This document shows positions 1-64,000 of a DNA stretch of 64,000 bases, one piece after another. The DNA is from Prevotella sp. (GTDB lineage Bacteria > Bacteroidota > Bacteroidia > Bacteroidales > Bacteroidaceae): NCBI GenBank assembly GCA_017618275.1, contig JAFZUS010000004.1:62001-126000 (forward strand). The letters run 5' to 3'. Made by a program: the position numbers and the translations under genes. Every line of letters begins with the position of its first letter. The stretch's first letter is position 1. The notes under the pieces were generated by a model. It saw nothing but the letters and a program-made list of their open reading frames with translations. It made no database searches and was not told the DNA's origin.

Positions 1-1267
1 TATTACCTATTTGTTGGATAAGATTATCGAGGTGATTCCTGCACCCCAACAGATTGAGGGAACCCCACAGATGCTGATCACGAGTCTCGACTATTCGAGT
101 TATCAGGGTCGTATCGCCGTGGGTCGTGTGCACCGCGGACAACTGAAGGACGGTATGCAGGTGACGATTGCCCATCGTGACGGTTCGATGGAGAAGACGA
201 AAATCAAGGAACTCCACACCTTCGAGGGTATGGGTCACGTGCGCACAGAGTCTGTCGATTGTGGCGATATCTGTGCCGTCATCGGACTGGAGAAGTTTGA
301 GATTGGCGACACCCTCTGTGACTTGGAGAATCCAGAGCCGCTACCGCCTATCGCCATCGATGAGCCTACTATGTCGATGCTCTTCACTATCAATGACTCT
401 CCCTTCTTTGGTAAAGAGGGTAAGTTTGTGACCTCACGCCACATCAACGACCGTTTGGAGAAGGAACTGGAGAAGAACCTCGCCCTGCATGTGGAGCCTT
501 TCGAGGACTCTACGGATAAGTGGATTGTTTCGGGTCGTGGTGTGCTCCATCTCTCCGTGCTCGTCGAGACCATGCGTCGCGAGGGCTATGAGTTGCAGGT
601 GGGACAGCCACAGGTGATCTATAAGGAAATCGACGGACAGAAGTGTGAGCCCATCGAGGAACTTACCATCAATGTACCAGAGGAGTTCGCCTCGAAGATG
701 ATTGACATGGTGACCCGTCGTAAGGGCGAGATGACATCGATGGAGAATCAGGGTGAGCGGGTGAATATTGAGTTCGATATCCCCTCGCGTGGTATCATCG
801 GTCTGCGTACTAATGTGCTGACAGCCTCACAGGGTGAGGCGATCATGGCTCACCGTTTCAAAGAATATCAGCCCTATAAGGGTGAAATTGAGCGTCGTGT
901 CAACGGCTCGATGATTTCGATGGATACAGGCAACGCCTTTGCATACGCCATCGATAAGTTGCAGGATCGCGGAAAGTTCTTCATCGATCCAGGTGAGGAT
1001 GTCTATGCCGGACAGGTGGTGGGCGAACATGTCCACGACAATGACCTCGTGGTGAATGTATGCAAAGCCAAACAGTTGACGAATGTCCGTGCCTCTGGTA
1101 CCGACGAGAAAGCCCGTATCATCCCTAAGACGGTGATGTCGCTGGAGGAATGCTTAGAGTATATCAAGCAGGACGAACTGGTGGAGGTAACGCCCAAGTC
1201 AATGCGTATGCGTAAGTCGATCCTCGATCATGACCAGCGTAAAAAGGCTGCGATTAAAAACCAATAA
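1..1267 (+). CDS. typA: TypA/BipA translational GTPase, 3' part (5' end outside window)
   Basis: Ribosome-associated GTPase of the elongation-factor family, involved in 50S subunit assembly and stress adaptation. The reading frame is already open at base 2 and enters from the left, so about a third of the usual roughly 600-residue protein, including the G domain with its P-loop, is missing. What remains starts near the G-domain/domain II border (LLDKIIEVIPAP, then a beta-barrel stretch with SYQGRIAVGRVHRG). It continues through the domain III region (INDSPFFGKEGKFVTSR) and the TypA-specific C-terminal domain (RGIIGLRTNVLTASQGEAIM). The C-terminus is basic (RKKAAIKNQ), as usual in TypA. An MFS gene starts 11 bases downstream on the same strand. 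The TTG at base 11 is only an internal codon. Confidence 0.96.
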   Translation, partial: ITYLLDKIIEVIPAPQQIEGTPQMLITSLDYSSYQGRIAVGRVHRGQLKDGMQVTIAHRDGSMEKTKIKELHTFEGMGHVRTESVDCGDICAVIGLEKFEIGDTLCDLENPEPLPPIAIDEPTMSMLFTINDSPFFGKEGKFVTSRHINDRLEKELEKNLALHVEPFEDSTDKWIVSGRGVLHLSVLVETMRREGYELQVGQPQVIYKEIDGQKCEPIEELTINVPEEFASKMIDMVTRRKGEMTSMENQGERVNIEFDIPSRGIIGLRTNVLTASQGEAIMAHRFKEYQPYKGEIERRVNGSMISMDTGNAFAYAIDKLQDRGKFFIDPGEDVYAGQVVGEHVHDNDLVVNVCKAKQLTNVRASGTDEKARIIPKTVMSLEECLEYIKQDELVEVTPKSMRMRKSILDHDQRKKAAIKNQ

Positions 1268-1278
1268 TCAATTACAAT

Positions 1279-2730
1279 ATGACACCGATACAAACCACCA
1301 AGATGTCCAATTTCCGATGGATCATCTGTGCGTTGCTCTTTCTGGCAACCACCATTAACTACATGGACCGTCAGGTCTTGTCGCTTACCTGGAAGGACTT
1401 CATTGCTCCAGAGTTCCACTGGACCGATGCCAACTACGGTAAGATCACGGCCTACTTTTCCATTTTCTATGCCATTGCCAACCTCTTCGCAGGCAAGTTC
1501 ATCGACTGGATGGGCACCAAGAAGGGCTATCTCATCGCCATTTTCGTATGGTCGCTGGGTGCCTGTCTCCATGCAGGTTGCGGTTGGGCAGCCATGGAGT
1601 GGGAAGGCTACAGTTCTGTGGCCCAACTCGGACAACTGACGGGTGATGCCGCTGTGGCTATTGCTACCGTGTCGATGTATCTGTTCCTGTCGTGCCGTAT
1701 GGTGCTCGCCCTTGGTGAGGCGGGTAACTTCCCTGCAGCCATCAAGGTGACAGCCGAGTATTTCCCCAAGAAAGACCGTGCCTTCGCCACCTCCATCTTC
1801 AACAGTGGTGCATCTGTCGGTGCATTGGCAGCACCTGCCACCATCCCCCTGTTGGCTCGTGCCTGGGGCTGGGAATTGGCCTTCATCGTCATCGGTGTGC
1901 TGGGCTTTGTGTGGATGGGTCTCTGGATGTGGTTCTATGAGAGACCTCATCAGAGCCGTTTCGTCAATCAGGCTGAACTGAACTACATCGAACAGGACAA
2001 CGATATAGCCGATGTGCAGGACCGTACAGTTACGAAAGAAGAGAAGACTATCTCGTTCTGGAAATGTTTCACTTTCCGTCAGACATGGTCGTTTATCGTG
2101 GGTAAGTTCATGACGGATGGTGTGTGGTGGTTCTTCCTGTTCTGGGCACCCGCCTATTTCAGCGACCAGTATGGCTATACCTCCGACTCTACGATGGGTA
2201 TCTTGCTGATCTTTACACTCTATCTCATCGTGACCGTCCTCTCTATCGGTGGTGGCTATCTGCCCACCTACTTCGTTGAGAAGAAGGGCATGAATCCCTA
2301 CTTGGGACGTATGCGTGCCATGTTTATATTTGCCTGTTTCCCACTGCTGGGTCTCCTTGCACAGCCTCTGGGCGCTTATAGTGCCTGGTGGCCAGCCATC
2401 TTGATTGGTCTGTTGGGTGCAGGGCATCAGGCCTGGAGTGCCAATCTCTATTCAACGATTGGCGATATGTTCCCCAAATCCACTATTGGAACGATTACGG
2501 GTATCGGCACGATGGCAGGTGGTCTCGCTTCGTATGCCATCAACCTCAGTTCCGGTGAATTCTTCGACTGGGCAGCCGGTCAGGGCAGCGCCTATACGTT
2601 CTTCGGTTTCGAAGGCAAACCCGCTGCCTATATGGTGGTGTTCTCCATCTGTGCCGTGGCCTATATCATCGGCTGGTGCATCATGAAGACCCTTGTGCCG
2701 AAATACAAACCCATTGTGATTGAGGATTAA
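1279..2730 (+). CDS. MFS transporter, hexuronate/anion:cation symporter type
   Basis: A 483-residue inner-membrane protein with the twelve-helix pattern of the major facilitator superfamily. The first helix ends in NYMDRQ and is followed by a DxxGTKKGY loop, both typical of the anion:cation symporter branch that includes ExuT-type hexuronate transporters. A second signature is GEAGNFPAAIKVTAEYFPKK followed by RAFATSIFNSGASVG around helices 4-5. The likely role is proton-coupled uptake of a sugar acid such as galacturonate or glucuronate; the substrate cannot be read from the sequence. It sits 11 bases after typA and 18 bases before nrdJ, so it may be co-transcribed, although there is no functional link between these genes. 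Confidence 0.9.
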   Translation: MTPIQTTKMSNFRWIICALLFLATTINYMDRQVLSLTWKDFIAPEFHWTDANYGKITAYFSIFYAIANLFAGKFIDWMGTKKGYLIAIFVWSLGACLHAGCGWAAMEWEGYSSVAQLGQLTGDAAVAIATVSMYLFLSCRMVLALGEAGNFPAAIKVTAEYFPKKDRAFATSIFNSGASVGALAAPATIPLLARAWGWELAFIVIGVLGFVWMGLWMWFYERPHQSRFVNQAELNYIEQDNDIADVQDRTVTKEEKTISFWKCFTFRQTWSFIVGKFMTDGVWWFFLFWAPAYFSDQYGYTSDSTMGILLIFTLYLIVTVLSIGGGYLPTYFVEKKGMNPYLGRMRAMFIFACFPLLGLLAQPLGAYSAWWPAILIGLLGAGHQAWSANLYSTIGDMFPKSTIGTITGIGTMAGGLASYAINLSSGEFFDWAAGQGSAYTFFGFEGKPAAYMVVFSICAVAYIIGWCIMKTLVPKYKPIVIED

Positions 2731-2748
2731 TTAAAAACCAGAGTATAT

Positions 2749-5346
2749 ATGCAGACATACACCTATGAAGAGGCTTATCAGGCTTCATTGAACTATTTCT
2801 GTGGCGATGAGTTGGCTGCCCGCGTATGGGTGAACAAGTACGCCATGAAGGATAGTTTCGGGAATATCTATGAGAAATCACCCGAAGACATGCACTGGCG
2901 TATCGCCAACGAGATTGCACGTATCGAACAGAAATATGAGAACCCGATAGCGGTAGAGGATATCTTCCATCTGTTGGACCATTTCAGATATATCGTGCCG
3001 GCAGGCAGTCCGATGACGGGTATTGGCAATAATAACCAGATAGCCTCGTTGTCGAACTGTTTCGTGATAGGTCTCGACGGCAACGCCGACTCATACGGTG
3101 CTGTGCTGCGTATTGATGAGGAACAGGTGCAGTTGATGAAGCGTCGCGGTGGTGTGGGACACGATCTGAGTCATATCCGTCCGAAGGGCTCGCCAGTGAA
3201 CAACTCCGCCCTGACCTCGACAGGTCTGGTACCTTTCATGGAGCGTTATAGTAATAGTACGCGCGAGGTGGCACAGGACGGACGCCGTGGTGCCCTGATG
3301 CTTAGTGTGAGCATCAAGCATCCTGACTCGGAGGCTTTCATTGATGCGAAAATGACCGAGGGCAAGGTGACGGGTGCGAATGTCTCTGTGAAGATCGACG
3401 ACGAGTTCATGGAGGCTGCCATCAACGACAGACCGTATATGCAGCGCTTCCCTGTAGATGGTACGACCGATCCAGGAAAGTCTGGAGAAACCAGTCTGGC
3501 TTTCGAGAAAGAGATTTCTGCCAAGGATCTCTGGGCAAAGATTGTACATAACGCCTGGAAGAGTGCTGAACCGGGTGTGCTGTTCTGGGACACCATCCTG
3601 AGGGAGAGCATCCCTGACTGCTATGCCGACTTGGGCTTCCGTACAGTTTCGACGAATCCCTGTGGCGAGATTCCCCTCTGCCCCTACGACTCCTGTCGTC
3701 TGCTGAGCATCAATCTCTATTCGTATGTGGTGGATCCGTTTACGGATCATGCCCGCTTCGATTTCGACCTGTTCAAGCAGCATGTGCAGCAAGCACAGCG
3801 GTTGATGGACGACATCGTGGATTTGGAGTTGGAAAAGATCGACCAGATATTGGAAAAGGTGAATGAAGATCCGCAGTCGATGGAGGTGAAGGGTGCCGAG
3901 ATACATCTCTGGGAGAAGATCAAGTCGAAGAGCGGCAAGGGTCGTCGTACGGGTGTGGGTATCACAGCCGAGGGTGACATGATTGCTGCCATGGGACTGC
4001 GCTATGGCACCCAGGAGGCTACAGACTTCTCTGTGGAGGTTCATAAAATATTGGCTCTGAATGCCTATCGTTCGTCAGTGACGATGGCGAAGGAGCGTGG
4101 CCATTTCGAGATATATGATGCCAAGCGCGAGGAGAAAAACCCGTTTGTGCTCCGTCTGAAGGAGGCTGATCCGGAACTATATAAGGATATGACGAAGTAT
4201 GGCCGTCGTAATATTGCCTGTCTGACCATTGCTCCGACGGGTACGACCTCGCTGATGACGCAGACCACAAGTGGTATCGAACCGGTGTTCCTGCCCGTCT
4301 ACAAGCGTCGTCGTAAGGTCAATCCCGGTGATGCAGGAGCCCATGTGGACTTTGTCGACGAGGTAGGCGACTCCTTCGAGGAATATATTGTGTACCATCC
4401 GAAGTTCATGGAGTGGATGCGTGTCAACGGCATTGACACGGAACAGCGCTACACCCAGGAGGAAATAGATGAACTTGTGCAGAAGTCACCTTATTATAAG
4501 GCTACGGCCAACGATGTGGACTGGTTGATGAAGGTGAAGATGCAGGGTGCTATCCAGAAGTGGGTGGACCATTCTATCAGTGTCACCGTCAACCTGCCCA
4601 ATGATGTCGATGAAGAACTGGTCAACAAACTTTATGTCGAGGCTTGGCGCTCGGGTTGTAAGGGCTGTACCATCTATCGCGACGGCAGTCGTTCGGGTGT
4701 GATGATCTCAGTAAAGAAAGAGACAAAAAAAGAGGAAGAGGCCAAGGACAACAACCTGGAAGAGAAGAAGACAGAGACACCCTGCAAGCATCCGGAGGTG
4801 ACTGAGGTGCGTCCGCCTGTTCTGGAGTGTGATGTGGTACGTTTCCAGAATAATAAGGAGAAGTGGGTGGCTTTGGTAGGCTTGCTCGACGGTTATCCCT
4901 ATGAGATATTCACGGGTCTTCAGGACGACGATGAGGGTATTATGCTGCCCAAGACGGTAACCCACGGAAAGATCATCAAACAGGTGAATCCTGACGGCAC
5001 GAAGCGTTACGACTTCCAGTTTGAGAACAAGCGCGGCTATAAGACGACGGTTGAGGGACTATCGGAGAAATTCAACCCAGAATACTGGAACTATGCCAAA
5101 CTGATCTCTGGTGTGCTCCGTTACCGTATGCCCATCGAACATGTGATCAGACTTGTCAGTTCCCTGCAATTGAAGAGCGAGAGCATCAACACCTGGAAAA
5201 ACGGTGTTGAGCGTGCCTTGAAGAAATATGTGACAGACGGTACCGAGGCCAAGGGACAGAAATGTCCGAATTGTGGCAGCGAGAGTCTGATCTATCAGGA
5301 GGGTTGTCTGATCTGTAAGAACTGTGGAGCCAGCCGATGCGGATAG
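2749..5346 (+). CDS. nrdJ: Adenosylcobalamin-dependent ribonucleotide reductase (class II)
   Basis: Converts ribonucleotides to deoxyribonucleotides in the cytoplasm using a B12-generated thiyl radical. In this 865-residue protein the reductase core shows the finger-loop motif NPCGEIPL with Asn303, Cys305 and Glu307. The redox-pair cysteines are Cys104 (SLSNCFVIG) and Cys316 (CRLLSINL). The phosphate-binding stretch is LTIAPTGTTSLM. A charged Lys/Glu linker near residues 655-680 leads to a C-terminal TSCPD-like domain. The protein ends in a four-cysteine zinc-ribbon-like segment (CPNCG, then CKNCG) and CG, as in the long NrdJ forms. No cobalamin riboswitch precedes it; the gap to the MFS gene is 18 bases. 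Class II enzymes work with or without oxygen, which fits an anaerobe that also carries cytochrome bd. Confidence 0.95.
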   Translation: MQTYTYEEAYQASLNYFCGDELAARVWVNKYAMKDSFGNIYEKSPEDMHWRIANEIARIEQKYENPIAVEDIFHLLDHFRYIVPAGSPMTGIGNNNQIASLSNCFVIGLDGNADSYGAVLRIDEEQVQLMKRRGGVGHDLSHIRPKGSPVNNSALTSTGLVPFMERYSNSTREVAQDGRRGALMLSVSIKHPDSEAFIDAKMTEGKVTGANVSVKIDDEFMEAAINDRPYMQRFPVDGTTDPGKSGETSLAFEKEISAKDLWAKIVHNAWKSAEPGVLFWDTILRESIPDCYADLGFRTVSTNPCGEIPLCPYDSCRLLSINLYSYVVDPFTDHARFDFDLFKQHVQQAQRLMDDIVDLELEKIDQILEKVNEDPQSMEVKGAEIHLWEKIKSKSGKGRRTGVGITAEGDMIAAMGLRYGTQEATDFSVEVHKILALNAYRSSVTMAKERGHFEIYDAKREEKNPFVLRLKEADPELYKDMTKYGRRNIACLTIAPTGTTSLMTQTTSGIEPVFLPVYKRRRKVNPGDAGAHVDFVDEVGDSFEEYIVYHPKFMEWMRVNGIDTEQRYTQEEIDELVQKSPYYKATANDVDWLMKVKMQGAIQKWVDHSISVTVNLPNDVDEELVNKLYVEAWRSGCKGCTIYRDGSRSGVMISVKKETKKEEEAKDNNLEEKKTETPCKHPEVTEVRPPVLECDVVRFQNNKEKWVALVGLLDGYPYEIFTGLQDDDEGIMLPKTVTHGKIIKQVNPDGTKRYDFQFENKRGYKTTVEGLSEKFNPEYWNYAKLISGVLRYRMPIEHVIRLVSSLQLKSESINTWKNGVERALKKYVTDGTEAKGQKCPNCGSESLIYQEGCLICKNCGASRCG

Positions 5347-5369
5347 CCACAGATTACACAGATTTTCAC
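5345..5369. repeat. Short dispersed repeat, CACAGATT type, copy 1
   Basis: A 25-base stretch beginning AGCCACAGATTACACAG and ending in GATTTTCAC overlaps the nrdJ stop codon and fills the nrdJ-folB gap. A second copy with the same layout (AGCCACAGATATCACAG, then ATTTTCT) lies at 17164-17187 between two divergent genes. Only two copies are visible here, so family size is unknown. Confidence 0.5.
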
Positions 5370-5371
5370 TG

Positions 5372-5752
5372 ATGAAGATAGAAAGTAGTTATATCAGTCT
5401 GCGGAACGTCCGTTTCTATGCCTTTCATGGGGTGATGCCCCAGGAGAGAAGGGTAGGTGCCGACTTCCTCGTCACCCTGCGGGTGGGCTTTCCCTTGGAG
5501 AAGGCGATGCTGAGCGACGAGATTGGTGACACACTCAATTATGCGGCCCTCTATACGGTGGTTCAAACTGAGATGAAGAAGCCTTCCAATCTGTTGGAAC
5601 ATGTGGTAGGGCGTATTGCAGACGCTATTGTGAAGCGATTCCCACAGGTTACATCCATCGATCTTGAACTGACGAAGCAGAATCCTCCGATGGGAGCCGA
5701 CTGTGACGGGGCTGTTGTTGAGATTCACTTAATAAATGATAAAACAGAGTAA
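5372..5752 (+). CDS. folB: Dihydroneopterin aldolase
   Basis: A 126-residue folate-pathway enzyme that cleaves 7,8-dihydroneopterin to 6-hydroxymethyl-dihydropterin and glycolaldehyde. Family signatures are ISLRNVRFYAFHGVMPQER at the N-terminus (HG and the following acidic residue near the active site), VGADFLVTL, and TLNYAALYTVVQ. The C-terminal half has the usual LLEHVVGRIADAI helix and a final KQNPPMGADCDGAVVEI strand. I chose the ATG at 5372 because the open frame upstream translates a repeat-like stretch (5345-5369) with no similarity to FolB, and the enzyme begins directly with MKIESSYISL. It follows nrdJ by 25 bases. Confidence 0.93.
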   Translation: MKIESSYISLRNVRFYAFHGVMPQERRVGADFLVTLRVGFPLEKAMLSDEIGDTLNYAALYTVVQTEMKKPSNLLEHVVGRIADAIVKRFPQVTSIDLELTKQNPPMGADCDGAVVEIHLINDKTE

Positions 5753-5755
5753 GCC

Positions 5756-5790
5756 TTGGCGGCTTATTGGCGATAAATGCGTATTTTTGC
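5756..5790 (+). promoter_or_regulatory. Predicted Bacteroidetes promoter for the amidase gene
   Basis: The -7 box TATTTTTGC is at 5782-5790 and a TTGG candidate -33 box at 5756-5759, 22 bases apart. The site lies just after folB and 18 bases before the amidase ATG at 5808. It supports that start over the in-frame ATG at 5736, which would lie upstream of the transcription start. Confidence 0.5.
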
Positions 5791-5807
5791 AAGTTAAAGA
5801 AGGATGT

Positions 5808-7103
5808 ATGTGTAAGAAGATAGTATTATTCCTAATCACATTTTTCTGTTTTGCGGCTATTACGACGGCTGCAAACCGCAAATTCACGCTGGTCATTGAC
5901 GCAGGACACGGCGGTGGTGATGCTGGAGCCATCGGTGGGGGCGGTGTCAAGGAGAAGACTCTTACGCTGAAATTCGCTTTGGCCTTCGGACGACTGGTGG
6001 AGCAGAATTGTCCGGATGTAAAGGTCATCTATACCCGTAAGACCGATAAGTTCGTTGAATTGTATAAGCGGGCAGAGATTGCCAACCAGAATAAGGCCGA
6101 CCTGTTCATCTCTATCCACATCAATGCTCTGCCGAAGGGACATACTGCCCGTGGCTTCCAGACCTACACCTTAGGTAGGAGTCGGCGGACGGGTAAGAAT
6201 AATGGCGTGCTGGAGAATCTGGAGGTGGCAAAACGTGAGAATGCCGTTATATTCCAGGAGAAGGACTACCAAAAGACGTATCGTGGTTATGACCTCAATT
6301 CGCCAGAAAGCGACATCTTGTTTGAGTTCGTGCAGGACAAGAATATGGAGAACAGCATCGAACTGGCCAAGTATATGCAGAAATATGTCTGTCAGGCCAC
6401 AAGGCGTCAGGATATGGGAGCCCATCAGGACAATCTGGCTGTGCTACGCCTGACATCTATGCCCGGCTGTCTGATTGAGTTGGGTTTCATCTCTACTCGT
6501 GATGAGGAACAGTATATGAATACCTCTTTGGCTACCGAACAGTATGCCCGTGGTATATTCAACGCTTTTATGGCCTATAAAAAGCGGTTTAGCGGCGGTA
6601 TCACCGTGCCATATATGGCAGAGCCAAAAGCAGAGCCTAAGCCCGAGCCGAAGGCTGAACCCAAACCCGAACCGAAGGCTGAACCCAAGCCCGAACCGAA
6701 AGTAGAGCCCCGGCAATCGGAACAATCGGAGAAACAGGATACTCCCGAAAGTCCAGAGTTAGGTCGGCCAGAACCTTCTACGCAACCCCAACCGGAGGAA
6801 AAGCAACCGGAAAAGAAACCAGTAGAGGTAAGACCGATATTTAAGGTACAGATACTGACATCACCGAAGGCATTGAAAGCCGGTGACTCGCGATTTAAGG
6901 GTGTGAAGGGTATCAGCAGTTACCAAGAAAGCGGATTGTTCAAATATACTGTGGGCTCGTCGGAAGATTATAATGAGATCAACCGGCTGCGAAAGACTCT
7001 TCTCGATAAGTTCCCCGAGGCTTTTATCATTGCCTTCAAGGACGGTAAACGGGTGAATGTTCAGGAAGCGATTAACGAATTCAAGAGTAAAAAGGCAAGA
7101 TAG
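5808..7103 (+). CDS. N-acetylmuramoyl-L-alanine amidase with Pro/Glu/Lys linker and SPOR-like tail
   Basis: A secreted zinc amidase that cuts the bond between MurNAc and the peptide stem of peptidoglycan, typically during cell separation. The start at 5808 gives a signal peptide (MCKKIVLFLITFFCFAAIT). The Amidase_3 domain shows zinc ligands His34 (DAGHGG), Glu49 (KEKTL) and His104 (SIHIN), and catalytic Glu224 (IELGFIS). A repeated EPKAEPKPEPKAEPKP linker is coded at 6618-6710. The last 85 or so residues start FKVQILTSP and resemble a SPOR domain, which binds denuded septal glycan. That would place the enzyme at the division site, which is inference from architecture. The next gene, an MCE protein, starts 23 bases downstream. 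Confidence 0.92.
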   Translation: MCKKIVLFLITFFCFAAITTAANRKFTLVIDAGHGGGDAGAIGGGGVKEKTLTLKFALAFGRLVEQNCPDVKVIYTRKTDKFVELYKRAEIANQNKADLFISIHINALPKGHTARGFQTYTLGRSRRTGKNNGVLENLEVAKRENAVIFQEKDYQKTYRGYDLNSPESDILFEFVQDKNMENSIELAKYMQKYVCQATRRQDMGAHQDNLAVLRLTSMPGCLIELGFISTRDEEQYMNTSLATEQYARGIFNAFMAYKKRFSGGITVPYMAEPKAEPKPEPKAEPKPEPKAEPKPEPKVEPRQSEQSEKQDTPESPELGRPEPSTQPQPEEKQPEKKPVEVRPIFKVQILTSPKALKAGDSRFKGVKGISSYQESGLFKYTVGSSEDYNEINRLRKTLLDKFPEAFIIAFKDGKRVNVQEAINEFKSKKAR

Positions 7104-7126
7104 TACACGATTAAATAGTACAGGAC

Positions 7127-8032
7127 ATGAAGAATTATTTTACAAAGGAAGTGCAGATAGCCCTTGTGGCAGTGGTGGGAATCGTAGTATTGTTTTTTGG
7201 AATGAAGTTCTTGAAAGGACTGACTTTGTTTTCCACAGACGATAATTATTATGTAGAGTTTGATGATGTTAGCGGTGTGTCTGCTTCCTGTCCGGTCTAT
7301 GCTAACGGATATCGGGTTGGTGTCGTGGAGGATGTCATCTTCAACTACGGCAGTCAGGAGAAGATTGTGGCCGTTCTCGGACTGAATAAGCAACTCCGTT
7401 TGCCGAAGGCTTCATCGGCTGAGATAGCCAGCGACCTTCTGGGAAATGTTAAACTGGAACTGAAATTCGGCCCGAATCCTGTCGATTTGATGGAACCCGG
7501 TGATACCATTTCAGGAAAAAAACAGTCTGGAGCACTTGGTAGGGCTGCAGATATGCTTCCTCAGTTCGAGAAGATGTTGCCTAAGATTGACTCCATCCTT
7601 GCCAGTGTGAATATGCTATTGGCTGATCCTGCCATCGCCAATTCGCTGCACAATGTTGACCAGATTACGGCACATCTTGTTACGACCACTAATGAGTTGA
7701 ACCGTCTTACTGCCAGTCTGAATCAACAGGTGCCAGGCGCGTTGACCAAGGTGGACGGACTGCTTGACAATACTACTACGCTGACTAAGAATCTGAGCGA
7801 TCTTGATATTGCCATGACAATGGCGAAAGTGAACAATACCCTCCAGAATGTGGAGCAGATGACAGCGAAACTCAACAGCAATGAGGGCACCCTCGGGTTG
7901 CTGATGCGCGACCAGGAACTCTATCGCAATATGTCCTCAACAATGGGGCATGTAGACTCGTTGATGATTGACTTGAAACAGCATCCGAAGCGGTATGTTC
8001 ATTTCTCACTTTTTGGCAGAAAAGATAAGTAA
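7127..8032 (+). CDS. MCE/MlaD family lipid-transport protein
   Basis: A 301-residue protein with one N-terminal membrane anchor (VQIALVAVVGIVVLFFGMKF, about residues 9-28) followed by a single MCE domain (about 38-115; FDDVSGVSASCPVYANGYRVG, and later GNVKLELKF). The rest is predicted helical, with repeated Thr/Asn/Leu heptad-like segments such as LTASLNQQVPGALTKVDG. MCE proteins of the Mla type sit in the inner membrane facing the periplasm and shuttle phospholipids between membranes. No MlaE/MlaF partner is adjacent, so the partner permease must be elsewhere. The 23-base gap suggests co-transcription with the amidase, a common pairing in Bacteroidales. Confidence 0.9.
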   Translation: MKNYFTKEVQIALVAVVGIVVLFFGMKFLKGLTLFSTDDNYYVEFDDVSGVSASCPVYANGYRVGVVEDVIFNYGSQEKIVAVLGLNKQLRLPKASSAEIASDLLGNVKLELKFGPNPVDLMEPGDTISGKKQSGALGRAADMLPQFEKMLPKIDSILASVNMLLADPAIANSLHNVDQITAHLVTTTNELNRLTASLNQQVPGALTKVDGLLDNTTTLTKNLSDLDIAMTMAKVNNTLQNVEQMTAKLNSNEGTLGLLMRDQELYRNMSSTMGHVDSLMIDLKQHPKRYVHFSLFGRKDK

Positions 8033-8187
8033 TTTAAATTTTGTCTAAATAGAAACGTTTGGGATAATTACCCTCCACCCAATAGGGGGTACTCCCCTTT
8101 ATTAGTGGTTTGATGCACTTTGTTGCGCAATCCCCTATGGATGTGCAAGCGAGGAAGATGTTTTTGCAAGTGCTTGTTATTCAATGA

Positions 8188-8296
8188 ATTGTAAATACAC
8201 AAGATGCCTTTAGATGCACCCTTTATGTGAAACGCGCTAACACCCCTTATGATAGGTAGTTAGGTTGATTGTAAACACAGAGTATCTTTTAGAGGG
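8188..8296. repeat. Imperfect direct repeats in the dnaA upstream region
   Basis: The 367-base gene-free stretch 8033-8399 is AT-rich near dnaA. It holds two imperfect copies of about 28 bases starting ATTGTAAA, at 8188-8216 and 8268-8296, exactly 80 bases apart. Both continue with CACA and a TTTAGA core. No perfect DnaA box (TTATCCACA) is visible on either strand. The remaining parts of the gap are a promoter (8298-8330), a leader hairpin (8341-8363) and about 150 bases after the MlaD stop in which I see nothing assignable. Confidence 0.45.
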
Positions 8297-8297
8297 A

Positions 8298-8330
8298 TTT
8301 GCACAATTCAAAAAAAAGTGCGAACTTTGC
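8298..8330 (+). promoter_or_regulatory. Predicted dnaA promoter
   Basis: TTTG at 8298-8301 and AACTTTGC at 8323-8330, 21 bases apart, match the Bacteroidetes -33/-7 layout, although the first base pair of the -7 box is GA rather than TA. Transcription would start near 8335, leaving a leader of about 65 bases that contains a hairpin. Confidence 0.6.
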
Positions 8331-8340
8331 AATCGAAAAC

Positions 8341-8363
8341 CAACGATCAATCACAAATCGTTG
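8341..8363 (+). promoter_or_regulatory. Hairpin in the dnaA 5' leader
   Basis: A perfect 7-base inverted repeat, CAACGAT at 8341-8347 and ATCGTTG at 8357-8363, is separated by a 9-base loop. It lies about 6 bases after the predicted transcription start and 36 bases before the ATG. It has no U-tract, so it is not a terminator. It could be a protein-binding site in the DNA or an mRNA element; function is not shown by the sequence. Confidence 0.45.
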
Positions 8364-8399
8364 AAAATAACAAAACGAAGTAAAAAGTAAAAATCGCCG

Positions 8400-9809
8400 A
8401 TGTCGAAAAGTCATAAGGCGCTTTGGGCTGACTGCCTCCAAATCATCCAGGCTAACGTCACAGAGCAACAGTTTAAAACGTGGTTTGCGCCAATCGTCTT
8501 CGAGTCCTACTCCGAGACGGAGCATACGCTACTGGTGCAAGTTCCAAGTCCGTACGTGTACGAGTACTTGGAGCAGTATTACGTGGGACTGTTAAGTAAG
8601 GTACTCGCGCGAGTCTTTGAGACGAACGTTGTGCTGCGGTATCGTATTGTGACTGACAAGGCGAATAAGATTTCTCAGGAGGTGGAGAGCGACGGACCGT
8701 TGACGGTGGAAAAACCTCAGGCAACCACTCGTGGCAATCAGTCTCCAACGACGTTGGATGCTGTAGTGCCTCAGAGCCTGAATCCGCAATTGGATCCGAA
8801 GAAGACCTTCCAGACCTTCGTTGAAGGCGATTCCAACAAACTGCCGCGTACTGTTGGTCTTACGATTGCAGAGCATCCGGGCAAGTCTACCTTCAATCCT
8901 TTCTTTGTCTTCGGCCCGTCAGGCTGTGGCAAGACCCACCTGATCAATGCCATCGGTGTACGCTGCAAGGAATTGTATCCCCAGAAGCGTGTGCTCTATG
9001 TCAGCGCTCGCCTCTTCCAGGTGCAGTTTACGGATGCCGTACGTCGGAATACCACCAACGACTTCATCAATTTCTACCAGTCCATCGACGTGCTGATTGT
9101 CGATGATATTCAGGAATGGGCCACTTCTCCCAGGACACTGGATACCTTCTTCCATATCTTCGACCATCTGTTCCGTATCGGCAAACAGATCATTTTGGCC
9201 AGTGACCGTCCTCCCGTAGATTTGCAAGGGGTGAAGGATCGTCTGCTGACGCGTTTTGCCTGTGGACTAATTGCCGAATTGGAGAAGCCCAACGTGCAAC
9301 TTTGCATCGATATCCTCAATATGAAGTGCCGTCGCGACGGTTTGAAGATACCTGCAGACGTGATTCAGTTCATTGCAGAGACAGCCAATGGCAGTGTGCG
9401 CGACCTGGAAGGTGTGGTGAACTCGTTGATGGCCTATTCCATTGTCTATAACACCTTTATCGACATGCGTCTGGCTGAGCGTATCATCAAGCGTGCCGTG
9501 AAGGTTGACAATCATCCTCTCACCATCGATGATATTCTGGAAAAAGTCTGCAAACACTACAACGTGCCCCAGCAGCATGTGTTCAGCAAGAGCCGCAAGC
9601 GTGACTATGTGCAGGTGCGTCAGGTGTCGATGTATCTGGCACAGAAATACACGAAGATGCCAGCCTCACGTATCGGACAGTTGATTGGCAACCGCGACCA
9701 CTCAACGGTGATACACAGTTGTAACACCGTCGAGCAGCGCCTGAAAGTTGATAAGGCTTTCTCTGCCGAACTCTCCAGCATCGAGAATTCTTTCAAACTC
9801 AAAAGATAA
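8400..9809 (+). CDS. dnaA: Chromosomal replication initiator DnaA
   Basis: AAA+ ATPase that binds DnaA boxes at oriC, melts the origin and loads the helicase. In this 469-residue protein, domain I (LWADCLQIIQANVTEQQFKTW) is followed by a short variable domain II. Domain III carries Walker A GPSGCGKT (172-179) and Walker B VLIVDDIQ (Asp235-Asp236). Domain IV carries the DnaA signature GNRDHSTV (430-437), which reads duplex DnaA boxes. Length and domain order are normal. It has its own promoter and a 65-base structured leader. The upstream gap lacks perfect DnaA boxes, so I do not call an origin here; in many Bacteroidetes oriC need not lie next to dnaA. Confidence 0.98.
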   Translation: MSKSHKALWADCLQIIQANVTEQQFKTWFAPIVFESYSETEHTLLVQVPSPYVYEYLEQYYVGLLSKVLARVFETNVVLRYRIVTDKANKISQEVESDGPLTVEKPQATTRGNQSPTTLDAVVPQSLNPQLDPKKTFQTFVEGDSNKLPRTVGLTIAEHPGKSTFNPFFVFGPSGCGKTHLINAIGVRCKELYPQKRVLYVSARLFQVQFTDAVRRNTTNDFINFYQSIDVLIVDDIQEWATSPRTLDTFFHIFDHLFRIGKQIILASDRPPVDLQGVKDRLLTRFACGLIAELEKPNVQLCIDILNMKCRRDGLKIPADVIQFIAETANGSVRDLEGVVNSLMAYSIVYNTFIDMRLAERIIKRAVKVDNHPLTIDDILEKVCKHYNVPQQHVFSKSRKRDYVQVRQVSMYLAQKYTKMPASRIGQLIGNRDHSTVIHSCNTVEQRLKVDKAFSAELSSIENSFKLKR

Positions 9810-9897
9810 TCCTTATTCTGGGTAGTTCCCTTCTATGTATGCCTTAATCAGTGAGGCATGCGATACTAAGGGAAATCGCGCTAAATATGTAGACAAT

Positions 9898-10392
9898 ATG
9901 GAAGGAATTAAGATTGTCGTAGGAGATATCACGACGCTGAAGGTCGATGCGATCGTGAATGCCGCCAACAGAAGTCTGTTGGGCGGTGGGGGAGTAGATG
10001 GCGCCATTCACAGGGCGGCTGGTATCCAACTATTGCAGGAATGCCGTACGCTCGGTGGCTGCGAGACGGGGCAAAGCAAGATGACCGATGCCTACAATCT
10101 GCCCTGCAAGAAAGTCATCCATACCGTCGGCCCCATCTGGTATGGCGGCAATCAGCACGAGCGTGAGTTGCTGGCTTCCTGTTACGACACAGCCATGCGT
10201 CTGGCAGAGGAACATGATCTGAAGAGCATCGCCTTCTCCTGCATAAGCACCGGTGTCTATGGCTTCCCCAAGGCCGAAGCAGCCGCCATCGCCAAACGCG
10301 TCCTCACAGAGCATATCCGCAACGGATACCAAGGCGAAATCATCGTTTGCTGCTTCACCGCCTCAGATGCCCAATACTATCAGGAGTTATAA
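9898..10392 (+). CDS. Macro-domain protein, probable ADP-ribose / O-acetyl-ADP-ribose hydrolase
   Basis: A single macro domain of 164 residues. The ligand-binding signatures are [20 protein letters not shown], then [16 protein letters not shown], with VIHTVGPIW and a later [10 protein letters not shown] phosphate loop. Stand-alone bacterial macro domains of this type bind ADP-ribose and remove O-acetyl-ADP-ribose or mono-ADP-ribose from targets. I chose the ATG at 9898 because the domain begins right there ([12 protein letters not shown]); an in-frame ATG at 9835 would add 21 residues of unrelated sequence. The 3' end overlaps the convergent SDR gene by 6 bases. No ADP-ribosyltransferase is nearby. 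Confidence 0.9.
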
Positions 10393-11097
10393 CCGTAATC
10401 TGCGCCAGAGGCAGCGGGGGATGCGACGCCAGAGGGCTGTGAGGATACTGTACTTCCAGTCGATGACACGGATATGTTGGCGGTGATTGATGGCGGAGAG
10501 GATTTCCTTGGCAACACGTTCTGGTTTGAGCATCATCGGGTAGTGGAAGTCGCCGCTGAGCAGGGCGGTATCCACGAAACCGGGGCGGATGTCGGTGAAG
10601 CGTATCTTCAAGCCTCGAGCGTTGGTCTGCTGTTCCAGTGCCTGAAGATAGACATTCTGCATGGCTTTGGTGGCGGAATAACTGGGGGCAGGGCCGAGTC
10701 CCTTGGTACCGGCTATCGATGTGATGGCAGCGATATGTCCGTAGCCCTGTTCTGCGAAATAGCGGTAGGCCTCGCCAATCATCCGTGTGAAACCGACTCC
10801 GTTGGTCTCGAGTGTTGCCAGTTCGATATCTTCTTTTAGTTCACGGTTCTGTTTCCCGATGCCTGAGGCGTAGAAGAACAGATCCATACCGCCTAGGCGA
10901 CTGATGAGTGACTGTAGTCGTTCTGTCGCCTCTTTCTGTGTCACGTCGATCTGCTCGACGGCAGTCGCATGCAGTTCTTCGAGTTTATCCACTCTCCTGG
11001 CTGCGACGCCTACCGTCCAACCTTCATTCATCAGTAGCATGGCTACTTCTCTTCCGATGCCTGAAGAGGCACCAATGACAATTGCACGTTTGTTCAT
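10387..11097 (-). CDS. Short-chain dehydrogenase/reductase
   Basis: A 236-residue classical SDR oxidoreductase using NAD(P)H. The Rossmann glycine motif is IGASSGIG at residues 8-15. The catalytic tetrad is Asn99, Ser127, Tyr140 and Lys144 (YSATK). The two basic residues after the second strand (AARR, residues 32-35) favour NADP. Substrate is not predictable. The C-terminus is basic and Trp-rich ([14 protein letters not shown]) and may be membrane-associated. The gene ends inside the last 6 bases of the opposing macro-domain gene and lies 22 bases downstream of the TonB receptor gene on the same strand, so the two may share a transcript. Confidence 0.92.
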
Positions 11098-11119
11098 ATT
11101 CTTGTTCTTGTTGTTTTGT

Positions 11120-13201
11120 TTAAAGACTAATACTGAGGCCTGTGATGAGCCAGCGACCGGGCTGTTCCACGAGTCCGTAGTCGTGGTAGTGGGCGTCGAG
11201 GAGGTTGGTGGTTTCGAGATAGAGTTTCCACGTTGGCTGTTGCCACGTCAGACGGGTGTCGAGCAGGAAGTAGGGGCGGTAGTCCTGTACCATGCCGTCG
11301 AAGTCAGTATAGGAACCCACACGATCCTGCCATCTGGCGTTCAGGTTGAGGCTGAGCCTGTCTGTCAGAGGGAGGCGCAGGTTGGCTACGAGTTTATGGC
11401 GCAGATATTCCAAGGCATATTGCGACACGATGCCAGCCTCTTGTTCCTTGTCCTGAGAGATGAAACTATAACTGATTGTGCATTGAGCATTATGAATTGT
11501 GCATTGAACTGAGGTCTCGAAGCCGATGCTGTTCAATTTGGTGTGGTTGACACTCTGCCAGACAGCGTTGTCGCCCTGCGTGGTGTCCATGATCCAGTCG
11601 ATCATGTTTGTGCCATGATGATGCCAGAGGGCACATTGAAGATTGAATATTGAAGATTGAAAATTGAGGCCAACTTCCAAAGCCTGCATCTCCTCGGGTT
11701 TCAGGTGGGGATCGGCACTGTAGCCCTGCAGTTTGTAGTACATCTCCGTAAACGACGGCATGCGGAGTGAGGTGTTGTACGAGGCGTGGAGTTTCCAGTG
11801 CGTGGTGGGGCGGTAACTGATATCAATGCCTGGATAGATGGTCATGTTCATGTTGCTCCACGTGTTCTTGACAGCGACGAAACCTGCGGAGAGGGTGAAA
11901 TCACGCAACAACAGGTTGTGTTCCAGATAACCGCTGATGTTGGTGCGGTTGATGCCAAGGGTATAGTCTCGATCCGTCCCTTTGATATGATGCGTCTGCG
12001 AGAGCGGTTCTCCGAGATTGCCGCTGACGAGGTCTTCGTTGCGCAGTTCGGCTCCGAAGGCTGTCCGGTTCTGGGCGTTCCAGTCGAAATAACTGCTGAG
12101 GCTCACGCCATAGACATCCGTGCGGTTGTAGTTGTATTTCATCTTCTCGGGTTGTCCGCGATACCCCTCGTAGCGGTCCCTGTTCTGGTTCCAGTAGATG
12201 CTGGAGTTGAGGCGCAGTCGGCCCCGTTTGGTATTTCCCTGAATGGCAGAGTAGAGTTTGGTGGTATGTTCGTACTGATCGTCGGCCTGCCATTTGGGAG
12301 AAGCCCAGAAGGTACTGGAACCCCAGCCCTTGTCTGCAATGCCGAGGTGCCAGTGCAGTCGGATGTCGTCGTCTTCATACTGACCTTGGTAAAAGCCCTT
12401 CGCCCCACTGAAGTCGGTATTGAGACTACCAGCCTTCGAACGACTATAGCCATCGCTACGGGAGTAGGAGGCAGAGACAGACCCTCCCCAGTCCTCCCTA
12501 AAGGGTGGGAGAAGTAACCGGGCTGCAGTGGAGACATAGCCGAAGGATCCTCCTTCCATCTGCAAGTGTATTTTCCTTTCCCCTTTAGGGAAGGTGGGGA
12601 GGGGTCTTTCTGTCACAATATTGATCGCCCCTACGAGCGATGACGTGCCATAGATGCGACCTGCAGGACCCTCAAGTACCTCGATGCGTACGATGTCGTT
12701 CAGATCGACGGGCAGGTCCATCGCGTTGTGGCCCGTCTGCGGGTCACAGATGTTGATGCCGTTGAGCAATAGGATAATCTGGTCTTGGGTACCGCCTCGG
12801 ATGGAGATGTCTGTCTGTGCACCAATGGGTCCTCGTTGACGGACATCCACGCCTACAGCGTATTTCAGGAGATCGTTAATACTTTGTACTGGTGCCTGCG
12901 CAATATCGGCACGATCCAGTACAGTGACCATTCTCGCAGCCTGACTCTTTGTCAGGGGCGCCCTCGAGCCAGTCACACTGACTTCCTCGAGCATCATCTC
13001 ACGGGCTGTCGTGGTGGCAGTGGAGTCTGTCACGACGGGATCCGTCGAGACACTCTCCGCAGAGGCATAGGTCAGCGTGGCTACGGAGAGCACGCTGCAC
13101 ACCACCTCTCGTCCCAGACAGGCAAAGAGTGAGTAGCCCTTGTTTCCGAAATGACGGAACACGAGCACCTGACGCCTGATGTTGAATGTTGGTTTGTACA
13201 T
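11120..13201 (-). CDS. TonB-dependent outer-membrane receptor (BtuB-like), carrying repeat insertions
   Basis: Energy-coupled outer-membrane importer. The plug domain follows a signal region and starts EEVSVTGSRAPLTK, with DLLKYAVGVDVRQRGP, DISIRGGTQDQIILLLNG and the strand RIEVLEGPAGRIYG. The 22-stranded barrel ends with a C-terminal aromatic-rich strand (WLITGLSISL). Overall it resembles the vitamin B12/siderophore class rather than SusC, as there is no N-terminal CarboxypepD-like domain and no SusD. The ligand is unknown and no cobalamin riboswitch precedes it. The start at 13201 is preferred over 13243 because a perfect -7 box lies between them. Three repeat segments (11473-11509, 11635-11668, 12475-12611) are translated within the barrel, for example as TERPLPTFPKGER and LLPPFREDWG. 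Confidence 0.88.
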   Translation of the reverse strand: MYKPTFNIRRQVLVFRHFGNKGYSLFACLGREVVCSVLSVATLTYASAESVSTDPVVTDSTATTTAREMMLEEVSVTGSRAPLTKSQAARMVTVLDRADIAQAPVQSINDLLKYAVGVDVRQRGPIGAQTDISIRGGTQDQIILLLNGINICDPQTGHNAMDLPVDLNDIVRIEVLEGPAGRIYGTSSLVGAINIVTERPLPTFPKGERKIHLQMEGGSFGYVSTAARLLLPPFREDWGGSVSASYSRSDGYSRSKAGSLNTDFSGAKGFYQGQYEDDDIRLHWHLGIADKGWGSSTFWASPKWQADDQYEHTTKLYSAIQGNTKRGRLRLNSSIYWNQNRDRYEGYRGQPEKMKYNYNRTDVYGVSLSSYFDWNAQNRTAFGAELRNEDLVSGNLGEPLSQTHHIKGTDRDYTLGINRTNISGYLEHNLLLRDFTLSAGFVAVKNTWSNMNMTIYPGIDISYRPTTHWKLHASYNTSLRMPSFTEMYYKLQGYSADPHLKPEEMQALEVGLNFQSSIFNLQCALWHHHGTNMIDWIMDTTQGDNAVWQSVNHTKLNSIGFETSVQCTIHNAQCTISYSFISQDKEQEAGIVSQYALEYLRHKLVANLRLPLTDRLSLNLNARWQDRVGSYTDFDGMVQDYRPYFLLDTRLTWQQPTWKLYLETTNLLDAHYHDYGLVEQPGRWLITGLSISL
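11473..11509. repeat. Direct repeat inside the TonB receptor gene (ATTGTGCATTGA x2)
   Basis: The 12-mer ATTGTGCATTGA occurs at 11475-11486 and 11496-11507, joined by GCATTATGA. It is read in the receptor as VQCTIHNAQCTIS, a barrel-strand position. The segment is low in complexity compared with flanking coding sequence. Confidence 0.55.
11635..11668. repeat. Direct repeat inside the TonB receptor gene (ATTGAAGATTGA x2)
   Basis: The 12-mer ATTGAAGATTGA occurs at 11635-11646 and 11649-11660 and is followed by AAATTGAG. It is translated as LNFQSSIFNLQC. The same kind of 12-mer pair lies 160 bases away (11473-11509), in the same orientation. Confidence 0.55.
12475..12611. repeat. Inverted repeat with C/T-rich arms inside the TonB receptor gene
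   Basis: The left arm at 12475-12514 (ACCCTCCCCAGTCCTCCCTA, then AAGGGTGGGAG) and right arm at 12575-12611 (CCTTTCCCCTTTAGGG, then AAGGTGGGGAGGGGTC) are near-reverse complements around a 60-base spacer that codes ordinary barrel sequence (GGSFGYVSTAARL). Each arm itself contains a CCCTAAAGGG-like small palindrome. The reading frame stays open through both arms. Confidence 0.65.
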
Positions 13202-13231
13202 AAAAATGGTTCTGCTTATGATAAAGCGAGT

Positions 13232-13240
13232 GCAAAGGTA
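13232..13240 (-). promoter_or_regulatory. Predicted -7 box for the TonB receptor gene
   Basis: On the minus strand this reads TACCTTTGC, a perfect match to TAnnTTTGC. Transcription would start near 13226, 25 bases before the ATG at 13201. No clear TTTG -33 box is present; the upstream DNA is the AT-rich repeat at 13249-13281. Confidence 0.6.
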
Positions 13241-13248
13241 CATAAAAT

Positions 13249-13281
13249 AATTAGGAATTAGTAATTAGAAATTAGAAATTT
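13249..13281. repeat. AATTAG-type low-complexity repeat between divergent promoters
   Basis: A run of near-identical 7-9 base words (AATTAGGAATTAGTAATTAG and so on) sits between the TonB receptor promoter and the GH53 promoter. Similar words occur at 14896-14933, in the sigma factor (18429-18537), in the P-type ATPase (49379-49424) and at the cydA/cydB junction (56652-56696). Confidence 0.6.
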
Positions 13282-13286
13282 ATTAT

Positions 13287-13295
13287 TATCTTTGC
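13287..13295 (+). promoter_or_regulatory. Predicted -7 box and strong Shine-Dalgarno for the GH53 gene
   Basis: TATCTTTGC at 13287-13295 matches the Bacteroidetes -7 consensus. The leader contains AAGGAGGA at 13310-13317, ending 7 bases before the ATG at 13325. Such a strong Shine-Dalgarno is uncommon in this phylum and absent from most neighbouring genes. Confidence 0.6.
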
Positions 13296-13324
13296 ACCAA
13301 CATTGATTTAAGGAGGATAAATAT

Positions 13325-14338
13325 ATGAAGCATCTTTGGTCTTTTCTGATAATGGCTTGGCTCTGCCTACCTGGTTACTCACAGTCGGACGAACCGTTCT
13401 GGCTGGGGGCTGATATCAGTGGGACGACGGCTCTGGAGGCCTGGGGTGGGAAACTCTATAATGCTAAAGGCGAGGAACGTGAGAATACCGTGCTGATGAA
13501 GGAATTCGGCCTGAATGCCGTGCGCCTGCGGGTATGGGTGAATCCCAAAGACCGTTTTTGCAGCAAGGAAGACGTGCTCGTGATGGCACTGAGGGCAAAA
13601 CAACAGGGGATGGCGGTGATGATTGATTTCCACTACAGCGACTGGTGGGCCGATCCCGGACAACAGAATATCCCTGCGGCTTGGAAGGACCTGAACTATA
13701 AGAAGATGAAAAAGGCGCTGGCTCAGCACACCCGTGAGACTTTACAATTACTGAAGGATAACGGCATCGACGTGAAGTGGGTGCAGGTGGGCAATGAGAC
13801 CACTAACGGTTTCCTGTGGGACATGGGACGCGCCTCTACGAACATGAAACAGTATGCGGGTCTTACGCTGGCGGGCTACAAGGCTGTGAAGTCTGTCTAT
13901 CCGCAGGCGGAGGTGATCGTTCATCTCGATGCTGCCTGTGATCCGCACCGTTATCGTTTCATCTTCGAGGGTCTAAAGCAGAATGGTGGCAAATGGGACA
14001 TGATAGGCGTGAGTGTCTATCCCTATTGGGATCAGAAAGCGAACCTTACCGCCTCGGATGACGAGACGTTGGAAAAATGTATAGCAAACATGAATGCCCT
14101 CTACGAGAAATACCAGACTCCACTGATGATTGTGGAGACGGGCTATGAGGCGGCACGTCCAGAGGAAGGGAAGGCATTTATGAAACGACTGATATCAGCA
14201 GCCGCCACACAGACGGGCGGACACTGCAAGGGTGTCTTCTACTGGGCACCTGAGGCAGAGGGACACTACAAACTCGGTGCCTTTAAAGACCACAAACCTA
14301 CTGCTATCATGGAGGCGTTTACTGAGGCTCAGCCCTGA
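13325..14338 (+). CDS. Secreted endo-beta-1,4-galactanase, GH53
   Basis: Hydrolyses beta-1,4-galactan side chains of pectin (arabinogalactan type I). Residues 1-20 form a signal peptide (LWSFLIMAWLCLPGYSQ). The (beta/alpha)8 domain shows the GH53 signatures FWLGADISG, then NAVRLRVWVNP and DFHYSDWWADP. The acid/base Glu158 lies in VGNET and the nucleophile Glu271 in IVETGY. At 337 residues it is a single-domain enzyme of usual size. It has its own promoter, so it is not part of a visible polysaccharide locus, and its 3' end overlaps the convergent folA gene by 20 bases. Confidence 0.95.
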   Translation: MKHLWSFLIMAWLCLPGYSQSDEPFWLGADISGTTALEAWGGKLYNAKGEERENTVLMKEFGLNAVRLRVWVNPKDRFCSKEDVLVMALRAKQQGMAVMIDFHYSDWWADPGQQNIPAAWKDLNYKKMKKALAQHTRETLQLLKDNGIDVKWVQVGNETTNGFLWDMGRASTNMKQYAGLTLAGYKAVKSVYPQAEVIVHLDAACDPHRYRFIFEGLKQNGGKWDMIGVSVYPYWDQKANLTASDDETLEKCIANMNALYEKYQTPLMIVETGYEAARPEEGKAFMKRLISAAATQTGGHCKGVFYWAPEAEGHYKLGAFKDHKPTAIMEAFTEAQP

Positions 14339-14900
14339 CGTAGTCCACGAAGGAGTAGGGGAAGTCGTGACGGTCATCTACAGGATGGTCTTCACGGCTT
14401 TCTTCTTTCCAACCCTCGTCATAGGACGGGAAGAAAGTGTCAGCCTCTGCTGGGGTGTCGTCGATCTCCGTGAGACAAAGGCGGTCGGCTATTTTCAAAG
14501 CCTGTTTATAGACGCTGGCACCACCGATGATGTAGATTTCTTCGTCGGGGGTGCAGTGGGCGAGGGCCTCTTCCAAAGAGGAATAGAATTCGAGATTAGA
14601 GTTTAGAGTGGAGAGTTTAGAGTTTGCTGCCGCCGTCCTGTCTGGTGAAGGTTTGGCGGTAGCAAACTCTACACTCTCAGTTCTCATTTCTACATTTTTT
14701 ATTTTGCGGCTCAGTACGATGTTACGACGGTTGGGCAGGGCACCCTTCGGTAAAGAGAGATAGGTGTTACGTCCCATGATGATGGTATGGCCCGTGGTGA
14801 GGGCCTTGAAACGTTTCAGGTCGTTGGGCAACCAATAGATGAGTTTGTTCTTATACCCAATGGCCCTGTTCTTGGCTACCGCTGCTATAATGGAAATCAT
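14319..14900 (-). CDS. folA: Dihydrofolate reductase with a 35-residue in-frame repeat insert
   Basis: Reduces dihydrofolate to tetrahydrofolate with NADPH, regenerating the cofactor used by ThyA next door. The DHFR core is intact: IAAVAKNRAIGYKNKL (Met20-type loop), catalytic Asp27 in LPNDLKRFK, GHTIIMGRNTYLSLP, and IYIIGGASVYKQAL. Residues 69-103 (starting NVEMRTESVEFATAK and ending STLNSNL) have no counterpart in DHFR; removing them leaves about 158 residues, the normal size, and joins SRKIK to EFYSSLEEAL. The insert is the palindromic element at 14593-14697. The start codon lies at the end of an AATTAG-type repeat. The gene is third in the rsmF-thyA-folA operon, and its stop overlaps the GH53 gene by 20 bases. 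Confidence 0.94.
   Translation of the reverse strand: MISIIAAVAKNRAIGYKNKLIYWLPNDLKRFKALTTGHTIIMGRNTYLSLPKGALPNRRNIVLSRKIKNVEMRTESVEFATAKPSPDRTAAANSKLSTLNSNLEFYSSLEEALAHCTPDEEIYIIGGASVYKQALKIADRLCLTEIDDTPAEADTFFPSYDEGWKEESREDHPVDDRHDFPYSFVDYVRAEPQ
14593..14697 (-). repeat. Palindromic in-frame element, family A, copy in folA
   Basis: The core arms are at 14619-14634 (AGAGTTTGCTGCCGCC) and 14655-14670 (GGCGGTAGCAAACTCT), a 16-base inverted repeat with one mismatch and a 20-base loop. Outside the core, both arms continue as imperfect AGAGTTTAGAGTGGAGAG-type runs. It is translated as VEFATAKPSPDRTAAANS. Orientation and phase match the copies in rsmF and the P-type ATPase. Confidence 0.85.
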
Positions 14901-14933
14901 AATTTCTAATTCCTAATTTCTATTTCCTAATTT
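14896..14933 (-). repeat. AATTAG-type repeat in the thyA-folA gap, touching the folA start codon
   Basis: On the minus strand the 31-base gap consists of AAATTAGGAAATAGAAATTA words that run straight into the folA ATG as AATTAGAAATTATGATT. The ending AATTATGATT is the same as in the copies at 49379-49424, 56652-56696 and 18502-18537. Confidence 0.6.
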
Positions 14934-15726
14934 AAACGGATACCTCCGCTTTAATATGTGGATGGGGGTCGTAGCCTACTAGTTCGAAGTCCTCGTACTG
15001 GAAGTCGAAGAGGCTCTTGACGTCAGGATTGATCTTCATCGTGGGCAGCGGACGAGGCTCACGGGTCAGTTGGAGTTTAGCCTGTTCGATGTGGTTCAGA
15101 TAGAGGTGGGTGTCGCCCGTGGTATGGATGAAGTCACCTGGCTTGAAACCCGTCACCTGTGCCATCATCTGGAGCAACAGGGCATACGAGGCGATATTAA
15201 ACGGCACACCCAGGAAGGTGTCAGCACTGCGCTGGTAGAGTTGGAGCGACAGACGGTCACCAGCCACGTAGAACTGGAAGATGGTGTGACAGGGAGGCAG
15301 CGCCATCTTGTTGACCTCCGCCACGTTCCAGGCAGAGACAATCATACGACGAGAGTTGGGGTTGTTCTTCAACTGATCCAGTACGTACTGTATCTGGTCG
15401 ATGGTACCACCATTGTAGTCGGGCCATGAACGCCACTGGTGTCCGTAGACAGGGCCCAGTTCACCGTTTTCATCGGCCCACTCGTTCCAGATGCGCACGC
15501 CATGTTCCTGCAGGTATTTCACGTTGGTGTCGCCCTTCAGGAACCATAGCAGTTCGTAGATGATACTCTTCAGGTGGAGTTTCTTGGTGGTCAACAGGGG
15601 GAAACCTTCGTCGAGGTTGTAGCGGCTCTGGGTACCGAAGATGCTGATGGTTCCCGTACCGGTACGGTCGCCTTTCTCGGTACCTTCTGTCAGGATGCGG
15701 TTGAGGATGTCTAAATACTGTTTCAT
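14932..15726 (-). CDS. thyA: Thymidylate synthase
   Basis: Methylates dUMP to dTMP using methylene-tetrahydrofolate, producing the dihydrofolate that FolA recycles. It is 264 residues, the same size as the E. coli enzyme. The nucleophile is Cys146 (ALPPCH), with the phosphate-binding Arg in DRTGTGT (residues 20-26), the [10 protein letters not shown] segment at 126-135 and the substrate-binding [18 protein letters not shown] stretch. The start codon overlaps the rsmF stop as ATGA, so translation is probably coupled. No repeat insert is present here, unlike in both neighbours. Confidence 0.98.
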
Positions 15727-17129
15727 ATATTTATTATTTTTATTTCTTCAGTGGGCAGGTGGGTGGTCTTGATGCGCCAACCCTTGGGATAGAGGTTGTT
15801 GGCGCGATTTCCGATATTCTTCATCGGTCCGAGGGGGATGTTTTTGTAGCAGACGGTGACGATGCCACGTGGGGTGTCTTCTGGGAGTACCAGTGCCTCG
15901 CCACGGAGGTATTTCAGAGCATCGGAGTAGGAGAGGGGGATACGAGGGAAGTCGCCTTGAGGCAAATCGGGGGTGAGGATTTTTAGTTTAGAGTTTAGAG
16001 TGTAGAGTGTAGAGTTTGCTGTCGCCGTCCTATTAGGTGAAGGAATGGCGGTAGCAAACTCTACATTCTCAACTCTACATTCTCCATTTTTGCGCAGCGC
16101 GCAAATAAACAGTCCTTCGCTGCGGGTGATGCCGGGGATGAAGCGATAGACGGGTGCATCGAAGCCTTCGAGCTGCGATCCTGTGATGTGCCACGACGGG
16201 TCGGTAGGCACCTCAAGCACTTCCGCATCGTATTGCTCCATGATCCAGCGCACGTTCTCCTCGTTCTCTTTTGTATTAAAGGTACACGTACTATATATAA
16301 GTATGCCACCAGGATTCAGACACTCCCAGGCATCAGCCACGATTTCGCGCTGCAGTCGCCAGCATTTCTCCACATTTTGCAGACTCCACTCGCTGATGGT
16401 GACAGGATCCTTGCGGAACATCCCCTCTCCAGAGCAAGGCACGTCGCAGAGAATCACGTCGAACTTCGCTTTCGCCTTACGAAAGTCACGGGGGTAGTTG
16501 TTGGTGACGATACAGTCTTTCCAACCCCATTTCGTGATGTTCTCCAACAGGATCTGTGCACGGGTGGGGATGGGTTCGTTGCTGACGAGGGTACTTCCCT
16601 CAGGCAGTACGGTACGGATGGCAGTGGATTTCCCGCCAGGGGCAGCGCAGAGGTCCAGTACTTTTAGTTTAGAGTTTAGAGTGTAGAGTTTAGAGTTTGC
16701 CGCTGCTGTCCCATCAAGCGAGGGTATGGCGGTAGCAAACTCTAAACTTTCAGTTCTCAGTTCTAAACTCCTTAGGATGTGGGTAACGAACATCGAGGCG
16801 GCCTCTTGGACGTAGTAGCAGCCAGCGTGGAAGAGGGGATCGAAGGTGAACTGCGGACGGCCCTCCAAATAAAGGCCTTCCACGCACCAGGGGACTTTAT
16901 TTAGTTTAGAGTGTAGAGTGTAGAGTTTAAAGTTTGCTGCCGCCGTCCCATTAGGTGAGGGTATGGCGGTAGCAAACTCTACATTCTCAACTCTACACTC
17001 TACACTCTTTTTGGGATTGATGCGGATGCTGACGGGGGCATCCTCATCGAATGCTCCCAGAAAGCGGTTGAAGCGCTCTTCGCCCATCAACAGCCTCGTT
17101 TCCCGTATGAAATCCTCTGGTAACTGCAT
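15723..17129 (-). CDS. rRNA (cytosine-C5) methyltransferase of the NOL1/NOP2/Sun family, with three in-frame repeat inserts
   Basis: SAM-dependent RNA m5C methyltransferase, closest in layout to RsmF/YebU. The SAM site is DLCAAPGGK (159-167), the two catalytic-type cysteines are Cys232 (DVPCSGEG) and Cys282 (STCTF), and a C-terminal RNA-binding region follows. Three copies of the same roughly 35-residue peptide interrupt it at about residues 43-78, 121-156 and 349-383. They are all variants of [20 protein letters not shown] and are encoded by palindromic elements. They fall between conserved blocks: before [10 protein letters not shown], between FVTHILRSL and [10 protein letters not shown], and between CALRKNG and [10 protein letters not shown]. 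Removing them leaves about 360 residues. First gene of the operon with thyA and folA; promoter at 17148-17156. Confidence 0.9.
15984..16088 (-). repeat. Palindromic in-frame element, family A, rsmF copy 3 (C-terminal)
   Basis: The left core arm is AGAGTTTGCTGTCGCC at 16011-16026 and the right arm GGCGGTAGCAAACTCT at 16047-16062; outer arms are runs of TAGAGTGTAGAG and CTACATTCTC words. It is read as residues 349-383 of the methyltransferase, with the variant core [12 protein letters not shown]. Confidence 0.85.
16665..16770 (-). repeat. Palindromic in-frame element, family A, rsmF copy 2 (middle)
   Basis: The left core arm AGAGTTTGCCGCTGC starts at 16692 and the right arm GGCGGTAGCAAACTCT starts at 16728, with a loop reading CCATCAAGCGAGGGTAT. 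It is read as residues 121-156, [20 protein letters not shown], immediately before the SAM-binding strand. Confidence 0.85.
16902..17008 (-). repeat. Palindromic in-frame element, family A, rsmF copy 1 (N-terminal)
   Basis: The left core arm AAAGTTTGCTGCCGCC is at 16929-16944 and the right arm GGCGGTAGCAAACTCT at 16965-16980; the loop reads GTCCCATTAGGTGAGGGTAT. It is translated as residues 43-78 of the methyltransferase. The loop is nearly the same as in copy 3, suggesting recent spread or gene conversion. Confidence 0.85.
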
Positions 17130-17147
17130 GATTCGCGCTTTTTCAGC

Positions 17148-17156
17148 GCAAAATTA
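17148..17156 (-). promoter_or_regulatory. Predicted -7 box for the rsmF-thyA-folA operon
   Basis: The minus strand reads TAATTTTGC, a TAnnTTTGC match, 18 bases upstream of the rsmF ATG at 17129. The leader would be about 12 bases. Confidence 0.55.
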
Positions 17157-17163
17157 CTAAAAA

Positions 17164-17187
17164 AGCCACAGATATCACAGATTTTCT
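17164..17187. repeat. Short dispersed repeat, CACAGATT type, copy 2
   Basis: AGCCACAGATATCACAG followed by ATTTTCT, matching the copy at 5345-5369 except for a small central difference. It lies between the divergent rsmF and DUF6249-type promoters. Confidence 0.5.
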
Positions 17188-17200
17188 TAGAATAATTTGA

Positions 17201-17209
17201 TATCTTTGC
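17201..17209 (+). promoter_or_regulatory. Predicted -7 box for the DUF6249-PspC-sigma operon
   Basis: TATCTTTGC matches the -7 consensus exactly. It lies 57 bases before the ATG at 17267. No clear TTTG -33 partner is visible. Confidence 0.55.
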
Positions 17210-17266
17210 AACTAATTTATAATTTGTTACGTCAAACGGCTGTAGAAATCAAAAAAAAACAGAGAT

Positions 17267-17965
17267 ATGAAACAGTATGTAATCGCAATCGCATTGATGC
17301 TCACGCTCGGGCTGAATGCCGACGCAGCAGCACAGAAGCACCGCCACACTCCACGTACGGAGCAGGTGGACTCTACTAAGAACAATCATGACGCCATCGA
17401 AGCCTTTTCTGACACTACAGCCGCTGCTGATGCAGAAGATGCCGAGGATGACAAGTACATCACCTATCGTCGCGGTACGACCTATTCGACCAGCGGTGAC
17501 GTGGAAGAACTCAAGGAAGTGATGGACAGCGTAGGTGGTTTCTTCGCACCTTGGATGGCAGTGAGCATCGTCGCCATCGTCGTCATCTTCCTCCTGGCGC
17601 CGCTGCTGATTATCTTCACCATCTTCTATTTCGTGAACAAGAACAGGCGTGAGCGTTACAAACTGGCACAGATGGCCATCCAGAACGGACAGCCTATCCC
17701 CGATGAGATCCTGAAGGACAATGTCGACTCGAAAATGCTGACCAGTGAGTACCAGTCAGGCATCCGACAGATGTTCGTAGGCATCGGACTCGCCATCTTC
17801 CTTGGCATCATCATCGGTAAACTCGGTATCGGCATCGGCGCCCTCGTTTTCTTCATCGGACTGGGTAAGTGGTTTGTGGCCCGCCAGTCGGGAGATAAAG
17901 GCAACGACCCGTTGAATAACTTTAGGAACAATAATGATAAAAACTCAAATATTTCAGAATTATGA
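17267..17965 (+). CDS. DUF6249-type membrane protein
   Basis: A 232-residue protein with a signal peptide (YVIAIALMLTLGLNADAAA). An acidic, Ala/Asp-rich stretch follows (about residues 44-65), then a membrane helix at about 96-124 (MAVSIVAIVVIFLLAPLLII). A cytoplasmic-looking basic segment contains RRERYKLAQMAIQNGQPIPD, and a second hydrophobic pair at about 168-202 contains repeated GIGLAIFLGIIIGKLGIGIG. The YKLAQMAIENGQPIP pattern is what I associate with DUF6249 proteins next to sigma factors in Bacteroidales; function is unknown. Its stop overlaps the next start as ATGA. The four-gene set suggests an envelope-stress unit in which this protein could act as a regulator, which is inference. 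Confidence 0.75.
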   Translation: MKQYVIAIALMLTLGLNADAAAQKHRHTPRTEQVDSTKNNHDAIEAFSDTTAAADAEDAEDDKYITYRRGTTYSTSGDVEELKEVMDSVGGFFAPWMAVSIVAIVVIFLLAPLLIIFTIFYFVNKNRRERYKLAQMAIQNGQPIPDEILKDNVDSKMLTSEYQSGIRQMFVGIGLAIFLGIIIGKLGIGIGALVFFIGLGKWFVARQSGDKGNDPLNNFRNNNDKNSNISEL

Positions 17966-18153
17966 CAAAGAGATTGATGCGCTCTAATGACAGAGTAATA
18001 GCAGGCGTGTGTGGCGGAATCGCTGAGTATATGGAGTTCGACCCCGTGATGGTGCGCATTGCCTACGCTTTCCTCACCATCTTCACGGCCTTCTGCGGAC
18101 TGATCTTCTACATCGTACTGTGGCTCGTGATGCCTGAGAAAAGACTCTATTAA
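17962..18153 (+). CDS. PspC-domain protein
   Basis: A 63-residue single PspC domain: KRLMRSNDRVIAGVCGGIAE, then a short loop and a membrane helix (FLTIFTAFCGLIFYIVLWLV) ending in MPEK. PspC-domain proteins sit in the inner membrane and respond to envelope stress. It overlaps the upstream gene by 4 bases and lies 6 bases before the ECF sigma gene, so co-translation and a shared role in membrane stress signalling are likely. Confidence 0.92.
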   Translation: MTKRLMRSNDRVIAGVCGGIAEYMEFDPVMVRIAYAFLTIFTAFCGLIFYIVLWLVMPEKRLY

Positions 18154-18159
18154 CGACAG

Positions 18160-18735
18160 ATGGCAGCACTCACTGACATAGCCCTTGTGACACAGGTGGC
18201 GGTTCTCCACAACAAGCGGGCCTTCGACCAACTTGTACGGAAGTACCAGTCACCTGTGCGCCGGTTCTTCTTGAACCAGACACTGGGCGATGAGCAGTTG
18301 AGCGACGACCTGGCCCAGGAGACTTTTATCAAAGCCTACGTGAACATCACCAATTTCAAGGGCATCTCGAGTTTCTCCACCTGGCTCTTCCGCATCGCCT
18401 ACAATGTGCATTACGACTACCGTCGTAAAATGAAAAATGAGAAATTAGAAATGAGTAATGTTGATATCCAGACATGCCCGGAATCAGCCTTTAGTGGTAA
18501 TCATAATTCCTCATTCCTCATTTCTAATTCCTCATTGAAGATGGACCTCTATCATGCCCTCTCACAACTGAAGGAGGTGGAGCGCACCTGTATCACCCTC
18601 CAGTTGATTGATGGCCATCCGATCGACAAGATCAGCGACATCACGGGCCTGCCCCAGAATACCGTGAAGTCGCACCTGAAGCGGGGCAAGGAAAAACTGA
18701 CAGATTATTTAAAAGCCAATGGATATGACCGATAA
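18160..18735 (+). CDS. ECF-type RNA polymerase sigma factor with a repeat-derived linker
   Basis: A 191-residue extracytoplasmic-function sigma-70 factor. Region 2 spans about residues 18-88 (AFDQLVRKYQSPVRRFF, DLAQETFIKAYVNI, FSTWLFRIAYN). Region 4 spans about 128-183 (LYHALSQLKEVERT, ISDITGLPQNTVKSHLKRGK). The linker between them (about 91-127) is longer than usual and is encoded by an inverted repeat at 18429-18537 made of AATTAG/TCATT words; it reads KNEKLEMSN and later NSSFLISNSSLK. The frame stays open and both functional regions look intact. The stop overlaps the next gene, so a membrane-bound partner, perhaps an anti-sigma factor, is translated with it. Confidence 0.93.
   Translation: MAALTDIALVTQVAVLHNKRAFDQLVRKYQSPVRRFFLNQTLGDEQLSDDLAQETFIKAYVNITNFKGISSFSTWLFRIAYNVHYDYRRKMKNEKLEMSNVDIQTCPESAFSGNHNSSFLISNSSLKMDLYHALSQLKEVERTCITLQLIDGHPIDKISDITGLPQNTVKSHLKRGKEKLTDYLKANGYDR
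18429..18537. repeat. AATTAG-type inverted repeat inside the ECF sigma gene
   Basis: The left arm at 18429-18460 (AATGAGAAATTAGAAATGAG and flanks) and right arm at 18502-18537 (ATAATTCCTCATTCCTCATT and flanks) are inverted relative to each other. On the minus strand the right arm ends in GAATTATGATTACC, the same end as the copies in the P-type ATPase and at cydA/cydB. Confidence 0.75.
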
Positions 18736-19111
18736 AGACAATTTATTAATAGACGAGTTCTTCAAGCAGGCTGCGCAGCAGCAGATTGAGGACAACGGGT
18801 TCACGGAGCGGGTGATGATGAATTTGCCCGAATGCGAACAGGAGGAAAAGGCCCACAGGCTGTCGCTTCTCTGGACGCTGTTCTGTGTCGTGGTAAGTGT
18901 GGTGCTTTTCTTCGTCTTTGGTGGCTGGGAGGCCCTGAAGGCCAGCATCATGGTGGCACTCCATGGGGTACTCACCTCGTTGAGCGTCTTCCTTACCACA
19001 GTTCCGACGACTGAGGTTCCTGTGAATCCTGTGGTGCTTCTTTTGCTTGTGGCTTTTGTATTAGTTTACCTTCCGTATCGAACATACCGTAAGTTGTCCG
19101 CAGCACTGTAA
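18725..19111 (+). CDS. Small two-helix membrane protein (DUF5056-like), possible anti-sigma partner
   Basis: About 128 residues. The acidic, soluble N-terminus (LLIDEFFKQAAQQQIEDNGF, then TERVMMNLPE) resembles the start of DUF5056-type proteins found beside ECF sigma factors in Bacteroidales. Two membrane helices follow, near residues 43-65 and 95-118. The ATG at 18725 overlaps the sigma stop; an ATG at 18719 would add two residues. The last 119 bases overlap the convergent PorE-like gene: the second helix (VVLLLLVAFVLVYLPYRTY) is antisense to the Lys/Gln/Glu-rich tail of that protein. An anti-sigma role is inference from position only. Confidence 0.75.
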   Translation: MTDKDNLLIDEFFKQAAQQQIEDNGFTERVMMNLPECEQEEKAHRLSLLWTLFCVVVSVVLFFVFGGWEALKASIMVALHGVLTSLSVFLTTVPTTEVPVNPVVLLLLVAFVLVYLPYRTYRKLSAAL

Positions 19112-21107
19112 ACTCAGTGCGACGGTTCAACTGGTTACACTGCTCCTGCTGTTCCTCGGGTAGTTTGGCGATGAAGTCTTCGGTCAGCACTTCGCCACCC
19201 TTGAGGAACGCATATTTTTCCGCCACCTTCTTCTTGATGGTCTTGGGCTTGCTCTCACCATAGCCCTTCGGTGTCAGACGGTCTGCTGCAATGCCGTGGT
19301 CTATCAGATAACCCACCACACTCTCCGCACGTCGCTGTGAGAGTCGTTCGTTATACTGGTCAGAGCCTTTATAGTCGGTATGGGCCGAGAGTTCGATGGT
19401 CACGTTGGGATTCTCGTTCAGCAGTTTCACGAGTTCGTCGAGGGCGGTGGCCGACTCCGGGCGCAGCGTCGCCTTGTCGAAATCGTAAAAAATGTTCTCT
19501 ATCAGTACGGGCGCGGCAATGCTGGCGAGTGGGAACTGGAGCACGTACTCCTCCGATTCCGTCACGGGCTCTACGCGCAACTGTTCCTGATGGTTCAGGA
19601 ATCCCTTGCAGGTGCCCAGCAACACGTAGTCCACACCGGGCTTGATCTCCTGGGTAAACGACCCGTCGCCCCGCACGCTGAGTTTCAGGTTCGTCCCGTC
19701 GTTGCCCACCATATATACTTGTGCGTCAGTCAGTTCGTAGCCGTCCTGCTCATACACCCATCCCTTTACTGTCTGCACGATTTCGGGGTTGAAGAAACTG
19801 TAGATATGATCCAACCCTCTGTTGTCGCCACGACTAGATGAGAAATAGCCCTGATTGAGTAGTCCCTCGAAGGTCATGCCGAAGTCGTCGCCCTGCGAGT
19901 TCAACGGGAATCCCGGGTGCTTCAGTTGAAGAGTGGCACTTTCGATTTTCATCTTAGAGGTTTCAACATAGAAGATGTCCAGTCCGCCGAGTCCTGGATG
20001 TCCATCGCTGGAGAAGTAGAAATCTCCGTTGGGACGGAAGGTGGGAAACATCTCGTCGCCTGCTGTATTGATGGGTGCTCCCAGATTCTCCACTCCTCCT
20101 GTCTCGCCATCGGAGAGGAGTTGGCAGCGCCAGATATCCAGTCCTCCCAGGCCCCCAGGCATGTCGCTCACGAAGTAGAGCCACTCACCATCGGGCGATA
20201 CGGCAGGATGGGCAAAACTTGAAAGCGTGTCCTTCGAGATATTCAGTTCTCTGGGCTTGCTCCATGCAGCATCACTACGGCTGGAAACGGCGATGGTGGC
20301 AAAGCGGGGATATTGTGGGTCTGTCTTGCATTGTGTCAGGTACATCGTCTTGCCATCGGGTGAGAAACAGCAGGCACCCTCGTCGAAGGCCGAGTTCAGT
20401 TCCGAGTCGATGCTTTGCGGTTTGCCCCACTTCCCCTTCTCGTCCTTCTGAGCCCAGAAGATGTCTGCAGGCTTCGAACCCGTGATGCCGCTGTACTCGT
20501 CGCCCTGTGCCTGATTGCGGGTGGAGGTGAAGAATATCTGGTCGCTCTCCTCGCCAGTGAGGGCAGGCGAATAATCGTCACGTCGCGAGTTGAAGAGGTC
20601 TACGCGCTTCACGGTGTATTTCGAACCTTCTTTCTTCCATTCGGGGGCCATCTGAGCCGCTTCCACACCGTTCTTGGCTAGTTTCAGCATGTCAGCCAAC
20701 TCTGAACTGTCCATTTCCCATTGTCCGTTCTCCAAACTGTCGATGGCTGTCAGGAACTGCTTCCCAGCCTCCTTGTAGTTGCCCGATTTCATCAGTTGCT
20801 GGGCCATTCGCAGGTGTGTCAACGAGTCGGCCTGCTTGTAGCGTATCACATTCTTGTAGGCAGAGATGGCTTTGTTGGTATTGTTGATTCTCCGATAGCA
20901 TTCCGCCATCTTCAGACTCAGTCTTCCGCGCTTCTCCTTTTCCTTCGAGGGTGTCGCTGAGTAGGCTTTCTTATACTGTGCCGCTGCGTCGTAGTACTCC
21001 CCAACGGCATAGAATTTCTCTGCCTTCTTCACGGCCTGATCCGCCCCGCACCCTGTCAGGAGCACGGCTGCGACTACTGTATATACTATGGAGATGAGTC
21101 TACGCAT
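18993..21107 (-). CDS. PorE-like OmpA-family lipoprotein of the type IX secretion system
   Basis: A 704-residue lipoprotein with lipobox LLTGCGAD (Cys20). It has TPR repeats (about 25-160: FYAVGEYYDAAAQYKKAYS), a PD40/WD40-like propeller (about 190-440: FTSTRNQAQGDEYSG, FSPDGKTMYLTQCKTD, SPDGEWLYFVSDMPGG) and a CarboxypepD_reg-like domain (about 450-530: VKGWVYEQDGYELTD). The OmpA peptidoglycan-binding domain is at about 540-670 (FDKATLRPES, HTDYKGSDQYNERLSQRRAE, NRRTEF). This domain order is that of PorE, which anchors the type IX secretion machinery to peptidoglycan. The secreted GH43 enzyme in this window ends in a possible sorting tail. The 3' end overlaps the opposing membrane-protein gene by 119 bases; the C-terminal low-complexity tail (QAKEAPQDSQEPQSSELW) is confined to that overlap. 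Confidence 0.85.
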   Translation of the reverse strand: MRRLISIVYTVVAAVLLTGCGADQAVKKAEKFYAVGEYYDAAAQYKKAYSATPSKEKEKRGRLSLKMAECYRRINNTNKAISAYKNVIRYKQADSLTHLRMAQQLMKSGNYKEAGKQFLTAIDSLENGQWEMDSSELADMLKLAKNGVEAAQMAPEWKKEGSKYTVKRVDLFNSRRDDYSPALTGEESDQIFFTSTRNQAQGDEYSGITGSKPADIFWAQKDEKGKWGKPQSIDSELNSAFDEGACCFSPDGKTMYLTQCKTDPQYPRFATIAVSSRSDAAWSKPRELNISKDTLSSFAHPAVSPDGEWLYFVSDMPGGLGGLDIWRCQLLSDGETGGVENLGAPINTAGDEMFPTFRPNGDFYFSSDGHPGLGGLDIFYVETSKMKIESATLQLKHPGFPLNSQGDDFGMTFEGLLNQGYFSSSRGDNRGLDHIYSFFNPEIVQTVKGWVYEQDGYELTDAQVYMVGNDGTNLKLSVRGDGSFTQEIKPGVDYVLLGTCKGFLNHQEQLRVEPVTESEEYVLQFPLASIAAPVLIENIFYDFDKATLRPESATALDELVKLLNENPNVTIELSAHTDYKGSDQYNERLSQRRAESVVGYLIDHGIAADRLTPKGYGESKPKTIKKKVAEKYAFLKGGEVLTEDFIAKLPEEQQEQCNQLNRRTEFTVLRTTYGMFDTEGKLIQKPQAKEAPQDSQEPQSSELW

Positions 21108-21228
21108 ACCTATTAATAACGTTTCTCCGTGCTATTTATTGTTTTCAGCGTACAAATACCAAAAATCGGGGTGGTCGTGATGGCCTAAACACCGACGCGT
21201 CTGAGTTTAGATTTTTTTCGTCTTTTTC

Positions 21229-21260
21229 TTGGAAGTTTCGCAAAAAGTTTCTATATTTGC
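21229..21260 (+). promoter_or_regulatory. Predicted promoter of a lipoprotein gene
   Basis: TTG at 21229-21231 and TATATTTGC at 21252-21260, 20 bases apart, fit the -33/-7 pattern. The leader to the ATG at 21298 would be about 30 bases. Confidence 0.6.
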
Positions 21261-21297
21261 AAACGAATAATTGGTGAAACAAAAAAACAAATTAGTT

Positions 21298-22080
21298 ATG
21301 AAAAAGCAACGATTCTTAGGGATGCTTGCCACCACCCTGACAGTATGTGGTGCAATGGTGTTGATTAATTCGTGTACCATTAACGAAGACAATCCGGTAA
21401 TTGAAAAGGACAAATTCACTTTTCAGGCTGTTGATTTGGGACTTTCAGTGAAATGGGCTAATGCAAACATTGGAGCAGACTCCGAAGAGGGCTTCGGTGA
21501 TTATTATGCTTGGGGCGTCACAGAAGTCTATTACACTTATTTGGAGCCTTTCACATGGAAACCTAATGGGCAACAAGGCGATGAAACCGTTGTCGTGACT
21601 TGGAAAGAAGGCAAGGAATATGGGTACTCCTGGGATTCCTATGAGTGGGTCAAATGGAATGATGACGGTTCTGGTTACTTAACCAAGTATAATGATGTTG
21701 ATGGCAAGATGGTGCTGGATGCGGATGATGATGTGGCACACGTCAAACTGGGCAGTAAGTGGAGGATGCCATCAAAGGAGGAATTTGAGGAGTTGATTAA
21801 CAATTGCAATTGGACATGGGAACAAAGAAAAGGCATCGTCGGATACGTGGTTTCCAGCAAAATAGAGGGCAATCACAACAGCATTTTCATTCCTGCCGCT
21901 GGAGGCGCGTGGCACTTAGGGAACGGGCTCGTCAATGTGCAAGGTCTCTATTGGGCTAACTCCTATGCAACGAGTAGTCCTCTCAGTGCCTGCTGTTTGA
22001 AATTCACCAATGAAAACGCTGGTATCGCCTCTGGAAAGTATCGTCCTAACGGATTCCCTATCCGCGCCGTCACGGAATAA
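21298..22080 (+). CDS. Lipoprotein with a Fibrobacter-paralogous-type (DUF1566-like) domain
   Basis: A 260-residue surface lipoprotein. The signal peptide ends at an INSC lipobox (Cys about 26) followed by TINEDNP, a post-lipobox pattern shared with the lipoprotein at 51782. The rest is one globular domain with AVDLGLSVKWANANIGADSE, then EGFGDYYAWGV, WRMPSKEEFEELINNC, FIPAAGG and a closing RPNGFPIRAVTE. This matches the Fib_succ_major/DUF1566 type found in many secreted Bacteroidales proteins, whose function is unknown. I chose the ATG at 21298 because it begins directly with the signal peptide. It has its own promoter and ends at a terminator shared with the converging GH43 gene. Confidence 0.85.
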   Translation: MKKQRFLGMLATTLTVCGAMVLINSCTINEDNPVIEKDKFTFQAVDLGLSVKWANANIGADSEEGFGDYYAWGVTEVYYTYLEPFTWKPNGQQGDETVVVTWKEGKEYGYSWDSYEWVKWNDDGSGYLTKYNDVDGKMVLDADDDVAHVKLGSKWRMPSKEEFEELINNCNWTWEQRKGIVGYVVSSKIEGNHNSIFIPAAGGAWHLGNGLVNVQGLYWANSYATSSPLSACCLKFTNENAGIASGKYRPNGFPIRAVTE

Positions 22081-22116
22081 TGTACGATGAACAAGAATAG
22101 ATACAGACAATAAGAA

Positions 22117-22150
22117 GAGGATGTGCCTATTTTGACACACCCTCCTTTTA
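22117..22150. terminator. Bidirectional terminator between converging genes
   Basis: GAGGATGTG at 22117-22125 pairs with CACACCCTC at 22136-22144 (one mismatch) around a 10-base loop. CTTTTA follows on the plus strand and TTCTTA on the minus strand, so it can serve both the lipoprotein gene and the GH43 gene. Confidence 0.6.
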
Positions 22151-22153
22151 CTT

Positions 22154-25063
22154 TTATTTCACTATTTTCTTGCCATTCTTGATATAGATACCCTTGGAAG
22201 GACGAGAGACTGGTATACCGCTCAGGGAGTACCATTTCCCGTCTTGAGGCTGCGGAGCAGTCAGTTCACGGATACCGCTTGCCTCTTCTTCTGAAGACGC
22301 ATCGATACGGATGTCCTTGACGGTGATGGTGGCCGATCTCTGGCGCGTCAACAGGAACTTATATTCGCTCCATTTGCTGTCCGTCGTGAAGAACAGGGTC
22401 GCCGGTTCGTTGACTTTCACGGTATTCTCATAAATTAACGTGTTAGAAGGTAGTCTCCTGATTTTGACACCAACGGTCTGGTCGGCATCGCCCTCTGAAC
22501 GGAAGGTGAGTTTGTAAGTTCCCTTAGGGAGTTGCAGTGAGTGGTAGACGTTTTGATTGTCATTGGTCTTCTGAGGACCACCCAAGGACAGCAGTGTGGT
22601 GGCACTGTTCATCGTCCAGCCATGTTCCTTGGGGTTGAACCCTTCTTCCTCGATGCGTGGACGCCAGCGAAGGGTGGCATCGTAAGGCATGTCGAGGGTA
22701 TATTGCTTGAAGAACTTCCACATCGTGAGCGACGAATTGCTGTCCTCTGTGTTTGTCGTGAAGTCGTTGTGCCCCATTCCGTCTATTTCGTAGTAGACGT
22801 ACGGGAAACTGCCGTCTGCGGCCTCGTAGACGCTCTTGTCGTACTTACCGCTGACGCTGGTCTTCACGGGAACGGGATTGGCACCAAGTCGCGCTACCAT
22901 CTCGTCGACGATCGTAGGCATCAGTGAGTATTTCGCCAAATCATCTTGCTTGCCGTGGATATGCAAGAAGGGCACAGGGCGCTGGCCCGTATGACGCAGG
23001 TGAAACTCGCTGAGGGGGAATCCGCTGATGCTGGCACAGGCGGCAAACACGTCGCTGCACGCATTGGCCAAGGCGTAGGCATTCATACCACCATTCGAGA
23101 ATCCGCAACAATAGATGCGGTTGCGGTCAATCTGGTAGTTCTGTTCTATCTCATCAATCATGGCCTTGATAAAGACAACGTCGGCATTATCATCGCCTGA
23201 GGCATTCCATCCAGTGACAGTGCCCCCAAAGAGAGCTAGGCTGATGGGTTCGCCTTGCGGATAGGCTACAATGAACTTTTCCGCATCGGCAATCTCATTG
23301 AAGTTCGGACTCTGGTCGCTGCTGCCACCTCCGGCACCGTGCATGGCTACAACCAGTGGCGCGCCCTCTTGGCAGTCTTTCGGAACGTGAAGCCAATAAG
23401 AGCGCCATTTGCCATTGACATTGATGCTCTTGGCGATGGGAGCGTCGCTATAGCCTTCAAAAGCACCGCCATAGAAGTCATCTTCGTCGAATTTCTTATC
23501 TGTCGAGAACCAGTCGAAGTCGGCATAGCCTGTTGACTGCCGACTACTATAGCAGAACAGGCCGAAACGGGCACCGACAAACACCGAGAGGTTAAAGCCC
23601 AGGGTCGTCTGACTGCCCAGTCTGGTGTATGTCTGGTTGTCTAACGAGTAGTAGAACTGTGTCTTGCTGGTGCTATAGGTGACTGCGGCACGCAGATAGA
23701 CAATGTCGCCGATTTCCTTGGTCACCGTTTTTTGCGACGGAGTGAAGTTGTTGTTGGTCGTCAACTGATCCTGCCACCACACCAGTTGTTTCTTACCATC
23801 CTTCACCTCTACGGCTATGGCAGCATAGGGGTCTTGCAGAATGCAGATGCCTGCACGGTCGCCCTCCTGTAGGTGGCTCACGTCAAGGCGGATAGTACCT
23901 GTCGACTCCTGCGAAGGCTTGTTATGGATGACAAAGATGCGTTGCGTAAGCATGTTGCGGGCCTGTGTCAGGCGATTGACTTTTCCCGACGGTTTCAGGC
24001 GCAGCCATCCCGGACGCTCCAGCAGCGACCATGCATTGTTGTCAGGGTTGTGGTTCCACTGCCATTGCATGCCAAAGGTGTATGTGCGAAAACCATCGCT
24101 GGTGGGCATGGGAACTGCAGGGGTGCTCCCAACGGTATTGGGCTTCGTGTAGGTGGTGTAGGGTACGCCCTTATTGCCGAGGATGGGCCAGTCGTCTACC
24201 CACGTTACAGGTTGCAGGTTAGGCATGCGTCCCAGACAGCCAAGGTCTTGCTGCAGGATGGTCCACCATTCCTTGATATCTCCGTTCTCATCAGCCACAT
24301 CAATGAGTGCACCCTGGTGGATAGTGTTGGGTGCACCGTTGATAAACTTCTCCATCAGCATTTTCTCCTCGTAGGGGCCGAAGATATTCTTGGAGCGGAA
24401 CACCGCCTGTCCGCTGGGCCATCCGCCATAGGTGGCGTAGATGTAATAATAGTCGCCAATCTTATAAAGATGACAACCCTCAAGACCGGTGCCTTCGCGT
24501 GTGACGACAGTCTTTTCCTGTTTGAAGTTGAACTGCTCGTCGAGTTCGCACATCTTTATTTGATTGATGCCACAAGCCACATATAGTTTACCATTGTCAA
24601 ACAGCATGCCTGGATCGTAGTATCCGCGCGACAACTGGTGCTTCTCCCAGGTGCCTTCAGGATCAGTAGCCGTCAGCATATAAGGGCCAGCGTCATTGCC
24701 ATTGATGAGAATGTGGAACTTTCCGTTATGGTACTTCATCGAACAGGCCCACATACCCCCGGCATAAGCGTTCTTTCCATTCAGCAGACTGTATTTGTCT
24801 TGTGTAGACAGTTGCTTTAACGGCTGGGCGCAATACTCCCAGTTGACGAGGTCTTTGGATTTCACGATGGTTGCCCCCGGGAAATTCACCATGGTCGTGG
24901 AGACCATATAATAGGTATCACCGACTCGAATGACGTCAGGGTCGGGGAAGTCGGCAAAGATGACCGGATTCTTGTACTTACCATTACCCAGGTCGCTCAG
25001 CGACTGTGCAGATATCCCCATGCACATCAGCGCCATCCACAGAAAAAAAATAAACCGTTTCAT
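22154..25063 (-). CDS. Secreted GH43 glycosidase fused to a CE1-type esterase
   Basis: A 969-residue two-enzyme fusion probably acting on substituted xylan. After a signal peptide (MKRFIFFLWMALMCMGISAQ) comes a GH43 five-blade propeller with the catalytic base in ADFPDPDVIRVGDTYYM, the pKa-setting Asp in GYYDPGML and the acid Glu in GTGLEGCHLY. A beta-sandwich of the xylosidase C-terminal type follows (about 330-540). Next is an alpha/beta-hydrolase esterase (about 565-790) with oxyanion region VVAMHGAGGGSSDQ and nucleophile Ser in CGFSNGGM. A CBM-like beta domain is near 830-925. The tail KWYSLSGIPVSRPSKGIYIK plus NGKKIVK resembles a type IX sorting tail. The start at 25063 begins the signal peptide. 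It lies 25 bases after topB, probably co-transcribed. Linkage specificity is inference. Confidence 0.9.
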   Translation of the reverse strand: MKRFIFFLWMALMCMGISAQSLSDLGNGKYKNPVIFADFPDPDVIRVGDTYYMVSTTMVNFPGATIVKSKDLVNWEYCAQPLKQLSTQDKYSLLNGKNAYAGGMWACSMKYHNGKFHILINGNDAGPYMLTATDPEGTWEKHQLSRGYYDPGMLFDNGKLYVACGINQIKMCELDEQFNFKQEKTVVTREGTGLEGCHLYKIGDYYYIYATYGGWPSGQAVFRSKNIFGPYEEKMLMEKFINGAPNTIHQGALIDVADENGDIKEWWTILQQDLGCLGRMPNLQPVTWVDDWPILGNKGVPYTTYTKPNTVGSTPAVPMPTSDGFRTYTFGMQWQWNHNPDNNAWSLLERPGWLRLKPSGKVNRLTQARNMLTQRIFVIHNKPSQESTGTIRLDVSHLQEGDRAGICILQDPYAAIAVEVKDGKKQLVWWQDQLTTNNNFTPSQKTVTKEIGDIVYLRAAVTYSTSKTQFYYSLDNQTYTRLGSQTTLGFNLSVFVGARFGLFCYSSRQSTGYADFDWFSTDKKFDEDDFYGGAFEGYSDAPIAKSINVNGKWRSYWLHVPKDCQEGAPLVVAMHGAGGGSSDQSPNFNEIADAEKFIVAYPQGEPISLALFGGTVTGWNASGDDNADVVFIKAMIDEIEQNYQIDRNRIYCCGFSNGGMNAYALANACSDVFAACASISGFPLSEFHLRHTGQRPVPFLHIHGKQDDLAKYSLMPTIVDEMVARLGANPVPVKTSVSGKYDKSVYEAADGSFPYVYYEIDGMGHNDFTTNTEDSNSSLTMWKFFKQYTLDMPYDATLRWRPRIEEEGFNPKEHGWTMNSATTLLSLGGPQKTNDNQNVYHSLQLPKGTYKLTFRSEGDADQTVGVKIRRLPSNTLIYENTVKVNEPATLFFTTDSKWSEYKFLLTRQRSATITVKDIRIDASSEEEASGIRELTAPQPQDGKWYSLSGIPVSRPSKGIYIKNGKKIVK

Positions 25064-25088
25064 AAATCTATCTTTATTGATACTAAAA

Positions 25089-27242
25089 TTACTGCTTGAA
25101 AGGTACACGGTAGGTGCAGCCTTCTTTCCAACGGGAACAGCCGAAGGCCGTGTTGCCTTTGATGATATGCCCCTGACCGCAGAGGGGGCAGGGGGCTCCT
25201 TCTACGGGAGTATCGGACCCTTCGACAGGCTCAGGAACCGTTTTCTTGCGGGTGGCCTTGGGCTTGGGTGCGGTTTCTGTCTTGTGCGATTTCACTTTCT
25301 TGAGTTCTGCATCGGAGAGCACGGTGACTCGTCGGTTGCTGTTGTCTGCCATCACCTCGCTGACAATCTCCGAGACCTGTGCCTTGAGTTCCTCGATGAA
25401 CTGCTGAGCATCGTATTTCTGGTGCTCGATGTCGCGGAGTTTCTTTTCCCAGATGCCCGTGAGTTCGCAACTCTTCAGAAGTTCCTCGCGGATGAGGTCG
25501 ATGAGTTCGATGCCCGTCGGTGTGGCGATGAGGCGTTTGCGGTCGCGCTTGATGTAATGGCGCTTGAAGAGGGTCTCGATGATGGATGCACGTGAAGAAG
25601 GGCGCCCGATGCCGTTCTCCTTCATGGCGGCTCTTAGGGTCTCGTCTTCCACGAACTTGCCAGCCGTCTCCATTGCACGGAGCAGGGAGGCTTCATTATA
25701 ATAGGGTGGGGGCGTGGTCCATTTCTCCGTGAGGGTGGGCTTATGGTCGCCTGATTCGCCTTTGACGAAGGTGGGGAGGGTACGCTCTTCAGCCGCCGAA
25801 CCCCCTAAGTTAGGGGATTGGGGGTCTGAAGAATTGTCATTTTCTCCCTCGTTCAGACCCCTGTCGCCCCCTAACTTAGGGGGCAAGGTCACTCGCCAGC
25901 CCGGGTCGAGGATCTCCTTGCCAGTGACCTTGAATTCGATGGCTTTGCTAGGCTTTTCTAGGTTATTCCTAGGATCACCTAGGTCTTCCCTAGGATTGCC
26001 TAGGACCTCCCCTAAGACGGTGGTTGTTGAGAATTTGCAATCCGGCAAGAAGACAGCGATGAATCTCCTGGCTACGAGGTCGAAGACTTTTTGTTCGGCA
26101 TCGGTGAGGTTCTTGGGGATGACACCCGTGGGGATGATGGCATGGTGGTCGGTGACCTTCGAGGTGTCGAAGACGCGCTTCGACTTCTTCAGTGGTTTGC
26201 CTCCGATGGGCTTGATAAACTCCGCGTAGGGCGCAACACCTCCGAATTGTGTCTGGTAGAGGCCGTTGAGCGTCTGCGGACACTTGGGGTAGATATCGTC
26301 GGAGAGGTACTGCGTGTCGACACGGGGGTAGGTGGTGTATTTCTTCTCGTAGAGGCTCTGGATGAGGTTGAGCGTCATCTCAGCGGAGAAGGCGAACTTG
26401 CGGTTGCAGTCGACCTGCAACGAGGTGAGGTCGTAGAGTTGTGGCGGCTGTTCCTTGCCTTCCTTCTTCTCCACCTTCGTTACGGTGAAGGGTTTGCCCT
26501 CGATGTTGGCGAAGGCTTTTTCACCCTCTTCCTTCGAGGTGAATTTCCCTGATGTGGCGGTGAAGGTGGTGTCGCGATAGACCGTGGCCAGCACCCAGTA
26601 GGGCTCCGGCTTGAAGTTCTCAATCTCTTTCTGGCGGTTGACGATGAGGGCGAGGGTAGGGGTCTGCACACGTCCGATGGAGAGCACCTGACGGTTCTGA
26701 CCGTACTTCAGCGTGTAGAGACGTGTGGCGTTCATACCTAAGAGCCAGTCGCCGATGGCACGGGAGAGACCTGCGAGGTAGAGGGGCTGGTAGTCGGCCT
26801 GGTCCTTCAGGTTGGCGAAGCCCTCACGGATGGCCTCGTCAGTCATCGACGAGATCCAGAGTCGTTTGACGGGACACTTGGCCTGTGCTTTCTGCATCAC
26901 CCACCGTTGGATGAGTTCTCCCTCCTGTCCCGCGTCACCGCAGTTCACGATACCGTCGGCAGCCTGCATCAGGCGTTCGATGGTGGCAAACTGTTTCTTG
27001 ATGCCGTTGTCATCGATGAGTTTGATGCCGAAGCGCTGCGGCACCATCGGCAGTTGCGTCAGGGCCCACGCTTTCCAGGCCTGGGTGTAGTCGCCCGGTT
27101 CCTTCAACGTACAGAGGTGTCCGAATGTCCACGTTACCTGATAGCCGTTACCTTCCATATACCCGTCGTGCGAGGTGGTTGCCCCGATAATCCGTGCGAT
27201 ATCCCTCGCCACGCTGGGCTTCTCTGCAATGCATACAATCAT
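25089..27242 (-). CDS. topB: DNA topoisomerase III with several in-frame repeat segments
   Basis: Type IA topoisomerase that decatenates DNA. The Toprim domain begins CIAEKPSVARDIA, with acidic residues in NCGDAGQEGELI. The catalytic tyrosine is Tyr305 in YTTYPRVDTQYLSDD. The protein ends with a basic linker and one zinc ribbon (CPLCG, then GCSRWKEGC). I start at the ATG at 27242; an upstream TTG would lie inside the promoter. Three repeat-derived segments are read in frame: LGNPREDLGDPRNNLEKPSK (about 414-433), a block near 455-500 containing PPKLGGDRGLNEG and SPNLGGSAAEE, and PEPVEGSDTPVEG just before the zinc ribbon. The first two lie in the top-domain region between EFxVTGKEIL-type blocks and PTLTEKWTTPPPYYNEASL. 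Confidence 0.93.
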   Translation of the reverse strand: MIVCIAEKPSVARDIARIIGATTSHDGYMEGNGYQVTWTFGHLCTLKEPGDYTQAWKAWALTQLPMVPQRFGIKLIDDNGIKKQFATIERLMQAADGIVNCGDAGQEGELIQRWVMQKAQAKCPVKRLWISSMTDEAIREGFANLKDQADYQPLYLAGLSRAIGDWLLGMNATRLYTLKYGQNRQVLSIGRVQTPTLALIVNRQKEIENFKPEPYWVLATVYRDTTFTATSGKFTSKEEGEKAFANIEGKPFTVTKVEKKEGKEQPPQLYDLTSLQVDCNRKFAFSAEMTLNLIQSLYEKKYTTYPRVDTQYLSDDIYPKCPQTLNGLYQTQFGGVAPYAEFIKPIGGKPLKKSKRVFDTSKVTDHHAIIPTGVIPKNLTDAEQKVFDLVARRFIAVFLPDCKFSTTTVLGEVLGNPREDLGDPRNNLEKPSKAIEFKVTGKEILDPGWRVTLPPKLGGDRGLNEGENDNSSDPQSPNLGGSAAEERTLPTFVKGESGDHKPTLTEKWTTPPPYYNEASLLRAMETAGKFVEDETLRAAMKENGIGRPSSRASIIETLFKRHYIKRDRKRLIATPTGIELIDLIREELLKSCELTGIWEKKLRDIEHQKYDAQQFIEELKAQVSEIVSEVMADNSNRRVTVLSDAELKKVKSHKTETAPKPKATRKKTVPEPVEGSDTPVEGAPCPLCGQGHIIKGNTAFGCSRWKEGCTYRVPFKQ
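25217..25241 (-). repeat. PEPVEG-coding repeat inside topB
   Basis: On the minus strand it reads GGTTCCTGAGCCTGTCGAAG followed by GGT. Words of this kind (CCTGAGCNTGTCGAAGG) recur in many bacterial genomes and, when coding, give PEPVEG-type peptides. Here it lies in the flexible linker before the zinc ribbon and is followed by a second partial PVEG. Confidence 0.6.
25801..25883. repeat. Inverted repeat with CCCCCTAAGTTAGGGG arms inside topB
   Basis: The left arm 25801-25830 (CCCCCTAAGTTAGGGG, then GGGGGTCTGAA) and right arm 25852-25883 (TTCAGACCCCTG, then CCCCCTAACTTAGGGGG) are about 90 percent complementary over 30 bases, around a 21-base loop. Each arm also contains its own small palindrome. 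It is read in topB as PPKLGGDRGLNEG through SPNLGGS. Confidence 0.75.
25948..26011. repeat. CTAGG-phased repeat (21-base unit) inside topB
   Basis: CTAGG starts at 25948, 25958, 25969, 25979, 25990 and 26000, a spacing of 10 or 11 bases. In coding terms this is a 7-codon unit repeated three times: LGNPRED, LGDPRNN, LEKPSKA. CTA and AGG codons here are unlike the codon choice in the rest of topB. Confidence 0.7.
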
Positions 27243-27250
27243 ATCAGCCT

Positions 27251-27259
27251 GCAAAGTTA
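27251..27259 (-). promoter_or_regulatory. Predicted -7 box for topB
   Basis: The minus strand reads TAACTTTGC, an exact consensus match, only 8 bases upstream of the ATG at 27242. The predicted transcript would start within a few bases of the start codon and be nearly leaderless. Confidence 0.55.
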
Positions 27260-27263
27260 CAAA

Positions 27264-27299
27264 AAAATCCCTGAAACGGACAAAGGTTTCAGGGATTTT
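27264..27299 (-). terminator. Strong terminator after the nine-gene operon
   Basis: A perfect 14-base inverted repeat, AAAATCCCTGAAAC at 27264-27277 and GTTTCAGGGATTTT at 27286-27299, has an 8-base loop. On the minus strand it is followed by a run of T (A tract at 27261-27267). It terminates transcription coming from the alcohol dehydrogenase gene; the 61 bases between its stop and the hairpin hold nothing else. Confidence 0.85.
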
Positions 27300-27360
27300 A
27301 GGGGTTTTTAAACCTAAAGTCCTGCCTTGGCCGCTTCCTGTGCAGCGATTATCAATATCT

Positions 27361-28545
27361 TCATCCTCTTGCCATTTTGTAGATTGCTTCCATGTCCTCG
27401 GCCTTGAGCACCTTCAGACAACCGCAGGTCGAGGTGTAGTCGCGGCTGCACTTGCGGGTCATCTCCTTGATTTCGGCATCGGTGATTTTTCTTCCTAGGA
27501 GTTCTAGGATGTTTCTAGGCATTCCTATGGCATTATAGAATCTCTCCATCGCCTCGATGCCTTTCAGGGCTGTGGCTTCAGGATCGGTGAAATCGTTGGG
27601 AACATCCATCACGTTGACGGCAAAGCGTACGAAGCGACTCAGGTTCTCGTGCATCACGTAGCGGGCCCAACTGGGCCAGATGGCTGCCAGTCCTGCACCA
27701 TGCGTCACATCGAACATTCCGCTGAGTTCGTGCTCTAACTGGTGGGTGGCCCAGTCGTCGGCCACACCACAGCCCGTCAGTCCGTTGTGGGCGATGCTGC
27801 CGCCCCACATAATCTGGGCGCGGTAACGGTAGTCCTCAGGATTCTTCAGCACAGCAAATATAGCATCTTTCATTGAGCGCAGCACCGCTTCGGCAAGGTT
27901 GGTGGTAAAGTCCATGTCATCGTCCTTGGTGAAGTAGCGTTCCATCGTGTGCATCATCATATCTGTCACACCGGCTGCTGTCTGATAGGGGGGCAGGGTG
28001 AAGGTGCGACGGGGATTCATGATGGCAAACTTGGGGCGCGACAGATTGTTGGAATAGCCAAGTTTAACGTCGCCGTTTTCGTTGGTGATGACACTGGCTT
28101 CACTCATCTCACTGCCAGCGGCGGGGATAGTCAGCACGCAGGCTACGGGCAGCATCGCTGTGGCATGGGCCTTACCGAGATAGAAGTCCCACACGTTGCC
28201 CTCGTAGGGCACACCGTAGGCGATACATTTAGACGAGTCGATGACGCTGCCGCCACCCACAGCGAGGATAAAGTCGATACCTTCCTGGCGACAGAGTTCG
28301 ATGCCTTTCTGAGCCAACGAGAGCCTGGGGTTGGGGACTACACCGCCAAGTTTCACGAAGTCGATACCGCCGTCGTGCAGCAGACCGCAGATCTTGTCAA
28401 GGAGGCCCGACTTGATGGCACTCTGGCCTCCGTAATGTACCAGCACTTTCGTGCCACCGTATTTCTTCACGAGAGCAGCCACCTGCTCCTCTGACTGTTC
28501 GCCAAACACCACTTCCGTCGGTGCGTAGTAATTGAAGTCTTTCAT
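27361..28545 (-). CDS. Iron-containing alcohol dehydrogenase (butanol dehydrogenase type)
   Basis: A 394-residue group III alcohol dehydrogenase that reduces aldehydes with NAD(P)H in the cytoplasm. The coenzyme loop is AVGGGSVIDSSK, the metal ligands are an Asp and His in GVTDMMMHTMERYF, a His in QLEHELSG and a His in FDVTHGAG, and the start FNYYAPTEVVFG is typical of the BdhA/YqhD branch. It is last in a nine-gene operon that codes for beta-glucan breakdown; a role in disposing of reducing power or aldehydes is inference. Near the C-terminus the coding sequence for PRNILELLGRK contains four CTAGG/CTATGG words spaced 9-11 bases apart, like the repeat in topB, although the protein sequence looks normal there. 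Confidence 0.93.
   Translation of the reverse strand: MKDFNYYAPTEVVFGEQSEEQVAALVKKYGGTKVLVHYGGQSAIKSGLLDKICGLLHDGGIDFVKLGGVVPNPRLSLAQKGIELCRQEGIDFILAVGGGSVIDSSKCIAYGVPYEGNVWDFYLGKAHATAMLPVACVLTIPAAGSEMSEASVITNENGDVKLGYSNNLSRPKFAIMNPRRTFTLPPYQTAAGVTDMMMHTMERYFTKDDDMDFTTNLAEAVLRSMKDAIFAVLKNPEDYRYRAQIMWGGSIAHNGLTGCGVADDWATHQLEHELSGMFDVTHGAGLAAIWPSWARYVMHENLSRFVRFAVNVMDVPNDFTDPEATALKGIEAMERFYNAIGMPRNILELLGRKITDAEIKEMTRKCSRDYTSTCGCLKVLKAEDMEAIYKMARG
27495..27530. repeat. CTAGG-phased repeat inside the alcohol dehydrogenase gene
   Basis: CTAGG starts at 27495, 27504 and 27515, with a variant CTATGG at 27525: spacing 9, 11 and 10. It uses AGA and CTA codons (minus strand CCT AGA, CTA GAA, CTA GGA) that are rare in the flanking coding sequence. 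It resembles the array at 25948-26011. Confidence 0.5.
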
Positions 28546-28569
28546 ATTGCTTTGTATTTGGTAATGATT

Positions 28570-30474
28570 CTAATAACCTAATCCGATATAACTGTGGGCA
28601 GGGAGTTGGATGCTGAATACCGCTGCGCCATCGTGGTAGCCGCTAAAGCGACTGCGCCACCTCATGGTGGTAGGCTGTTGTTCTTTTGGCTGGTAACTGT
28701 CGCCTGTGAGGAGGTTACGTAGGCTGCCAACCTTCTCATTGATAACCACATTCACGCTGACAGCCTCGTCGTTGAAGTTCTCCACCACGAGCGTCTTGTT
28801 GTCGTAAGGGAAGAGTGCCACCTTTGCGGGACCTTCGATATAGGCACCGATATCTTTGCTCATGGCACGACGGATGACATTAAGTGCCGCTGCAGGATAG
28901 TCATAGAGGTTGCCGAAATCATCGGGGATTGTCAATACGAAGAGCATACCATTCGAATAGGTGTCGCGAAGGAGGATGGGATAGCCAGAGACACCGCCGT
29001 TGAGCGGACGACCTGCACTGACTACCTCCCAGGCATCATTCGTGAAGTATTTCACCTGAGGGATGATAAATTCACGCTCTGACTTACCCATATAGCCGAA
29101 GTCGTTGACGATGGCCTTCAGGTTGCCACAATAGAGTTCGCAGACATCGGCAATCTTTTCGCGGATGGCTTTCAGCAGACCAGTGGTGATGATGACGTCG
29201 CCACCCTTCTTGAGTTGTGCCTTGATCTTTTCTACTACCTGTGGGTCCTTGGCGGCCTGTTCGGTGAGGAGGATCTGCTGACGGTCGGTGAGGAACTGTG
29301 GGTGCATATCCATTGGCAGACCGATCATGCCAAGGTAGTTCTGTAGGAAGTCCTCGCCTGAGGAGTGGTAGGGCTTGTAGGAAACGAGGCCGATGGGCTT
29401 ACCGAGTTTGCCAACAAGTTTGTCTGTCTGTTGCAGAGTTACGCTGGCGAAACGGGCCATCGTCGTGGGAGTGATGGTCTTTCCGCCTTTCTTGAACGGT
29501 GCCACCATCTCGTCGTAGCGGAAACTGTTGCCACCGGCATCCTGCCACTTTGCCCGCATCATCTCGGGCTGAATCTTCACATCATTCAACTGCATGTAGT
29601 TCCAGAGGATGATCTCGGGAGTCTTCGAGAGCATCGTCAGGTGGAGTTGCTCAGCGTAGCGGTCCATGCTCATGTTGATGCCGCCGGCATCGACCCATCC
29701 ACCACCGTTCTTGCCAGGGGCGATATTGTCGAAGTAGCGCACGATATTATAACTCAGGTAGTTCTGCAGATGCTGGGCTGAGGCGGGGTCGCGAGTTTCC
29801 GTACCTGTCCATAGACCATCGAAATACAGAGGCTCTTCTTCGAGGTTAAAGCCCAGACCGTGGAAATGGTCGTACCAGTTGGGGTACTTGATGATGACCT
29901 TCACCTTGGGATTCACCTTCTTCGCGGGTTCCACCACCAGTTCACGTCCTGCATCGGCCATCAGGCGCAGACGGTATTCCGTCCAACTTTTCGTGCCTTT
30001 CGCTGCTATCTCGTCATCGTTCTTCAGGTCGATGAAAAAGAAGTCGTCGAGGATGAAATCATCGAAGAGTTTTGCCGTATACTCTGCCACCTCCCTGACC
30101 TGCTGCCGCTCTACGGGGCGGGCATAACTGTAGGTCTCGAAGTCGGTGGGTTCTGAACGGGTGTAGGTGATGCCGCCGCCCACCTCCAGACCTTTGGAAA
30201 GGAAGAACTTCTTCACCTTCGTCATCGTCTTCTCATCGACGGTGAAGGCATCACGGTGGGTCTCGAGGTAAATCTTGTCGAGATCGACCTGCGAACTGAC
30301 GGTCTCCCATGTCTGGTTGAGGAACTTGTCATCTGCCATCCGTGCCACGTCCTGTGCCCGGATGTAGGACGATACCTTGAAATACTGATACGCACCCTTA
30401 CCCATGATGGGCAGTACTGTCAATACGGCAATCGCTACTGACAGGATGAGCCTGAGTTGTCTGTTTGTCTTCAT
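28570..30474 (-). CDS. Secreted protein of unknown family, probable TIM-barrel hydrolase-like
   Basis: A 634-residue protein that I cannot assign to a named family. An N-terminal hydrophobic segment (LRLILSVAIAVLTVLPIMG) looks like a signal peptide. The first 330 residues alternate strand and helix patterns as in a (beta/alpha)8 barrel, with acidic strand ends such as ILDDFFFIDLKNDDE, VKVIIKYPNWYDH, YFDGLWTGTETRD and WVDAGGINMSMDRYAEQ. A Rossmann-like middle part (GGDVIITTGLLKAI) and a beta-rich C-terminus (KVALFPYDNKTLVVENFND) follow. Its position 7 bases after a GH3 gene in a beta-glucan operon suggests a role in glycan breakdown. That is inference; catalytic residues are not identified. 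Confidence 0.8.
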   Translation of the reverse strand: MKTNRQLRLILSVAIAVLTVLPIMGKGAYQYFKVSSYIRAQDVARMADDKFLNQTWETVSSQVDLDKIYLETHRDAFTVDEKTMTKVKKFFLSKGLEVGGGITYTRSEPTDFETYSYARPVERQQVREVAEYTAKLFDDFILDDFFFIDLKNDDEIAAKGTKSWTEYRLRLMADAGRELVVEPAKKVNPKVKVIIKYPNWYDHFHGLGFNLEEEPLYFDGLWTGTETRDPASAQHLQNYLSYNIVRYFDNIAPGKNGGGWVDAGGINMSMDRYAEQLHLTMLSKTPEIILWNYMQLNDVKIQPEMMRAKWQDAGGNSFRYDEMVAPFKKGGKTITPTTMARFASVTLQQTDKLVGKLGKPIGLVSYKPYHSSGEDFLQNYLGMIGLPMDMHPQFLTDRQQILLTEQAAKDPQVVEKIKAQLKKGGDVIITTGLLKAIREKIADVCELYCGNLKAIVNDFGYMGKSEREFIIPQVKYFTNDAWEVVSAGRPLNGGVSGYPILLRDTYSNGMLFVLTIPDDFGNLYDYPAAALNVIRRAMSKDIGAYIEGPAKVALFPYDNKTLVVENFNDEAVSVNVVINEKVGSLRNLLTGDSYQPKEQQPTTMRWRSRFSGYHDGAAVFSIQLPAHSYIGLGY

Positions 30475-30481
30475 AATATAT

Positions 30482-32752
30482 TCATTTGATGATTGTTGTC
30501 TGACTTAATGGCAATTGTGCCGATGAGCCGCCCACGAGGACGGTCATCTCACCGGGTTCCAGCATCCAGGTCTGGGCGGTTTCGTCCCAGTGACAGAGGT
30601 CGGCACGGCGCAGGGGGATGGTGACAGTCTTGCTTTCCCCTCTCTTCAGGGCCACACGCTCGAAACCCTTGAGTTCCTTCACGGGTCGCTCGATGCGGGA
30701 GTCGGGTCGCGAGACATAGACCTGTGCCACCTCTTCGGCTTCGAATTGGGTGTTGTTGGCTATCGTGAAACTGACATCAAAGCCGTCGAGGGTAGGTGTC
30801 ACTTTTAAATTATTGTATTGGAACGTGGCGTAGGAGAGTCCATGTCCGAAGGGATAGGCCACCTCAACATTCTTACAGTCGTACCAACGATAACCGACGA
30901 GTAATTCCTCAGCATATTTGGCCACAGGTTGGAATGAGGCGCGAGCGGTGCGGGCGTTTTGTCCTTGATTCACCAGACCGACGAAGATGTCGCCCTGACT
31001 ATTATCGGCTTTCTGCGGATAGGTGCCTGTGGCATAGGCTGGCACATCCTCCAGTCTCTTAGGCCACGACATGGGCAGTTTGCCGGAGGGCGTGATATTG
31101 CCATTCAACACTTCGGCGAGGGCCAGACCACCCATAGAGCCATTGAACCACGACACCACGAGGGCGGGTGAAACGGCATCGACGGTGCTGATGTCCACCG
31201 GGCCACCGGCAATGATGACGGTGATGAGCCGCGGGTTGGCCTTGGCTAAGGCCTGGGCCAGTTCGTCTTGTCCCGACGGCAGTGTGATACTCTTGCGGTC
31301 TGAGCCTTCCGTCTCAACCTCGCGGTTGTCACCGGCGAAGAATATCACGAGGTCGGCATTCTTTGCTACCTTCACAGCCTCAGCCATCAGTTTCTTGTCG
31401 GCGGGCTGTTGTGGACTCTGACGTTTATTGCGACTGTCTCTGTCGAAACTCTTGTAGCCTGGTGCGTAAGTGATCTTCTTCCCACCGCCAAGCACGGCCT
31501 GCAAGCCTTCGAGGGGCGTGATCTCCTTGCGTGTCTTCACACCGGCACCCACACCACCGAGAGCCATCTTCGTCACGGCATTCTCACCGATAACGGCGAT
31601 GCTCTTCACCTCCGTCAGGTTGATGGGCAGTAAAGGCCAGGGTTGATTCTTCGCCGCTTTCAGTGCGTGCTTCCCTACGATGGGATTGTTCTTTAACAGC
31701 ACGATGGAGCGTCGTGCCACTTGTAGGGCTGTCAACATCTCCTCGTCGTTGCCTACGAGCTTTTTGTTGGCTTCTTCCTTTGCAATGGGTTTTACTGTCA
31801 GTCTCACGCGGAGAATCTCGCGAACGCGCTGGTTGATGATGTCTTCGCTCACCTTTCCGGCTTTCACTGAGTCGAGCAGGGCCTGGCCGAAGAAGCGGTT
31901 GCCTGGCATCTCCACGTTCATACCTGCTGTCACGGCATCGACGGTAGAGTGGACACCACCCCAATCACTGATTACCATCCCAGGGAATCCCCACTGTCGG
32001 CGCAGGATAGTGGTGAGTAAGGATTCGTTCTCCGAGCACCAGCGTCCGTTCACTTTGTTGTAGGCTGCCATCACGCCCCAGGCATCTGCCTCGCGGACGG
32101 CCATCTCAAAGGGCCGTAGGTATATCTCGTGCATGGCACGGTCGGAGATGCGTACGTCCACAGTGCCGCGAGCATCCTCCTGGTTGTTCAGTGCATAGTG
32201 CTTCAGACAGACTGCCGTGCCATCGTCTTGTGCGCCCTTGGTGTAGGCTATGGAGAGCATTCCGCTCAGCAATGGATCCTCACTCAGGTATTCGTAGGTC
32301 CGTCCTCCTGTGGGGATGCGCTGGATGTTGATGGCTGGTCCCAGAATCATATCCTTGCCGCGCAGACGGGCCTCACGACTCATGCCCCGTCCGTAGGCAT
32401 AGGCCCACTCGGTACTCCATGTGGCGGCGAGGGCCGAACCCGTGGGGAAGAAGGTGGCGGAGTCTGTGGTCAGGTGGGCGGAGTTCCAGGAGTGGGGCTC
32501 CATCTCCTCGCGGATGCCGAATGGACCGTCGGCATATTCCATATCGGCGATGCCGAGACGGGGAATTCCTGCCGACGAGAACATGTTTTTACCATGGAGC
32601 ATATTGATCTTCTCTTCGAGGGTCATGCCCTTGATGATGTCGTCAATCTGCGCCTCATGCCCTAGCAACTTACTTGGGTTCGTCTGCGCCTGTGCGACGA
32701 TGACAGACGCGACGGCAACTGCCATGAATAGGATTCTTCCGGGATGCTTCAT
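30482..32752 (-). CDS. Secreted GH3 beta-glucosidase/xylosidase
   Basis: Removes terminal beta-linked glucose (or xylose) from oligosaccharides, probably in the periplasm. The 756-residue protein has a signal peptide (ILFMAVAVASVIVAQAQ). The GH3 N-terminal barrel shows LGIADMEYADGPFGIRE and substrate-binding Lys184-His185 in KHYALN, with the nucleophile Asp263 in MVISDWGG. The GH3 C-terminal domain (VIFFAGDNREVETEGSDRKS, then LPSGQDELAQAL) is followed by a fibronectin III-like domain (VAQVYVSRPDSRIERPVKEL). It follows the outer-membrane barrel gene by 35 bases. Together with GH9 it would convert cellodextrins to glucose. Confidence 0.95.
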   Translation of the reverse strand: MKHPGRILFMAVAVASVIVAQAQTNPSKLLGHEAQIDDIIKGMTLEEKINMLHGKNMFSSAGIPRLGIADMEYADGPFGIREEMEPHSWNSAHLTTDSATFFPTGSALAATWSTEWAYAYGRGMSREARLRGKDMILGPAINIQRIPTGGRTYEYLSEDPLLSGMLSIAYTKGAQDDGTAVCLKHYALNNQEDARGTVDVRISDRAMHEIYLRPFEMAVREADAWGVMAAYNKVNGRWCSENESLLTTILRRQWGFPGMVISDWGGVHSTVDAVTAGMNVEMPGNRFFGQALLDSVKAGKVSEDIINQRVREILRVRLTVKPIAKEEANKKLVGNDEEMLTALQVARRSIVLLKNNPIVGKHALKAAKNQPWPLLPINLTEVKSIAVIGENAVTKMALGGVGAGVKTRKEITPLEGLQAVLGGGKKITYAPGYKSFDRDSRNKRQSPQQPADKKLMAEAVKVAKNADLVIFFAGDNREVETEGSDRKSITLPSGQDELAQALAKANPRLITVIIAGGPVDISTVDAVSPALVVSWFNGSMGGLALAEVLNGNITPSGKLPMSWPKRLEDVPAYATGTYPQKADNSQGDIFVGLVNQGQNARTARASFQPVAKYAEELLVGYRWYDCKNVEVAYPFGHGLSYATFQYNNLKVTPTLDGFDVSFTIANNTQFEAEEVAQVYVSRPDSRIERPVKELKGFERVALKRGESKTVTIPLRRADLCHWDETAQTWMLEPGEMTVLVGGSSAQLPLSQTTIIK

Positions 32753-32787
32753 AATACTTGGAGTTGTTAGTCTTATTTGAATTTGAT

Positions 32788-35745
32788 TTAGAATCTTCGT
32801 TGTTGTCTCTGACCACCTTGTTGTCTTTGGCCACCCTGTTGGTTGCGGTTGCCGCCACCGTCACGGTTACCCCATTTCTTGTCGTATTGGCCTTCGGTAT
32901 CGACCTTACCACCGAAGATATTCAGGCGGTAGCGTACGTGCAGCATGGCGTATGAGTTGATGCTGTTGAAACGGGTGTCGCTGCGGCCTGTGGCAGATAC
33001 CCAACGGTTGTAGTTGGACTGCTGCTGGAGCAGGTCGTAGAAGTTGAGGGCCACGATGAGCGACTTGCTCTTGAGGAAGGTCTTGGAGATTTGTCCGTTC
33101 CAGATGAGTTCATTGGTGTTTGACGACGGGTCGTTGTATCCCCGGCGACTGCGCTCGTGGATGTCGGTACTGATCTCCAGGCCGATGGGTGTGCGGATAA
33201 TCATCTGTCCGCCGTAGTTGAATTGCCAGGTGTCAAGGTTGGCGGTGGGCTGCAGTTCATTGCGGGTGTGCTGGTAGTTGACCCAGCCGTCGGCAGTGAT
33301 CTCCAGCCAGTCGTTACGGTAACTGAGGTTGAGGCGCTCGCTGAGGTTCACGGAGCGCGTGGTGTTCTTCTCTGCATCGGCCTTCTGCTGTGCCACGTAA
33401 CTCACATAGTTATTATAACGCACACGGGTGTCGGTGCCGATGTTCCAGTGGGCGGTGGTGTCGATGGCGGTATTGAAGGTGATGCCGCTATTGATGTTCC
33501 AGTTGCCGTTGATGTTCTCGGGTCGCGAGATGCTTCCACCGGTCTCCGGGTTGTAGCGTACCAGGTTCGAGATGGAGTTGCGGATATGGCGGTAGTTGGC
33601 ATAGACGACGATGGAGCGCTTGTAACGCTGGATATAGTCGTTGTAATAGAGGTTCAGTGAGTTGGTGAACTGGGGCTTCAGTCCAGGGTTACCCTGCGTG
33701 ATGTAGAGCGGGTTGGAGTCGTCGGTGATATCGAGCAACTGGGTGATGTCCGGTTGGCGGGTGTCGCCTCGGTATTGTACGCGGATGGACTGCTGGTCGC
33801 TGAACTTATAGCGGAAGTCGAGTGTCGGTGTCATGTTCGTCACGTTACGGATGGTATCGACGTAGATGCCACGGTAGTCCTGTATGTAGTTGGAGTGCTG
33901 CGGCTGTACGAGGAAGCCGATGTTGTATTCGTATTTCTCCTGATAGTAGCGCAGCATCAGGCGGATGTTATGGGTGTAGTTCTTATACTCGGAGTAACGG
34001 CTGAGGCTCCTGTCCAAGTAGTTACCCATATTGGCTCTGACGGAGCCGAGCCAGGGATCCCAGTCGCGGTATTCGGGCTCAATGCCGGTGAAGGGGTTCA
34101 CGTTCATGTGACTGAAGTCGTATGTCAGGCGGTCGCTCTTGTTCTGGTTGTATCGCAGTTCGTAACTGGCCTGCAGATGTGCTCCTTTCCAGAGCGGTTC
34201 GCTGTAACTCAGGCTTGTCACGTAGCCACTGTTGTCGGTGGGTGTGGTGTTGTAGCGGGCCGTGAAGTAGGTGGAGTCGAGTCCGGCTTGGTTCTTCACC
34301 TGAAAGAGTCTGACTTCATTGTTCGAAGTGTTCTCCTGCTGGTTGTTGCCGATACTGCCCTCGAAGCGTAAGGTGATGTTACGACCCTTGGGGTTCAGAC
34401 GGCGGTAGAGTTGCAGCATGCCCCAGGCGTTCTTGTTCTTGCCGTATGAGAGACTGGCCTGCAGGTTGTGGTTGACGGCCTTCTGACTGGCATACATCTT
34501 TGCAATTCCATCCTCGGACAACGGGTCGGTGACATAGAGGTAGGGGTCATCCGAGAAAGTGGCTGAGAGGGAGGTCTGCGTACCGTCGTTGGTGCCGTAA
34601 CTGCCGTTGGCACGCAACAGGATATTGGTCAGGGTGTCGGGTTTCCACTCGAAGCGGATGTTACCGTTCCAGTTGTTGTTGCGCGTCAGACTTGAAGAGT
34701 TGCTGTTGGAGAAGGTGCGGTAGTCCTGACTGTAGAAGTTCTCGCTGGCGTTCTCATTGGCATTGTCACCGTCGCGGTGGTCCCAGCGTATGCTCAAATC
34801 GACTTTCACCTTGTTGCCATCGTCGTAGTTCAGGTTGGTGCCGAGCATCTTACGGGCATTCAGACCGCGACTGTTCCACCAGCCGGCGTTTTCCTCTTTG
34901 TTATTGAAGTTACCCATCAGCATGATACGGGTCTTATCGGTAAAATGGCTTCCCATACCACGTGAGGCGTAGCGGTGTTTCGTACCGCCGGCAATATCGA
35001 GGTTGGTCATATAGCCGTGGTTCATGCCTTTCTTGATGGTGAAGTCGAGTACGGTCTCTTTCTCACCGTCTTCAATGCCGGTGATGCGGGCCTGGTCGCT
35101 TGACTGGTCGTAGAATTTCACGTTCTGGATGATGGAGATGGGCAGGTTCTTGATGGCTGTCTCAATGTCTCCCAGCATGAACTCCTTGCCGTCGAGCAGG
35201 ATTTTCTTCACTTCCTTACCGTTGACGGTGATATTGCCATCCTCATCGACCTCTGCACCCGGCATGCGCTTGATGAGTTCCTCAATGGCGGAACCCTCTG
35301 GGGTGCGGATGGCCTCGGGGTTATAGACCAGTGTGTCCTTGCGTACAGCCACCTGAGCGGCACGTCCCACGACGACTGCCTCTTTCAGCATGATACTCTC
35401 AGGTGACATGAGCAGCCGACCTAAGTCCTGGTTCTGGTAGCGACGGAGTATGACTTCGCGCTCGATATTCTGGTAACCGACAGAAGATATCTTCAGACGG
35501 TAGGTGCCGTTGGACGGGGCCTCGATGATGAAGTTTCCCCTGATGTCGCTGACCGTTCCGCCGACGAACACGCTGTCCTGAGCCAGGAACAACTGGATGG
35601 TGGCTTGAATCATCGGTTCCTTTTGGTCTGCATCGAGCAGTTGTCCACTGATGGTGAGTCGTCTGTTTTCTTCTTCCTCCTCTTGAGCCTGAACGCCAGT
35701 CGCTGCCAGCAGCCAGAGGACTAATAATAATGTGAGATGTCGCAT
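32788..35745 (-). CDS. TonB-type outer-membrane beta-barrel protein
   Basis: A 985-residue protein of the outer-membrane beta-barrel family related to TonB receptors. After the signal peptide comes an acidic run (QEEEEENRR). A CarboxypepD_reg-like domain follows (about 30-110: TISGQLLDADQKEPMIQATI, YRLKISSVGYQNIEREV). The plug-like region (about 115-225) contains AIEELIKRMPGAEVDEDGNI and VKKILLDGKEFMLGD. The long barrel is rich in aromatic strands. The C-terminus is a Gln/Gly-rich tail (GGGNRNQQGGQRQQGGQRQQ) after the last strand, which is unusual for a barrel. No SusD-like partner is adjacent. In this operon it is the likely outer-membrane port for glucan fragments, an inference from context. 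Confidence 0.87.
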   Translation of the reverse strand: MRHLTLLLVLWLLAATGVQAQEEEEENRRLTISGQLLDADQKEPMIQATIQLFLAQDSVFVGGTVSDIRGNFIIEAPSNGTYRLKISSVGYQNIEREVILRRYQNQDLGRLLMSPESIMLKEAVVVGRAAQVAVRKDTLVYNPEAIRTPEGSAIEELIKRMPGAEVDEDGNITVNGKEVKKILLDGKEFMLGDIETAIKNLPISIIQNVKFYDQSSDQARITGIEDGEKETVLDFTIKKGMNHGYMTNLDIAGGTKHRYASRGMGSHFTDKTRIMLMGNFNNKEENAGWWNSRGLNARKMLGTNLNYDDGNKVKVDLSIRWDHRDGDNANENASENFYSQDYRTFSNSNSSSLTRNNNWNGNIRFEWKPDTLTNILLRANGSYGTNDGTQTSLSATFSDDPYLYVTDPLSEDGIAKMYASQKAVNHNLQASLSYGKNKNAWGMLQLYRRLNPKGRNITLRFEGSIGNNQQENTSNNEVRLFQVKNQAGLDSTYFTARYNTTPTDNSGYVTSLSYSEPLWKGAHLQASYELRYNQNKSDRLTYDFSHMNVNPFTGIEPEYRDWDPWLGSVRANMGNYLDRSLSRYSEYKNYTHNIRLMLRYYQEKYEYNIGFLVQPQHSNYIQDYRGIYVDTIRNVTNMTPTLDFRYKFSDQQSIRVQYRGDTRQPDITQLLDITDDSNPLYITQGNPGLKPQFTNSLNLYYNDYIQRYKRSIVVYANYRHIRNSISNLVRYNPETGGSISRPENINGNWNINSGITFNTAIDTTAHWNIGTDTRVRYNNYVSYVAQQKADAEKNTTRSVNLSERLNLSYRNDWLEITADGWVNYQHTRNELQPTANLDTWQFNYGGQMIIRTPIGLEISTDIHERSRRGYNDPSSNTNELIWNGQISKTFLKSKSLIVALNFYDLLQQQSNYNRWVSATGRSDTRFNSINSYAMLHVRYRLNIFGGKVDTEGQYDKKWGNRDGGGNRNQQGGQRQQGGQRQQRRF

Positions 35746-35769
35746 AATAACTAATATTGTATTTAATCT

Positions 35770-37671
35770 TTATATAGGCAATGTGATAATAAAACGTGAG
35801 CCACAGGTGTAACTCTCGTCAAGGGAGATGCTACCGCCAAGCAGACGAGCGGTCTGCTGACTCAATGAGAGCCCCAGTCCGATACCTTCTGAGAAAGCAT
35901 CCAACTTTGTAAACTGGTTGAATATCCGGTTGCGTTCAGCCTCTGGAATGCCAGGGCCTGTGTCGCTGACGGTGAAGATGATCGTATTGGCGTGAGGTTG
36001 TCGGCATCCGATGGTGATGCAGCCTTCGTGTGTGAACTTGTTAGCGTTGTCAAGTAACTCGTCGAGGATAGACAAAAGGGCTTTTTTGTCAGTTCGTATC
36101 ATGAAGGTGTCTGGCATATCAGACTCCACGACAATCCTGACATTATCAGGATTGCTGAGTGTGATGGAAGCAGCGGCTTCATGACAGAGTTTATTGCAAC
36201 TGAAGGTTGTCTGTTCTGTTGTCAATTGGCTGTCGCCGATGGATGAGGCTATCAGCATGCGGGTAATATGTTTGATGGCCTTGGAACTTGACTTCATGCG
36301 GGATGTGATGTCAGTCAGTTCCTTTTCAGAAATCTCATGAGAAACAATTGAGAGCACCTGGGTGAAGCCGTTGATGATATTCAGTGGTGTCCGTATCTGA
36401 TGAGCCATGTCCTGTACAAAGGCCGTTTTCCGTATGTCTGCCTCGCGGGCCAGGTGATAGGCGTGTTGCAGGGCCTGATTCTGCTGTTCCATCTCAGCGT
36501 TGATCTGCTGAATCTCACTGACATGTTCTGCCAGCGACTGCTGCATCACAACGAAACTATTCTGAAGTTGTCCTACTGTATCAAGACGGTTGCTGTGGGG
36601 TAGGGTCTCATCGAAGTGTCCGTCGGCGATACGTTGTGCCGATACAGCAAGTTGGTTCAGCGGGGCGATGGCACGACGGATGATCTGATAGCAGATGATG
36701 AGCAGCAATAGAAGTGACAGGCTGATGACGGCCCAGGTGGTATATAACAGACGGTTATAGCCACTGAAGACATCGCTGTCTGGGCAGACTATAGCAATGC
36801 TCCATCCTGTTCGCTCCAAAGGTCTGTAGAAGATATGGGCGGGATTCCCATCGACAATCATCTGCCATATTCCACTTTGTCCTTCTAGCATGGAATGTCC
36901 TAAAGCAATAACATCCTTGCTGGCTTGTGGGTCAGGATCAGAGAAGATGGTCTCTCGTACAAGTTTGGCAGTATCGGGATGTACGATGTAGCGTCCGTCA
37001 TGACCAAGCATGATGGCAGAAGAATTTGGATAGGCTTTGACGGTAGTAACGGCTTGTGACAACCATTTCAGCAACAGGTCGGTACAGAGTACGCCAACAG
37101 GCTCTCCATCTGAATTGTAAAGTGGTTTCACGTAAGAGTAGTTGTATTCCGACGAAGTCAGGATACCTGGTGCGTCGTCGATATAAGGTTCCATCCAGAT
37201 AGCGCGTTTCTTTTCCCATGGGTTCTTATACCACTCTTGTTCAAAGTAATTGTGCTGTTCTATCACTGTCGTGATACTGTCGCCCTGCCTGAGTGAGTAA
37301 GCCGAGAAAGAACGGCCATATTTTGGGAAAAAGTCTGGTTTCATGGCGATGGTGAAACCCAGGATGTCGGGATGCAGTTCCAGCATCCTGCGGGAATAGA
37401 CTAACAGAGAGTCGGGCTGGAGATGGCGTTGGATGACGGATTCCATCTCTGTTGTGGCTTCCTCAGTCTGATCCATGATGGCTGAGATATGAAGCACTGT
37501 CTCGTCGAGTGCCTGTGTGGCACGATGGACAGCATCTTGACGCACTTGTTGTTTGGATTCATAGAACAGAATGCTGAGTGATACGCAGAACACACCGCCA
37601 ACTACCAGTAGGATGAGCAGGCCAAGTCGCAGCGAAAGGTGCTGTTGGATGTATGTCATCAGGCGTTTCAT
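35770..37671 (-). CDS. Cache-domain sensor histidine kinase
   Basis: A 633-residue membrane kinase. The first membrane helix is at about 15-37 and the periplasmic dCache-type sensor at about 40-310 (KPDFFPKYGRSFSAYS, WMEPYIDDAPGILTSSEY, VKPLYNSDGEPVGVLC). The second helix is at about 312-332, followed by HAMP (about 335-385) and a coiled linker. The DHp domain has the phospho-acceptor His424 in DMAHQIRTPLN. The HATPase_c domain has an N box (LDELLDNANKFTHEG) and G boxes (DTGPGIP, GIGLGLSLSQ). No receiver domain is attached. Its start overlaps the stop of a HAMP-only paralogue by 4 bases. Located inside a glycan operon, it probably senses an envelope ligand; the cognate regulator is not obvious. 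Confidence 0.93.
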   Translation of the reverse strand: MKRLMTYIQQHLSLRLGLLILLVVGGVFCVSLSILFYESKQQVRQDAVHRATQALDETVLHISAIMDQTEEATTEMESVIQRHLQPDSLLVYSRRMLELHPDILGFTIAMKPDFFPKYGRSFSAYSLRQGDSITTVIEQHNYFEQEWYKNPWEKKRAIWMEPYIDDAPGILTSSEYNYSYVKPLYNSDGEPVGVLCTDLLLKWLSQAVTTVKAYPNSSAIMLGHDGRYIVHPDTAKLVRETIFSDPDPQASKDVIALGHSMLEGQSGIWQMIVDGNPAHIFYRPLERTGWSIAIVCPDSDVFSGYNRLLYTTWAVISLSLLLLLIICYQIIRRAIAPLNQLAVSAQRIADGHFDETLPHSNRLDTVGQLQNSFVVMQQSLAEHVSEIQQINAEMEQQNQALQHAYHLAREADIRKTAFVQDMAHQIRTPLNIINGFTQVLSIVSHEISEKELTDITSRMKSSSKAIKHITRMLIASSIGDSQLTTEQTTFSCNKLCHEAAASITLSNPDNVRIVVESDMPDTFMIRTDKKALLSILDELLDNANKFTHEGCITIGCRQPHANTIIFTVSDTGPGIPEAERNRIFNQFTKLDAFSEGIGLGLSLSQQTARLLGGSISLDESYTCGSRFIITLPI

Positions 37672-38324
37672 GGGGTTGCAGGTGTCTCGTGTGGATTGGG
37701 GTTGTTCAACATCTTGTCGAGTAAGAAGGTAACCTGGTCGGTATAGGACCGCATCTGAATCTGAATCTTCATCATGTCGGTCTTGGAGAGTTCCTTGTAT
37801 TGGTCGCAGAATGTGTCTGCCAGTTCTGTAATGGCATCAACGTTCTGCACCATCTGTTCTGTCATACGACTGAGGAATTGGTTCTTGATGCTGTCTGATT
37901 CCCTGACCTTTTCGTAAGCCGCCTGTAGTTTGTCATTCTGTTGACGAAGGGTGTTGCGCTTCTGCTGCATCTCAGAGATATAGTCCGACAAGGACTGTTG
38001 CATTGTTATGAAACTGTTCTGTAGTTGGCCAATCTCGTCTTTGTTGGAACTTTTTTTGAGTTCTTCGTTGAGATTCTTTTGGGCGATGCGCTGGGCTGAG
38101 TCTGCCAGCAGACTTAGTGGGTGTAGATGATGTGAGATGACCGACCAGCAGACAATCAGTAGGACAACCAGACTGACGAAGGCGGTCAGGAGCGACAACA
38201 GCAGTACGTTTGAGAAATGCGACATCAGGAAGCATATCACGCCGAAGATCAATGTTGCAAACCCCACCACCCAGAGGGTAATCTGGGTGGAGAGGGAACG
38301 GCGGATATGTGAGAGTAGCATCAT
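37668..38324 (-). CDS. HAMP/coiled-coil protein, truncated kinase paralogue with Glu at the His position
   Basis: A 218-residue protein with two closely spaced membrane helices (about 16-34 and 40-62). A HAMP domain follows, then a DHp-like coiled coil that aligns without gaps to the downstream kinase: SAQRIAQKNL, EIGQLQNSFITMQQSL, SEMQQKRN. At the aligned position of His424 the sequence is SRMTEQMVQN, so the phospho-acceptor is replaced by Glu156. There is no periplasmic sensor and no ATPase domain, and the protein ends in a natural-looking tail (NNPNPHETPATP). It is not a fragment caused by frameshift, because both ends are clean and the start lies 9 bases from the GH9 stop. A regulatory or dimer-partner role is inference. 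ATG at 38321 is an alternative start. Confidence 0.8.
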   Translation of the reverse strand: MMLLSHIRRSLSTQITLWVVGFATLIFGVICFLMSHFSNVLLLSLLTAFVSLVVLLIVCWSVISHHLHPLSLLADSAQRIAQKNLNEELKKSSNKDEIGQLQNSFITMQQSLSDYISEMQQKRNTLRQQNDKLQAAYEKVRESDSIKNQFLSRMTEQMVQNVDAITELADTFCDQYKELSKTDMMKIQIQMRSYTDQVTFLLDKMLNNPNPHETPATP

Positions 38325-38333
38325 GTCTGTATC

Positions 38334-40979
38334 TTATTTGGATGCTCCGACGATATCTTTTAAAGCGGAACCGAAGATAATATACTGTGTGTTGCCGGCG
38401 ATGGTGCCTTCATTCTGTCCCCAGAGGAAGGGCCAGTCGTCGTAGTTCTCGAAGTGGTCCGGTTTGCGGAAGAGCAGACCTGGTGCCACATTGCCAGGGA
38501 TGGCGGAGAAATCAGCGCGGTTGTTGCCGTAGAACACCTGCTTGGGACGGGTGGCACCCACGACGGCTACAAAGGAGTAGTTGTGATAGGGGTGGCAACC
38601 ATAGAGCCAGTTGGACACGCGGTAGACCTCATCCTTGCTCACAATATCGGGGAAATAGATGTGGGCGTAGTTCACGGTGATGCCAAAGTTCAATACGGCA
38701 TTGACACCTGCCCAGTTGCCCAGTCCGATGGGAACACCATAGGGATTCTGTTGGTCGAAGCCCTTGATATAGGCCTCGTATTTCTCCACGTATGGACGGA
38801 GTTTTTGTTTATAGGTCTCATCCATGTAAGGCACGGCGTCGAGGGCTGTCTGCATGGTGCTTGACACGTTGCGATCAAGGGCAGGCCATATCTGCTGCTC
38901 GTAGTTGTCACGATACTGCTGTTCCTTGGTGGCAGCGTACAGTTGGAGATTGGTTGCCAGATCACCACGATTGTTTCGGGTACGGGGCTGACGACGGCGG
39001 TTGGTAGAACCATTGCTGTTGCCATCACCAGTACCGGTGAGCCAGTTCGCATCTGCCTCAGCCTGGGCATCGAAGCGCTGGTTGCGCTGGGCCATCAGTT
39101 CGGTAGCCTCCTGCATCAGTCGCTTCGACTGGGTGAGAGCACGCTGGGCCAGATCGTCGTTATAGCCTGTGAGTGCACGAGAGGCAGCAGCGAACATTGT
39201 GGCTGCCTGGAAGTCGAGACTGGGGTTACGGGTGGTGAAGGCCCACATGTCGTCGGGTGTACCGCTGCGCTTGCCGTCGGCAGATACCTCGTAGGGCTTC
39301 AGACTTGGGTCATAATGCAGACCGTCGGTGATGCTGGCTGCATCGCCAAGATGGTGGTAGTTGTCGAGGATGGAGTTGGAGAGGGTAGAGGCCATGTGTC
39401 CGATCTGCTCGGCTTGAGCCACGAGGTTCAGCGTACCGTGTTCGATAAACTGCAGGATGTCAGGTGTGCCGTCTGGACGGTGCAGATCCACGTAGCGCTG
39501 TTTCTGACTGACGAACGTCTCATCGCGCTGGGGCTTGAAGAGTTCCCAGGTGCGGATGAAGTTCTGTACGACGTTGATGTTCGAGCCCGTCTCGATATCG
39601 AAGTCGCCAGCATCGAAGAAACCGCCGATGTTCAGGCCGGGGATGAGTTCGTATGGTTTGTATTTCGTGTCGGTGGTCTGTCCTTGTGAGTGCAGGTCGA
39701 AGTGGTCGCTGGGCGGTGCCTGCAGGTAGCCCTCCTTGAAGGGTTCACCGTGCCAGGTGCGATAGCCCTCGTTGACGTACATGTGGTTCATGTGGATAGG
39801 CACCCATACATCGGTGGTGGCATCTGTGATCTTGTCGTAGACATGTTCGTCAATGAGGAAATCGTTTGTCTTGGTATTGCCATACTGGATATAGTAGACA
39901 CCCAGCTGTTTCACGGAAGAGAAGTCGAACTTTACATAATTGTACTTGAAGTATGGTCCCCACGACTGGAGATTGCCCTTATATGCCTCCGTTGTCGTAC
40001 CGTCAGTATTGATACGCATCAGAGTGGCAGTCGCCAACGGTTTGTCAGTTTTGTCGAGTTCGATGACGGCTACCTTCGGCTGTTCGGGAATATAACCCAC
40101 CTGTGAGAACCCGATGTTCGGCTCGCGGATCCAGTTGGGAATAGCGTGGGGCTCTACGGTCCAGGTGATGACCTTACCCGTCTTTCCTGTGGGTAGTATA
40201 CTGCGTAGCACAAACCAGCCGTTCTGTGCCAACATTCTTCCATCGAAGAGTTTCAGTTCTGCATCCTCACTGCTGATGCGGATCATGCGCTCTGGACTGT
40301 CGGAAGCCATGATGATACTATGGCCTGTCTCGATGGGCAGCGGATCAATGAAACGACCTGTACCCCTGTCGTCATAGGTCTTAAAGCCTTTGAACTGACG
40401 GGGCTTCTCGCTGTTGGGACGGGTGATGGTCTGACTGGTGGCATAACGAGGCAGACGACCCAATCGACCGTCCATCACAAAAGTCTTCAACCAGTACTGC
40501 GACGGCAGGAACTCAATGTTAAAGCCTGCCTCGCCAGCCAACTTCTCTGGCACGGGCTTGTCCAAATAGACGGCAATCTCTACGGCCTTGCCCTTGGCAG
40601 TTACCACAACTCGACTGTCAAAGTCCTCATTGAAACCCGCCACTGCGCCGCCAAGGGCGCTTGCTTCGTAACGCATCGACACCTCGATGCTGCCGTTCTC
40701 ACGATCCACCTTGCGGTTGGTCATCTTCGGCACCAGGTCCCACTGTTCCGGGGTGTTGTTCAGGCGGACGGCTCCGCCCTGCACGGTACGTACGCCGTGA
40801 TGAATGATTTCAATGCCTGAGTTCTTCTCATCGTTGAAACCGCCGTTAAAACTGTTGCTGAATACCAGCACATTCACGCCCTGGCGCTCGAAGTACTCCA
40901 GGTCATTGAGTTTCAAATCCTGTGCCGATGCCCCAGCGAAGAAGGACGTGGTGATAATAACTGATAATAGTCTTTTCAT
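38334..40979 (-). CDS. Secreted GH9 cellulase (endoglucanase) with extra N-terminal domain
   Basis: Cleaves beta-1,4-glucan by inversion. It is 881 residues from the ATG at 40979, which begins a signal peptide (MKRLLSVIITTSFFAGASAQ). An N-terminal beta-rich domain of about 250 residues is of no type I can name (FERQGVNVLVFSNSFNGG). A CelD_N Ig-like domain follows (about 289-380: IGFSQVGYIPEQPKVAVIEL). The (alpha/alpha)6 catalytic domain has catalytic aspartates in GGFFDAGDFD (452-461), the conserved HPYHNYSFV region and the proton-donor region GQNEGTIAGNTQYI. A Gly/Asn/Arg-rich insert (GDGNSNGSTNRRRQPRTRNN) interrupts the catalytic domain and is probably a surface loop. It lies between the LytTR regulator and the HAMP protein in the operon. 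Confidence 0.92.
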   Translation of the reverse strand: MKRLLSVIITTSFFAGASAQDLKLNDLEYFERQGVNVLVFSNSFNGGFNDEKNSGIEIIHHGVRTVQGGAVRLNNTPEQWDLVPKMTNRKVDRENGSIEVSMRYEASALGGAVAGFNEDFDSRVVVTAKGKAVEIAVYLDKPVPEKLAGEAGFNIEFLPSQYWLKTFVMDGRLGRLPRYATSQTITRPNSEKPRQFKGFKTYDDRGTGRFIDPLPIETGHSIIMASDSPERMIRISSEDAELKLFDGRMLAQNGWFVLRSILPTGKTGKVITWTVEPHAIPNWIREPNIGFSQVGYIPEQPKVAVIELDKTDKPLATATLMRINTDGTTTEAYKGNLQSWGPYFKYNYVKFDFSSVKQLGVYYIQYGNTKTNDFLIDEHVYDKITDATTDVWVPIHMNHMYVNEGYRTWHGEPFKEGYLQAPPSDHFDLHSQGQTTDTKYKPYELIPGLNIGGFFDAGDFDIETGSNINVVQNFIRTWELFKPQRDETFVSQKQRYVDLHRPDGTPDILQFIEHGTLNLVAQAEQIGHMASTLSNSILDNYHHLGDAASITDGLHYDPSLKPYEVSADGKRSGTPDDMWAFTTRNPSLDFQAATMFAAASRALTGYNDDLAQRALTQSKRLMQEATELMAQRNQRFDAQAEADANWLTGTGDGNSNGSTNRRRQPRTRNNRGDLATNLQLYAATKEQQYRDNYEQQIWPALDRNVSSTMQTALDAVPYMDETYKQKLRPYVEKYEAYIKGFDQQNPYGVPIGLGNWAGVNAVLNFGITVNYAHIYFPDIVSKDEVYRVSNWLYGCHPYHNYSFVAVVGATRPKQVFYGNNRADFSAIPGNVAPGLLFRKPDHFENYDDWPFLWGQNEGTIAGNTQYIIFGSALKDIVGASK

Positions 40980-41012
40980 ATTCTCTATTTTTATCATTAT
41001 TTCATTTTTGCA

Positions 41013-41765
41013 TTACCCTTCCGTCATCCACTGCTTGAACTCGGCAGCCCGGTTCTTACTGACAAAGAGACGTTCTGGGGTGTCAATGTTCAGCGTAATC
41101 AATAGGCGGTTGTCGTACCAGACGGTAATCTTCTTGACACTGTCGCGACTGACGGCAAACTGCTTGTTGGCCCGGAAGAACAGATGGGGATCGAGAGTCG
41201 AAAGGATGGCCTCGAGCGATTTTGAATATAGCAGACTGTCACCGTTGTTCAGGTAGACAGTGGTGGCTTTTTCCGTAGAGTAGATATAGGAGATGTCAGT
41301 GACGGCAACGGGAACCAGCATATCCTTATGTGGAATGAGCAGACGGGTCTGCCAACGGGTTTCTGGCTTCAGCGAACCCATGCGGCCAAGATATGCGGTA
41401 AGGTCTATTTTGCTAAGTATGTGGAATTTTTCGATGGCACGTCGCACATCCTTGGCCTTGATGGGTTTCAATAAATATTCGATACTGTTTACGTGGAAGG
41501 CATCGAGAGCATATTCATCGTATGCGGTGGTGAAGACGATAGGAGCCTTAACCTCTATCTGGTTAAAGATGGCGAAGGCAGAGTCATCACTCAGGTGGAT
41601 GTCCATGAAGATGAGGTCTGGCAACTGATGCTCGTTGAGCCAGCGTACTGTCTCAGTCACACTCTCCGTATTGCCTACCACTTCCGTGTCGGGAGCCACC
41701 TCTTTGATGATACTCAAGAGATTCTCGTAACTTGAAGTCTCGTCTTCTACTATCAGTACTTTCAT
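41013..41765 (-). CDS. LytTR-type response regulator
   Basis: A 250-residue two-component regulator. The receiver domain (about 1-120) has the phospho-acceptor Asp55 in FMDIHLSD and the conserved Lys in YLLKPIKAKD. The LytTR DNA-binding domain (about 140-245) includes RLLIPHKDMLVPVAVTDISY, then STEKATTVYLNNG, FFRANKQFAVSRDSV and VWYDNRLLITL. The gene lies 18 bases after the LytS-type kinase and 33 bases before GH9, so it most likely controls this operon. Its DNA target could be repeats upstream of its own promoter, but I see no clear paired motif. Confidence 0.95.
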   Translation of the reverse strand: MKVLIVEDETSSYENLLSIIKEVAPDTEVVGNTESVTETVRWLNEHQLPDLIFMDIHLSDDSAFAIFNQIEVKAPIVFTTAYDEYALDAFHVNSIEYLLKPIKAKDVRRAIEKFHILSKIDLTAYLGRMGSLKPETRWQTRLLIPHKDMLVPVAVTDISYIYSTEKATTVYLNNGDSLLYSKSLEAILSTLDPHLFFRANKQFAVSRDSVKKITVWYDNRLLITLNIDTPERLFVSKNRAAEFKQWMTEG

Positions 41766-41783
41766 CTTTACAATTATATCTTT

Positions 41784-42803
41784 CTAATTCTTCATCGGAA
41801 TATACACGGTGAAACGATTGCCGTTATTCTCAACCCTCAACTCGCGCCCTGACATCAGGCGCAGACGGTTGGCTAGGTTTTTCAGACCGATTCCATTGGT
41901 CACTGGCTGTTGCTGTTTAGGATAGATGGGGTTGCTGACAACAAGTTCCCCGTGCTCGTTGATGCCTATGGAAACCTTCATGGAATGGGCAGAGTCAATA
42001 CAATTATGTACGATGACATTTTCAATGATCGGCAACAGGGTGAGCACAGGGAGCATATAATTAGTTTTCTGTTGGTTATCTATTTGTATATCGAATGTCA
42101 ACTTACCGGCATAGCGTACCTCGAGCACATAGCGGAACGATTCTGTGAAGGCCAGTTCCTCGTTCAGGGGCACCATCCCCTTGTTACTGCTCTGCAGGGT
42201 GTAGCGGAACACGTCCGACAGTTCTTCGATGTAATCCAGGGTGCGTTTGTTGTCACCACTCCTTACCAGTGAGGATATGCCGCTCAGTGAGTTGAAGAAG
42301 AAGTGGGGATTGATCTGCCCTGCTAATGCCGCATACTGGCTCTGCAGGTTTTCTGCACGCAACTGCTCTACCTCTGTTGCCATGCGGGTTTGTTCTTCTT
42401 TCAGCACCGAGATGTGACCAGTCGTGGCACCGAGTCCGTAAAGGGCAACAAACTTCAAAATGAGCGTAGTGCCGATTCTGTCGTATACACCGTAATCCGA
42501 TAGCGAGTCACTGATAAGCGCAAACAGACCGTAAGTCACCACTGATGCACCGAGTCCGTAGACCAACCGTTTCCCTAAACTCCATGCCTTAACCGTGTTC
42601 AGGCGATAAATCAGTATGAAGAACAGAAAGAAATAGCAGAAACGGAATACATGGAAACTCCAGTACAGCCAGAGATGCTCTTGCACGCAGGGCCATTCCA
42701 TGTGCCACGGGATGTAGACCAGATTCGGATAGACCATAATCAGTGCCCCGATGATGCCGAGCCACACGTATCGTTTCGATATTATTTCTAAGTCCTTCTG
42801 CAT
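41784..42803 (-). CDS. LytS/AgrC-like sensor histidine kinase
   Basis: A 339-residue kinase with four predicted membrane helices in the first 130 residues and no large periplasmic domain. The His_kinase domain has His167 in AGQINPHFFFNSLSGISSLV. A coiled segment precedes it (EEQTRMATEVEQLRAENLQ). The HATPase domain has its N box at VLTLLPIIENVIVHNC and a short G box in TNGIGLKNLANRLRL. The typical partner is a LytTR regulator, present 18 bases downstream. It is the first gene of the nine-gene operon. Confidence 0.94.
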   Translation of the reverse strand: MQKDLEIISKRYVWLGIIGALIMVYPNLVYIPWHMEWPCVQEHLWLYWSFHVFRFCYFFLFFILIYRLNTVKAWSLGKRLVYGLGASVVTYGLFALISDSLSDYGVYDRIGTTLILKFVALYGLGATTGHISVLKEEQTRMATEVEQLRAENLQSQYAALAGQINPHFFFNSLSGISSLVRSGDNKRTLDYIEELSDVFRYTLQSSNKGMVPLNEELAFTESFRYVLEVRYAGKLTFDIQIDNQQKTNYMLPVLTLLPIIENVIVHNCIDSAHSMKVSIGINEHGELVVSNPIYPKQQQPVTNGIGLKNLANRLRLMSGRELRVENNGNRFTVYIPMKN

Positions 42804-42824
42804 ACGATTATCTTAAAAAACACT

Positions 42825-42833
42825 GCAAAGTTA
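42825..42833 (-). promoter_or_regulatory. Predicted -7 box for the nine-gene glycan operon
   Basis: The minus strand reads TAACTTTGC, an exact match, 21 bases upstream of the kinase ATG at 42803. A second near-match, TATATTTTGC, lies just upstream. No convincing TTTG -33 box is present. Confidence 0.55.
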
Positions 42834-42916
42834 CGCAAAATATACGTGAAAAACTTGAAGTCTTAGCGTAAAAACGAAAAAGAAAGGCGTAAAGAGGAAT
42901 CGCGAGAGTATATGAT

Positions 42917-43921
42917 TTACTCATCCATCGGATAGCGTACACCCCATTTCTGGCGCAGACTGTCCATGAGTTGCATGATGTAGAGGGTCTCCTCATGTGG
43001 CATCTCACGGGGTTCCAAGATGCCGTCGATGAGTGCCTGCCTACAGGCCAGGAACTGATATTCGTAGCCTGTGATCTGTTGGGGCACGTGGATGGTTTCA
43101 ATATAGGTACGGTCTGGCCCGTTGACGGTAATCTGCTGAGGATTGTTGATATTGTCGATAATCAGGTTACCTTCCGTGCCTGCTATCACGCCGATATTGT
43201 CACCCACGCAGGCTGCACTCGACTGGAGGTTGCAGAGCAGACCGTCCTCAAGTACCAGACTGATGGCATTCGTCAGATCCATACCCGTTTTCGACTTCAC
43301 ACACAGACTCTCTATATTAATAATGTTCGCGGAGAAGAACATCCTGACGAAGTTGAGGACATAGACACCTAAGTCGAGCAGAGCCCCGCCACAGAGGTCG
43401 GGACGCATGATGCGTGGTTTGTCGCCCATGGAGTAACCCAAGGTGGCTGTGAGCAGACGAGGCGTTCCGATTTGTCCCTTATTAATAAGTTCCCGTACCA
43501 TATTCACTACAGGCTGGTAGCGCGTCCATATAGCCTCTGCCAGAAAGACTTTCCGTTCGTGGGCCAGGTCGATGATCTCCTTCGCCTGTCTGGCATTTGC
43601 CATGAAAGCCTTCTCTACCAGACAAGGCTTGTCAGCCAACAATGCCTCCTTGGTCACATCGTAGTGATGCGAGTGGGGTGTACCGATATAGACGAGATCC
43701 ACCTCAGGGTCGGCTATCAGTTCTGTGTAGGAACCGTATGCCTTCCGAATATTCCACTTGGCGGCAAAAGCATCCGCCGTTTCCTGTGAGCGGGAGCCTA
43801 CAGCGTAGGCCTCGCACTCTGTCAGACCATTGAGGGTGATGGCTGCCTTCTCTGCAATCCACCCCGTACCGATGATACCGACGCGTAAAACATCATTTTC
43901 CATATGAATCGATTTTGCCAT
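42917..43921 (-). CDS. Gfo/Idh/MocA family oxidoreductase
   Basis: A 334-residue NAD(P)-dependent sugar or cyclitol dehydrogenase. The N-terminal Rossmann fold has VGIIGTGWIAEKAA and, further on, VDLVYIGTPHSHHYDV and LVEKAFMANARQAKEI, the EKP-type catalytic region with EKA here. The C-terminal alpha/beta domain has the conserved AEAIWTRYQPVV and LCGGALLDLGVYVLNFVRMF, typical of the family. Substrate is not predictable. ATG at 43903 (MENDVL) is an equally possible start. It has its own promoter and lies 113 bases upstream of the LytS-type gene. That gap holds the lytS-type promoter and A-rich DNA, with no clear terminator. Confidence 0.92.
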   Translation of the reverse strand: MAKSIHMENDVLRVGIIGTGWIAEKAAITLNGLTECEAYAVGSRSQETADAFAAKWNIRKAYGSYTELIADPEVDLVYIGTPHSHHYDVTKEALLADKPCLVEKAFMANARQAKEIIDLAHERKVFLAEAIWTRYQPVVNMVRELINKGQIGTPRLLTATLGYSMGDKPRIMRPDLCGGALLDLGVYVLNFVRMFFSANIINIESLCVKSKTGMDLTNAISLVLEDGLLCNLQSSAACVGDNIGVIAGTEGNLIIDNINNPQQITVNGPDRTYIETIHVPQQITGYEYQFLACRQALIDGILEPREMPHEETLYIMQLMDSLRQKWGVRYPMDE

Positions 43922-43940
43922 AGTTATTCATCTTTTGTGT

Positions 43941-43949
43941 GCAAAGATA
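43941..43949 (-). promoter_or_regulatory. Predicted -7 box for the Gfo/Idh gene
   Basis: The minus strand reads TATCTTTGC, an exact match, 20 bases upstream of the ATG at 43921. TTG about 22 bases further upstream is a possible -33 box. Confidence 0.6.
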
Positions 43950-43998
43950 CACATTATTTTTGGAAATACTGCAACGAAAACGTAATTTTTTCTGTCTT

Positions 43999-44034
43999 TT
44001 TGTCGTTAATTTGAAAGATTTGTTGTACTTTTGC
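43999..44034 (+). promoter_or_regulatory. Predicted promoter for the porin-symporter pair
   Basis: TTTG at 43999-44002 and TACTTTTGC at 44026-44034, 23 bases apart. The leader to the ATG at 44076 is about 35 bases. Confidence 0.55.
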
Positions 44035-44075
44035 ACCCGCATGAACTAAACAACCAATTGTAAACAAATGAAAAG

Positions 44076-45164
44076 ATGAGAAAACAAAGTTTCATGTGGC
44101 GGACACTGGCAGTGGCACTGGCAGTGTTCAGCAGTGTTGCAGCAATGGGGCAACAGAAGAAAGATGGTGAAATCGATTGGATGAAGGATTTCACGAGTCG
44201 TATCACTCTTAACGGTTATGCTCAGGGAGGCTGGTCGTATCAGGATCCCAACGGAAAGGCAACCAACAGTTACAACCTTAAACGCACCCTGCTTTGGGGA
44301 AAGGCACGCATCACAGACCGATGGTCGTTTATGTTTATGCACGACTTCTCAAGTGTCGTACAAGAGTTCTACACCGACTACCGTATTACCAAAAACAATG
44401 CACTGACCGTCCGCCTCGGACAGTTTAAGCACTCCTACACGATGGAGAACCCGCTTTCTCCCACGATGCTCGAACTGATTGATGTCTATTCGCAGGCCGT
44501 GCTCTATCTGGCTGGCGAGGGTCCCGACCCGTTGCATGGCGTGAACTACGGACGTGACATGGGTCTCGAGGTCTATGGCGACCTGGCCAATGGACTCTTC
44601 CGTTACAATCTTGCCCTGATGAGCGGACAGGGTATCAACCGCAAGGACCTCAATAATCAGAAAGACTTCATCGCCAAACTCGAGGTGAAGCCCTTCGACG
44701 GCTTCCGCGTGGTGGCTTCAGGTTATCTTGGTACAGGCTGTGCTGTGGGTACGGCTGCCTGGAACCCTGATATCAATGTAGGCGACAACTATAAGCGCAA
44801 CCGCTACAGCGTGGGTGCGGAGTATAAGACAGCCCCCTATACGGGTAGCAAATACAAGGAAGCCCGTCCTGCCAGTGTCCGTGCCGAATGGCTCGGTGGT
44901 GAGGATGGCGAGGTGGGTTCTCGTGGCGGTTATGTCACGACGTGCATCCCTGTAGTGGATGCCCTCGACGTGGTGGCTTCTGGTGAGACCTACGACAGGA
45001 ATACGAAGGTGGATGGTTGGGATCAGACCAACCTGACCCTCGGTGTGCAGTATTGGTTCTATAAGAAGTGCCGTGTGCAGTTGCAGTACACCCGTTGTCT
45101 CCTTGGCGAGAACCTCGGTAAGGACTACAACTGGCTCCAGGCCCAAGTTCAGGTAGCATTTTAA
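44076..45164 (+). CDS. Porin, phosphate-selective O/P-like outer-membrane barrel
   Basis: A 362-residue outer-membrane barrel with a signal peptide (TLAVALAVFSSVAAMGQ). The mature part has alternating strands typical of OprO/OprP-like porins: ITLNGYAQGGWSYQD, RTLLWGKARITDRWSFMFMH, and ALTVRLGQFKHSYTMENPLS, the latter resembling the LGQFK...ENP pattern of the family. It ends with a strand closing in Phe (WLQAQVQVAF), the usual sign for BAM-dependent insertion. A sodium symporter starts 15 bases downstream, so the two probably serve the same substrate, outer then inner membrane. Which substrate is unknown. Confidence 0.87.
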   Translation: MRKQSFMWRTLAVALAVFSSVAAMGQQKKDGEIDWMKDFTSRITLNGYAQGGWSYQDPNGKATNSYNLKRTLLWGKARITDRWSFMFMHDFSSVVQEFYTDYRITKNNALTVRLGQFKHSYTMENPLSPTMLELIDVYSQAVLYLAGEGPDPLHGVNYGRDMGLEVYGDLANGLFRYNLALMSGQGINRKDLNNQKDFIAKLEVKPFDGFRVVASGYLGTGCAVGTAAWNPDINVGDNYKRNRYSVGAEYKTAPYTGSKYKEARPASVRAEWLGGEDGEVGSRGGYVTTCIPVVDALDVVASGETYDRNTKVDGWDQTNLTLGVQYWFYKKCRVQLQYTRCLLGENLGKDYNWLQAQVQVAF

Positions 45165-45178
45165 TTAAAAAAGAAAAT

Positions 45179-46702
45179 ATGATTATCAAAGTATTATTGA
45201 CGGTAATTTTCCTGGTCGTGATGATTAGTGTGGGTGTGTACTCACGCAAGCAGGCCAGAAGTGTCGACGGTTTCGTGTTGGGTGGTCGTGCCGTAGGTCC
45301 CTGGCTCACAGCCTTTGCCTTCGGAACCTCCTATTTCTCTGCTGTGGTCTTTGTAGGCTACGCTGGACAGTTCGGATGGAAGTATGGTCTTTCGTCTGCG
45401 TGGATTGGTATTGGCAACGCCATCATCGGTTCTCTCTTGGCGTGGCTCATCTTAGGTCGTCGTACCAAACTGATGACGCAGCATATTGAGTCTCGTACGA
45501 TGCCAGATTTCTTTGGCACCCGTTTCAACGATCAGGGACTGCGTGTGGTGGCTTCTGTCATTGCCTTCGTGTTCCTGATCCCCTATACGGCAGGTGTATA
45601 TAGCGGTATTTCCCGCCTCTTCGAGATGGGCTTCGATATCCCTTACGAGTATTGTGTCATCGTGATGTCCATCCTGACGGCAGTCTATGTCATCATCGGC
45701 GGTTATAAGGCTACGGCGATGAACGACTTCATCCAGGGTATCATCATGCTCTTCGGCATTGTGGCTGTCATCCTCGCCGTGCTGAATGCACAGGGTGGTC
45801 TGGCTGCTGCAGTGGATAAACTGGCAGTGATTCCCTCTGATGCCGATCCTGCCGTGAATGGTGGCTTCGCCTCGTGGTTCGGCCCCGATCCCTGGGGACT
45901 CCTGGGTGTGGTCATCCTGACCTCACTGGGTACGATGGGACTGCCCCAGATGGTGGGTAAGTTCTATTCGATTACCGACGAGAGTGCCATCAAGCGTGGT
46001 ACCGTCATCTCAACCATCTTTGCCTTCATCGTGGCAGGTGGCTGTTATTTCCTCGGAGGTTTCGGACGTCTCTATGACCCGGTGATCAATGAGGCGACGG
46101 GTAAGATAGCCTTCGACTCCATCGTGCCTGCCATGCTGGTCACGCTGCCTGATGTGCTGATTGCCCTCGTGGTGCTGCTGGTGCTGAGTGCATCGATGTC
46201 AACGTTGGCTTCGCTGGTGCTGACTTCCAGTTCTACGATGACCCTCGACCTGATCTATCGCGACAAGAAGTCGTTGCCTGGCGAGGTGGAGGATGGTACC
46301 ATCGATGATATCGTGGCTGAGAAGATCGAGCGTCGTAAGGTGGTGGTGATGCGTGTGCTCATCATGTTCTTCATCGTCATCTCCCTGTTGATAGCCCTGA
46401 ATCCCCCGACATTCATCGCCCAACTGATGGGTATCTCTTGGGGTGCGTTGGCTGGTGCCTTCCTCGCACCGTTCATGCTGGGTCTCTACTGGCGTGGTGT
46501 CACAACGGCTTCCGTCTGGGCTTGTTTCATCTGGGGCGTGGGTCTCACCGTCATCAATATGTTGGCTGGCAACCCCATCAATCCCATCAACTGTGGTGCC
46601 ATCGCTATGGTGGGTGGCTTCCCGGTGGTGTGGATCGTCAGTCTGTTGACGAAGAAACTGCCCAGGCAGACAGTCGACACCATCTTTGAGTGCTACAAGT
46701 AG
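45179..46702 (+). CDS. Sodium:solute symporter family permease
   Basis: A 507-residue inner-membrane protein of the SSS family with about 13 helices. Family signatures are SVDGFVLGGRAVGPWLTAFAF after helix 1, then GTSYFSAVVFVGYAGQFG, a helix 5-6 segment AVYVIIGGYKATAMNDFIQG, and GTMGLPQMVGKFYS. The GGYKA..DFIQ motif is highly conserved in these Na+-coupled carriers. The substrate cannot be read from sequence. It is followed 25 bases after the stop by a strong terminator, making a two-gene operon with the porin. Confidence 0.93.
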   Translation: MIIKVLLTVIFLVVMISVGVYSRKQARSVDGFVLGGRAVGPWLTAFAFGTSYFSAVVFVGYAGQFGWKYGLSSAWIGIGNAIIGSLLAWLILGRRTKLMTQHIESRTMPDFFGTRFNDQGLRVVASVIAFVFLIPYTAGVYSGISRLFEMGFDIPYEYCVIVMSILTAVYVIIGGYKATAMNDFIQGIIMLFGIVAVILAVLNAQGGLAAAVDKLAVIPSDADPAVNGGFASWFGPDPWGLLGVVILTSLGTMGLPQMVGKFYSITDESAIKRGTVISTIFAFIVAGGCYFLGGFGRLYDPVINEATGKIAFDSIVPAMLVTLPDVLIALVVLLVLSASMSTLASLVLTSSSTMTLDLIYRDKKSLPGEVEDGTIDDIVAEKIERRKVVVMRVLIMFFIVISLLIALNPPTFIAQLMGISWGALAGAFLAPFMLGLYWRGVTTASVWACFIWGVGLTVINMLAGNPINPINCGAIAMVGGFPVVWIVSLLTKKLPRQTVDTIFECYK

Positions 46703-46727
46703 TCAGTGAGTCTAAATATCCGTTCAG

Positions 46728-46763
46728 AATTGCATGCGCCGAGTTCGGAGCATGCAATTTTTA
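46728..46763 (+). terminator. Terminator of the porin-symporter operon
   Basis: AATTGCATGC at 46728-46737 pairs perfectly with GCATGCAATT at 46750-46759, and the 12-base loop contains CCGA and TCGG that can extend the stem. TTTT follows. Confidence 0.8.
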
Positions 46764-46973
46764 GGTTACGAGGGTGCCTCTGAGGTCTCAGACGTGCTTC
46801 TGCTTGGTTACAAGGGGGCCTCTGAGGTCTCAGACGTGCTTCTGCGTGGTTACAAAGGTGCCTCCGCGCGCTCGGAGGCTCTTCTGCGAGGCAACAAGGG
46901 TGCCTCCGCGTGCTCCGTGGCTCTTCTGCGAGGCAACGAGGGTACCTCCGCGCGCTCAGCGTCTCTTCTGTGC
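46764..46973. repeat. Minisatellite of five 42-base units
   Basis: Five exact-length units start at 46764, 46806, 46848, 46890 and 46932, each beginning GG(T/C)(T/A)ACNA and containing GCCTC and CTTCTG. Units 1 and 2 share a TCTGAGGTCTCAGA palindrome and unit 3 has CCTCCG paired with CGGAGG. The unit is 14 codons, so frames stay open on both strands across the array, but no gene is called. With the terminator before and a promoter after, this accounts for the 373-base gap 46703-47075. Confidence 0.9.
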
Positions 46974-47009
46974 GTTTCCTCGGACTTTCGCAAAAAAAGG
47001 ACGAAAACA

Positions 47010-47042
47010 TTTGGACGTTTCACAGATTATTCGTATTTTTGC
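47010..47042 (+). promoter_or_regulatory. Predicted promoter of the dockerin-tailed surface protein
   Basis: TTTG at 47010-47013 and TATTTTTGC at 47034-47042, 20 bases apart, are a full match to the Bacteroidetes consensus. The leader is about 28 bases. Confidence 0.7.
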
Positions 47043-47075
47043 GCCATAAAAGCAATCAAATTAAACTAAAAGCGT

Positions 47076-48842
47076 ATGAAACGAATTCTAACTTTAGCAG
47101 TCATGGCCCTGCTGCTCACCAGCGCAAAGGCCAGCGTAGTGATTAATGCTACGAACTTCCCAGACCCCGTACTGAGGGAGGCACTCGTTGAGTGTGGAAT
47201 TGATGCCGACGGTGACGGCATCCTCACAGACGAGGAGATTAAGAATGCCACAGATTACATTCAGCTTGAAGGATGCAAGAACCTGAAAGGTCTGGAGTAT
47301 CTGAAGAATATGAAATTCATCGGCCTTTACGGCAATGAGGAGTCGTACAGCAGCATCACTTCTTTCGATGCCTCGAAGTTCCCCAAGCTTGAGCGGCTTG
47401 ACATTCATGATTACGCCATTACCTCGCTCGACGCAACCTACTCGAAGATGCTTGGGTCGGTTGAAATTGCCAGGTGTCGTGAGTTCACCTCCATCAAAGT
47501 GGATTCGAAACGTGATGATTTAGGCGTTTTCCTAAACGATCTGCCCAAACTGACGAGCATGGAGAACTGTGTGTTCAACCATGTTTCAGTTGTTGAATTC
47601 TACAAGACCGGCATCCAGGACATAGACATGAGCGACCACCCCACGTTGGAAAGTCTCTGGGTGAAGGGCGATGACGAAGAATTTGGGGGCGACTATGAAC
47701 TGAACTCCATCAACGTGTCGGGCTGCAACAACCTTTGGGATCTCCATATAGACCATGTTAAACTTCAAAGCGTCCGTCTCAATGCGCTGCCTATGTTCTA
47801 TGACATTTCCCTATACTTTTGTCACACGACAAACTTGGCTTTAGAGAACATGCCGAATTTGGGTGGTATCACATGCAGCGGTTGTGAAATCCGTAACCTC
47901 ACCATCAAAGGTTGTCCTGTGCTGACAGGCGTTAGTTGCGCTGACAATAGCCTGCACAACCTGATTATCGACGACAGCCCTGGTCTTTACAGCCTGCATG
48001 TCGAGAACAATATGCTGATGTGGCTCGACATGAGCAACGTGAAGAGAGAGGTGGGTGATGATACCTATTGGTATTCTGCTGAAAATCAGCATCCCAGCGC
48101 GGTGGCCTACAAACTCTCCGCTACGGAGGTTGGTCTGTTGGTACATGAGCGCTTCGACGTGGAGCGTGTGCTCAACCTGAAGGCTAACGGCAAGAGTGTG
48201 ACTCCCGCCTGGTCAACCATCGACGGCAAGAAATACTTCGTCTTCTCCAACGAAGGCGCGAACGCCGACGCCCTCGTCGGCAAGAAGACCACCTACGAGT
48301 ACGAGACCAAGTGGCCCTATAAGTGGATTTCAGGCTCGGAAAATACGAAGGACAATAACCTGCCCGTAAAACTGAATGTGACGAAAGTTGAAAAACTCCC
48401 CTCTTGGATCAAACTCTCCTCGACGGCGACGCTGGCGAGTCCCATCGACGGTACGCTGACACCTCCTGAGGTGCAGCGCTCCGACAAGTACGACGGCAAA
48501 CTGACGTGGAAGTCGAGCAACGAGAAAGCCGTGAAGGTGAATGCCGAGACGGGTGCAATCACCATCGTTGGCCCGGGTAAGGCTACCATCACCGTCACTG
48601 GTGCTGAGACCGACTACCGAACGGCTCCCGCCAGCGTGAGTTACAAGGTGGTGATCTACACGCTCGGTGATGCCAACGGCGACGGTAGCATAGATGCCAA
48701 CGATATCGTGGAAATCGTCAACTATCTGACGGGTAAGCCATCAGCCAAATTCGTCCTCCAGGCTGCTGATGCCAACCAGGACAATAAGGTGGATATTGCC
48801 GATATCGTCATGATAGCCAACATTATTTTGGCAGAAAAGTAG
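47076..48842 (+). CDS. Secreted leucine-rich, Ig-like protein with dockerin-type C-terminus
   Basis: A 588-residue secreted protein with a signal peptide (ILTLAVMALLLTSAKA). Residues 25-60 include an EF-hand-like DADGDGILTDEEI. A long region of degenerate leucine-rich repeats follows (about 60-320: LNSINVSGCNNLWDLHIDHV, LENMPNLGGITCSGCEIRNL). Next is a BIG2-type Ig domain (about 440-525: WKSSNEKAVKVNAETGAITI, VGPGKATITVTG). The C-terminus has a duplicated calcium loop, DANGDGSIDANDI and DANQDNKVDIADI, the type I dockerin pattern. The same tail type closes the BspA-like protein at 53323. No cohesin is seen here; in Prevotella such tails occur on many surface proteins and their partner is not established. 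Confidence 0.85.
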   Translation: MKRILTLAVMALLLTSAKASVVINATNFPDPVLREALVECGIDADGDGILTDEEIKNATDYIQLEGCKNLKGLEYLKNMKFIGLYGNEESYSSITSFDASKFPKLERLDIHDYAITSLDATYSKMLGSVEIARCREFTSIKVDSKRDDLGVFLNDLPKLTSMENCVFNHVSVVEFYKTGIQDIDMSDHPTLESLWVKGDDEEFGGDYELNSINVSGCNNLWDLHIDHVKLQSVRLNALPMFYDISLYFCHTTNLALENMPNLGGITCSGCEIRNLTIKGCPVLTGVSCADNSLHNLIIDDSPGLYSLHVENNMLMWLDMSNVKREVGDDTYWYSAENQHPSAVAYKLSATEVGLLVHERFDVERVLNLKANGKSVTPAWSTIDGKKYFVFSNEGANADALVGKKTTYEYETKWPYKWISGSENTKDNNLPVKLNVTKVEKLPSWIKLSSTATLASPIDGTLTPPEVQRSDKYDGKLTWKSSNEKAVKVNAETGAITIVGPGKATITVTGAETDYRTAPASVSYKVVIYTLGDANGDGSIDANDIVEIVNYLTGKPSAKFVLQAADANQDNKVDIADIVMIANIILAEK

Positions 48843-48873
48843 TGTTTGCAACCAAGTTGCACGGAATGTGCCG

Positions 48874-48882
48874 TACCTTTGC
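48874..48882 (+). promoter_or_regulatory. Predicted -7 box for the P-type ATPase gene
   Basis: TACCTTTGC, an exact match, lies 29 bases before the ATG at 48911. The -33 region is ambiguous, with TTTG 25 and TTG 14 bases upstream. No metal-regulator operator is recognised. Confidence 0.55.
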
Positions 48883-48910
48883 AGCGTGAAATCAATAAAA
48901 CTGCAAAGAT

Positions 48911-50989
48911 ATGGCACATTCTCATTCTCATGAACATTGTGAAAGTTGCTCTCACGAACATCACCACGAGCACGAACATCACCACGAGCATTCGCTGAAG
49001 CGTCAACTCTGGCTCATCGGCATTACCGTCGTATTGCTGATCATCGCCGTCTTGATAGAACGCAACCTGAACCTGACAGTCTGGCAACTGATGCTTGTCT
49101 ATCTCGTACCTTATTTGTTGATAGGCCACGAGACGCTGCACGAGGCGTGGGAGGGAATCACCCACGGCGATGCCTTCAATGAGCACTTCCTCATGTCCGT
49201 CGCTACCATCGGTGCCCTCTGCATCGGTTTCCTGCCAGGGGCAGAGACGGAGTTCCCTGAGGCGGTATTCGTGATGCTCTTCTTCCAGGTCGGTGAACTC
49301 TTCGAGGGCTATGCCGAGGGTAAGAGTCGCGAGAGCATCGCACACCTGATGGACATAAGACCAGATGTTGCACATCTGGAAATTAGGAATGAGGAATTAG
49401 GAATTAGAAATTATGATTACCAGACAAGCATAAAGGATGTTTCTCCTGAGGAGGTTGGAGTAGGGGAGACCATCGTGATCCGTCCGGGTGAGAAGGTGCC
49501 TCTCGATGGTGTGGTTATCGAAGGGGCGTCAGCGCTGAACACCGTGGCACTGACGGGTGAGTCGTTGCCCCGTGATGTGAATGTAGGCGACGAGGTCATC
49601 TCTGGCTGCGTCAACCTGTCGGGTGTCTTGAAAGTGCGCACCACGAAGGCCTTTGGCGAGAGTACCGTCTCGAAGATCATCCGCCTCGTGGAGAATGCAG
49701 GCGAACATAAGTCGCAGAGCGAGACCTTCATCACCCGCTTTGCCCGTGTCTATACGCCTATCGTGGTGTTCGCCGCCCTGGCTCTCGCCATTATTCCCAC
49801 ACTACTTGGCGGCAGTTTCGCCACGTGGTTGTATAGGGCTCTGATGTTCCTCGTTGTGTCTTGTCCCTGCGCCTTGGTGATCAGTGTGCCCCTCACCTTC
49901 TTTGGAGGTATAGGAGGTGCCTCGCGCAAGGGCATCCTCATCAAGGGGGCCAACTATATGGACGTATTGGCGAAGGTCGATACCGTTGTCTTCGACAAGA
50001 CCGGCACCCTCACGCATGGTCAGTTTGCAGTCACCGCCGTACATTCTGATAACGTTGAGTCTAGAACGGAGAGTGTAGAGTTTGCTGCCGCCACTCCTTC
50101 TGCAAATGGGACGGCGGTAGCAAACTCTACACTCTCAACTCTCAACTCTCAACTCCTCCATCTTGCTGCTCATGTCGAGCACTTTTCCACCCATCCCATC
50201 GGGGCAGCCCTGCGTGATGCCTTCCCTGATGAGGCGACGGACGGTTGTCAGGTCTCTGAGGTTGAGGAGATCGCAGGTCATGGCATCCGTGCAAGAGTAG
50301 GGGATCAGATTGTCTGTGTGGGTAATACGAAGATGATGGATGCCGTTGGTGCGAAATGGCACGACTGCCCTCATTGTGGACATGGACATCAATCTGTTTC
50401 CGGTACCATCATCCATGTAGCCATCGATGGCGAGTATGCGGGCCATATCGTCATCAACGACCAGATCAAGGCTGACAGTGCTGAGGCGATTGCCAGCCTG
50501 AAGGAACTGGGTGTAAAGAAGACCGTCATGCTGACTGGCGACCGCAAGGAGGTAGCCGACAATGTGGCCAAGACCCTCGGTCTCTCGGAATACCACGCCG
50601 AACTCCTCCCCGCCGATAAAGTCAAGTATATAGATAGTTTAAATTCTACATTCTCAAAGGTTGCCTTTGTGGGTGACGGTATCAACGATGCCCCTGTACT
50701 GGCCCGTGCCGATGTGGGTATCGCGATGGGTGGTCTCGGTTCCGATGCCGCCATCGAGGCAGCCGATGTGGTGCTGATGGACGACAAACCCTCGAAGATA
50801 GCCCTTGCCATCCGTATGGCCCGTCGTACACTCTCTATAGCCCGTCAGAATGTGGCTTTTGCCATTGGCGTCAAGGTGGCTGTGCTCATCCTCGCAGCCT
50901 TCGGCATCGCCACCATGTGGCTCGCCGTCTTCGCCGACGTGGGTGTCACCGTCCTTGCCGTCCTCAACGCCATGCGTGCCCTCCGCTAA
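48911..50989 (+). CDS. Heavy-metal P1B-type ATPase (zinc/cadmium exporter type) with two repeat inserts
   Basis: Exports divalent metal ions using ATP. The 692-residue protein begins with a His-rich metal-binding stretch (HEHHHEHEHHHEHS) instead of an HMA domain. Ion site motif CPC is at 318-320 (SCPCALVISVP), phosphorylation Asp362 in FDKTGTLTHG, nucleotide-binding HP at 428-429 and GDGINDAPVLARADVGIAMG near the end. The TGE motif is in VALTGESLP. Two repeats are translated in frame. One is a family B segment at about 157-170 (EIRNEELGIRNYDY) in the A domain region; the other is a family A palindrome at about 381-416 (VEFAAATPSANGTAVANS) at the start of the nucleotide-binding domain. The core motifs are otherwise intact. 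aat begins 13 bases downstream. Confidence 0.94.
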   Translation: MAHSHSHEHCESCSHEHHHEHEHHHEHSLKRQLWLIGITVVLLIIAVLIERNLNLTVWQLMLVYLVPYLLIGHETLHEAWEGITHGDAFNEHFLMSVATIGALCIGFLPGAETEFPEAVFVMLFFQVGELFEGYAEGKSRESIAHLMDIRPDVAHLEIRNEELGIRNYDYQTSIKDVSPEEVGVGETIVIRPGEKVPLDGVVIEGASALNTVALTGESLPRDVNVGDEVISGCVNLSGVLKVRTTKAFGESTVSKIIRLVENAGEHKSQSETFITRFARVYTPIVVFAALALAIIPTLLGGSFATWLYRALMFLVVSCPCALVISVPLTFFGGIGGASRKGILIKGANYMDVLAKVDTVVFDKTGTLTHGQFAVTAVHSDNVESRTESVEFAAATPSANGTAVANSTLSTLNSQLLHLAAHVEHFSTHPIGAALRDAFPDEATDGCQVSEVEEIAGHGIRARVGDQIVCVGNTKMMDAVGAKWHDCPHCGHGHQSVSGTIIHVAIDGEYAGHIVINDQIKADSAEAIASLKELGVKKTVMLTGDRKEVADNVAKTLGLSEYHAELLPADKVKYIDSLNSTFSKVAFVGDGINDAPVLARADVGIAMGGLGSDAAIEAADVVLMDDKPSKIALAIRMARRTLSIARQNVAFAIGVKVAVLILAAFGIATMWLAVFADVGVTVLAVLNAMRALR
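49379..49424 (+). repeat. AATTAG-type repeat (family B) inside the P-type ATPase gene
   Basis: AAATTAGGAATGAGGAATTA and continuing words end in AATTATGATTACC. It is translated as EIRNEELGIRNYDYQ between PDVAHL and SIKDVSPEEVG, where relatives normally have a short direct connection. Confidence 0.7.
50053..50158 (+). repeat. Palindromic in-frame element, family A, copy in the P-type ATPase
   Basis: The left core arm AGAGTTTGCTGCCGCC is at 50078-50093 and the right arm GGCGGTAGCAAACTCT at 50113-50128, complementary except for one position, with outer AGAGTGTAGAG and CTCTCAACTCTCAACTC runs. It is the only copy on the plus strand, yet relative to its gene it has the same orientation and reading phase as the four minus-strand copies. 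Confidence 0.85.
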
Positions 50990-51002
50990 TATATTTCAAC
51001 CG

Positions 51003-51656
51003 ATGGCAGTATTTCAATTAGATAAAGAGTTGTGGTTTCCGGATCCTTATCAGGGTGAGGACGACGGACTGGTGGCTGTGGGTGGCGACCTGTCGGTTGA
51101 CCGTCTGTTGCTGGCCTATTCGAACGGTTTCTTCCCTTGGTTCTCGTTCCGCCATCAGGAGGAACCCCTGTGGTATTGTCCTTTACAGCGCTTTGTCATC
51201 TTCCCTGGCGAGGTGCATGTCAGCCACTCCATGCAGCAACTGATCAACCAGCACCGCTACAAAACCACCATCAATCAGGATTTCGAGGGAGTGATCCGAG
51301 GGTGCGCCACAGCCCAGAACCGCCATCAGGAGGAGGGTGCCTGGCTCGGCCCTGACATCATCGAGGCCTACACAGAACTCCATCGTCAGGGCTTTGCGGC
51401 CAGTGTCGAGGTGTGGGAAAATGAGCGATTGGTGGGTGGTCTCTATGGCGTGAACCTTGGAGCCTCTTTCTTTGGCGAGAGCATGTTCTCGTTGGTTCCC
51501 AATGCCTCAAAACTGGCCCTCATCCATTTAGCCCACATGTTTGAACTGCTAGGAGGACGGCTTATCGACTGTCAGTTCGAAACGCCGCACCTCCGTTCAA
51601 TGGGTGGCAGGTACATCTCCTACCAGAAATACATCAATATCATCAAGAAGCCCTAA
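51003..51656 (+). CDS. aat: Leucyl/phenylalanyl-tRNA--protein transferase
   Basis: N-end-rule enzyme that adds Leu or Phe from aminoacyl-tRNA to proteins with basic N-termini, marking them for ClpAP. It is 217 residues, near the usual length. Signatures are FPDPYQGEDDGLVAVGGDLS at the N-terminus, LLAYSNGFFPWFS, and the core EVWENERLVGGLYGVNLGAS followed by FFGESMFSLVPNASKLAL, then DCQFETPHLRSMGG. The ATG at 51003 begins just before WFPDP as in relatives; longer upstream frames lie inside the ATPase gene. It follows the ATPase by 13 bases and is probably co-transcribed. Confidence 0.96.
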   Translation: MAVFQLDKELWFPDPYQGEDDGLVAVGGDLSVDRLLLAYSNGFFPWFSFRHQEEPLWYCPLQRFVIFPGEVHVSHSMQQLINQHRYKTTINQDFEGVIRGCATAQNRHQEEGAWLGPDIIEAYTELHRQGFAASVEVWENERLVGGLYGVNLGASFFGESMFSLVPNASKLALIHLAHMFELLGGRLIDCQFETPHLRSMGGRYISYQKYINIIKKP

Positions 51657-51690
51657 AAGTGGGGAAAAAGTAACTTTTTTATTAAAAAAC

Positions 51691-51721
51691 TTTGCACTTT
51701 GCTTATTTTTTTATATCTTTG
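51691..51721 (+). promoter_or_regulatory. Predicted promoter of a lipoprotein gene
   Basis: TTTG at 51691-51694 and TATCTTTG at 51714-51721, 19 bases apart. The leader is about 55 bases and AT-rich. A second TTTG (51698) is closer than the consensus allows. Confidence 0.65.
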
Positions 51722-51781
51722 TGCCCGTATAATACAATTTCCAAACACTAAACTATATTATTAATTTAAAACAGAAGAAGT

Positions 51782-53029
51782 ATGAAAAAGATTTTGATGG
51801 CAGCAGCGGCCTTATGCTGTATGATGACAGTTGTTATGTCACTTAGTTCATGCACAGATGCCGAGGACAATCCCTCGGTCCCCTCTGATCTGCAATTAGT
51901 TCTCGCTCCTGATGCCAAGACCGATGTCGTCCTGGATGATGTCATTTGTGGTAGTGGCGAATTCACACTCAAGTTCGTTCCCAGTGTTACTACTGAGGAG
52001 ATTACCGTCGACGACTTTTCCTTTGAGATAGATGAGGATCCAATAGAGGTCGGAGGTTCCTGCGAGATACCCGGAGAACCGTTGGGTACTGAATTGAAAC
52101 TCAAACATGTTGATTTCTACGATGGTATCTGGTGGGCATACTTCACATATTATGCACCTGCCTTCACTGCCGCACTGAAATCCACTGTTAATGTGATGTT
52201 CCGTGGTACTCAGGTGGCTACCGTCAACGTTACGTACAACAAACCCTATGAAGTAGAGATAAATACACTTGACGGCTACCTCTATCCTGGCCAGACATAT
52301 ACCGCTACATTGTTTGACTATTCTACCGACCAGCCCTTCGAGGGACTCTGGTTCCTGGGACAGTCCTCATTCACGGTAAATTTGGTCGAGCCCTTTGACT
52401 TCCATAAAAAAGACTATTCGATAGAAGACTATGACGTTGTCATACCCGAGGATTTCCCATTCAGCGATGCTGAGAAGGAGCAAGGTTTCGCCACTATAGC
52501 CCTCGGTGTCCTGGCAGATGGCGGCATGACCTCCACACTTTTCCATGTCAAATATCAGGAGCCTCTTAAGGCCGTAGCCACCTCATGGGATTATTACTTC
52601 TTCGTGGAACCTCTAGAGGACTATGAGGATGACGTGGTGAATCTGGTGGATACATACATCATTTCGCCCAACAACAATAATGTTCCAGAAGAATCAGACT
52701 GTATGTTCCAGTTCGTTGACAATATAGCGACCAAGAACATCATTAATTTGTTACCTGCTGAGGGAACAATCAGTCTCAAGACGATTCTTAAGGACGAGTA
52801 TCCTCCCAAGGATAGTTATACTATCGGCTACCACTACAAACTTGTCATTCAGAGTAAGTCAGCAGACGATGAGGTGGTGGATACTAAAACCTTTGAAGCC
52901 AATACTGCAGTCACCACCCCCGCAGAATATCTTAATAGTGAGTATCCACAATCCCTTGACTTCAAATATAACATCGATAAAGATGGCAGAATCTCTATCG
53001 AATCTTCAGACTGGCATAAGATCAAATAG
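51782..53029 (+). CDS. Lipoprotein of unknown function
   Basis: A 415-residue lipoprotein. The signal peptide ends in SLSSC (Cys about 24) followed by TDAEDNP, the same post-lipobox EDNP motif as the lipoprotein at 21298. The mature part is acidic and rich in beta-strand patterns, possibly three Ig-like domains: FTLKFVPSVTTEEITVDDFS, then VNVMFRGTQVATVNVTY and LFHVKYQEPLKAVATSWDYY. I do not recognise a named family. Aromatic and acidic content suggests a surface-exposed binding protein, but this is only a guess. It has its own promoter and a terminator 22 bases after the stop. Confidence 0.85.
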   Translation: MKKILMAAAALCCMMTVVMSLSSCTDAEDNPSVPSDLQLVLAPDAKTDVVLDDVICGSGEFTLKFVPSVTTEEITVDDFSFEIDEDPIEVGGSCEIPGEPLGTELKLKHVDFYDGIWWAYFTYYAPAFTAALKSTVNVMFRGTQVATVNVTYNKPYEVEINTLDGYLYPGQTYTATLFDYSTDQPFEGLWFLGQSSFTVNLVEPFDFHKKDYSIEDYDVVIPEDFPFSDAEKEQGFATIALGVLADGGMTSTLFHVKYQEPLKAVATSWDYYFFVEPLEDYEDDVVNLVDTYIISPNNNNVPEESDCMFQFVDNIATKNIINLLPAEGTISLKTILKDEYPPKDSYTIGYHYKLVIQSKSADDEVVDTKTFEANTAVTTPAEYLNSEYPQSLDFKYNIDKDGRISIESSDWHKIK

Positions 53030-53050
53030 AAGAGTTTTCATTTCCAAACA

Positions 53051-53087
53051 CAAAAGAAAGGCATCCTAGCGGGTGCCTTTTCTTTTG
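53051..53087 (+). terminator. Terminator after the lipoprotein gene
   Basis: CAAAAGAAAGGCA (53051-53063) and TGCCTTTTCTTTTG (53074-53087) form an A/T-rich 13-base stem with one bulge and a 10-base loop; the T-rich right arm serves as the U-tract. Confidence 0.7.
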
Positions 53088-53093
53088 ACACAC

Positions 53094-53158
53094 CGTTCCT
53101 GACCCTCTGTGCGGTTCTCTGTGTGACACACGACTCCTGACCCTCTGTGCGGTCTCCA
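53094..53158. repeat. Direct repeat of a CTGACCCTCTGTGCGG word
   Basis: The word CCTGACCCTCTGTGCGG starts at 53099 and again at 53138, each preceded by GACACAC-type sequence. It lies between two converging terminators in the 293-base gap 53030-53322; nothing else is seen in that gap apart from those terminators and AT-rich DNA. Confidence 0.5.
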
Positions 53159-53166
53159 AAGTACAT

Positions 53167-53192
53167 AAAAAAAGGGACTCCGCTGAGTCCCA
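53167..53192 (-). terminator. Terminator of the cyd-BspA operon
   Basis: GGGACTC at 53174-53180 pairs perfectly with GAGTCCC at 53185-53191 around a 4-base loop. On the minus strand it is followed by seven T residues, a textbook intrinsic terminator about 130 bases after the BspA-like stop. Confidence 0.85.
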
Positions 53193-53322
53193 GAAATGTT
53201 AACCTTAAATCTAATACTATGAAAAACACGGTGCAAAGATAAATAATTTTTTGATACGAACCAAATTTTTGGCGCATTTTTTTAAATTATTTAATGTATG
53301 GGAGAGATATCCTGCTCAAATT

Positions 53323-55461
53323 TTAGTCGTTGAGGAGGATATTTGCCACTGCCACGATGTCGGCGATGTTGATGGAACCATCGAGGTTGACGTCGGCATT
53401 TGCCTTGCTAAAGTCAGCGGGCGGATTCCCCATCATATAGTTCGTTATGGCTACGATATCGGCAGTGGTTACCTGTCCGTCACCATCGGTATCACCCTTG
53501 ATGAGAGCGGTAGCGGTGAAGTAGCCAGGATCCCCCAGACCGCCGTCAGGATGGGCGTAGGTGGCGTCAATGGCGTATTCGGTGTAAGGCGTACCCTTGC
53601 CACCCACCAGTTTTGTGCAGTTTTCGAACATATGGCCGGAAGGCGCTGTCGTGCTGCTCCAGTTGGTTTTGCAGTAGATGGTTGTCAGTTCCGAGCAGCC
53701 AGCGAACATGCTGGCCATGTTTGTCACCTTACCGATGTCGAACGAGTTGACATCGAGCGTCTGGAGTGACGAGCAATAGATGAACATGCCATTCATATCT
53801 GTGACTTGCTTCGTGTTGAACGCGCTAAGGTCGAGCGAGGTCAGCGACAGGCAGCCGCAGAACATATTTTCCATCGTCGTCACTTGGCCTGTATTCAGGT
53901 TCTCCAGTCCTTCGACGGTTGTCATTGCAGGCAGATTGTTGTTTTTGCCCATGTGGCCACCATAGAACATCCTATTCATCGAGGTCAGCGGGGCGCTCTT
54001 CATCGAGGGGTCGATCACGGCTTTCTTTACCTTGTTGTTGTAGTCTATGAAGCGAATGGCATTGGGCTCGTTCACGGGGTCGTACAACTCATGATACGGG
54101 TTGTTTTCATCATACAGGTGGTTGTAGTAATAGGTCAGCGTCTGCTTTGCTTCGTCAAACACGGTGTAAACACTCTTCTTTGTGAAGTAGCCAGGACTCT
54201 CCGTGCCACCGTCGGGACGGGCATAGGATATGTTTGTAGAATAATCTTCATAGGTCGTTCCTTTGCCACCTACCAGTGAGGTGCAACCACTGAACATGTC
54301 ATACCCGTATATTTCACCATTTTCAGACCAGTCATCGTTGCAATAGATGGTTTTTAGCGACAGGCAATTCTCGAACATATTATCCAAAGACCAAACTTTG
54401 GTAACATTAAAGTTGCAAAGGTCGAGTAAGGTCAGTGCTTTGCATTCAGAGAACATATACCCCATTCCCTCAACATTGGCGGTGTTGAATGAACTGAGAT
54501 CTATTGATCTCAGGGCAGAGCAATAATCGAACATATTTGACATATCCTTAACCTTGGCGGTGTTGAATGAACTGAGATCTATTGATCTCAAGGCAGAGCA
54601 ATATTCGAACATATATGACATGTCCTTAACCTTGGTGGTGTTGAACGAACTGAGATTCAGTGATTTTAGGGTAGAGCACCGATAGAACATATACGACATG
54701 TCCTCAGTGTTGGCGGTGTTGAACGAACTGAGATTCAGTGAAGTCAGGTGTGAGCAATAGTTGAACATTCCATGCATATTCTTTACCTTCGAGGTATTGA
54801 ACGCACTGAGATTCAGTGATTTCAGGGCCGAACAACCGTAGAACATCTCCGACATATTCGTTACTTTTGCGGTGTTGAACGAACTGAGATTCAGTGATGT
54901 CAGGGCCGAACAGTCGTAGAACATCTCCGACATATTCGTTACTTTGGCGGTGTTGAACGAACTGAGATCCAGCGATGTCAAGGCAGAGCACCGGTAGAAC
55001 ATCTCCGACATATTCGTCACCTTTGCGGTGTTGAACGAACTGAGATCTAGCGATTTTAGGGAAAAGCACCGGTAGAACATCCTTCTCATATTCGTCACAT
55101 TGGCGGTATTCAGGTTTTCCAAGCCTTCAATGTCCGTAATGTCCAATTGTTTGTCACCCTCATCAACGTTTCCGCCATAAAACATATTTTCCATGGATGT
55201 CAATGGTGCGTTCTTCATCGACGGGTCGATTACGACTTTGCTCACATGCATGCAATAGTCAGAGAAACGCACGGCATTAGGATTGTTGACCGGGTCGTAC
55301 AACTCATGGTAAGGGTTACTTGAGTTATACTTGGTGTTGTAATAATAGGTCAGCGTACGTATGTCTTCATCAAAAACGGTGTACACGACCTTCGTTGCGG
55401 CAGCATACATGGATATGCTGCACAGCAACGTTGCGAAAAGGGTCAGTATTCTGGATCTCAT
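53323..55461 (-). CDS. BspA-family leucine-rich repeat surface protein with dockerin-type tail
   Basis: A 712-residue secreted protein built of DUF285/BspA repeats. After a signal peptide (ILTLFATLLCSISMYAA) it has two related modules. Each starts with a strand block (VYTVFDEDIRTLTYYYN and VYTVFDEAKQTLTYYYN, then YHELYDPVN) followed by 26-residue repeats of the form LDLSSFNTAKVTNMSEMFYR plus CSALTS. The first module has about ten repeats, the second about three. The C-terminus is a dockerin-type pair of calcium loops (DTDGDGQVTTADI and DVNLDGSINIADI). BspA-like proteins of oral and gut Bacteroidales bind host or bacterial surfaces. The start lies only 14 bases after cydB, without a visible promoter of its own. 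Confidence 0.92.
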   Translation of the reverse strand: MRSRILTLFATLLCSISMYAAATKVVYTVFDEDIRTLTYYYNTKYNSSNPYHELYDPVNNPNAVRFSDYCMHVSKVVIDPSMKNAPLTSMENMFYGGNVDEGDKQLDITDIEGLENLNTANVTNMRRMFYRCFSLKSLDLSSFNTAKVTNMSEMFYRCSALTSLDLSSFNTAKVTNMSEMFYDCSALTSLNLSSFNTAKVTNMSEMFYGCSALKSLNLSAFNTSKVKNMHGMFNYCSHLTSLNLSSFNTANTEDMSYMFYRCSTLKSLNLSSFNTTKVKDMSYMFEYCSALRSIDLSSFNTAKVKDMSNMFDYCSALRSIDLSSFNTANVEGMGYMFSECKALTLLDLCNFNVTKVWSLDNMFENCLSLKTIYCNDDWSENGEIYGYDMFSGCTSLVGGKGTTYEDYSTNISYARPDGGTESPGYFTKKSVYTVFDEAKQTLTYYYNHLYDENNPYHELYDPVNEPNAIRFIDYNNKVKKAVIDPSMKSAPLTSMNRMFYGGHMGKNNNLPAMTTVEGLENLNTGQVTTMENMFCGCLSLTSLDLSAFNTKQVTDMNGMFIYCSSLQTLDVNSFDIGKVTNMASMFAGCSELTTIYCKTNWSSTTAPSGHMFENCTKLVGGKGTPYTEYAIDATYAHPDGGLGDPGYFTATALIKGDTDGDGQVTTADIVAITNYMMGNPPADFSKANADVNLDGSINIADIVAVANILLND
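54403..55182 (-). repeat. 78-base tandem repeat array coding BspA repeats
   Basis: The word GGTGTTGAA (or GGTATT) recurs at 54481, 54559, 54637, 54715, 54793, 54871, 54949, 55027 and 55105, exactly 78 bases apart with no indels. Neighbouring units are near-identical in DNA (for example 54481 and 54559), which indicates recent expansion by slippage or recombination. Confidence 0.9.
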
Positions 55462-55475
55462 TGTCGTTAACGATC

Positions 55476-56648
55476 TTAGTAGGCGTGGTCGTTCTGGATC
55501 TCTTCCTTGTCGAGTTTCTTGGCATCGATGGCGCGCCAGGCATAGACGATATAAGCCAGTACGAAAGGCACAAGCAACGAGACGTAGAACATCGTGCGCA
55601 GCGTGAACTCACTCGAACAGGAGTTCTGGAGTGTCAGTGACGACTGCAGGTCGGCTGTCGAGGGGTAGTAGGCTGTATTGTTCCAGGCGCAGCAGAGCAG
55701 CAGGGCGAGTACGGTGAGGACGGTGCCGATGCCTGCTGGCCAGATGCCACTGATGTAGTCCTTTGAGACGATGGTCTTGCCAATGCCGAAAAGCACAAGC
55801 ACGACACCTATCAACAACAGGATGAGGAGATACCACATCTCGATGAAATTGTTCAGATATTTGTAGGGCTCCATGAAGATGACTCCCGTTTCAGGATTGT
55901 AGGCAAAGCCATCCTTCACCAACAGATGGACGAGATAGGCCACGAAGAGCACGACGAAGGGTACAGCCGCACCTATCAGACGGACGCTGCCGCGAGAGCG
56001 GATATCCTCGTCGTTGACATTGTTCATCACGTAGAGGATGCCCAGTACACGGGCCAGGAATACAACGGCGAAGCCAAGTATCAGCACCCAGGGATTGAGT
56101 AGGGCATCGAGACCGTGAGAGGCATTGGCCCAGGATGATATCACTGGTGTGATATCCAGTTGAGTGTTGAGAGTTGAGAGTTGAGAGTTGACCAGATTGT
56201 CTTTTGCGATGATGAAGTTGGAACCCTCGAAGAAGGTGGCGACAGCACCGCCTAAGAGTAGCGGACCCACGATGCCGTTCAGGGTCAGGAAGAACTGGAA
56301 GGTCTTGGGACCGAGGAAGTTGCCGATCTTGTTCTGGAACTCGTAACTGACGGCCTGAAGCACGAAGGTAAAGAGGATGATCATCCAGAGCCAGTAGGCA
56401 CCTCCGAAACTCGTCGAATAGAAGAGTGGGAAGGAGGCGAAGAAAGCACCTCCGAAGGTGACGAGGGTGGTGAAAGTAAACTCCCACTTACGTCCCGTGG
56501 AGTTGTAGACGAGCCTGCGGCCTTCTTCTGTATAGCCCAGCGAACGGGCTACGGAGTTGGCACCCTGTACAAACAACAGGAAAACTAATATCGCACCTAA
56601 TAGTGATACGATGAAACACCAGTAGTGCTGTAAGAATTCGTATGTCAT
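55476..56648 (-). CDS. cydB: Cytochrome bd oxidase subunit II with a short repeat insert
   Basis: Membrane partner of CydA in the bd-type quinol:oxygen oxidoreductase, a high-affinity oxidase. The 390-residue protein has about nine helices. Family patterns include YTEEGRRLVYNSTGRKWEFT, FASFPLFYSTSFGGAYWLWM, YEFQNKIGNFLG and the C-terminal LLVPFVLAYIVYAWRAID. In a loop around residue 160 it has NSQLSTLNTQLDITPV. This is encoded by a GTTGAGA repeat (56159-56192) that equals the outer arm of the family A palindrome, read in the same phase as in the P-type ATPase. It begins 27 bases after cydA; the gap is filled by an AATTAG-type repeat. Confidence 0.94.
   Translation of the reverse strand: MTYEFLQHYWCFIVSLLGAILVFLLFVQGANSVARSLGYTEEGRRLVYNSTGRKWEFTFTTLVTFGGAFFASFPLFYSTSFGGAYWLWMIILFTFVLQAVSYEFQNKIGNFLGPKTFQFFLTLNGIVGPLLLGGAVATFFEGSNFIIAKDNLVNSQLSTLNTQLDITPVISSWANASHGLDALLNPWVLILGFAVVFLARVLGILYVMNNVNDEDIRSRGSVRLIGAAVPFVVLFVAYLVHLLVKDGFAYNPETGVIFMEPYKYLNNFIEMWYLLILLLIGVVLVLFGIGKTIVSKDYISGIWPAGIGTVLTVLALLLCCAWNNTAYYPSTADLQSSLTLQNSCSSEFTLRTMFYVSLLVPFVLAYIVYAWRAIDAKKLDKEEIQNDHAY
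56159..56192 (-). repeat. Half-copy of the family A arm inside cydB
   Basis: Four tandem GTTGAGA(G/T) words make a 34-base run. Its reverse complement CTCTCAACTCTCAACTC also forms the right outer arm of the ATPase element at 50053-50158. No AGAGTTTGC core is present here. It is read as NSQLSTLNTQL. Confidence 0.65.
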
Positions 56649-56651
56649 GTT

Positions 56652-56696
56652 AAATTATGAATTAGAAATTAGTAATTAGGAATTATGATTACTCAT
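56652..56696. repeat. AATTAG-type repeat (family B) at the cydA-cydB junction
   Basis: ATTATGAATTAGAAATTAG and further words end in GGAATTATGATTACT. On the minus strand it supplies the last six codons (MSNHNS) and the stop codon of cydA, then runs to within a few bases of the cydB start. Confidence 0.7.
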
Positions 56697-58331
56697 TTCG
56701 GGTCCCTTGTTGATCTGCTTCAGGAGAATGTTAATTTCCACTGCCAGCATCGTGGTGAAGAGGATGAGGAAGAGGATGAAGGTGAGGGCGACACTGCCAG
56801 CATTCAGGTCGGAAACGGCAGCCCACGTGGGTAGCATGTCCTGAATGGTCCAGGGCTGGCGTCCGAACTCTGCCACGAGCCATCCGCACTCAGAGGCGAT
56901 ATAGGCCAGCGGCACGAGAATGATGGCACCCCAATAGTGCCACGATGGCAGACCCGTCAGTTGACGAGGTGCATCTGCCATCGTCTCAGGCAGTAGCCCG
57001 ATGGCGGCCATTAACCTGCGTGTGAATACAGACAGGAAAGGCACATCATAGATGAGCAGTAGCAGGACGAGGAAATAGAGGATGAAGACGCATCCCAGTC
57101 CCACCATGATACGGAAGGCCCAGAAGTTGACGGGGATGAAGGGCACCACATCGTTCTTGTCCTTGATATAGCCATAGCCGAAGTATTTCATGTTGGAGGA
57201 GAGAGAAGAGAGGAGAGGGGATAGTGTGGACTCATCGGCACCGTCTGCCTTTGCCTTGCGGTAGGCAGCAAGGGCCTCGATGGCTTGTTTGCCACGTGCG
57301 ATTTTCTCGTCGACAGAGGGTACCACCGTACCGTCGGGCTTGGTGTAGCCGTTCAGGATATCGTTGATGCCAGGCACATAGCCGTGGATATCGTTGGTAG
57401 CCATAAACGAGAGGGCGTAAGGCATCTCTATCTTCAACGGAGCGGCCTCCTCGTTGGCGTAGTCAGGCTGACAGAAGGGATTCACCCAGGCGACGGCTGT
57501 CAGTCCCTGGTCCTCACCACCATTGTAGAGTGCCTCCATCGCAGCGAGTTTCATGGGCTGTACCTCGCCCACGCTCTGGGCCGACTTATGACCTGTGGCA
57601 CCAGCCAAGACAGCGGCAATCAGACCCACCCAGACACCAATCTTCATGCTCTCTGTGGCGAGTTTTGTATGCTGTTTCTTCATCAGATACCAGCAGCAGA
57701 CGGCTACACAGAAGATGGCACCGATGATCCACGACGAGATGACGGTATGACAGAACTTATCGATGGCGAAAGGCGAGAGGGCCACTTCTGCAAAACTGAC
57801 CATCTCGTTGCGCATGGTGTCAGGATTGAACTCGCAGCCCACGGGATACTGCATCCAGGCATTCGCCACGAGGATCCACCAGGCAGAGATGGTGGCACCT
57901 AAGCCCGTGAGCCAGGTGGAGGCCAGATGGAAGCCTGGCGATACCTTCTTCCAGCCAAAGAACATGACGGCTACGAAGGTAGACTCCATGAAGAAGGCCA
58001 CGATACCCTCTACAGCCAACGGGGCACCGAAGATGTCACCCACGAACCAGGAATAGTTAGACCAGTTGGTACCGAACTCGAACTCGAGGATGATACCTGT
58101 GGCCACACCCATGGCGAAGTTCACGCCAAAGAGTTTCTGCCAGAATTTGGCGGCATTTTTCCAGAATTCGTCTTTCGTACGATAGTACTTTGTCTCGACG
58201 ATTCCCATGATGACGGCCAGTCCCAGCGTCAACGGGACGAACAGCCAGTGATAGATTGCCGTGAGGGCAAATTGCGCTCTTGACCAGTCGATGGTCCCGG
58301 CATCAATGTTTAAGAATAGGTTTTGAAACAT
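56676..58331 (-). CDS. cydA: Cytochrome bd oxidase subunit I
   Basis: Carries hemes b558, b595 and d and the quinol site of the bd oxidase. The 551-residue protein shows the N-terminal heme ligand His in ALTAIYHWLFVPLTLGLAV, ATGIILEFEFGTNWSNYSWF, the conserved KLAAMEALYNGGEDQGL region and GRQPWTIQDMLPTWAAVS near the end. A Q-loop-like hydrophilic region spans about residues 290-390. In it STLSPLLSSLSSNMKYFG is partly encoded by a GAGAGAAGAG purine repeat (57194-57222). The last six residues come from the family B repeat. DUF4492 lies 33 bases upstream and cydB 27 bases downstream, the usual Bacteroidetes order. Confidence 0.96.
   Translation of the reverse strand: MFQNLFLNIDAGTIDWSRAQFALTAIYHWLFVPLTLGLAVIMGIVETKYYRTKDEFWKNAAKFWQKLFGVNFAMGVATGIILEFEFGTNWSNYSWFVGDIFGAPLAVEGIVAFFMESTFVAVMFFGWKKVSPGFHLASTWLTGLGATISAWWILVANAWMQYPVGCEFNPDTMRNEMVSFAEVALSPFAIDKFCHTVISSWIIGAIFCVAVCCWYLMKKQHTKLATESMKIGVWVGLIAAVLAGATGHKSAQSVGEVQPMKLAAMEALYNGGEDQGLTAVAWVNPFCQPDYANEEAAPLKIEMPYALSFMATNDIHGYVPGINDILNGYTKPDGTVVPSVDEKIARGKQAIEALAAYRKAKADGADESTLSPLLSSLSSNMKYFGYGYIKDKNDVVPFIPVNFWAFRIMVGLGCVFILYFLVLLLLIYDVPFLSVFTRRLMAAIGLLPETMADAPRQLTGLPSWHYWGAIILVPLAYIASECGWLVAEFGRQPWTIQDMLPTWAAVSDLNAGSVALTFILFLILFTTMLAVEINILLKQINKGPEMSNHNS
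57194..57222 (-). repeat. GAGAGAAGAG-type low-complexity run inside cydA
   Basis: On the plus strand the run reads GGAGGAGAGAGAAGAGAG and then GAGAGGGGA; on the coding strand it gives LSPLLSSLSS in the hydrophilic loop. It is short and has no visible inverted partner. Confidence 0.45.
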
Positions 58332-58364
58332 AACAGTAATATTTACGATTTACATATTTCGATT

Positions 58365-58586
58365 TTATTCGGCGGCACGGTCTGTGAGTTCACTCGCCAC
58401 ATAGCCCGCCTCGTCGCCTTGGGCGTTCTGCTTCAGGAAGTTGGGGAAGAAGAATATCTTCAGCACGACGAAAATGATGAACAGTTTGATGAGGATAATC
58501 GCCCACAGCGTCTTTCCGAGGCGCATGGAGCGGAATCCGTCGTAGTAAAGGTCAAAGACCTTATGCAGAAAACTGTCTTTTCGCAT
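58365..58586 (-). CDS. DUF4492 small membrane protein of the cyd operon
   Basis: A 73-residue protein: a basic amphipathic start (MRKDSFLHKVFDLYYDGFRS), then one membrane helix (TLWAIILIKLFIIFVVLKIF) and a polar C-terminus. DUF4492 proteins precede cydA in many Bacteroidetes and probably help assemble or stabilise the bd oxidase, like CydX-type subunits elsewhere; this is inference. The ATG at 58586 is preferred because the longer frame begins upstream of the predicted promoter. Confidence 0.87.
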   Translation of the reverse strand: MRKDSFLHKVFDLYYDGFRSMRLGKTLWAIILIKLFIIFVVLKIFFFPNFLKQNAQGDEAGYVASELTDRAAE

Positions 58587-58610
58587 AGGCGTTTCAGTTA
58601 GAAAGATGTT

Positions 58611-58619
58611 GCAAATATA
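58611..58619 (-). promoter_or_regulatory. Predicted -7 box for the DUF4492-cydA-cydB operon
   Basis: The minus strand reads TATATTTGC, an exact consensus match, 25 bases upstream of the ATG at 58586. Confidence 0.6.
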
Positions 58620-58658
58620 GTATAATTCTGTGAAATGGCCAAACAAATGTGAAAAAAC

Positions 58659-58690
58659 TTTGGCATTTCAGTAAAAATACGTACCTTTGC
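58659..58690 (+). promoter_or_regulatory. Predicted promoter of the coiled-coil/efflux genes
   Basis: TTTG at 58659-58662 and TACCTTTGC at 58682-58690, 19 bases apart, a full consensus match. It is divergent from the cyd promoter 40 bases away. Confidence 0.7.
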
Positions 58691-58716
58691 ACACGATTTT
58701 ATCGATAAAATAGAAT

Positions 58717-59589
58717 ATGAAGAAAGTCTTGGTGCCACTGATGGCAGTGGTGATATTAGCCCTGATAGCCGGGGCTGCCTGGCTCTTTAGGGATCTGCAG
58801 CAGCAAAAGCAGGTGAATAAAGACATGCAGGAACTGGCTGAACTCGACAAGCAGGAGATGGAGAACGAGTATGAGCGCTTCGCCCTGCAATACAGCGAGA
58901 TGAAGACCCAGATCAACAACGACTCCATCGTGGAGCAGTTGACGCAGGAGCAGATGAAGACCCAGCGTCTCTTGGAGGAGTTGAAGCGGGTGAAGGCTGA
59001 CGATGCCCGTGAGATCACCCGTCTGAAGAAAGAACTCGCCACGGTGCGTGAGGTGCTTCGCAGTTACATCATCCAGGTGGATTCACTGAACCGTCTGAAT
59101 GAGAGTCTGAAGGAGGAGAACAGTCGGGTGAGTGCCGAACTGGAACAGCGCAATACGGAGATTGCCGGTCTCAGCAGTGAGAAGGAATCGCTCTCTGAGA
59201 AGGTGGCTATTGCCGCCCAACTTGATGCGACGAACATCAACCTCTCGTTGCTGAACAAACGTGACAAGCCGACGAAGAAACTGAAGGACACCAAGAAGAT
59301 GGAGGTTACCTTCACCATCACGAAGAACGTAACTGCCTCAAATGGTAATCGTACTGTCTATGTGCGTATCCAGAATCCTGGCGGTAACACCCTCAGCGGG
59401 GGTGGCTCGTTTGCTTACGAGAACCGTAACCTGCAATATTCGATGAAGAAGACCATCGAGTATTCGGGTGAGGAAGTGACGGTCAAAACCTATTGGGATG
59501 TCACCCAGATGCTGGAGGGTGGCCAGTACCGTGTCAGCATCTTTGCCGATGGCAATATGATCGGATCAAGGACGTTCAACTTTGAATAA
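58717..59589 (+). CDS. Membrane-anchored coiled-coil protein of unknown function
   Basis: A 290-residue protein. One N-terminal membrane anchor (LVPLMAVVILALIAGAAWLF) is followed by a long coiled coil (about 28-175) rich in Glu, Lys, Gln and Leu heptads (LTQEQMKTQRLLEELKRVKA, LNESLKEENSRVSAELEQRN). A beta-rich C-terminal domain (about 190-290) starts KKMEVTFTITKNVTASNGNR and ends YRVSIFADGNMIGSRTFNFE. I do not recognise a named family, although such coiled-coil proteins are common in Bacteroidales. It precedes a TolC efflux operon with a repeat-filled gap and could be periplasmic. A link to the efflux system is only positional. Confidence 0.85.
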   Translation: MKKVLVPLMAVVILALIAGAAWLFRDLQQQKQVNKDMQELAELDKQEMENEYERFALQYSEMKTQINNDSIVEQLTQEQMKTQRLLEELKRVKADDAREITRLKKELATVREVLRSYIIQVDSLNRLNESLKEENSRVSAELEQRNTEIAGLSSEKESLSEKVAIAAQLDATNINLSLLNKRDKPTKKLKDTKKMEVTFTITKNVTASNGNRTVYVRIQNPGGNTLSGGGSFAYENRNLQYSMKKTIEYSGEEVTVKTYWDVTQMLEGGQYRVSIFADGNMIGSRTFNFE

Positions 59590-59590
59590 A

Positions 59591-59656
59591 GGTGAGAAAG
59601 TGAGAAAGTGAGAAGGTGAGAAAGTGAGAAGGTGAGAAAGTGAGAAGGTGAGAAAT
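59591..59656 (+). repeat. GTGAGAA tandem repeat upstream of tolC-type gene
   Basis: Eight copies of GTGAGAA(A/G) run from just after the stop codon of the coiled-coil gene to 13 bases before the ATG at 59669. The inverse sequence occurs at 59732-59765 inside the next gene, so the mRNA can fold around the start codon. Confidence 0.85.
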
Positions 59657-59668
59657 AATTTTTCAAAT

Positions 59669-61243
59669 ATGATAAGAATGAAGAAATGTCAGGGGGTGAA
59701 AGTGACGTGGGAGGTGAAAGTGCTGGTAGTACTTCTCACTTTCTCACTTTCTCACTTTCCCACTTCCTCCGCGCAGCGGTTGCTGACGCTTGACAGTTGT
59801 CGGGCGATGGCGCTGCGCAACAACAAGCAGATGCGTATCTCGCAAGTGAAGCAGGATGTGGCAGCAAACGCCCGTAAGTCGGCGCGTACCAAATACCTGC
59901 CCCATGTGAGTGCCATAGGTACCTATGAGCATACCAGTCGGGAGATATCGCTGTTGAATGATGCCCAGAAGAGTTCATTTCCCAACCTGGGAACCGCTCT
60001 GGCTACAGGCATGCAGCCACAGGTACAGGGTCTCTCGCAGGTCTTGACCCAAATGGGTAGTGCCTTTGTGCAGATGGGTATGCCCGCTGCCCAGGTGCAG
60101 CAGATGATGGGTGGTCTGCAGACGCAGATGCAGGATGGTATGACGAGTCTGGCAGGACAACTGAATGCCCTCGGGGCTGACATCGTGGAAGCCTTCCATA
60201 CAGATACCCGTAATATGTGGGCCGGTTCCATCCTGTTGACACAACCCGTCTTCATGGGTGGCGCCATCAAGGCGATGAACAAGATGGCTGATATCAATGA
60301 AGACTTGATGGCCAACTCCTCCGAGACCAATCGTCAGGCTACGCTCTACAAGATAGACCAGGCCTATTGGCAGGTGGTGTCGCTGACCCATAAGAAAAAA
60401 CTGGCTGACGGTTACCTGGATCTTGTGAAGAAACTCGACTCGGATGTCGGTAAGATGATTGAGGAGGGTATAGCCACGAAGAGCGATGGCCTGAGTGTGA
60501 GCGTGAAGGTAAACGAGGCAGAGATGGCTGTCCTGAAAGTGGACGACGGTCTGGTGCTCTCGAAGATGTTGCTCTGCGAACTCTGTGGCCTGCCTGTCAA
60601 CGAGAAGATCACCCTCGCCGACGAGAATGTGGAGGAGTTATCCGGGTTATCAGAAATTTCCGGGTTATCCGGTAATACCACCGATATCGCCTGGAACTGC
60701 CGCCCGGAATTGAAGATGCTCCAAAACACCATCGATCTTTCCAAGCAGGCTACCAACGTGCTTAAGGCCGGCAACCTGCCTCAGGTGATGTTGACGGGCG
60801 GCTACCTCATCACTAACCCCAGCCTGTATAATGGCTTCGAGAAGAAGTTCCGTGGTATCTGGAATGTGGGTGTGATGGTGCGTGTGCCCATCTGGAACTG
60901 GGGCGACGTGATGTATAAAGTGCGTGCCTCGAAAGGTGCCACCAGTATTGCCAGTCTCGAACTGGAGGAGGCCCGTGAGATGATCGAGTTGCAGGTGAAC
61001 CAGAATTCCTTCCGTGTGGATGAGGCGAACCGGAAACTGGTGATGGCACAGTCGAACATCGCCCGTGCCGAGGAGAATCTGCGCACCGCCAACCTGGGTT
61101 TCAAGGAGGGTGTCATCACCCCCACCACTGTGATGGAGGCTCAGACAGCATGGTTGCAGGCCCAGTCGCAGAAGATCGATGCAGAAATAGATGTCAAACT
61201 TAGCCAAGTAGATTTGCAGAAGTCGCTCGGCACACTGGAATAA
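59669..61243 (+). CDS. TolC-family outer-membrane efflux protein
   Basis: Outer-membrane channel of a tripartite efflux pump, about 524 residues. The OEP repeats are present: ALRNNKQMRISQVKQDVAAN near the start and LVMAQSNIARAEENLRTANL near the end, with GVITPTTVMEAQTAWLQAQS and the closing SQVDLQKSLGTL. A Met/Gln-rich segment (about residues 115-160) contains MGMPAAQVQQMMGGLQTQMQ. The signal peptide (VLVVLLTFSLSHFPTSSAQ) is partly coded by the CTTTCTCACTTTCTCACTTT repeat at 59732-59765. I use the ATG at 59669; a GTG at 59648 lies in the tandem repeat. A short double word (TCCGGGTTATC) is also present at 60646. It is followed by HlyD and ABC-2 permeases. Confidence 0.93.
   Translation: MIRMKKCQGVKVTWEVKVLVVLLTFSLSHFPTSSAQRLLTLDSCRAMALRNNKQMRISQVKQDVAANARKSARTKYLPHVSAIGTYEHTSREISLLNDAQKSSFPNLGTALATGMQPQVQGLSQVLTQMGSAFVQMGMPAAQVQQMMGGLQTQMQDGMTSLAGQLNALGADIVEAFHTDTRNMWAGSILLTQPVFMGGAIKAMNKMADINEDLMANSSETNRQATLYKIDQAYWQVVSLTHKKKLADGYLDLVKKLDSDVGKMIEEGIATKSDGLSVSVKVNEAEMAVLKVDDGLVLSKMLLCELCGLPVNEKITLADENVEELSGLSEISGLSGNTTDIAWNCRPELKMLQNTIDLSKQATNVLKAGNLPQVMLTGGYLITNPSLYNGFEKKFRGIWNVGVMVRVPIWNWGDVMYKVRASKGATSIASLELEEAREMIELQVNQNSFRVDEANRKLVMAQSNIARAEENLRTANLGFKEGVITPTTVMEAQTAWLQAQSQKIDAEIDVKLSQVDLQKSLGTLE
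59732..59765 (+). repeat. CTTTCTCA repeat coding part of the TolC signal peptide
   Basis: Three CTTTCTCA words plus a CTTTCCCA variant, the reverse complement of the GTGAGAAA run at 59591-59656. It codes LTFSLSHFPTS, the hydrophobic core end and cleavage region of the signal peptide. Confidence 0.8.
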
Positions 61244-61277
61244 AGGTAAAAAAGTAAAAAGGTAAAAAAGTAAAGAT
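61244..61277 (+). repeat. GTAAAAA repeat between the tolC-type and hlyD-type genes
   Basis: The whole 34-base gap is AGGTAAAAAAGTAAAAAGG and one more round, ending GTAAAGAT before the HlyD ATG. It begins right after AATAA of the stop region, as in the two other junctions of this operon. Confidence 0.75.
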
Positions 61278-62264
61278 ATGAGTGCAAATAGTCAGCATAA
61301 AAACATTCTGCTTGCCATTGCAGGCTTTGTAGTAGTGATTATCATCGTGGCTCTCATCGGATTCCTGGCACTCGACCGTGAGCCAAACGTGATCCAGGGC
61401 CAGGTGGAGGTCACAGAGTACCGTGTGTCCAGCAAGGTGCCTGGACGTATCCTTGAACTCCGTGTGAAGGAGGGCGACTTCGTGAAGGTGGGCGACACCC
61501 TTGCTATCCTCGATGCGCCGGAGGTGCGTGCCAAGATGGAACAGGCCCGTAGTGCGGAGAATGCCGCTGCCGCCCTCGAACTGAAGGCGCAGAACGGTGC
61601 CCGTAAAGAACAGATACAAGGTGCCTTCTCCGTGCTCCAGCAGGCTAAGGCCGGTTACGAGATTGCAGAGAAGTCGTACAACCGCATCCAACGTCTCTTC
61701 GACGAGGGTGTGGTCAGTGCCCAGAAGCGCGACGAGGTCTATGCCAACTATAAGGCGATGGAGGCTCAGATGAAGGCTGCCCAGAGCCAGTACGACATGG
61801 CTGTGAACGGTGCCCGTATGGAGGACAAGATGGCTGCTGCCGCCCAGGTAGACCGTGCCAAGGGTGCCGTGCAGGAGGTGAACAGTTATATCCACGAGAC
61901 GGTGCAGATTGCCCAGATGGAGGGTGAGGTCAGTGATGTCTATCCGAAGGTAGGCGAACTGGTTGGCACTGGTTCTCCCATCATGTCGATTGCCGTGATG
62001 GATGATATGTGGGGTACGTTCAATGTGCGTGAGGATCAGTTGAAGGACATACAGGTGGGTTCTGAGTTCACGGCCTATGTCCCCGCCTTCGACAAAGAGG
62101 TGAAGATGAAGGTCTATTACCTGAAGGACCAGGGCTCGTATGCCGTGTGGAAGGCCACGAAGGCCAATGGACAGTACGACCTGAAGACCTTTGAGGTGAA
62201 GGCTCGTCCCGTCGAGAAACTCGAAGGCTTGCGTCCGGGGATGTCGCTGATTATTAAAAGGTAA
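61278..62264 (+). CDS. HlyD-type periplasmic adaptor protein
   Basis: A 328-residue membrane-fusion protein linking inner-membrane permease and TolC. The N-terminal anchor is ILLAIAGFVVVIIIVALIGF. The split biotinyl-lipoyl domain is RVSSKVPGRILELRVKEGDF and a later EVSDVYPKVGELVGTGSPIM. Between them is a coiled hairpin (about 85-210) rich in Ala, Gln and Glu, with LFDEGVVSAQKRDEVYANYK. The beta-barrel domain is WGTFNVREDQLKDIQVG. The stop codon lies in the first GGTAAAAAAG word of the next repeat. This set is close to the YhiI/YbhG type that works with ABC-2 permeases. Confidence 0.95.
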   Translation: MSANSQHKNILLAIAGFVVVIIIVALIGFLALDREPNVIQGQVEVTEYRVSSKVPGRILELRVKEGDFVKVGDTLAILDAPEVRAKMEQARSAENAAAALELKAQNGARKEQIQGAFSVLQQAKAGYEIAEKSYNRIQRLFDEGVVSAQKRDEVYANYKAMEAQMKAAQSQYDMAVNGARMEDKMAAAAQVDRAKGAVQEVNSYIHETVQIAQMEGEVSDVYPKVGELVGTGSPIMSIAVMDDMWGTFNVREDQLKDIQVGSEFTAYVPAFDKEVKMKVYYLKDQGSYAVWKATKANGQYDLKTFEVKARPVEKLEGLRPGMSLIIKR

Positions 62265-62291
62265 AAAAGTAAAAAGGTAAAAAAGGTAAAG
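62258..62291 (+). repeat. GTAAAAA repeat between the hlyD-type gene and the ABC-2 permease gene
   Basis: AAAGGTAAAAAAGTAAAAAG and a further GTAAAAAAGGTAAAG fill the gap and contain the HlyD stop codon. It is nearly identical to the repeat one gene upstream (61244-61277). Confidence 0.75.
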
Positions 62292-63461
62292 TTGAGGTAC
62301 CTTAGAAATATCTGGGTGATCGCGATACGCGAGATGAAGATTCTGTTGAAGAATCCCATCTACCTGTGCTGTATGCTTTTGTTCCCCCTGTTGACGATGC
62401 TGTTCTTCACCACGCTGCTGGATGAAGGAGTGCCTCAAGAGATGCCGGTAGGTGTGGTCGACCTCGACAATACCTCCACTTCGCGTGCACTGATTCGTCG
62501 TCTCGACGGTTTCCAGAGTTCCCGTGTGGTGGCTCATTATGCTTCCGTCGCTGAGGCCCGTCATGCCATGCAGGAGAATGAGATTTACGGTTTTCTGTAT
62601 TTCCCTAAGGGTACGACGGACAATCTCCTTTCTGCCCGTCGTCCGAAGGTCTCTTATTATTATAGTAATGTGTCGCTGGCAGCGGGATCCATGGTGATGA
62701 AGGATCTGAAGACCGTCTCCACCCTTGGCTCAGCGGCAGTGGGACAGGCCACGATGCGTGCCAAGGGCTTCACGCCCCAGCAGATACAGACCTTCCTGCA
62801 ACCTATCCGTATCGACCTGCACCAGATTGCCAATCCCTGGAGCAACTATAACATGTATCTCTCTACCGTATTCGTGCCTGGTGTGATGATGCTCTTCATG
62901 TTCCTGATTTCGGCCTATTCGCTTGGAATGGAACTGAAGTTCAGTCGTGGCAAGGAGTTGATAGCGAAGGCCGACGGCAATATTGTCGTTGCGTTACTCG
63001 GGAAATACCTGCCTCAGGCGATGGTGTTCCTTGTGCTGATATTCTTCTACGAGTTCTATATCTATCATGTGCTCCATTTCGCCCATGAAGGAGGTGTGTG
63101 GAGAATCATACTGCTGGCCCTGCTGCAGGTGTTTTCCTCCATCGGCTTCGGCATCTTCATCTTCGGTCTCATGCCGTCGTTGCGTATGTCCATGAGTATC
63201 TGCTCGCTGTGGGGCGTGCTCAGTTTCTCGTTGGCAGGCTCTGCCTTCCCTGTGATGGGTATGGACACACCGATACAGGCGTTGACGTGGCTCTTCCCGC
63301 TGCGCCACTATTATATGCTCTATCAGATTACGGTGTTCAATGGATTCCCGCTCATCGACGCGTGGTTCCACCTCGTGGCACTCGTAGCATTCACGCTGCT
63401 GCCCTGGTTCGTCATCCGTAAGATCAAAAACGCGATGCTTACTTATGTCTATATTCCATAA
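62292..63461 (+). CDS. ABC-2 type transporter permease
   Basis: A 389-residue inner-membrane permease of the ABC2_membrane_3 type (YbhR/YhhJ-like). The first helix is at about 22-42 (LCCMLLFPLLTMLFFTTLL), followed by a large periplasmic loop starting VGVVDLDNTSTSRALIRRLD. Five C-terminal helices span about 190-380, with MELKFSRGKELIAKADGNIV between them and HYYMLYQITVFNGF near the end. The start is a TTG at 62292; an ATG 42 bases downstream would lose the amphipathic start RNIWVIAIREMK that the family needs. No ATPase gene is in the window. The second permease gene overlaps its 3' end by 17 bases. Confidence 0.9.
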   Translation: MRYLRNIWVIAIREMKILLKNPIYLCCMLLFPLLTMLFFTTLLDEGVPQEMPVGVVDLDNTSTSRALIRRLDGFQSSRVVAHYASVAEARHAMQENEIYGFLYFPKGTTDNLLSARRPKVSYYYSNVSLAAGSMVMKDLKTVSTLGSAAVGQATMRAKGFTPQQIQTFLQPIRIDLHQIANPWSNYNMYLSTVFVPGVMMLFMFLISAYSLGMELKFSRGKELIAKADGNIVVALLGKYLPQAMVFLVLIFFYEFYIYHVLHFAHEGGVWRIILLALLQVFSSIGFGIFIFGLMPSLRMSMSICSLWGVLSFSLAGSAFPVMGMDTPIQALTWLFPLRHYYMLYQITVFNGFPLIDAWFHLVALVAFTLLPWFVIRKIKNAMLTYVYIP

Positions 63462-64000
63462 TATCATTAAATGGCTCGACGATGCCGCCTATGTGTGGCG
63501 TTATGAACTGCGTCAGGTGCTCCGCGACGAGGGCGTGCTGCTGTTCTGCATCGTGGTGCCACTTGTCTATCCCTTGCTCTACTCGTGGGTCTACAACAAT
63601 GAGAGTATCCATGAGGTGCCTGTGGTGGTGGTCGATATGTCGCACTCCCAACAGTCGCGTCAGTTCATACGGATGTGTGACGCTTCGGCTGATGTGCATG
63701 TCGCCTGCTATGCCGAGGATCTCGACGACGCACAGAGTCTTGTCAGTCGTCAGGTGGTGAAGGGCATCTACTATATCCCCGAGGACTTTGCCACCCACCT
63801 CAACCGCATGGAGCAGGCCACCGTCAGCGTGTATTGCGACATGGCGCTGATGCTCACCTATAAGGCTATCTATCAGACGGCGATGGCTGTGAGTCAGCGG
63901 ATGGGAGCCCAGATACAGACCAAACTCTCTGGCAACTATACCGCTCGCGAAGATATGATAACCACCAGTCCCCTCGATGTAGAGGAGGTGGCGATGTTCA
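63445..64000 (+). CDS. Second ABC-2 type permease, 5' part (runs off window)
   Basis: At least 185 residues, open to the window edge. It starts at the ATG at 63445 inside the end of the previous permease gene (17-base overlap). It shows the same layout: an amphipathic start (WLDDAAYVWRYELRQVLRDE), a membrane helix (GVLLFCIVVPLVYPLLYSWV), then a periplasmic loop beginning VPVVVVDMSHSQQSRQFIRM that parallels VGVVDLDNTSTSRAL in its neighbour. The two permeases probably form a heterodimer. The 3' end and any later genes are not visible. Confidence 0.85.
   Translation, partial: MSIFHNIIKWLDDAAYVWRYELRQVLRDEGVLLFCIVVPLVYPLLYSWVYNNESIHEVPVVVVDMSHSQQSRQFIRMCDASADVHVACYAEDLDDAQSLVSRQVVKGIYYIPEDFATHLNRMEQATVSVYCDMALMLTYKAIYQTAMAVSQRMGAQIQTKLSGNYTAREDMITTSPLDVEEVAMF

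Follow-up and report, generated by a model that had tools for sequence, protein, structure and literature searches.

In-frame palindromes in Prevotella protein genes carry the same arms as an S23 gene cassette

Protein-coding palindromes have no known engine, and a Prevotella contig that holds several of them inside conserved genes raises the question of what kind of element they are and how they came to be there. We analyzed a stretch of 64,000 nucleotides (the window), for which an initial annotation had proposed five palindromes of about 105 bp, one in folA, three in rsmF, and one in a P-type ATPase gene. These proved to be real. A search for the core arm with up to three mismatches gave 10 matches in the window, forming five inverted pairs (14619-14670, 16011-16062, 16692-16743, 16929-16980, and 50077-50128), whereas shuffled windows gave a mean of 0.5 and a maximum of 2, which excludes a chance origin of the core matches. 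The host frame reads through one copy in the DHFR gene (14319-14900, minus strand), three in the RsmF gene (15723-17129, minus strand), and one in the heavy-metal P-type ATPase gene (48911-50989, plus strand), and the five 110-bp copies, hereafter class A (Table 1), are 71-90% identical to one reference copy.

Each class A arm consists of the core GTTTGCTACCGCC and about five seven-base units. The outer GAGTGTAGAG runs described initially are present, but their nature had to be corrected, as Tandem Repeats Finder identified them as tandem 7-mers; it reported eight of the 10 arms, six of which are 4.7-4.9 units long. The terminal inverted repeats are predicted to form a long stem; as RNA, the five copies have folding energies between -39 and -61 kcal/mol, with z between -5.8 and -11.3. 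The ATPase copy points the opposite way to the other four, like its host gene, and the shared orientation noted initially thus holds relative to the host genes; however, it says little, because the element is a palindrome and the antisense strand of some copies encodes a similar peptide. No Rfam family reached its gathering score over positions 14000-19000, and the matches there to let-7 (35.1 bits, gathering 53.5) and mir-1017 (24.6 bits, gathering 50) were rejected as chance hairpin matches.

Table 1. Palindromes, half elements, and heptamer or octamer arrays located in the window
Feature	Position	Strand	Basis
Class C array (AATGCAC) in the reading frame of the TonB-receptor-like gene	11475..11506	-	Matches own S23 gene at L081
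Class B array overlapping and preceding the start of a gene, presumably for a TonB-dependent receptor	13234..13288		Tandem Repeats Finder, arm matching
Class A palindrome (arrays, core, and hairpin), in frame in folA/DHFR	14590..14699	-	Core pairs, copy alignment
Class B half element at folA start	14891..14933		Arm matching
Class A palindrome, third in RsmF protein, in frame	15982..16091	-	Core pairs; G013 comparison
Class A palindrome, second in RsmF protein, in frame	16663..16772	-	Core pairs; G013 comparison
Class A palindrome, first in RsmF protein, in frame	16900..17009	-	Core pairs; relatives aligned
Class B palindrome with core GGTAATCATAATT and 7-mers ATGAGAA/AATTAGA, in the reading frame of a presumed ECF sigma factor gene	18428..18543	+	Arms match own S23 gene at L085
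Class B half element within the reading frame of the ATPase gene that also has a class A copy	49380..49422	+	Arm matching
Class A palindrome, in frame in heavy-metal P-type ATPase	50048..50157	+	Core pairs; relatives aligned
Coreless class A-like array of 7-mers, in the reading frame of the cydB-like gene	56158..56191	-	Tandem Repeats Finder, arm matching
Class B array between two genes, presumably cydA and cydB	56646..56692		Arm matching
Class D pair of inverted 8-mer arrays separated by about 77 bp, intergenic	59592..59769		Matches own S23 gene at L083

Core matches place the class A family in 33 of 100 genomes of the genus, the own genome included. We sorted 52 full copies, taken from the own genome and from chosen stretches of seven others (G013, G022, G023, G031, G041, G055, and G097) rather than from all copies, and 39 lay in ORFs under a rule of 120 aa with 15 aa on both sides, a rule that overlooks copies close to the end of a locus or ORF, for instance the one at position 36 of L073, which lies in a 481-aa ORF. 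Core spacing was 1 mod 3 in all 39 coding copies and split 7/3/3 among the 13 others. The TAG at the second heptamer, which would be in frame, was found in the sense-left arm of 0/39 coding copies, a zero that is partly due to the copies having been chosen as lying in ORFs, and in the right arm of 26/39, whereas the left/right counts at heptamers 1, 3, and 4 were 27/26, 26/20, and 27/22 of 39. The single reading phase proposed at the outset thus extends to effectively all of these coding copies but has a simpler cause than had been suggested: the full element has essentially a single open frame. Unpaired half elements in ORFs (n = 33) had the standard peptide phase on either strand in 27 cases and another phase in six. 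Some cores scored as unpaired belong to full palindromes with one decayed arm; the second RsmF copy was counted among them because one of its arms has three mismatches. The pattern supports the suggestion of a dispersed family inserted in frame and analogous to the Rickettsia palindromic elements.

Alignment of the host proteins with relatives bore out the placement of the inserts between conserved blocks: in the aligned relatives the site is occupied by a native loop or by another insert, and in none of them was the roughly 35-residue segment found encoded by unrelated DNA. At folA, the listed matches from other genomes cover residues 1 to about 70 and about 102 to 190, with a gap between. 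Three DHFR matches (G060, G042, and G045) span the insert segment, and the class A element is absent from the two of these that were aligned, G060 and G045; in comparison with G013 DHFR, the element replaces about 10 residues. No viral DHFRs were found for structure alignment. The ATPase element replaces about five residues, and eight of nine aligned relatives have a short native loop at this site, the ninth (G022) carrying a different insert; G033, G041, and G097 were left out of the alignment, and their search matches also lack the segment. At the second and third RsmF sites, G013 also has these arms but lacks the hairpin centre. We saw no clean target-site duplication at the folA, ATPase, and RsmF sites, where the relatives are diverged, and observed neither excision nor new insertion.

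The initial annotation had missed that another place in the genome holds an S23 gene cassette with the class A arms. In the own genome and five relatives, class A arms flank a gene for an S23 or "23S rRNA intervening sequence protein" (PF05635): in each of G000, G023, G041, G055, and G097, the S23 gene lies between a pair of class A cores that face outward and are spaced 400-443 bp, and G066 has an S23 gene with the same arms. The own S23 protein (C83) matches PF05635 and TIGR02436, "four helix bundle protein," as well as a solved chain, 2rld, labelled uncharacterized. The examined cassettes hold no other evident gene, and thus no evident candidate for the enzyme that would cut and join. The six genomes with a class A-armed S23 gene have 22, 13, 29, 4, 18, and 24 core matches, whereas none of the other 94 has more than 9 and 67 have no match at all (Mann-Whitney p about 1e-6, uncorrected for relatedness and completeness). 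Class A copies also occur in genomes in which no class A S23 gene was found, nine in G022 and eight in G013.

Inverted arms are shared by most of the S23 genes tested. Inverted 7- or 8-bp arrays that beat all 40 dinucleotide shuffles were found at both ends of 58 of 62 S23 genes of the genus and 61 of 78 from named genomes of many phyla, leaving 4/62 and 17/78 without arms by this test; control intervals shifted by 900 bp had arms in 6/113 and 2/143 cases. The genus set comprises the best-scoring matches listed that had enough flank and distinct proteins, with L137 and L082 excluded as short, and the named set is the best 80 of 571 relatives minus L214 and L246; among those best 80, the two closest named relatives of one genus S23 protein are from Prevotella and Prevotellaceae. 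A later set gave inverted arms around 37 of 40 genes, judged against mononucleotide shuffles, and arrays were present in 75 of 80 later-fetched S23 flanks, as against 8 of the 77 flanks used as controls. Different S23 groups carry their own arms, and arm similarity increases with S23 protein identity (Spearman 0.335 over 59 genes; none of 999 permutations as high), although the two arms of one element are each other's best match in only 34 of 59. Median array length is 31 nt for 7-mers and 35 nt for 8-mers (31 and 36 nt in the later-fetched flanks), mostly near 4.4 units, with some arrays much longer. This fits a length set in repeat units, where four periods plus about 3 nt, giving five contacts, suit both 7- and 8-mers; five contacts are what a pentameric S23 ring would need. 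A Geobacter S23 locus (L228) has 7-mer arms, and when viral contigs were scanned with narrow peptide patterns taken from the class A S23 protein, a search informative on its near relatives, one relative came up, L333, also with 7-mer arms. Among the papers listed in a literature search, mostly at title level and with few subscription journals, none was seen to tie tandem arrays in the flanks to S23 genes located elsewhere than in rRNA.

Window arrays match the arms of four S23 genes of the own genome, the class A gene and three others (classes B, C, and D), above shuffled-arm controls; the arms of a fifth own S23 gene tried (L080) match the window only inside class A elements. The class A-like array in the cydB-like gene is a weaker match (16.6 vs. 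a shuffled maximum of 12.6), and the class D arrays overlap the start given for the ORF downstream. The prediction that each genome rich in an array class has a matching S23 gene was only partly borne out. G065, with 45 octamer-array matches, has octamer arms on none of its four S23 genes, all examined, and G053, with 32, on none of the three examined of five counted. Among the nine genomes richest in GTTCATA arrays, a matching S23 gene was found in three (G071, G033, and G008), the S23 genes of the other six having been partly examined, and G027 has an S23 gene with GTTCATA arms yet no GTTCATA arrays beyond them. Class A copy number follows the class A S23 gene; results for the two other array classes were mixed, their numbers following their own S23 genes only partly.

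We consider it quite likely that the palindromes derive from S23 cassettes, because they carry S23 cassette arms and most tested S23 genes have such arms, because arm sequence tracks S23 relatedness and array length is set in repeat units, and because insertion sites differ between species while coding copies stay in frame. The parent cassette would consist of about five tandem 7-mers, a core, the S23 gene, a second core, and inverted 7-mers, and the palindromes would be cassettes that lost the ORF. S23 may form a homopentameric ring, as in a solved relative, that would hold an arm by its G-rich single strand with one repeat per subunit; arm-bound S23 could then promote the copying or insertion of hairpins bearing that arm in cis and in trans, with the chemistry presumably supplied by host replication or repair enzymes. 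Coding copies would survive where their open frame agrees with that of the host and the site is a tolerant loop, to which they add about 30 residues. Mobility driven by S23 in trans is a tentative part of this scheme; the whole, in which ORF-less, MITE-like derivatives of S23 cassettes spread with the help of S23 and survive in tolerant loops, seems to us probable.

An alternative, which we regard as rather unlikely, is that the arrays are regulator sites: S23, as a DNA- or RNA-binding protein, would autoregulate through the arrays at its own gene, dispersed arrays would be its regulon or drift copies produced by replication slippage, and palindromes would be inverted pairs of sites. Paired tandem 7- and 8-mer arrays in Geobacter have been read as global regulator sites (PMC2700814), PMC4692102 describes heptameric repeats that it leaves unexplained and refers to polymerase slippage, and the failed predictions for G065 and G053 would fit. 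However, the copies lie in frame inside conserved coding sequence and have a core and spacer besides the repeats, array length clusters despite its long exceptions, and the whole ATPase-site segment is missing from eight of nine aligned relatives. That a Y1 (REP/RAYT-type) transposase or a reverse transcriptase mobilizes the elements in trans, with S23 as an Avd-like accessory, is improbable, even though PF05635 resembles Avd (PMC10053308) and Y1_Tnp and RVT_1 matched in 8 and 3 of 12 S23-bearing genomes, once each in the own genome. RVT_1 was not found in the other nine, including the nearly complete G004, G046, G053, G055, and G079, nor Y1_Tnp in G008, G046, G079, and the incomplete G023, and an obligatory partner of either kind is thereby rejected.

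It is very improbable that the palindromes are an independent, Rickettsia-like coding element between whose arms an S23 gene landed by chance. In-frame Rickettsia palindromes and other MITEs have been described without such a parent (PMC2229807), but S23 groups have arms of their own whose similarity follows protein identity, and the pattern of S23 with arms recurs across many phyla. Faulty assembly, a possibility raised initially, or faulty binning of repeats in this draft genome of 213 contigs is a negligible explanation: separately assembled genomes share orthologous or same-site insertions (L001/L079; L018/L287, another element of the own genome, of which G013 has the ortholog; and the arms at two RsmF sites of G013), and the 39 ORF copies are all in one phase.

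If the S23-cassette origin holds, one element architecture would join heptameric repeats, S23p, and protein-coding palindromes, and some annotated bacterial enzymes would carry peptides of about 30 residues of selfish origin. A broader and more speculative extension, which we think doubtful, is that S23 proteins are five-fold sequence readers that wrap a tandem repeat with each subunit and copy the hairpins bearing it; they would then account for the long-unexplained heptameric arrays across bacteria, for the mobility of rRNA intervening sequences, and for new peptide loops in conserved enzymes, as a kind of mobile element without any known transposase or reverse transcriptase.

The palindromes are best read as kin of the rRNA intervening sequences, of which short, ORF-less forms occur in 23S rRNA of Salmonella. 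Like class A and its S23 cassette, the 23S rRNA intervening sequences of Coxiella and Leptospira have terminal inverted repeats forming a long stem with an S23p ORF inside, and such sequences come in long ORF-bearing and short palindromic forms. RNase III removes them from the RNA, and the class A stems are likewise long in folding predictions. In Coxiella, tandem heptameric repeats and a terminal stem surround the S23p ORF, whose product had no known function as of 2016 according to the available text of PMC4990558. The class A copies differ in lying in or between protein genes, with 39 of the 52 full copies in protein ORFs rather than in a helix of 23S rRNA, and the coding ones are kept in frame. 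Rickettsia palindromic elements are likewise small, in frame in conserved proteins, and also intergenic (PMC2229807), but class A belongs to another organism, has arms of tandem 7-mers, and has a proposed gene-bearing parent. Bacteria have an excess of heptameric repeats that have received no detailed study (PMC4692102), and the arrays of Xanthomonas (GGGAATC), Nostoc, and Geobacter (4-5 units) resemble class A as tandem 7-mers, some in inverted pairs, at genic and intergenic sites, although the accessible parts of PMC4692102 and PMC2700814 do not tie them to S23 genes. The coding palindromes of PMC2996958 are also thought to spread, but they are 25-residue tandem repeats, and its accessible part gives no link to S23. 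Avd of diversity-generating retroelements is resembled by PF05635 (PMC10053308), but RVT_1 was not found in 9 of the 12 S23-bearing genomes searched. In having terminal inverted repeats in common with a gene-bearing cassette, the class A palindromes are like MITEs.

A search of the window for the core arm, with up to three mismatches allowed, returned 10 matches that form five inverted pairs, against an average of 0.5 in shuffled sequence, so the palindrome family proposed in the initial annotation is real. The five 110-bp copies of this class A element (core arms with about five tandem 7-mers on each side and a hairpin centre) align to each other and form very stable hairpins, and all are read through by the frame of their host genes, which encode DHFR, RsmF, and a heavy-metal P-type ATPase. 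The family is larger than first described: the whole genome contains 82 arm matches at three mismatches or fewer (28 with two or fewer) versus 20 for a reversed control, and the pattern GGCGGTAGCAAACTCT, with one mismatch allowed, is present in 33 of 100 genomes of the genus, this one included. Among the fetched loci were 52 full palindromes, 39 of them inside ORFs of at least 120 aa. Core spacing is 1 mod 3 in all 39, the other 13 splitting 7/3/3. Judged by the first-listed ORF, 38 of the 39 share one phase, and for the remaining one (L073) a 379-aa ORF in the shared phase is also present. Unpaired cores lie in ORFs in 33 of 37 cases, in three strand-phase settings (19, 8, and 6), the third corresponding to a different peptide phase. 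Further hosts in this genome are presumably ligA (L004), murF (L006), recG (L028), an M16 peptidase (L007), and rseP (L018), and half elements sit in genes that we take to resemble ispG, cbiB, and trmH, all these names being assigned by the look of the sequence.

Because 7 is not a multiple of 3, each frame meets a stop at every third unit in a run of TAG-bearing heptamers. In the sense-left arm, TAG is absent (0/39 coding copies) from the heptamer where it would be in frame, a count partly imposed by choosing ORF-located copies, whereas the mirror heptamer in the opposite arm carries TAG in 26 of the 39; at the other heptamers, the counts in the two arms are 27/26, 26/20, and 27/22. The difference between the two arms reveals what had to be eliminated by selection. 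A preference at insertion is therefore not required for the phase to be constant.

DHFR has matches in 93 of the 100 genomes. Those listed from other genomes cover query residues 1 to ~70 and ~102 to 190 and not the stretch between, except for three that span it (G060, G042, and G045); no class A element occurs in the DHFR of G060 or G045, the two of these that were aligned. In the alignment, the element takes the place of some ten residues in a variable loop, and the same site holds another 7-mer array at locus L112 and another insert at L094. At the ATPase site, eight of nine aligned relatives have a short loop of about five residues versus 33 in the gene studied here, and the ninth (G022) has a different insert. 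RsmF carries three copies, numbered along the protein. In the RsmF of G013, the arms are present at sites 2 and 3 but the hairpin centre is missing, the frame still being kept, and site 1 has just a plain loop. In other species, these RsmF loops hold different arrays or, in G018, an unrelated long palindrome. The G018 palindrome (GGACGGTTCTTTTGT...ACAAAAGAACCGTCC) is in frame at site 2 (L298) and site 1 (L310) and presumably resembles a REP/RAYT-type repeat. The loops holding these inserts are permissive and have seemingly been hit more than once.

In five genomes (this one, G023, G041, G055, and G097), an ORF of ~120 aa is enclosed by a pair of class A cores that lie 400 to 443 bp apart and face outward, as they do in the palindromes. 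The enclosed ORF of this genome belongs to PF05635/TIGR02436, the 23S rRNA intervening sequence or four-helix-bundle protein (S23), and a relative has a solved structure (2rld). The genome has eight PF05635 matches, six exceeding the cut-off. Most of these genes are flanked by inverted tandem arrays whose units differ between genes; none were found in the flanks of L086, and L082, too close to a contig end, was left out of the flank test. Arrays in the window match the arms of four of the five S23 genes searched (classes A, B, C, and D), and for the fifth, L080, arm matches in the window were confined to class A elements. Derivation of the palindromes from S23 cassettes, in which the gene lies between inverted arrays, is well supported. 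The five class A cassettes read (L060–L063 and L084) occupy two different gaps and lie close to what we take to be radC-, paaD-, lpxH-, and glycosyltransferase-like genes. A sister group of S23 genes, whose core is ATTTGCTACCGC and whose units are of the GTGAAAA type (L398, L400, L406, L408, L417, and L420; genomes G032, G037, G094, G041, G090, and G031), may account for the AAATTCT variants seen in the class A core.

Inverted arms are general among S23 genes, beating all 40 dinucleotide shuffles for 58 of 62 genes of the genus and for 61 of 78 from named genomes of many phyla (from the best 80 of at least 571 relatives); control intervals shifted by 900 bp had arms in 6/113 and 2/143 cases, respectively, and a later S23 set had them in 37/40. 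The best period in 91 strong arm pairs was 7 or 14 for 57 pairs, 8 or 16 for 28, and some other value for 6, with GC skew of the upstream arm positive in 87 and negative in 3. Arm similarity tracks S23 protein identity, and the partner arm was better than the arms of every other element in only 34 of 59 elements. Tandem Repeats Finder detected 7- or 8-type arrays in 230 of 283 S23 flanks, with median lengths of 31 and 35 nt, respectively (4.4 units for both), and a tail of much longer arrays; later-fetched flanks gave medians of 31 nt (66 arrays) and 36 nt (9 arrays), arrays being present in 75/80 versus 8/77 control flanks. Many window arrays equal these in size. The solved Xanthomonas S23p is described as a homopentameric toroid (PMC4990558), and we infer that five evenly spaced contacts would need four periods plus about three bases, as in the array lengths.

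Core matches number 22, 13, 29, 4, 18, and 24 in the six genomes that contain a class-A-armed S23 and at most nine in each of the remaining 94. Tests of this correspondence on two further array classes were mixed. An octamer is abundant in five genomes (130 in this one, 45 in G065, 33 in G004, 32 in G053, and 30 in G078) and found once or twice in three others; this genome, G004, and G078 have S23 arms that match it, and neither the four S23 genes examined in G065 nor the three in G053 have such arms. For the GTTCATA class, three of the nine richest genomes have a matching S23, the S23 genes of the other six being only partly examined. Array-rich genomes without a matching S23 could have lost the gene, a related S23 could act on their arrays, or S23 could have no role in moving the copies. 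Reverse transcriptase and Y1 transposase were rejected as universal partners, being not found in nine and four, respectively, of 12 S23-bearing genomes searched.

Other repeats in the window are tabulated below. CCTAGG arms also occur on a long S23-like gene of the same genome (L087), and an S23 gene in G047 (L428) has arms similar to the AAAGGTAAAAAAGTAA arrays. No S23 gene matching the ATTGAAG array was identified in this genome. The 78-bp repeats have the appearance of an ordinary repeat protein.

Other repeats in the window
Position	Repeat	Setting
11635-11667	ATTGAAG 7-mer array	in frame in TonB-receptor-like gene
25958-26011	CCTAGG at 10-11 bp steps	within ORF 25089-27254(-)
46722-46973	42-bp tandem repeats, n = 5	
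53957-55397	78-bp repeats, about eight copies	
61242-61274, 62256-62290	octamer arrays AAAGGTAAAAAAGTAA	on both sides of a gene

The class A element combines features of several known systems. The Coxiella rRNA intervening sequence is described as carrying an S23p ORF, preceded by two or three heptamers in tandem, and a terminal stem (PMC4990558); the class A element is not classed as an intervening sequence because the examined copies lie outside 23S rRNA. Geobacter has families of 4-5-unit arrays within and between genes, interpreted as regulatory elements (PMC2700814), and heptameric arrays are reported as over-represented in bacteria and little studied in detail (PMC4692102). In-frame occurrence within proteins is known for Rickettsia palindromic elements and other MITEs (PMC2229807).
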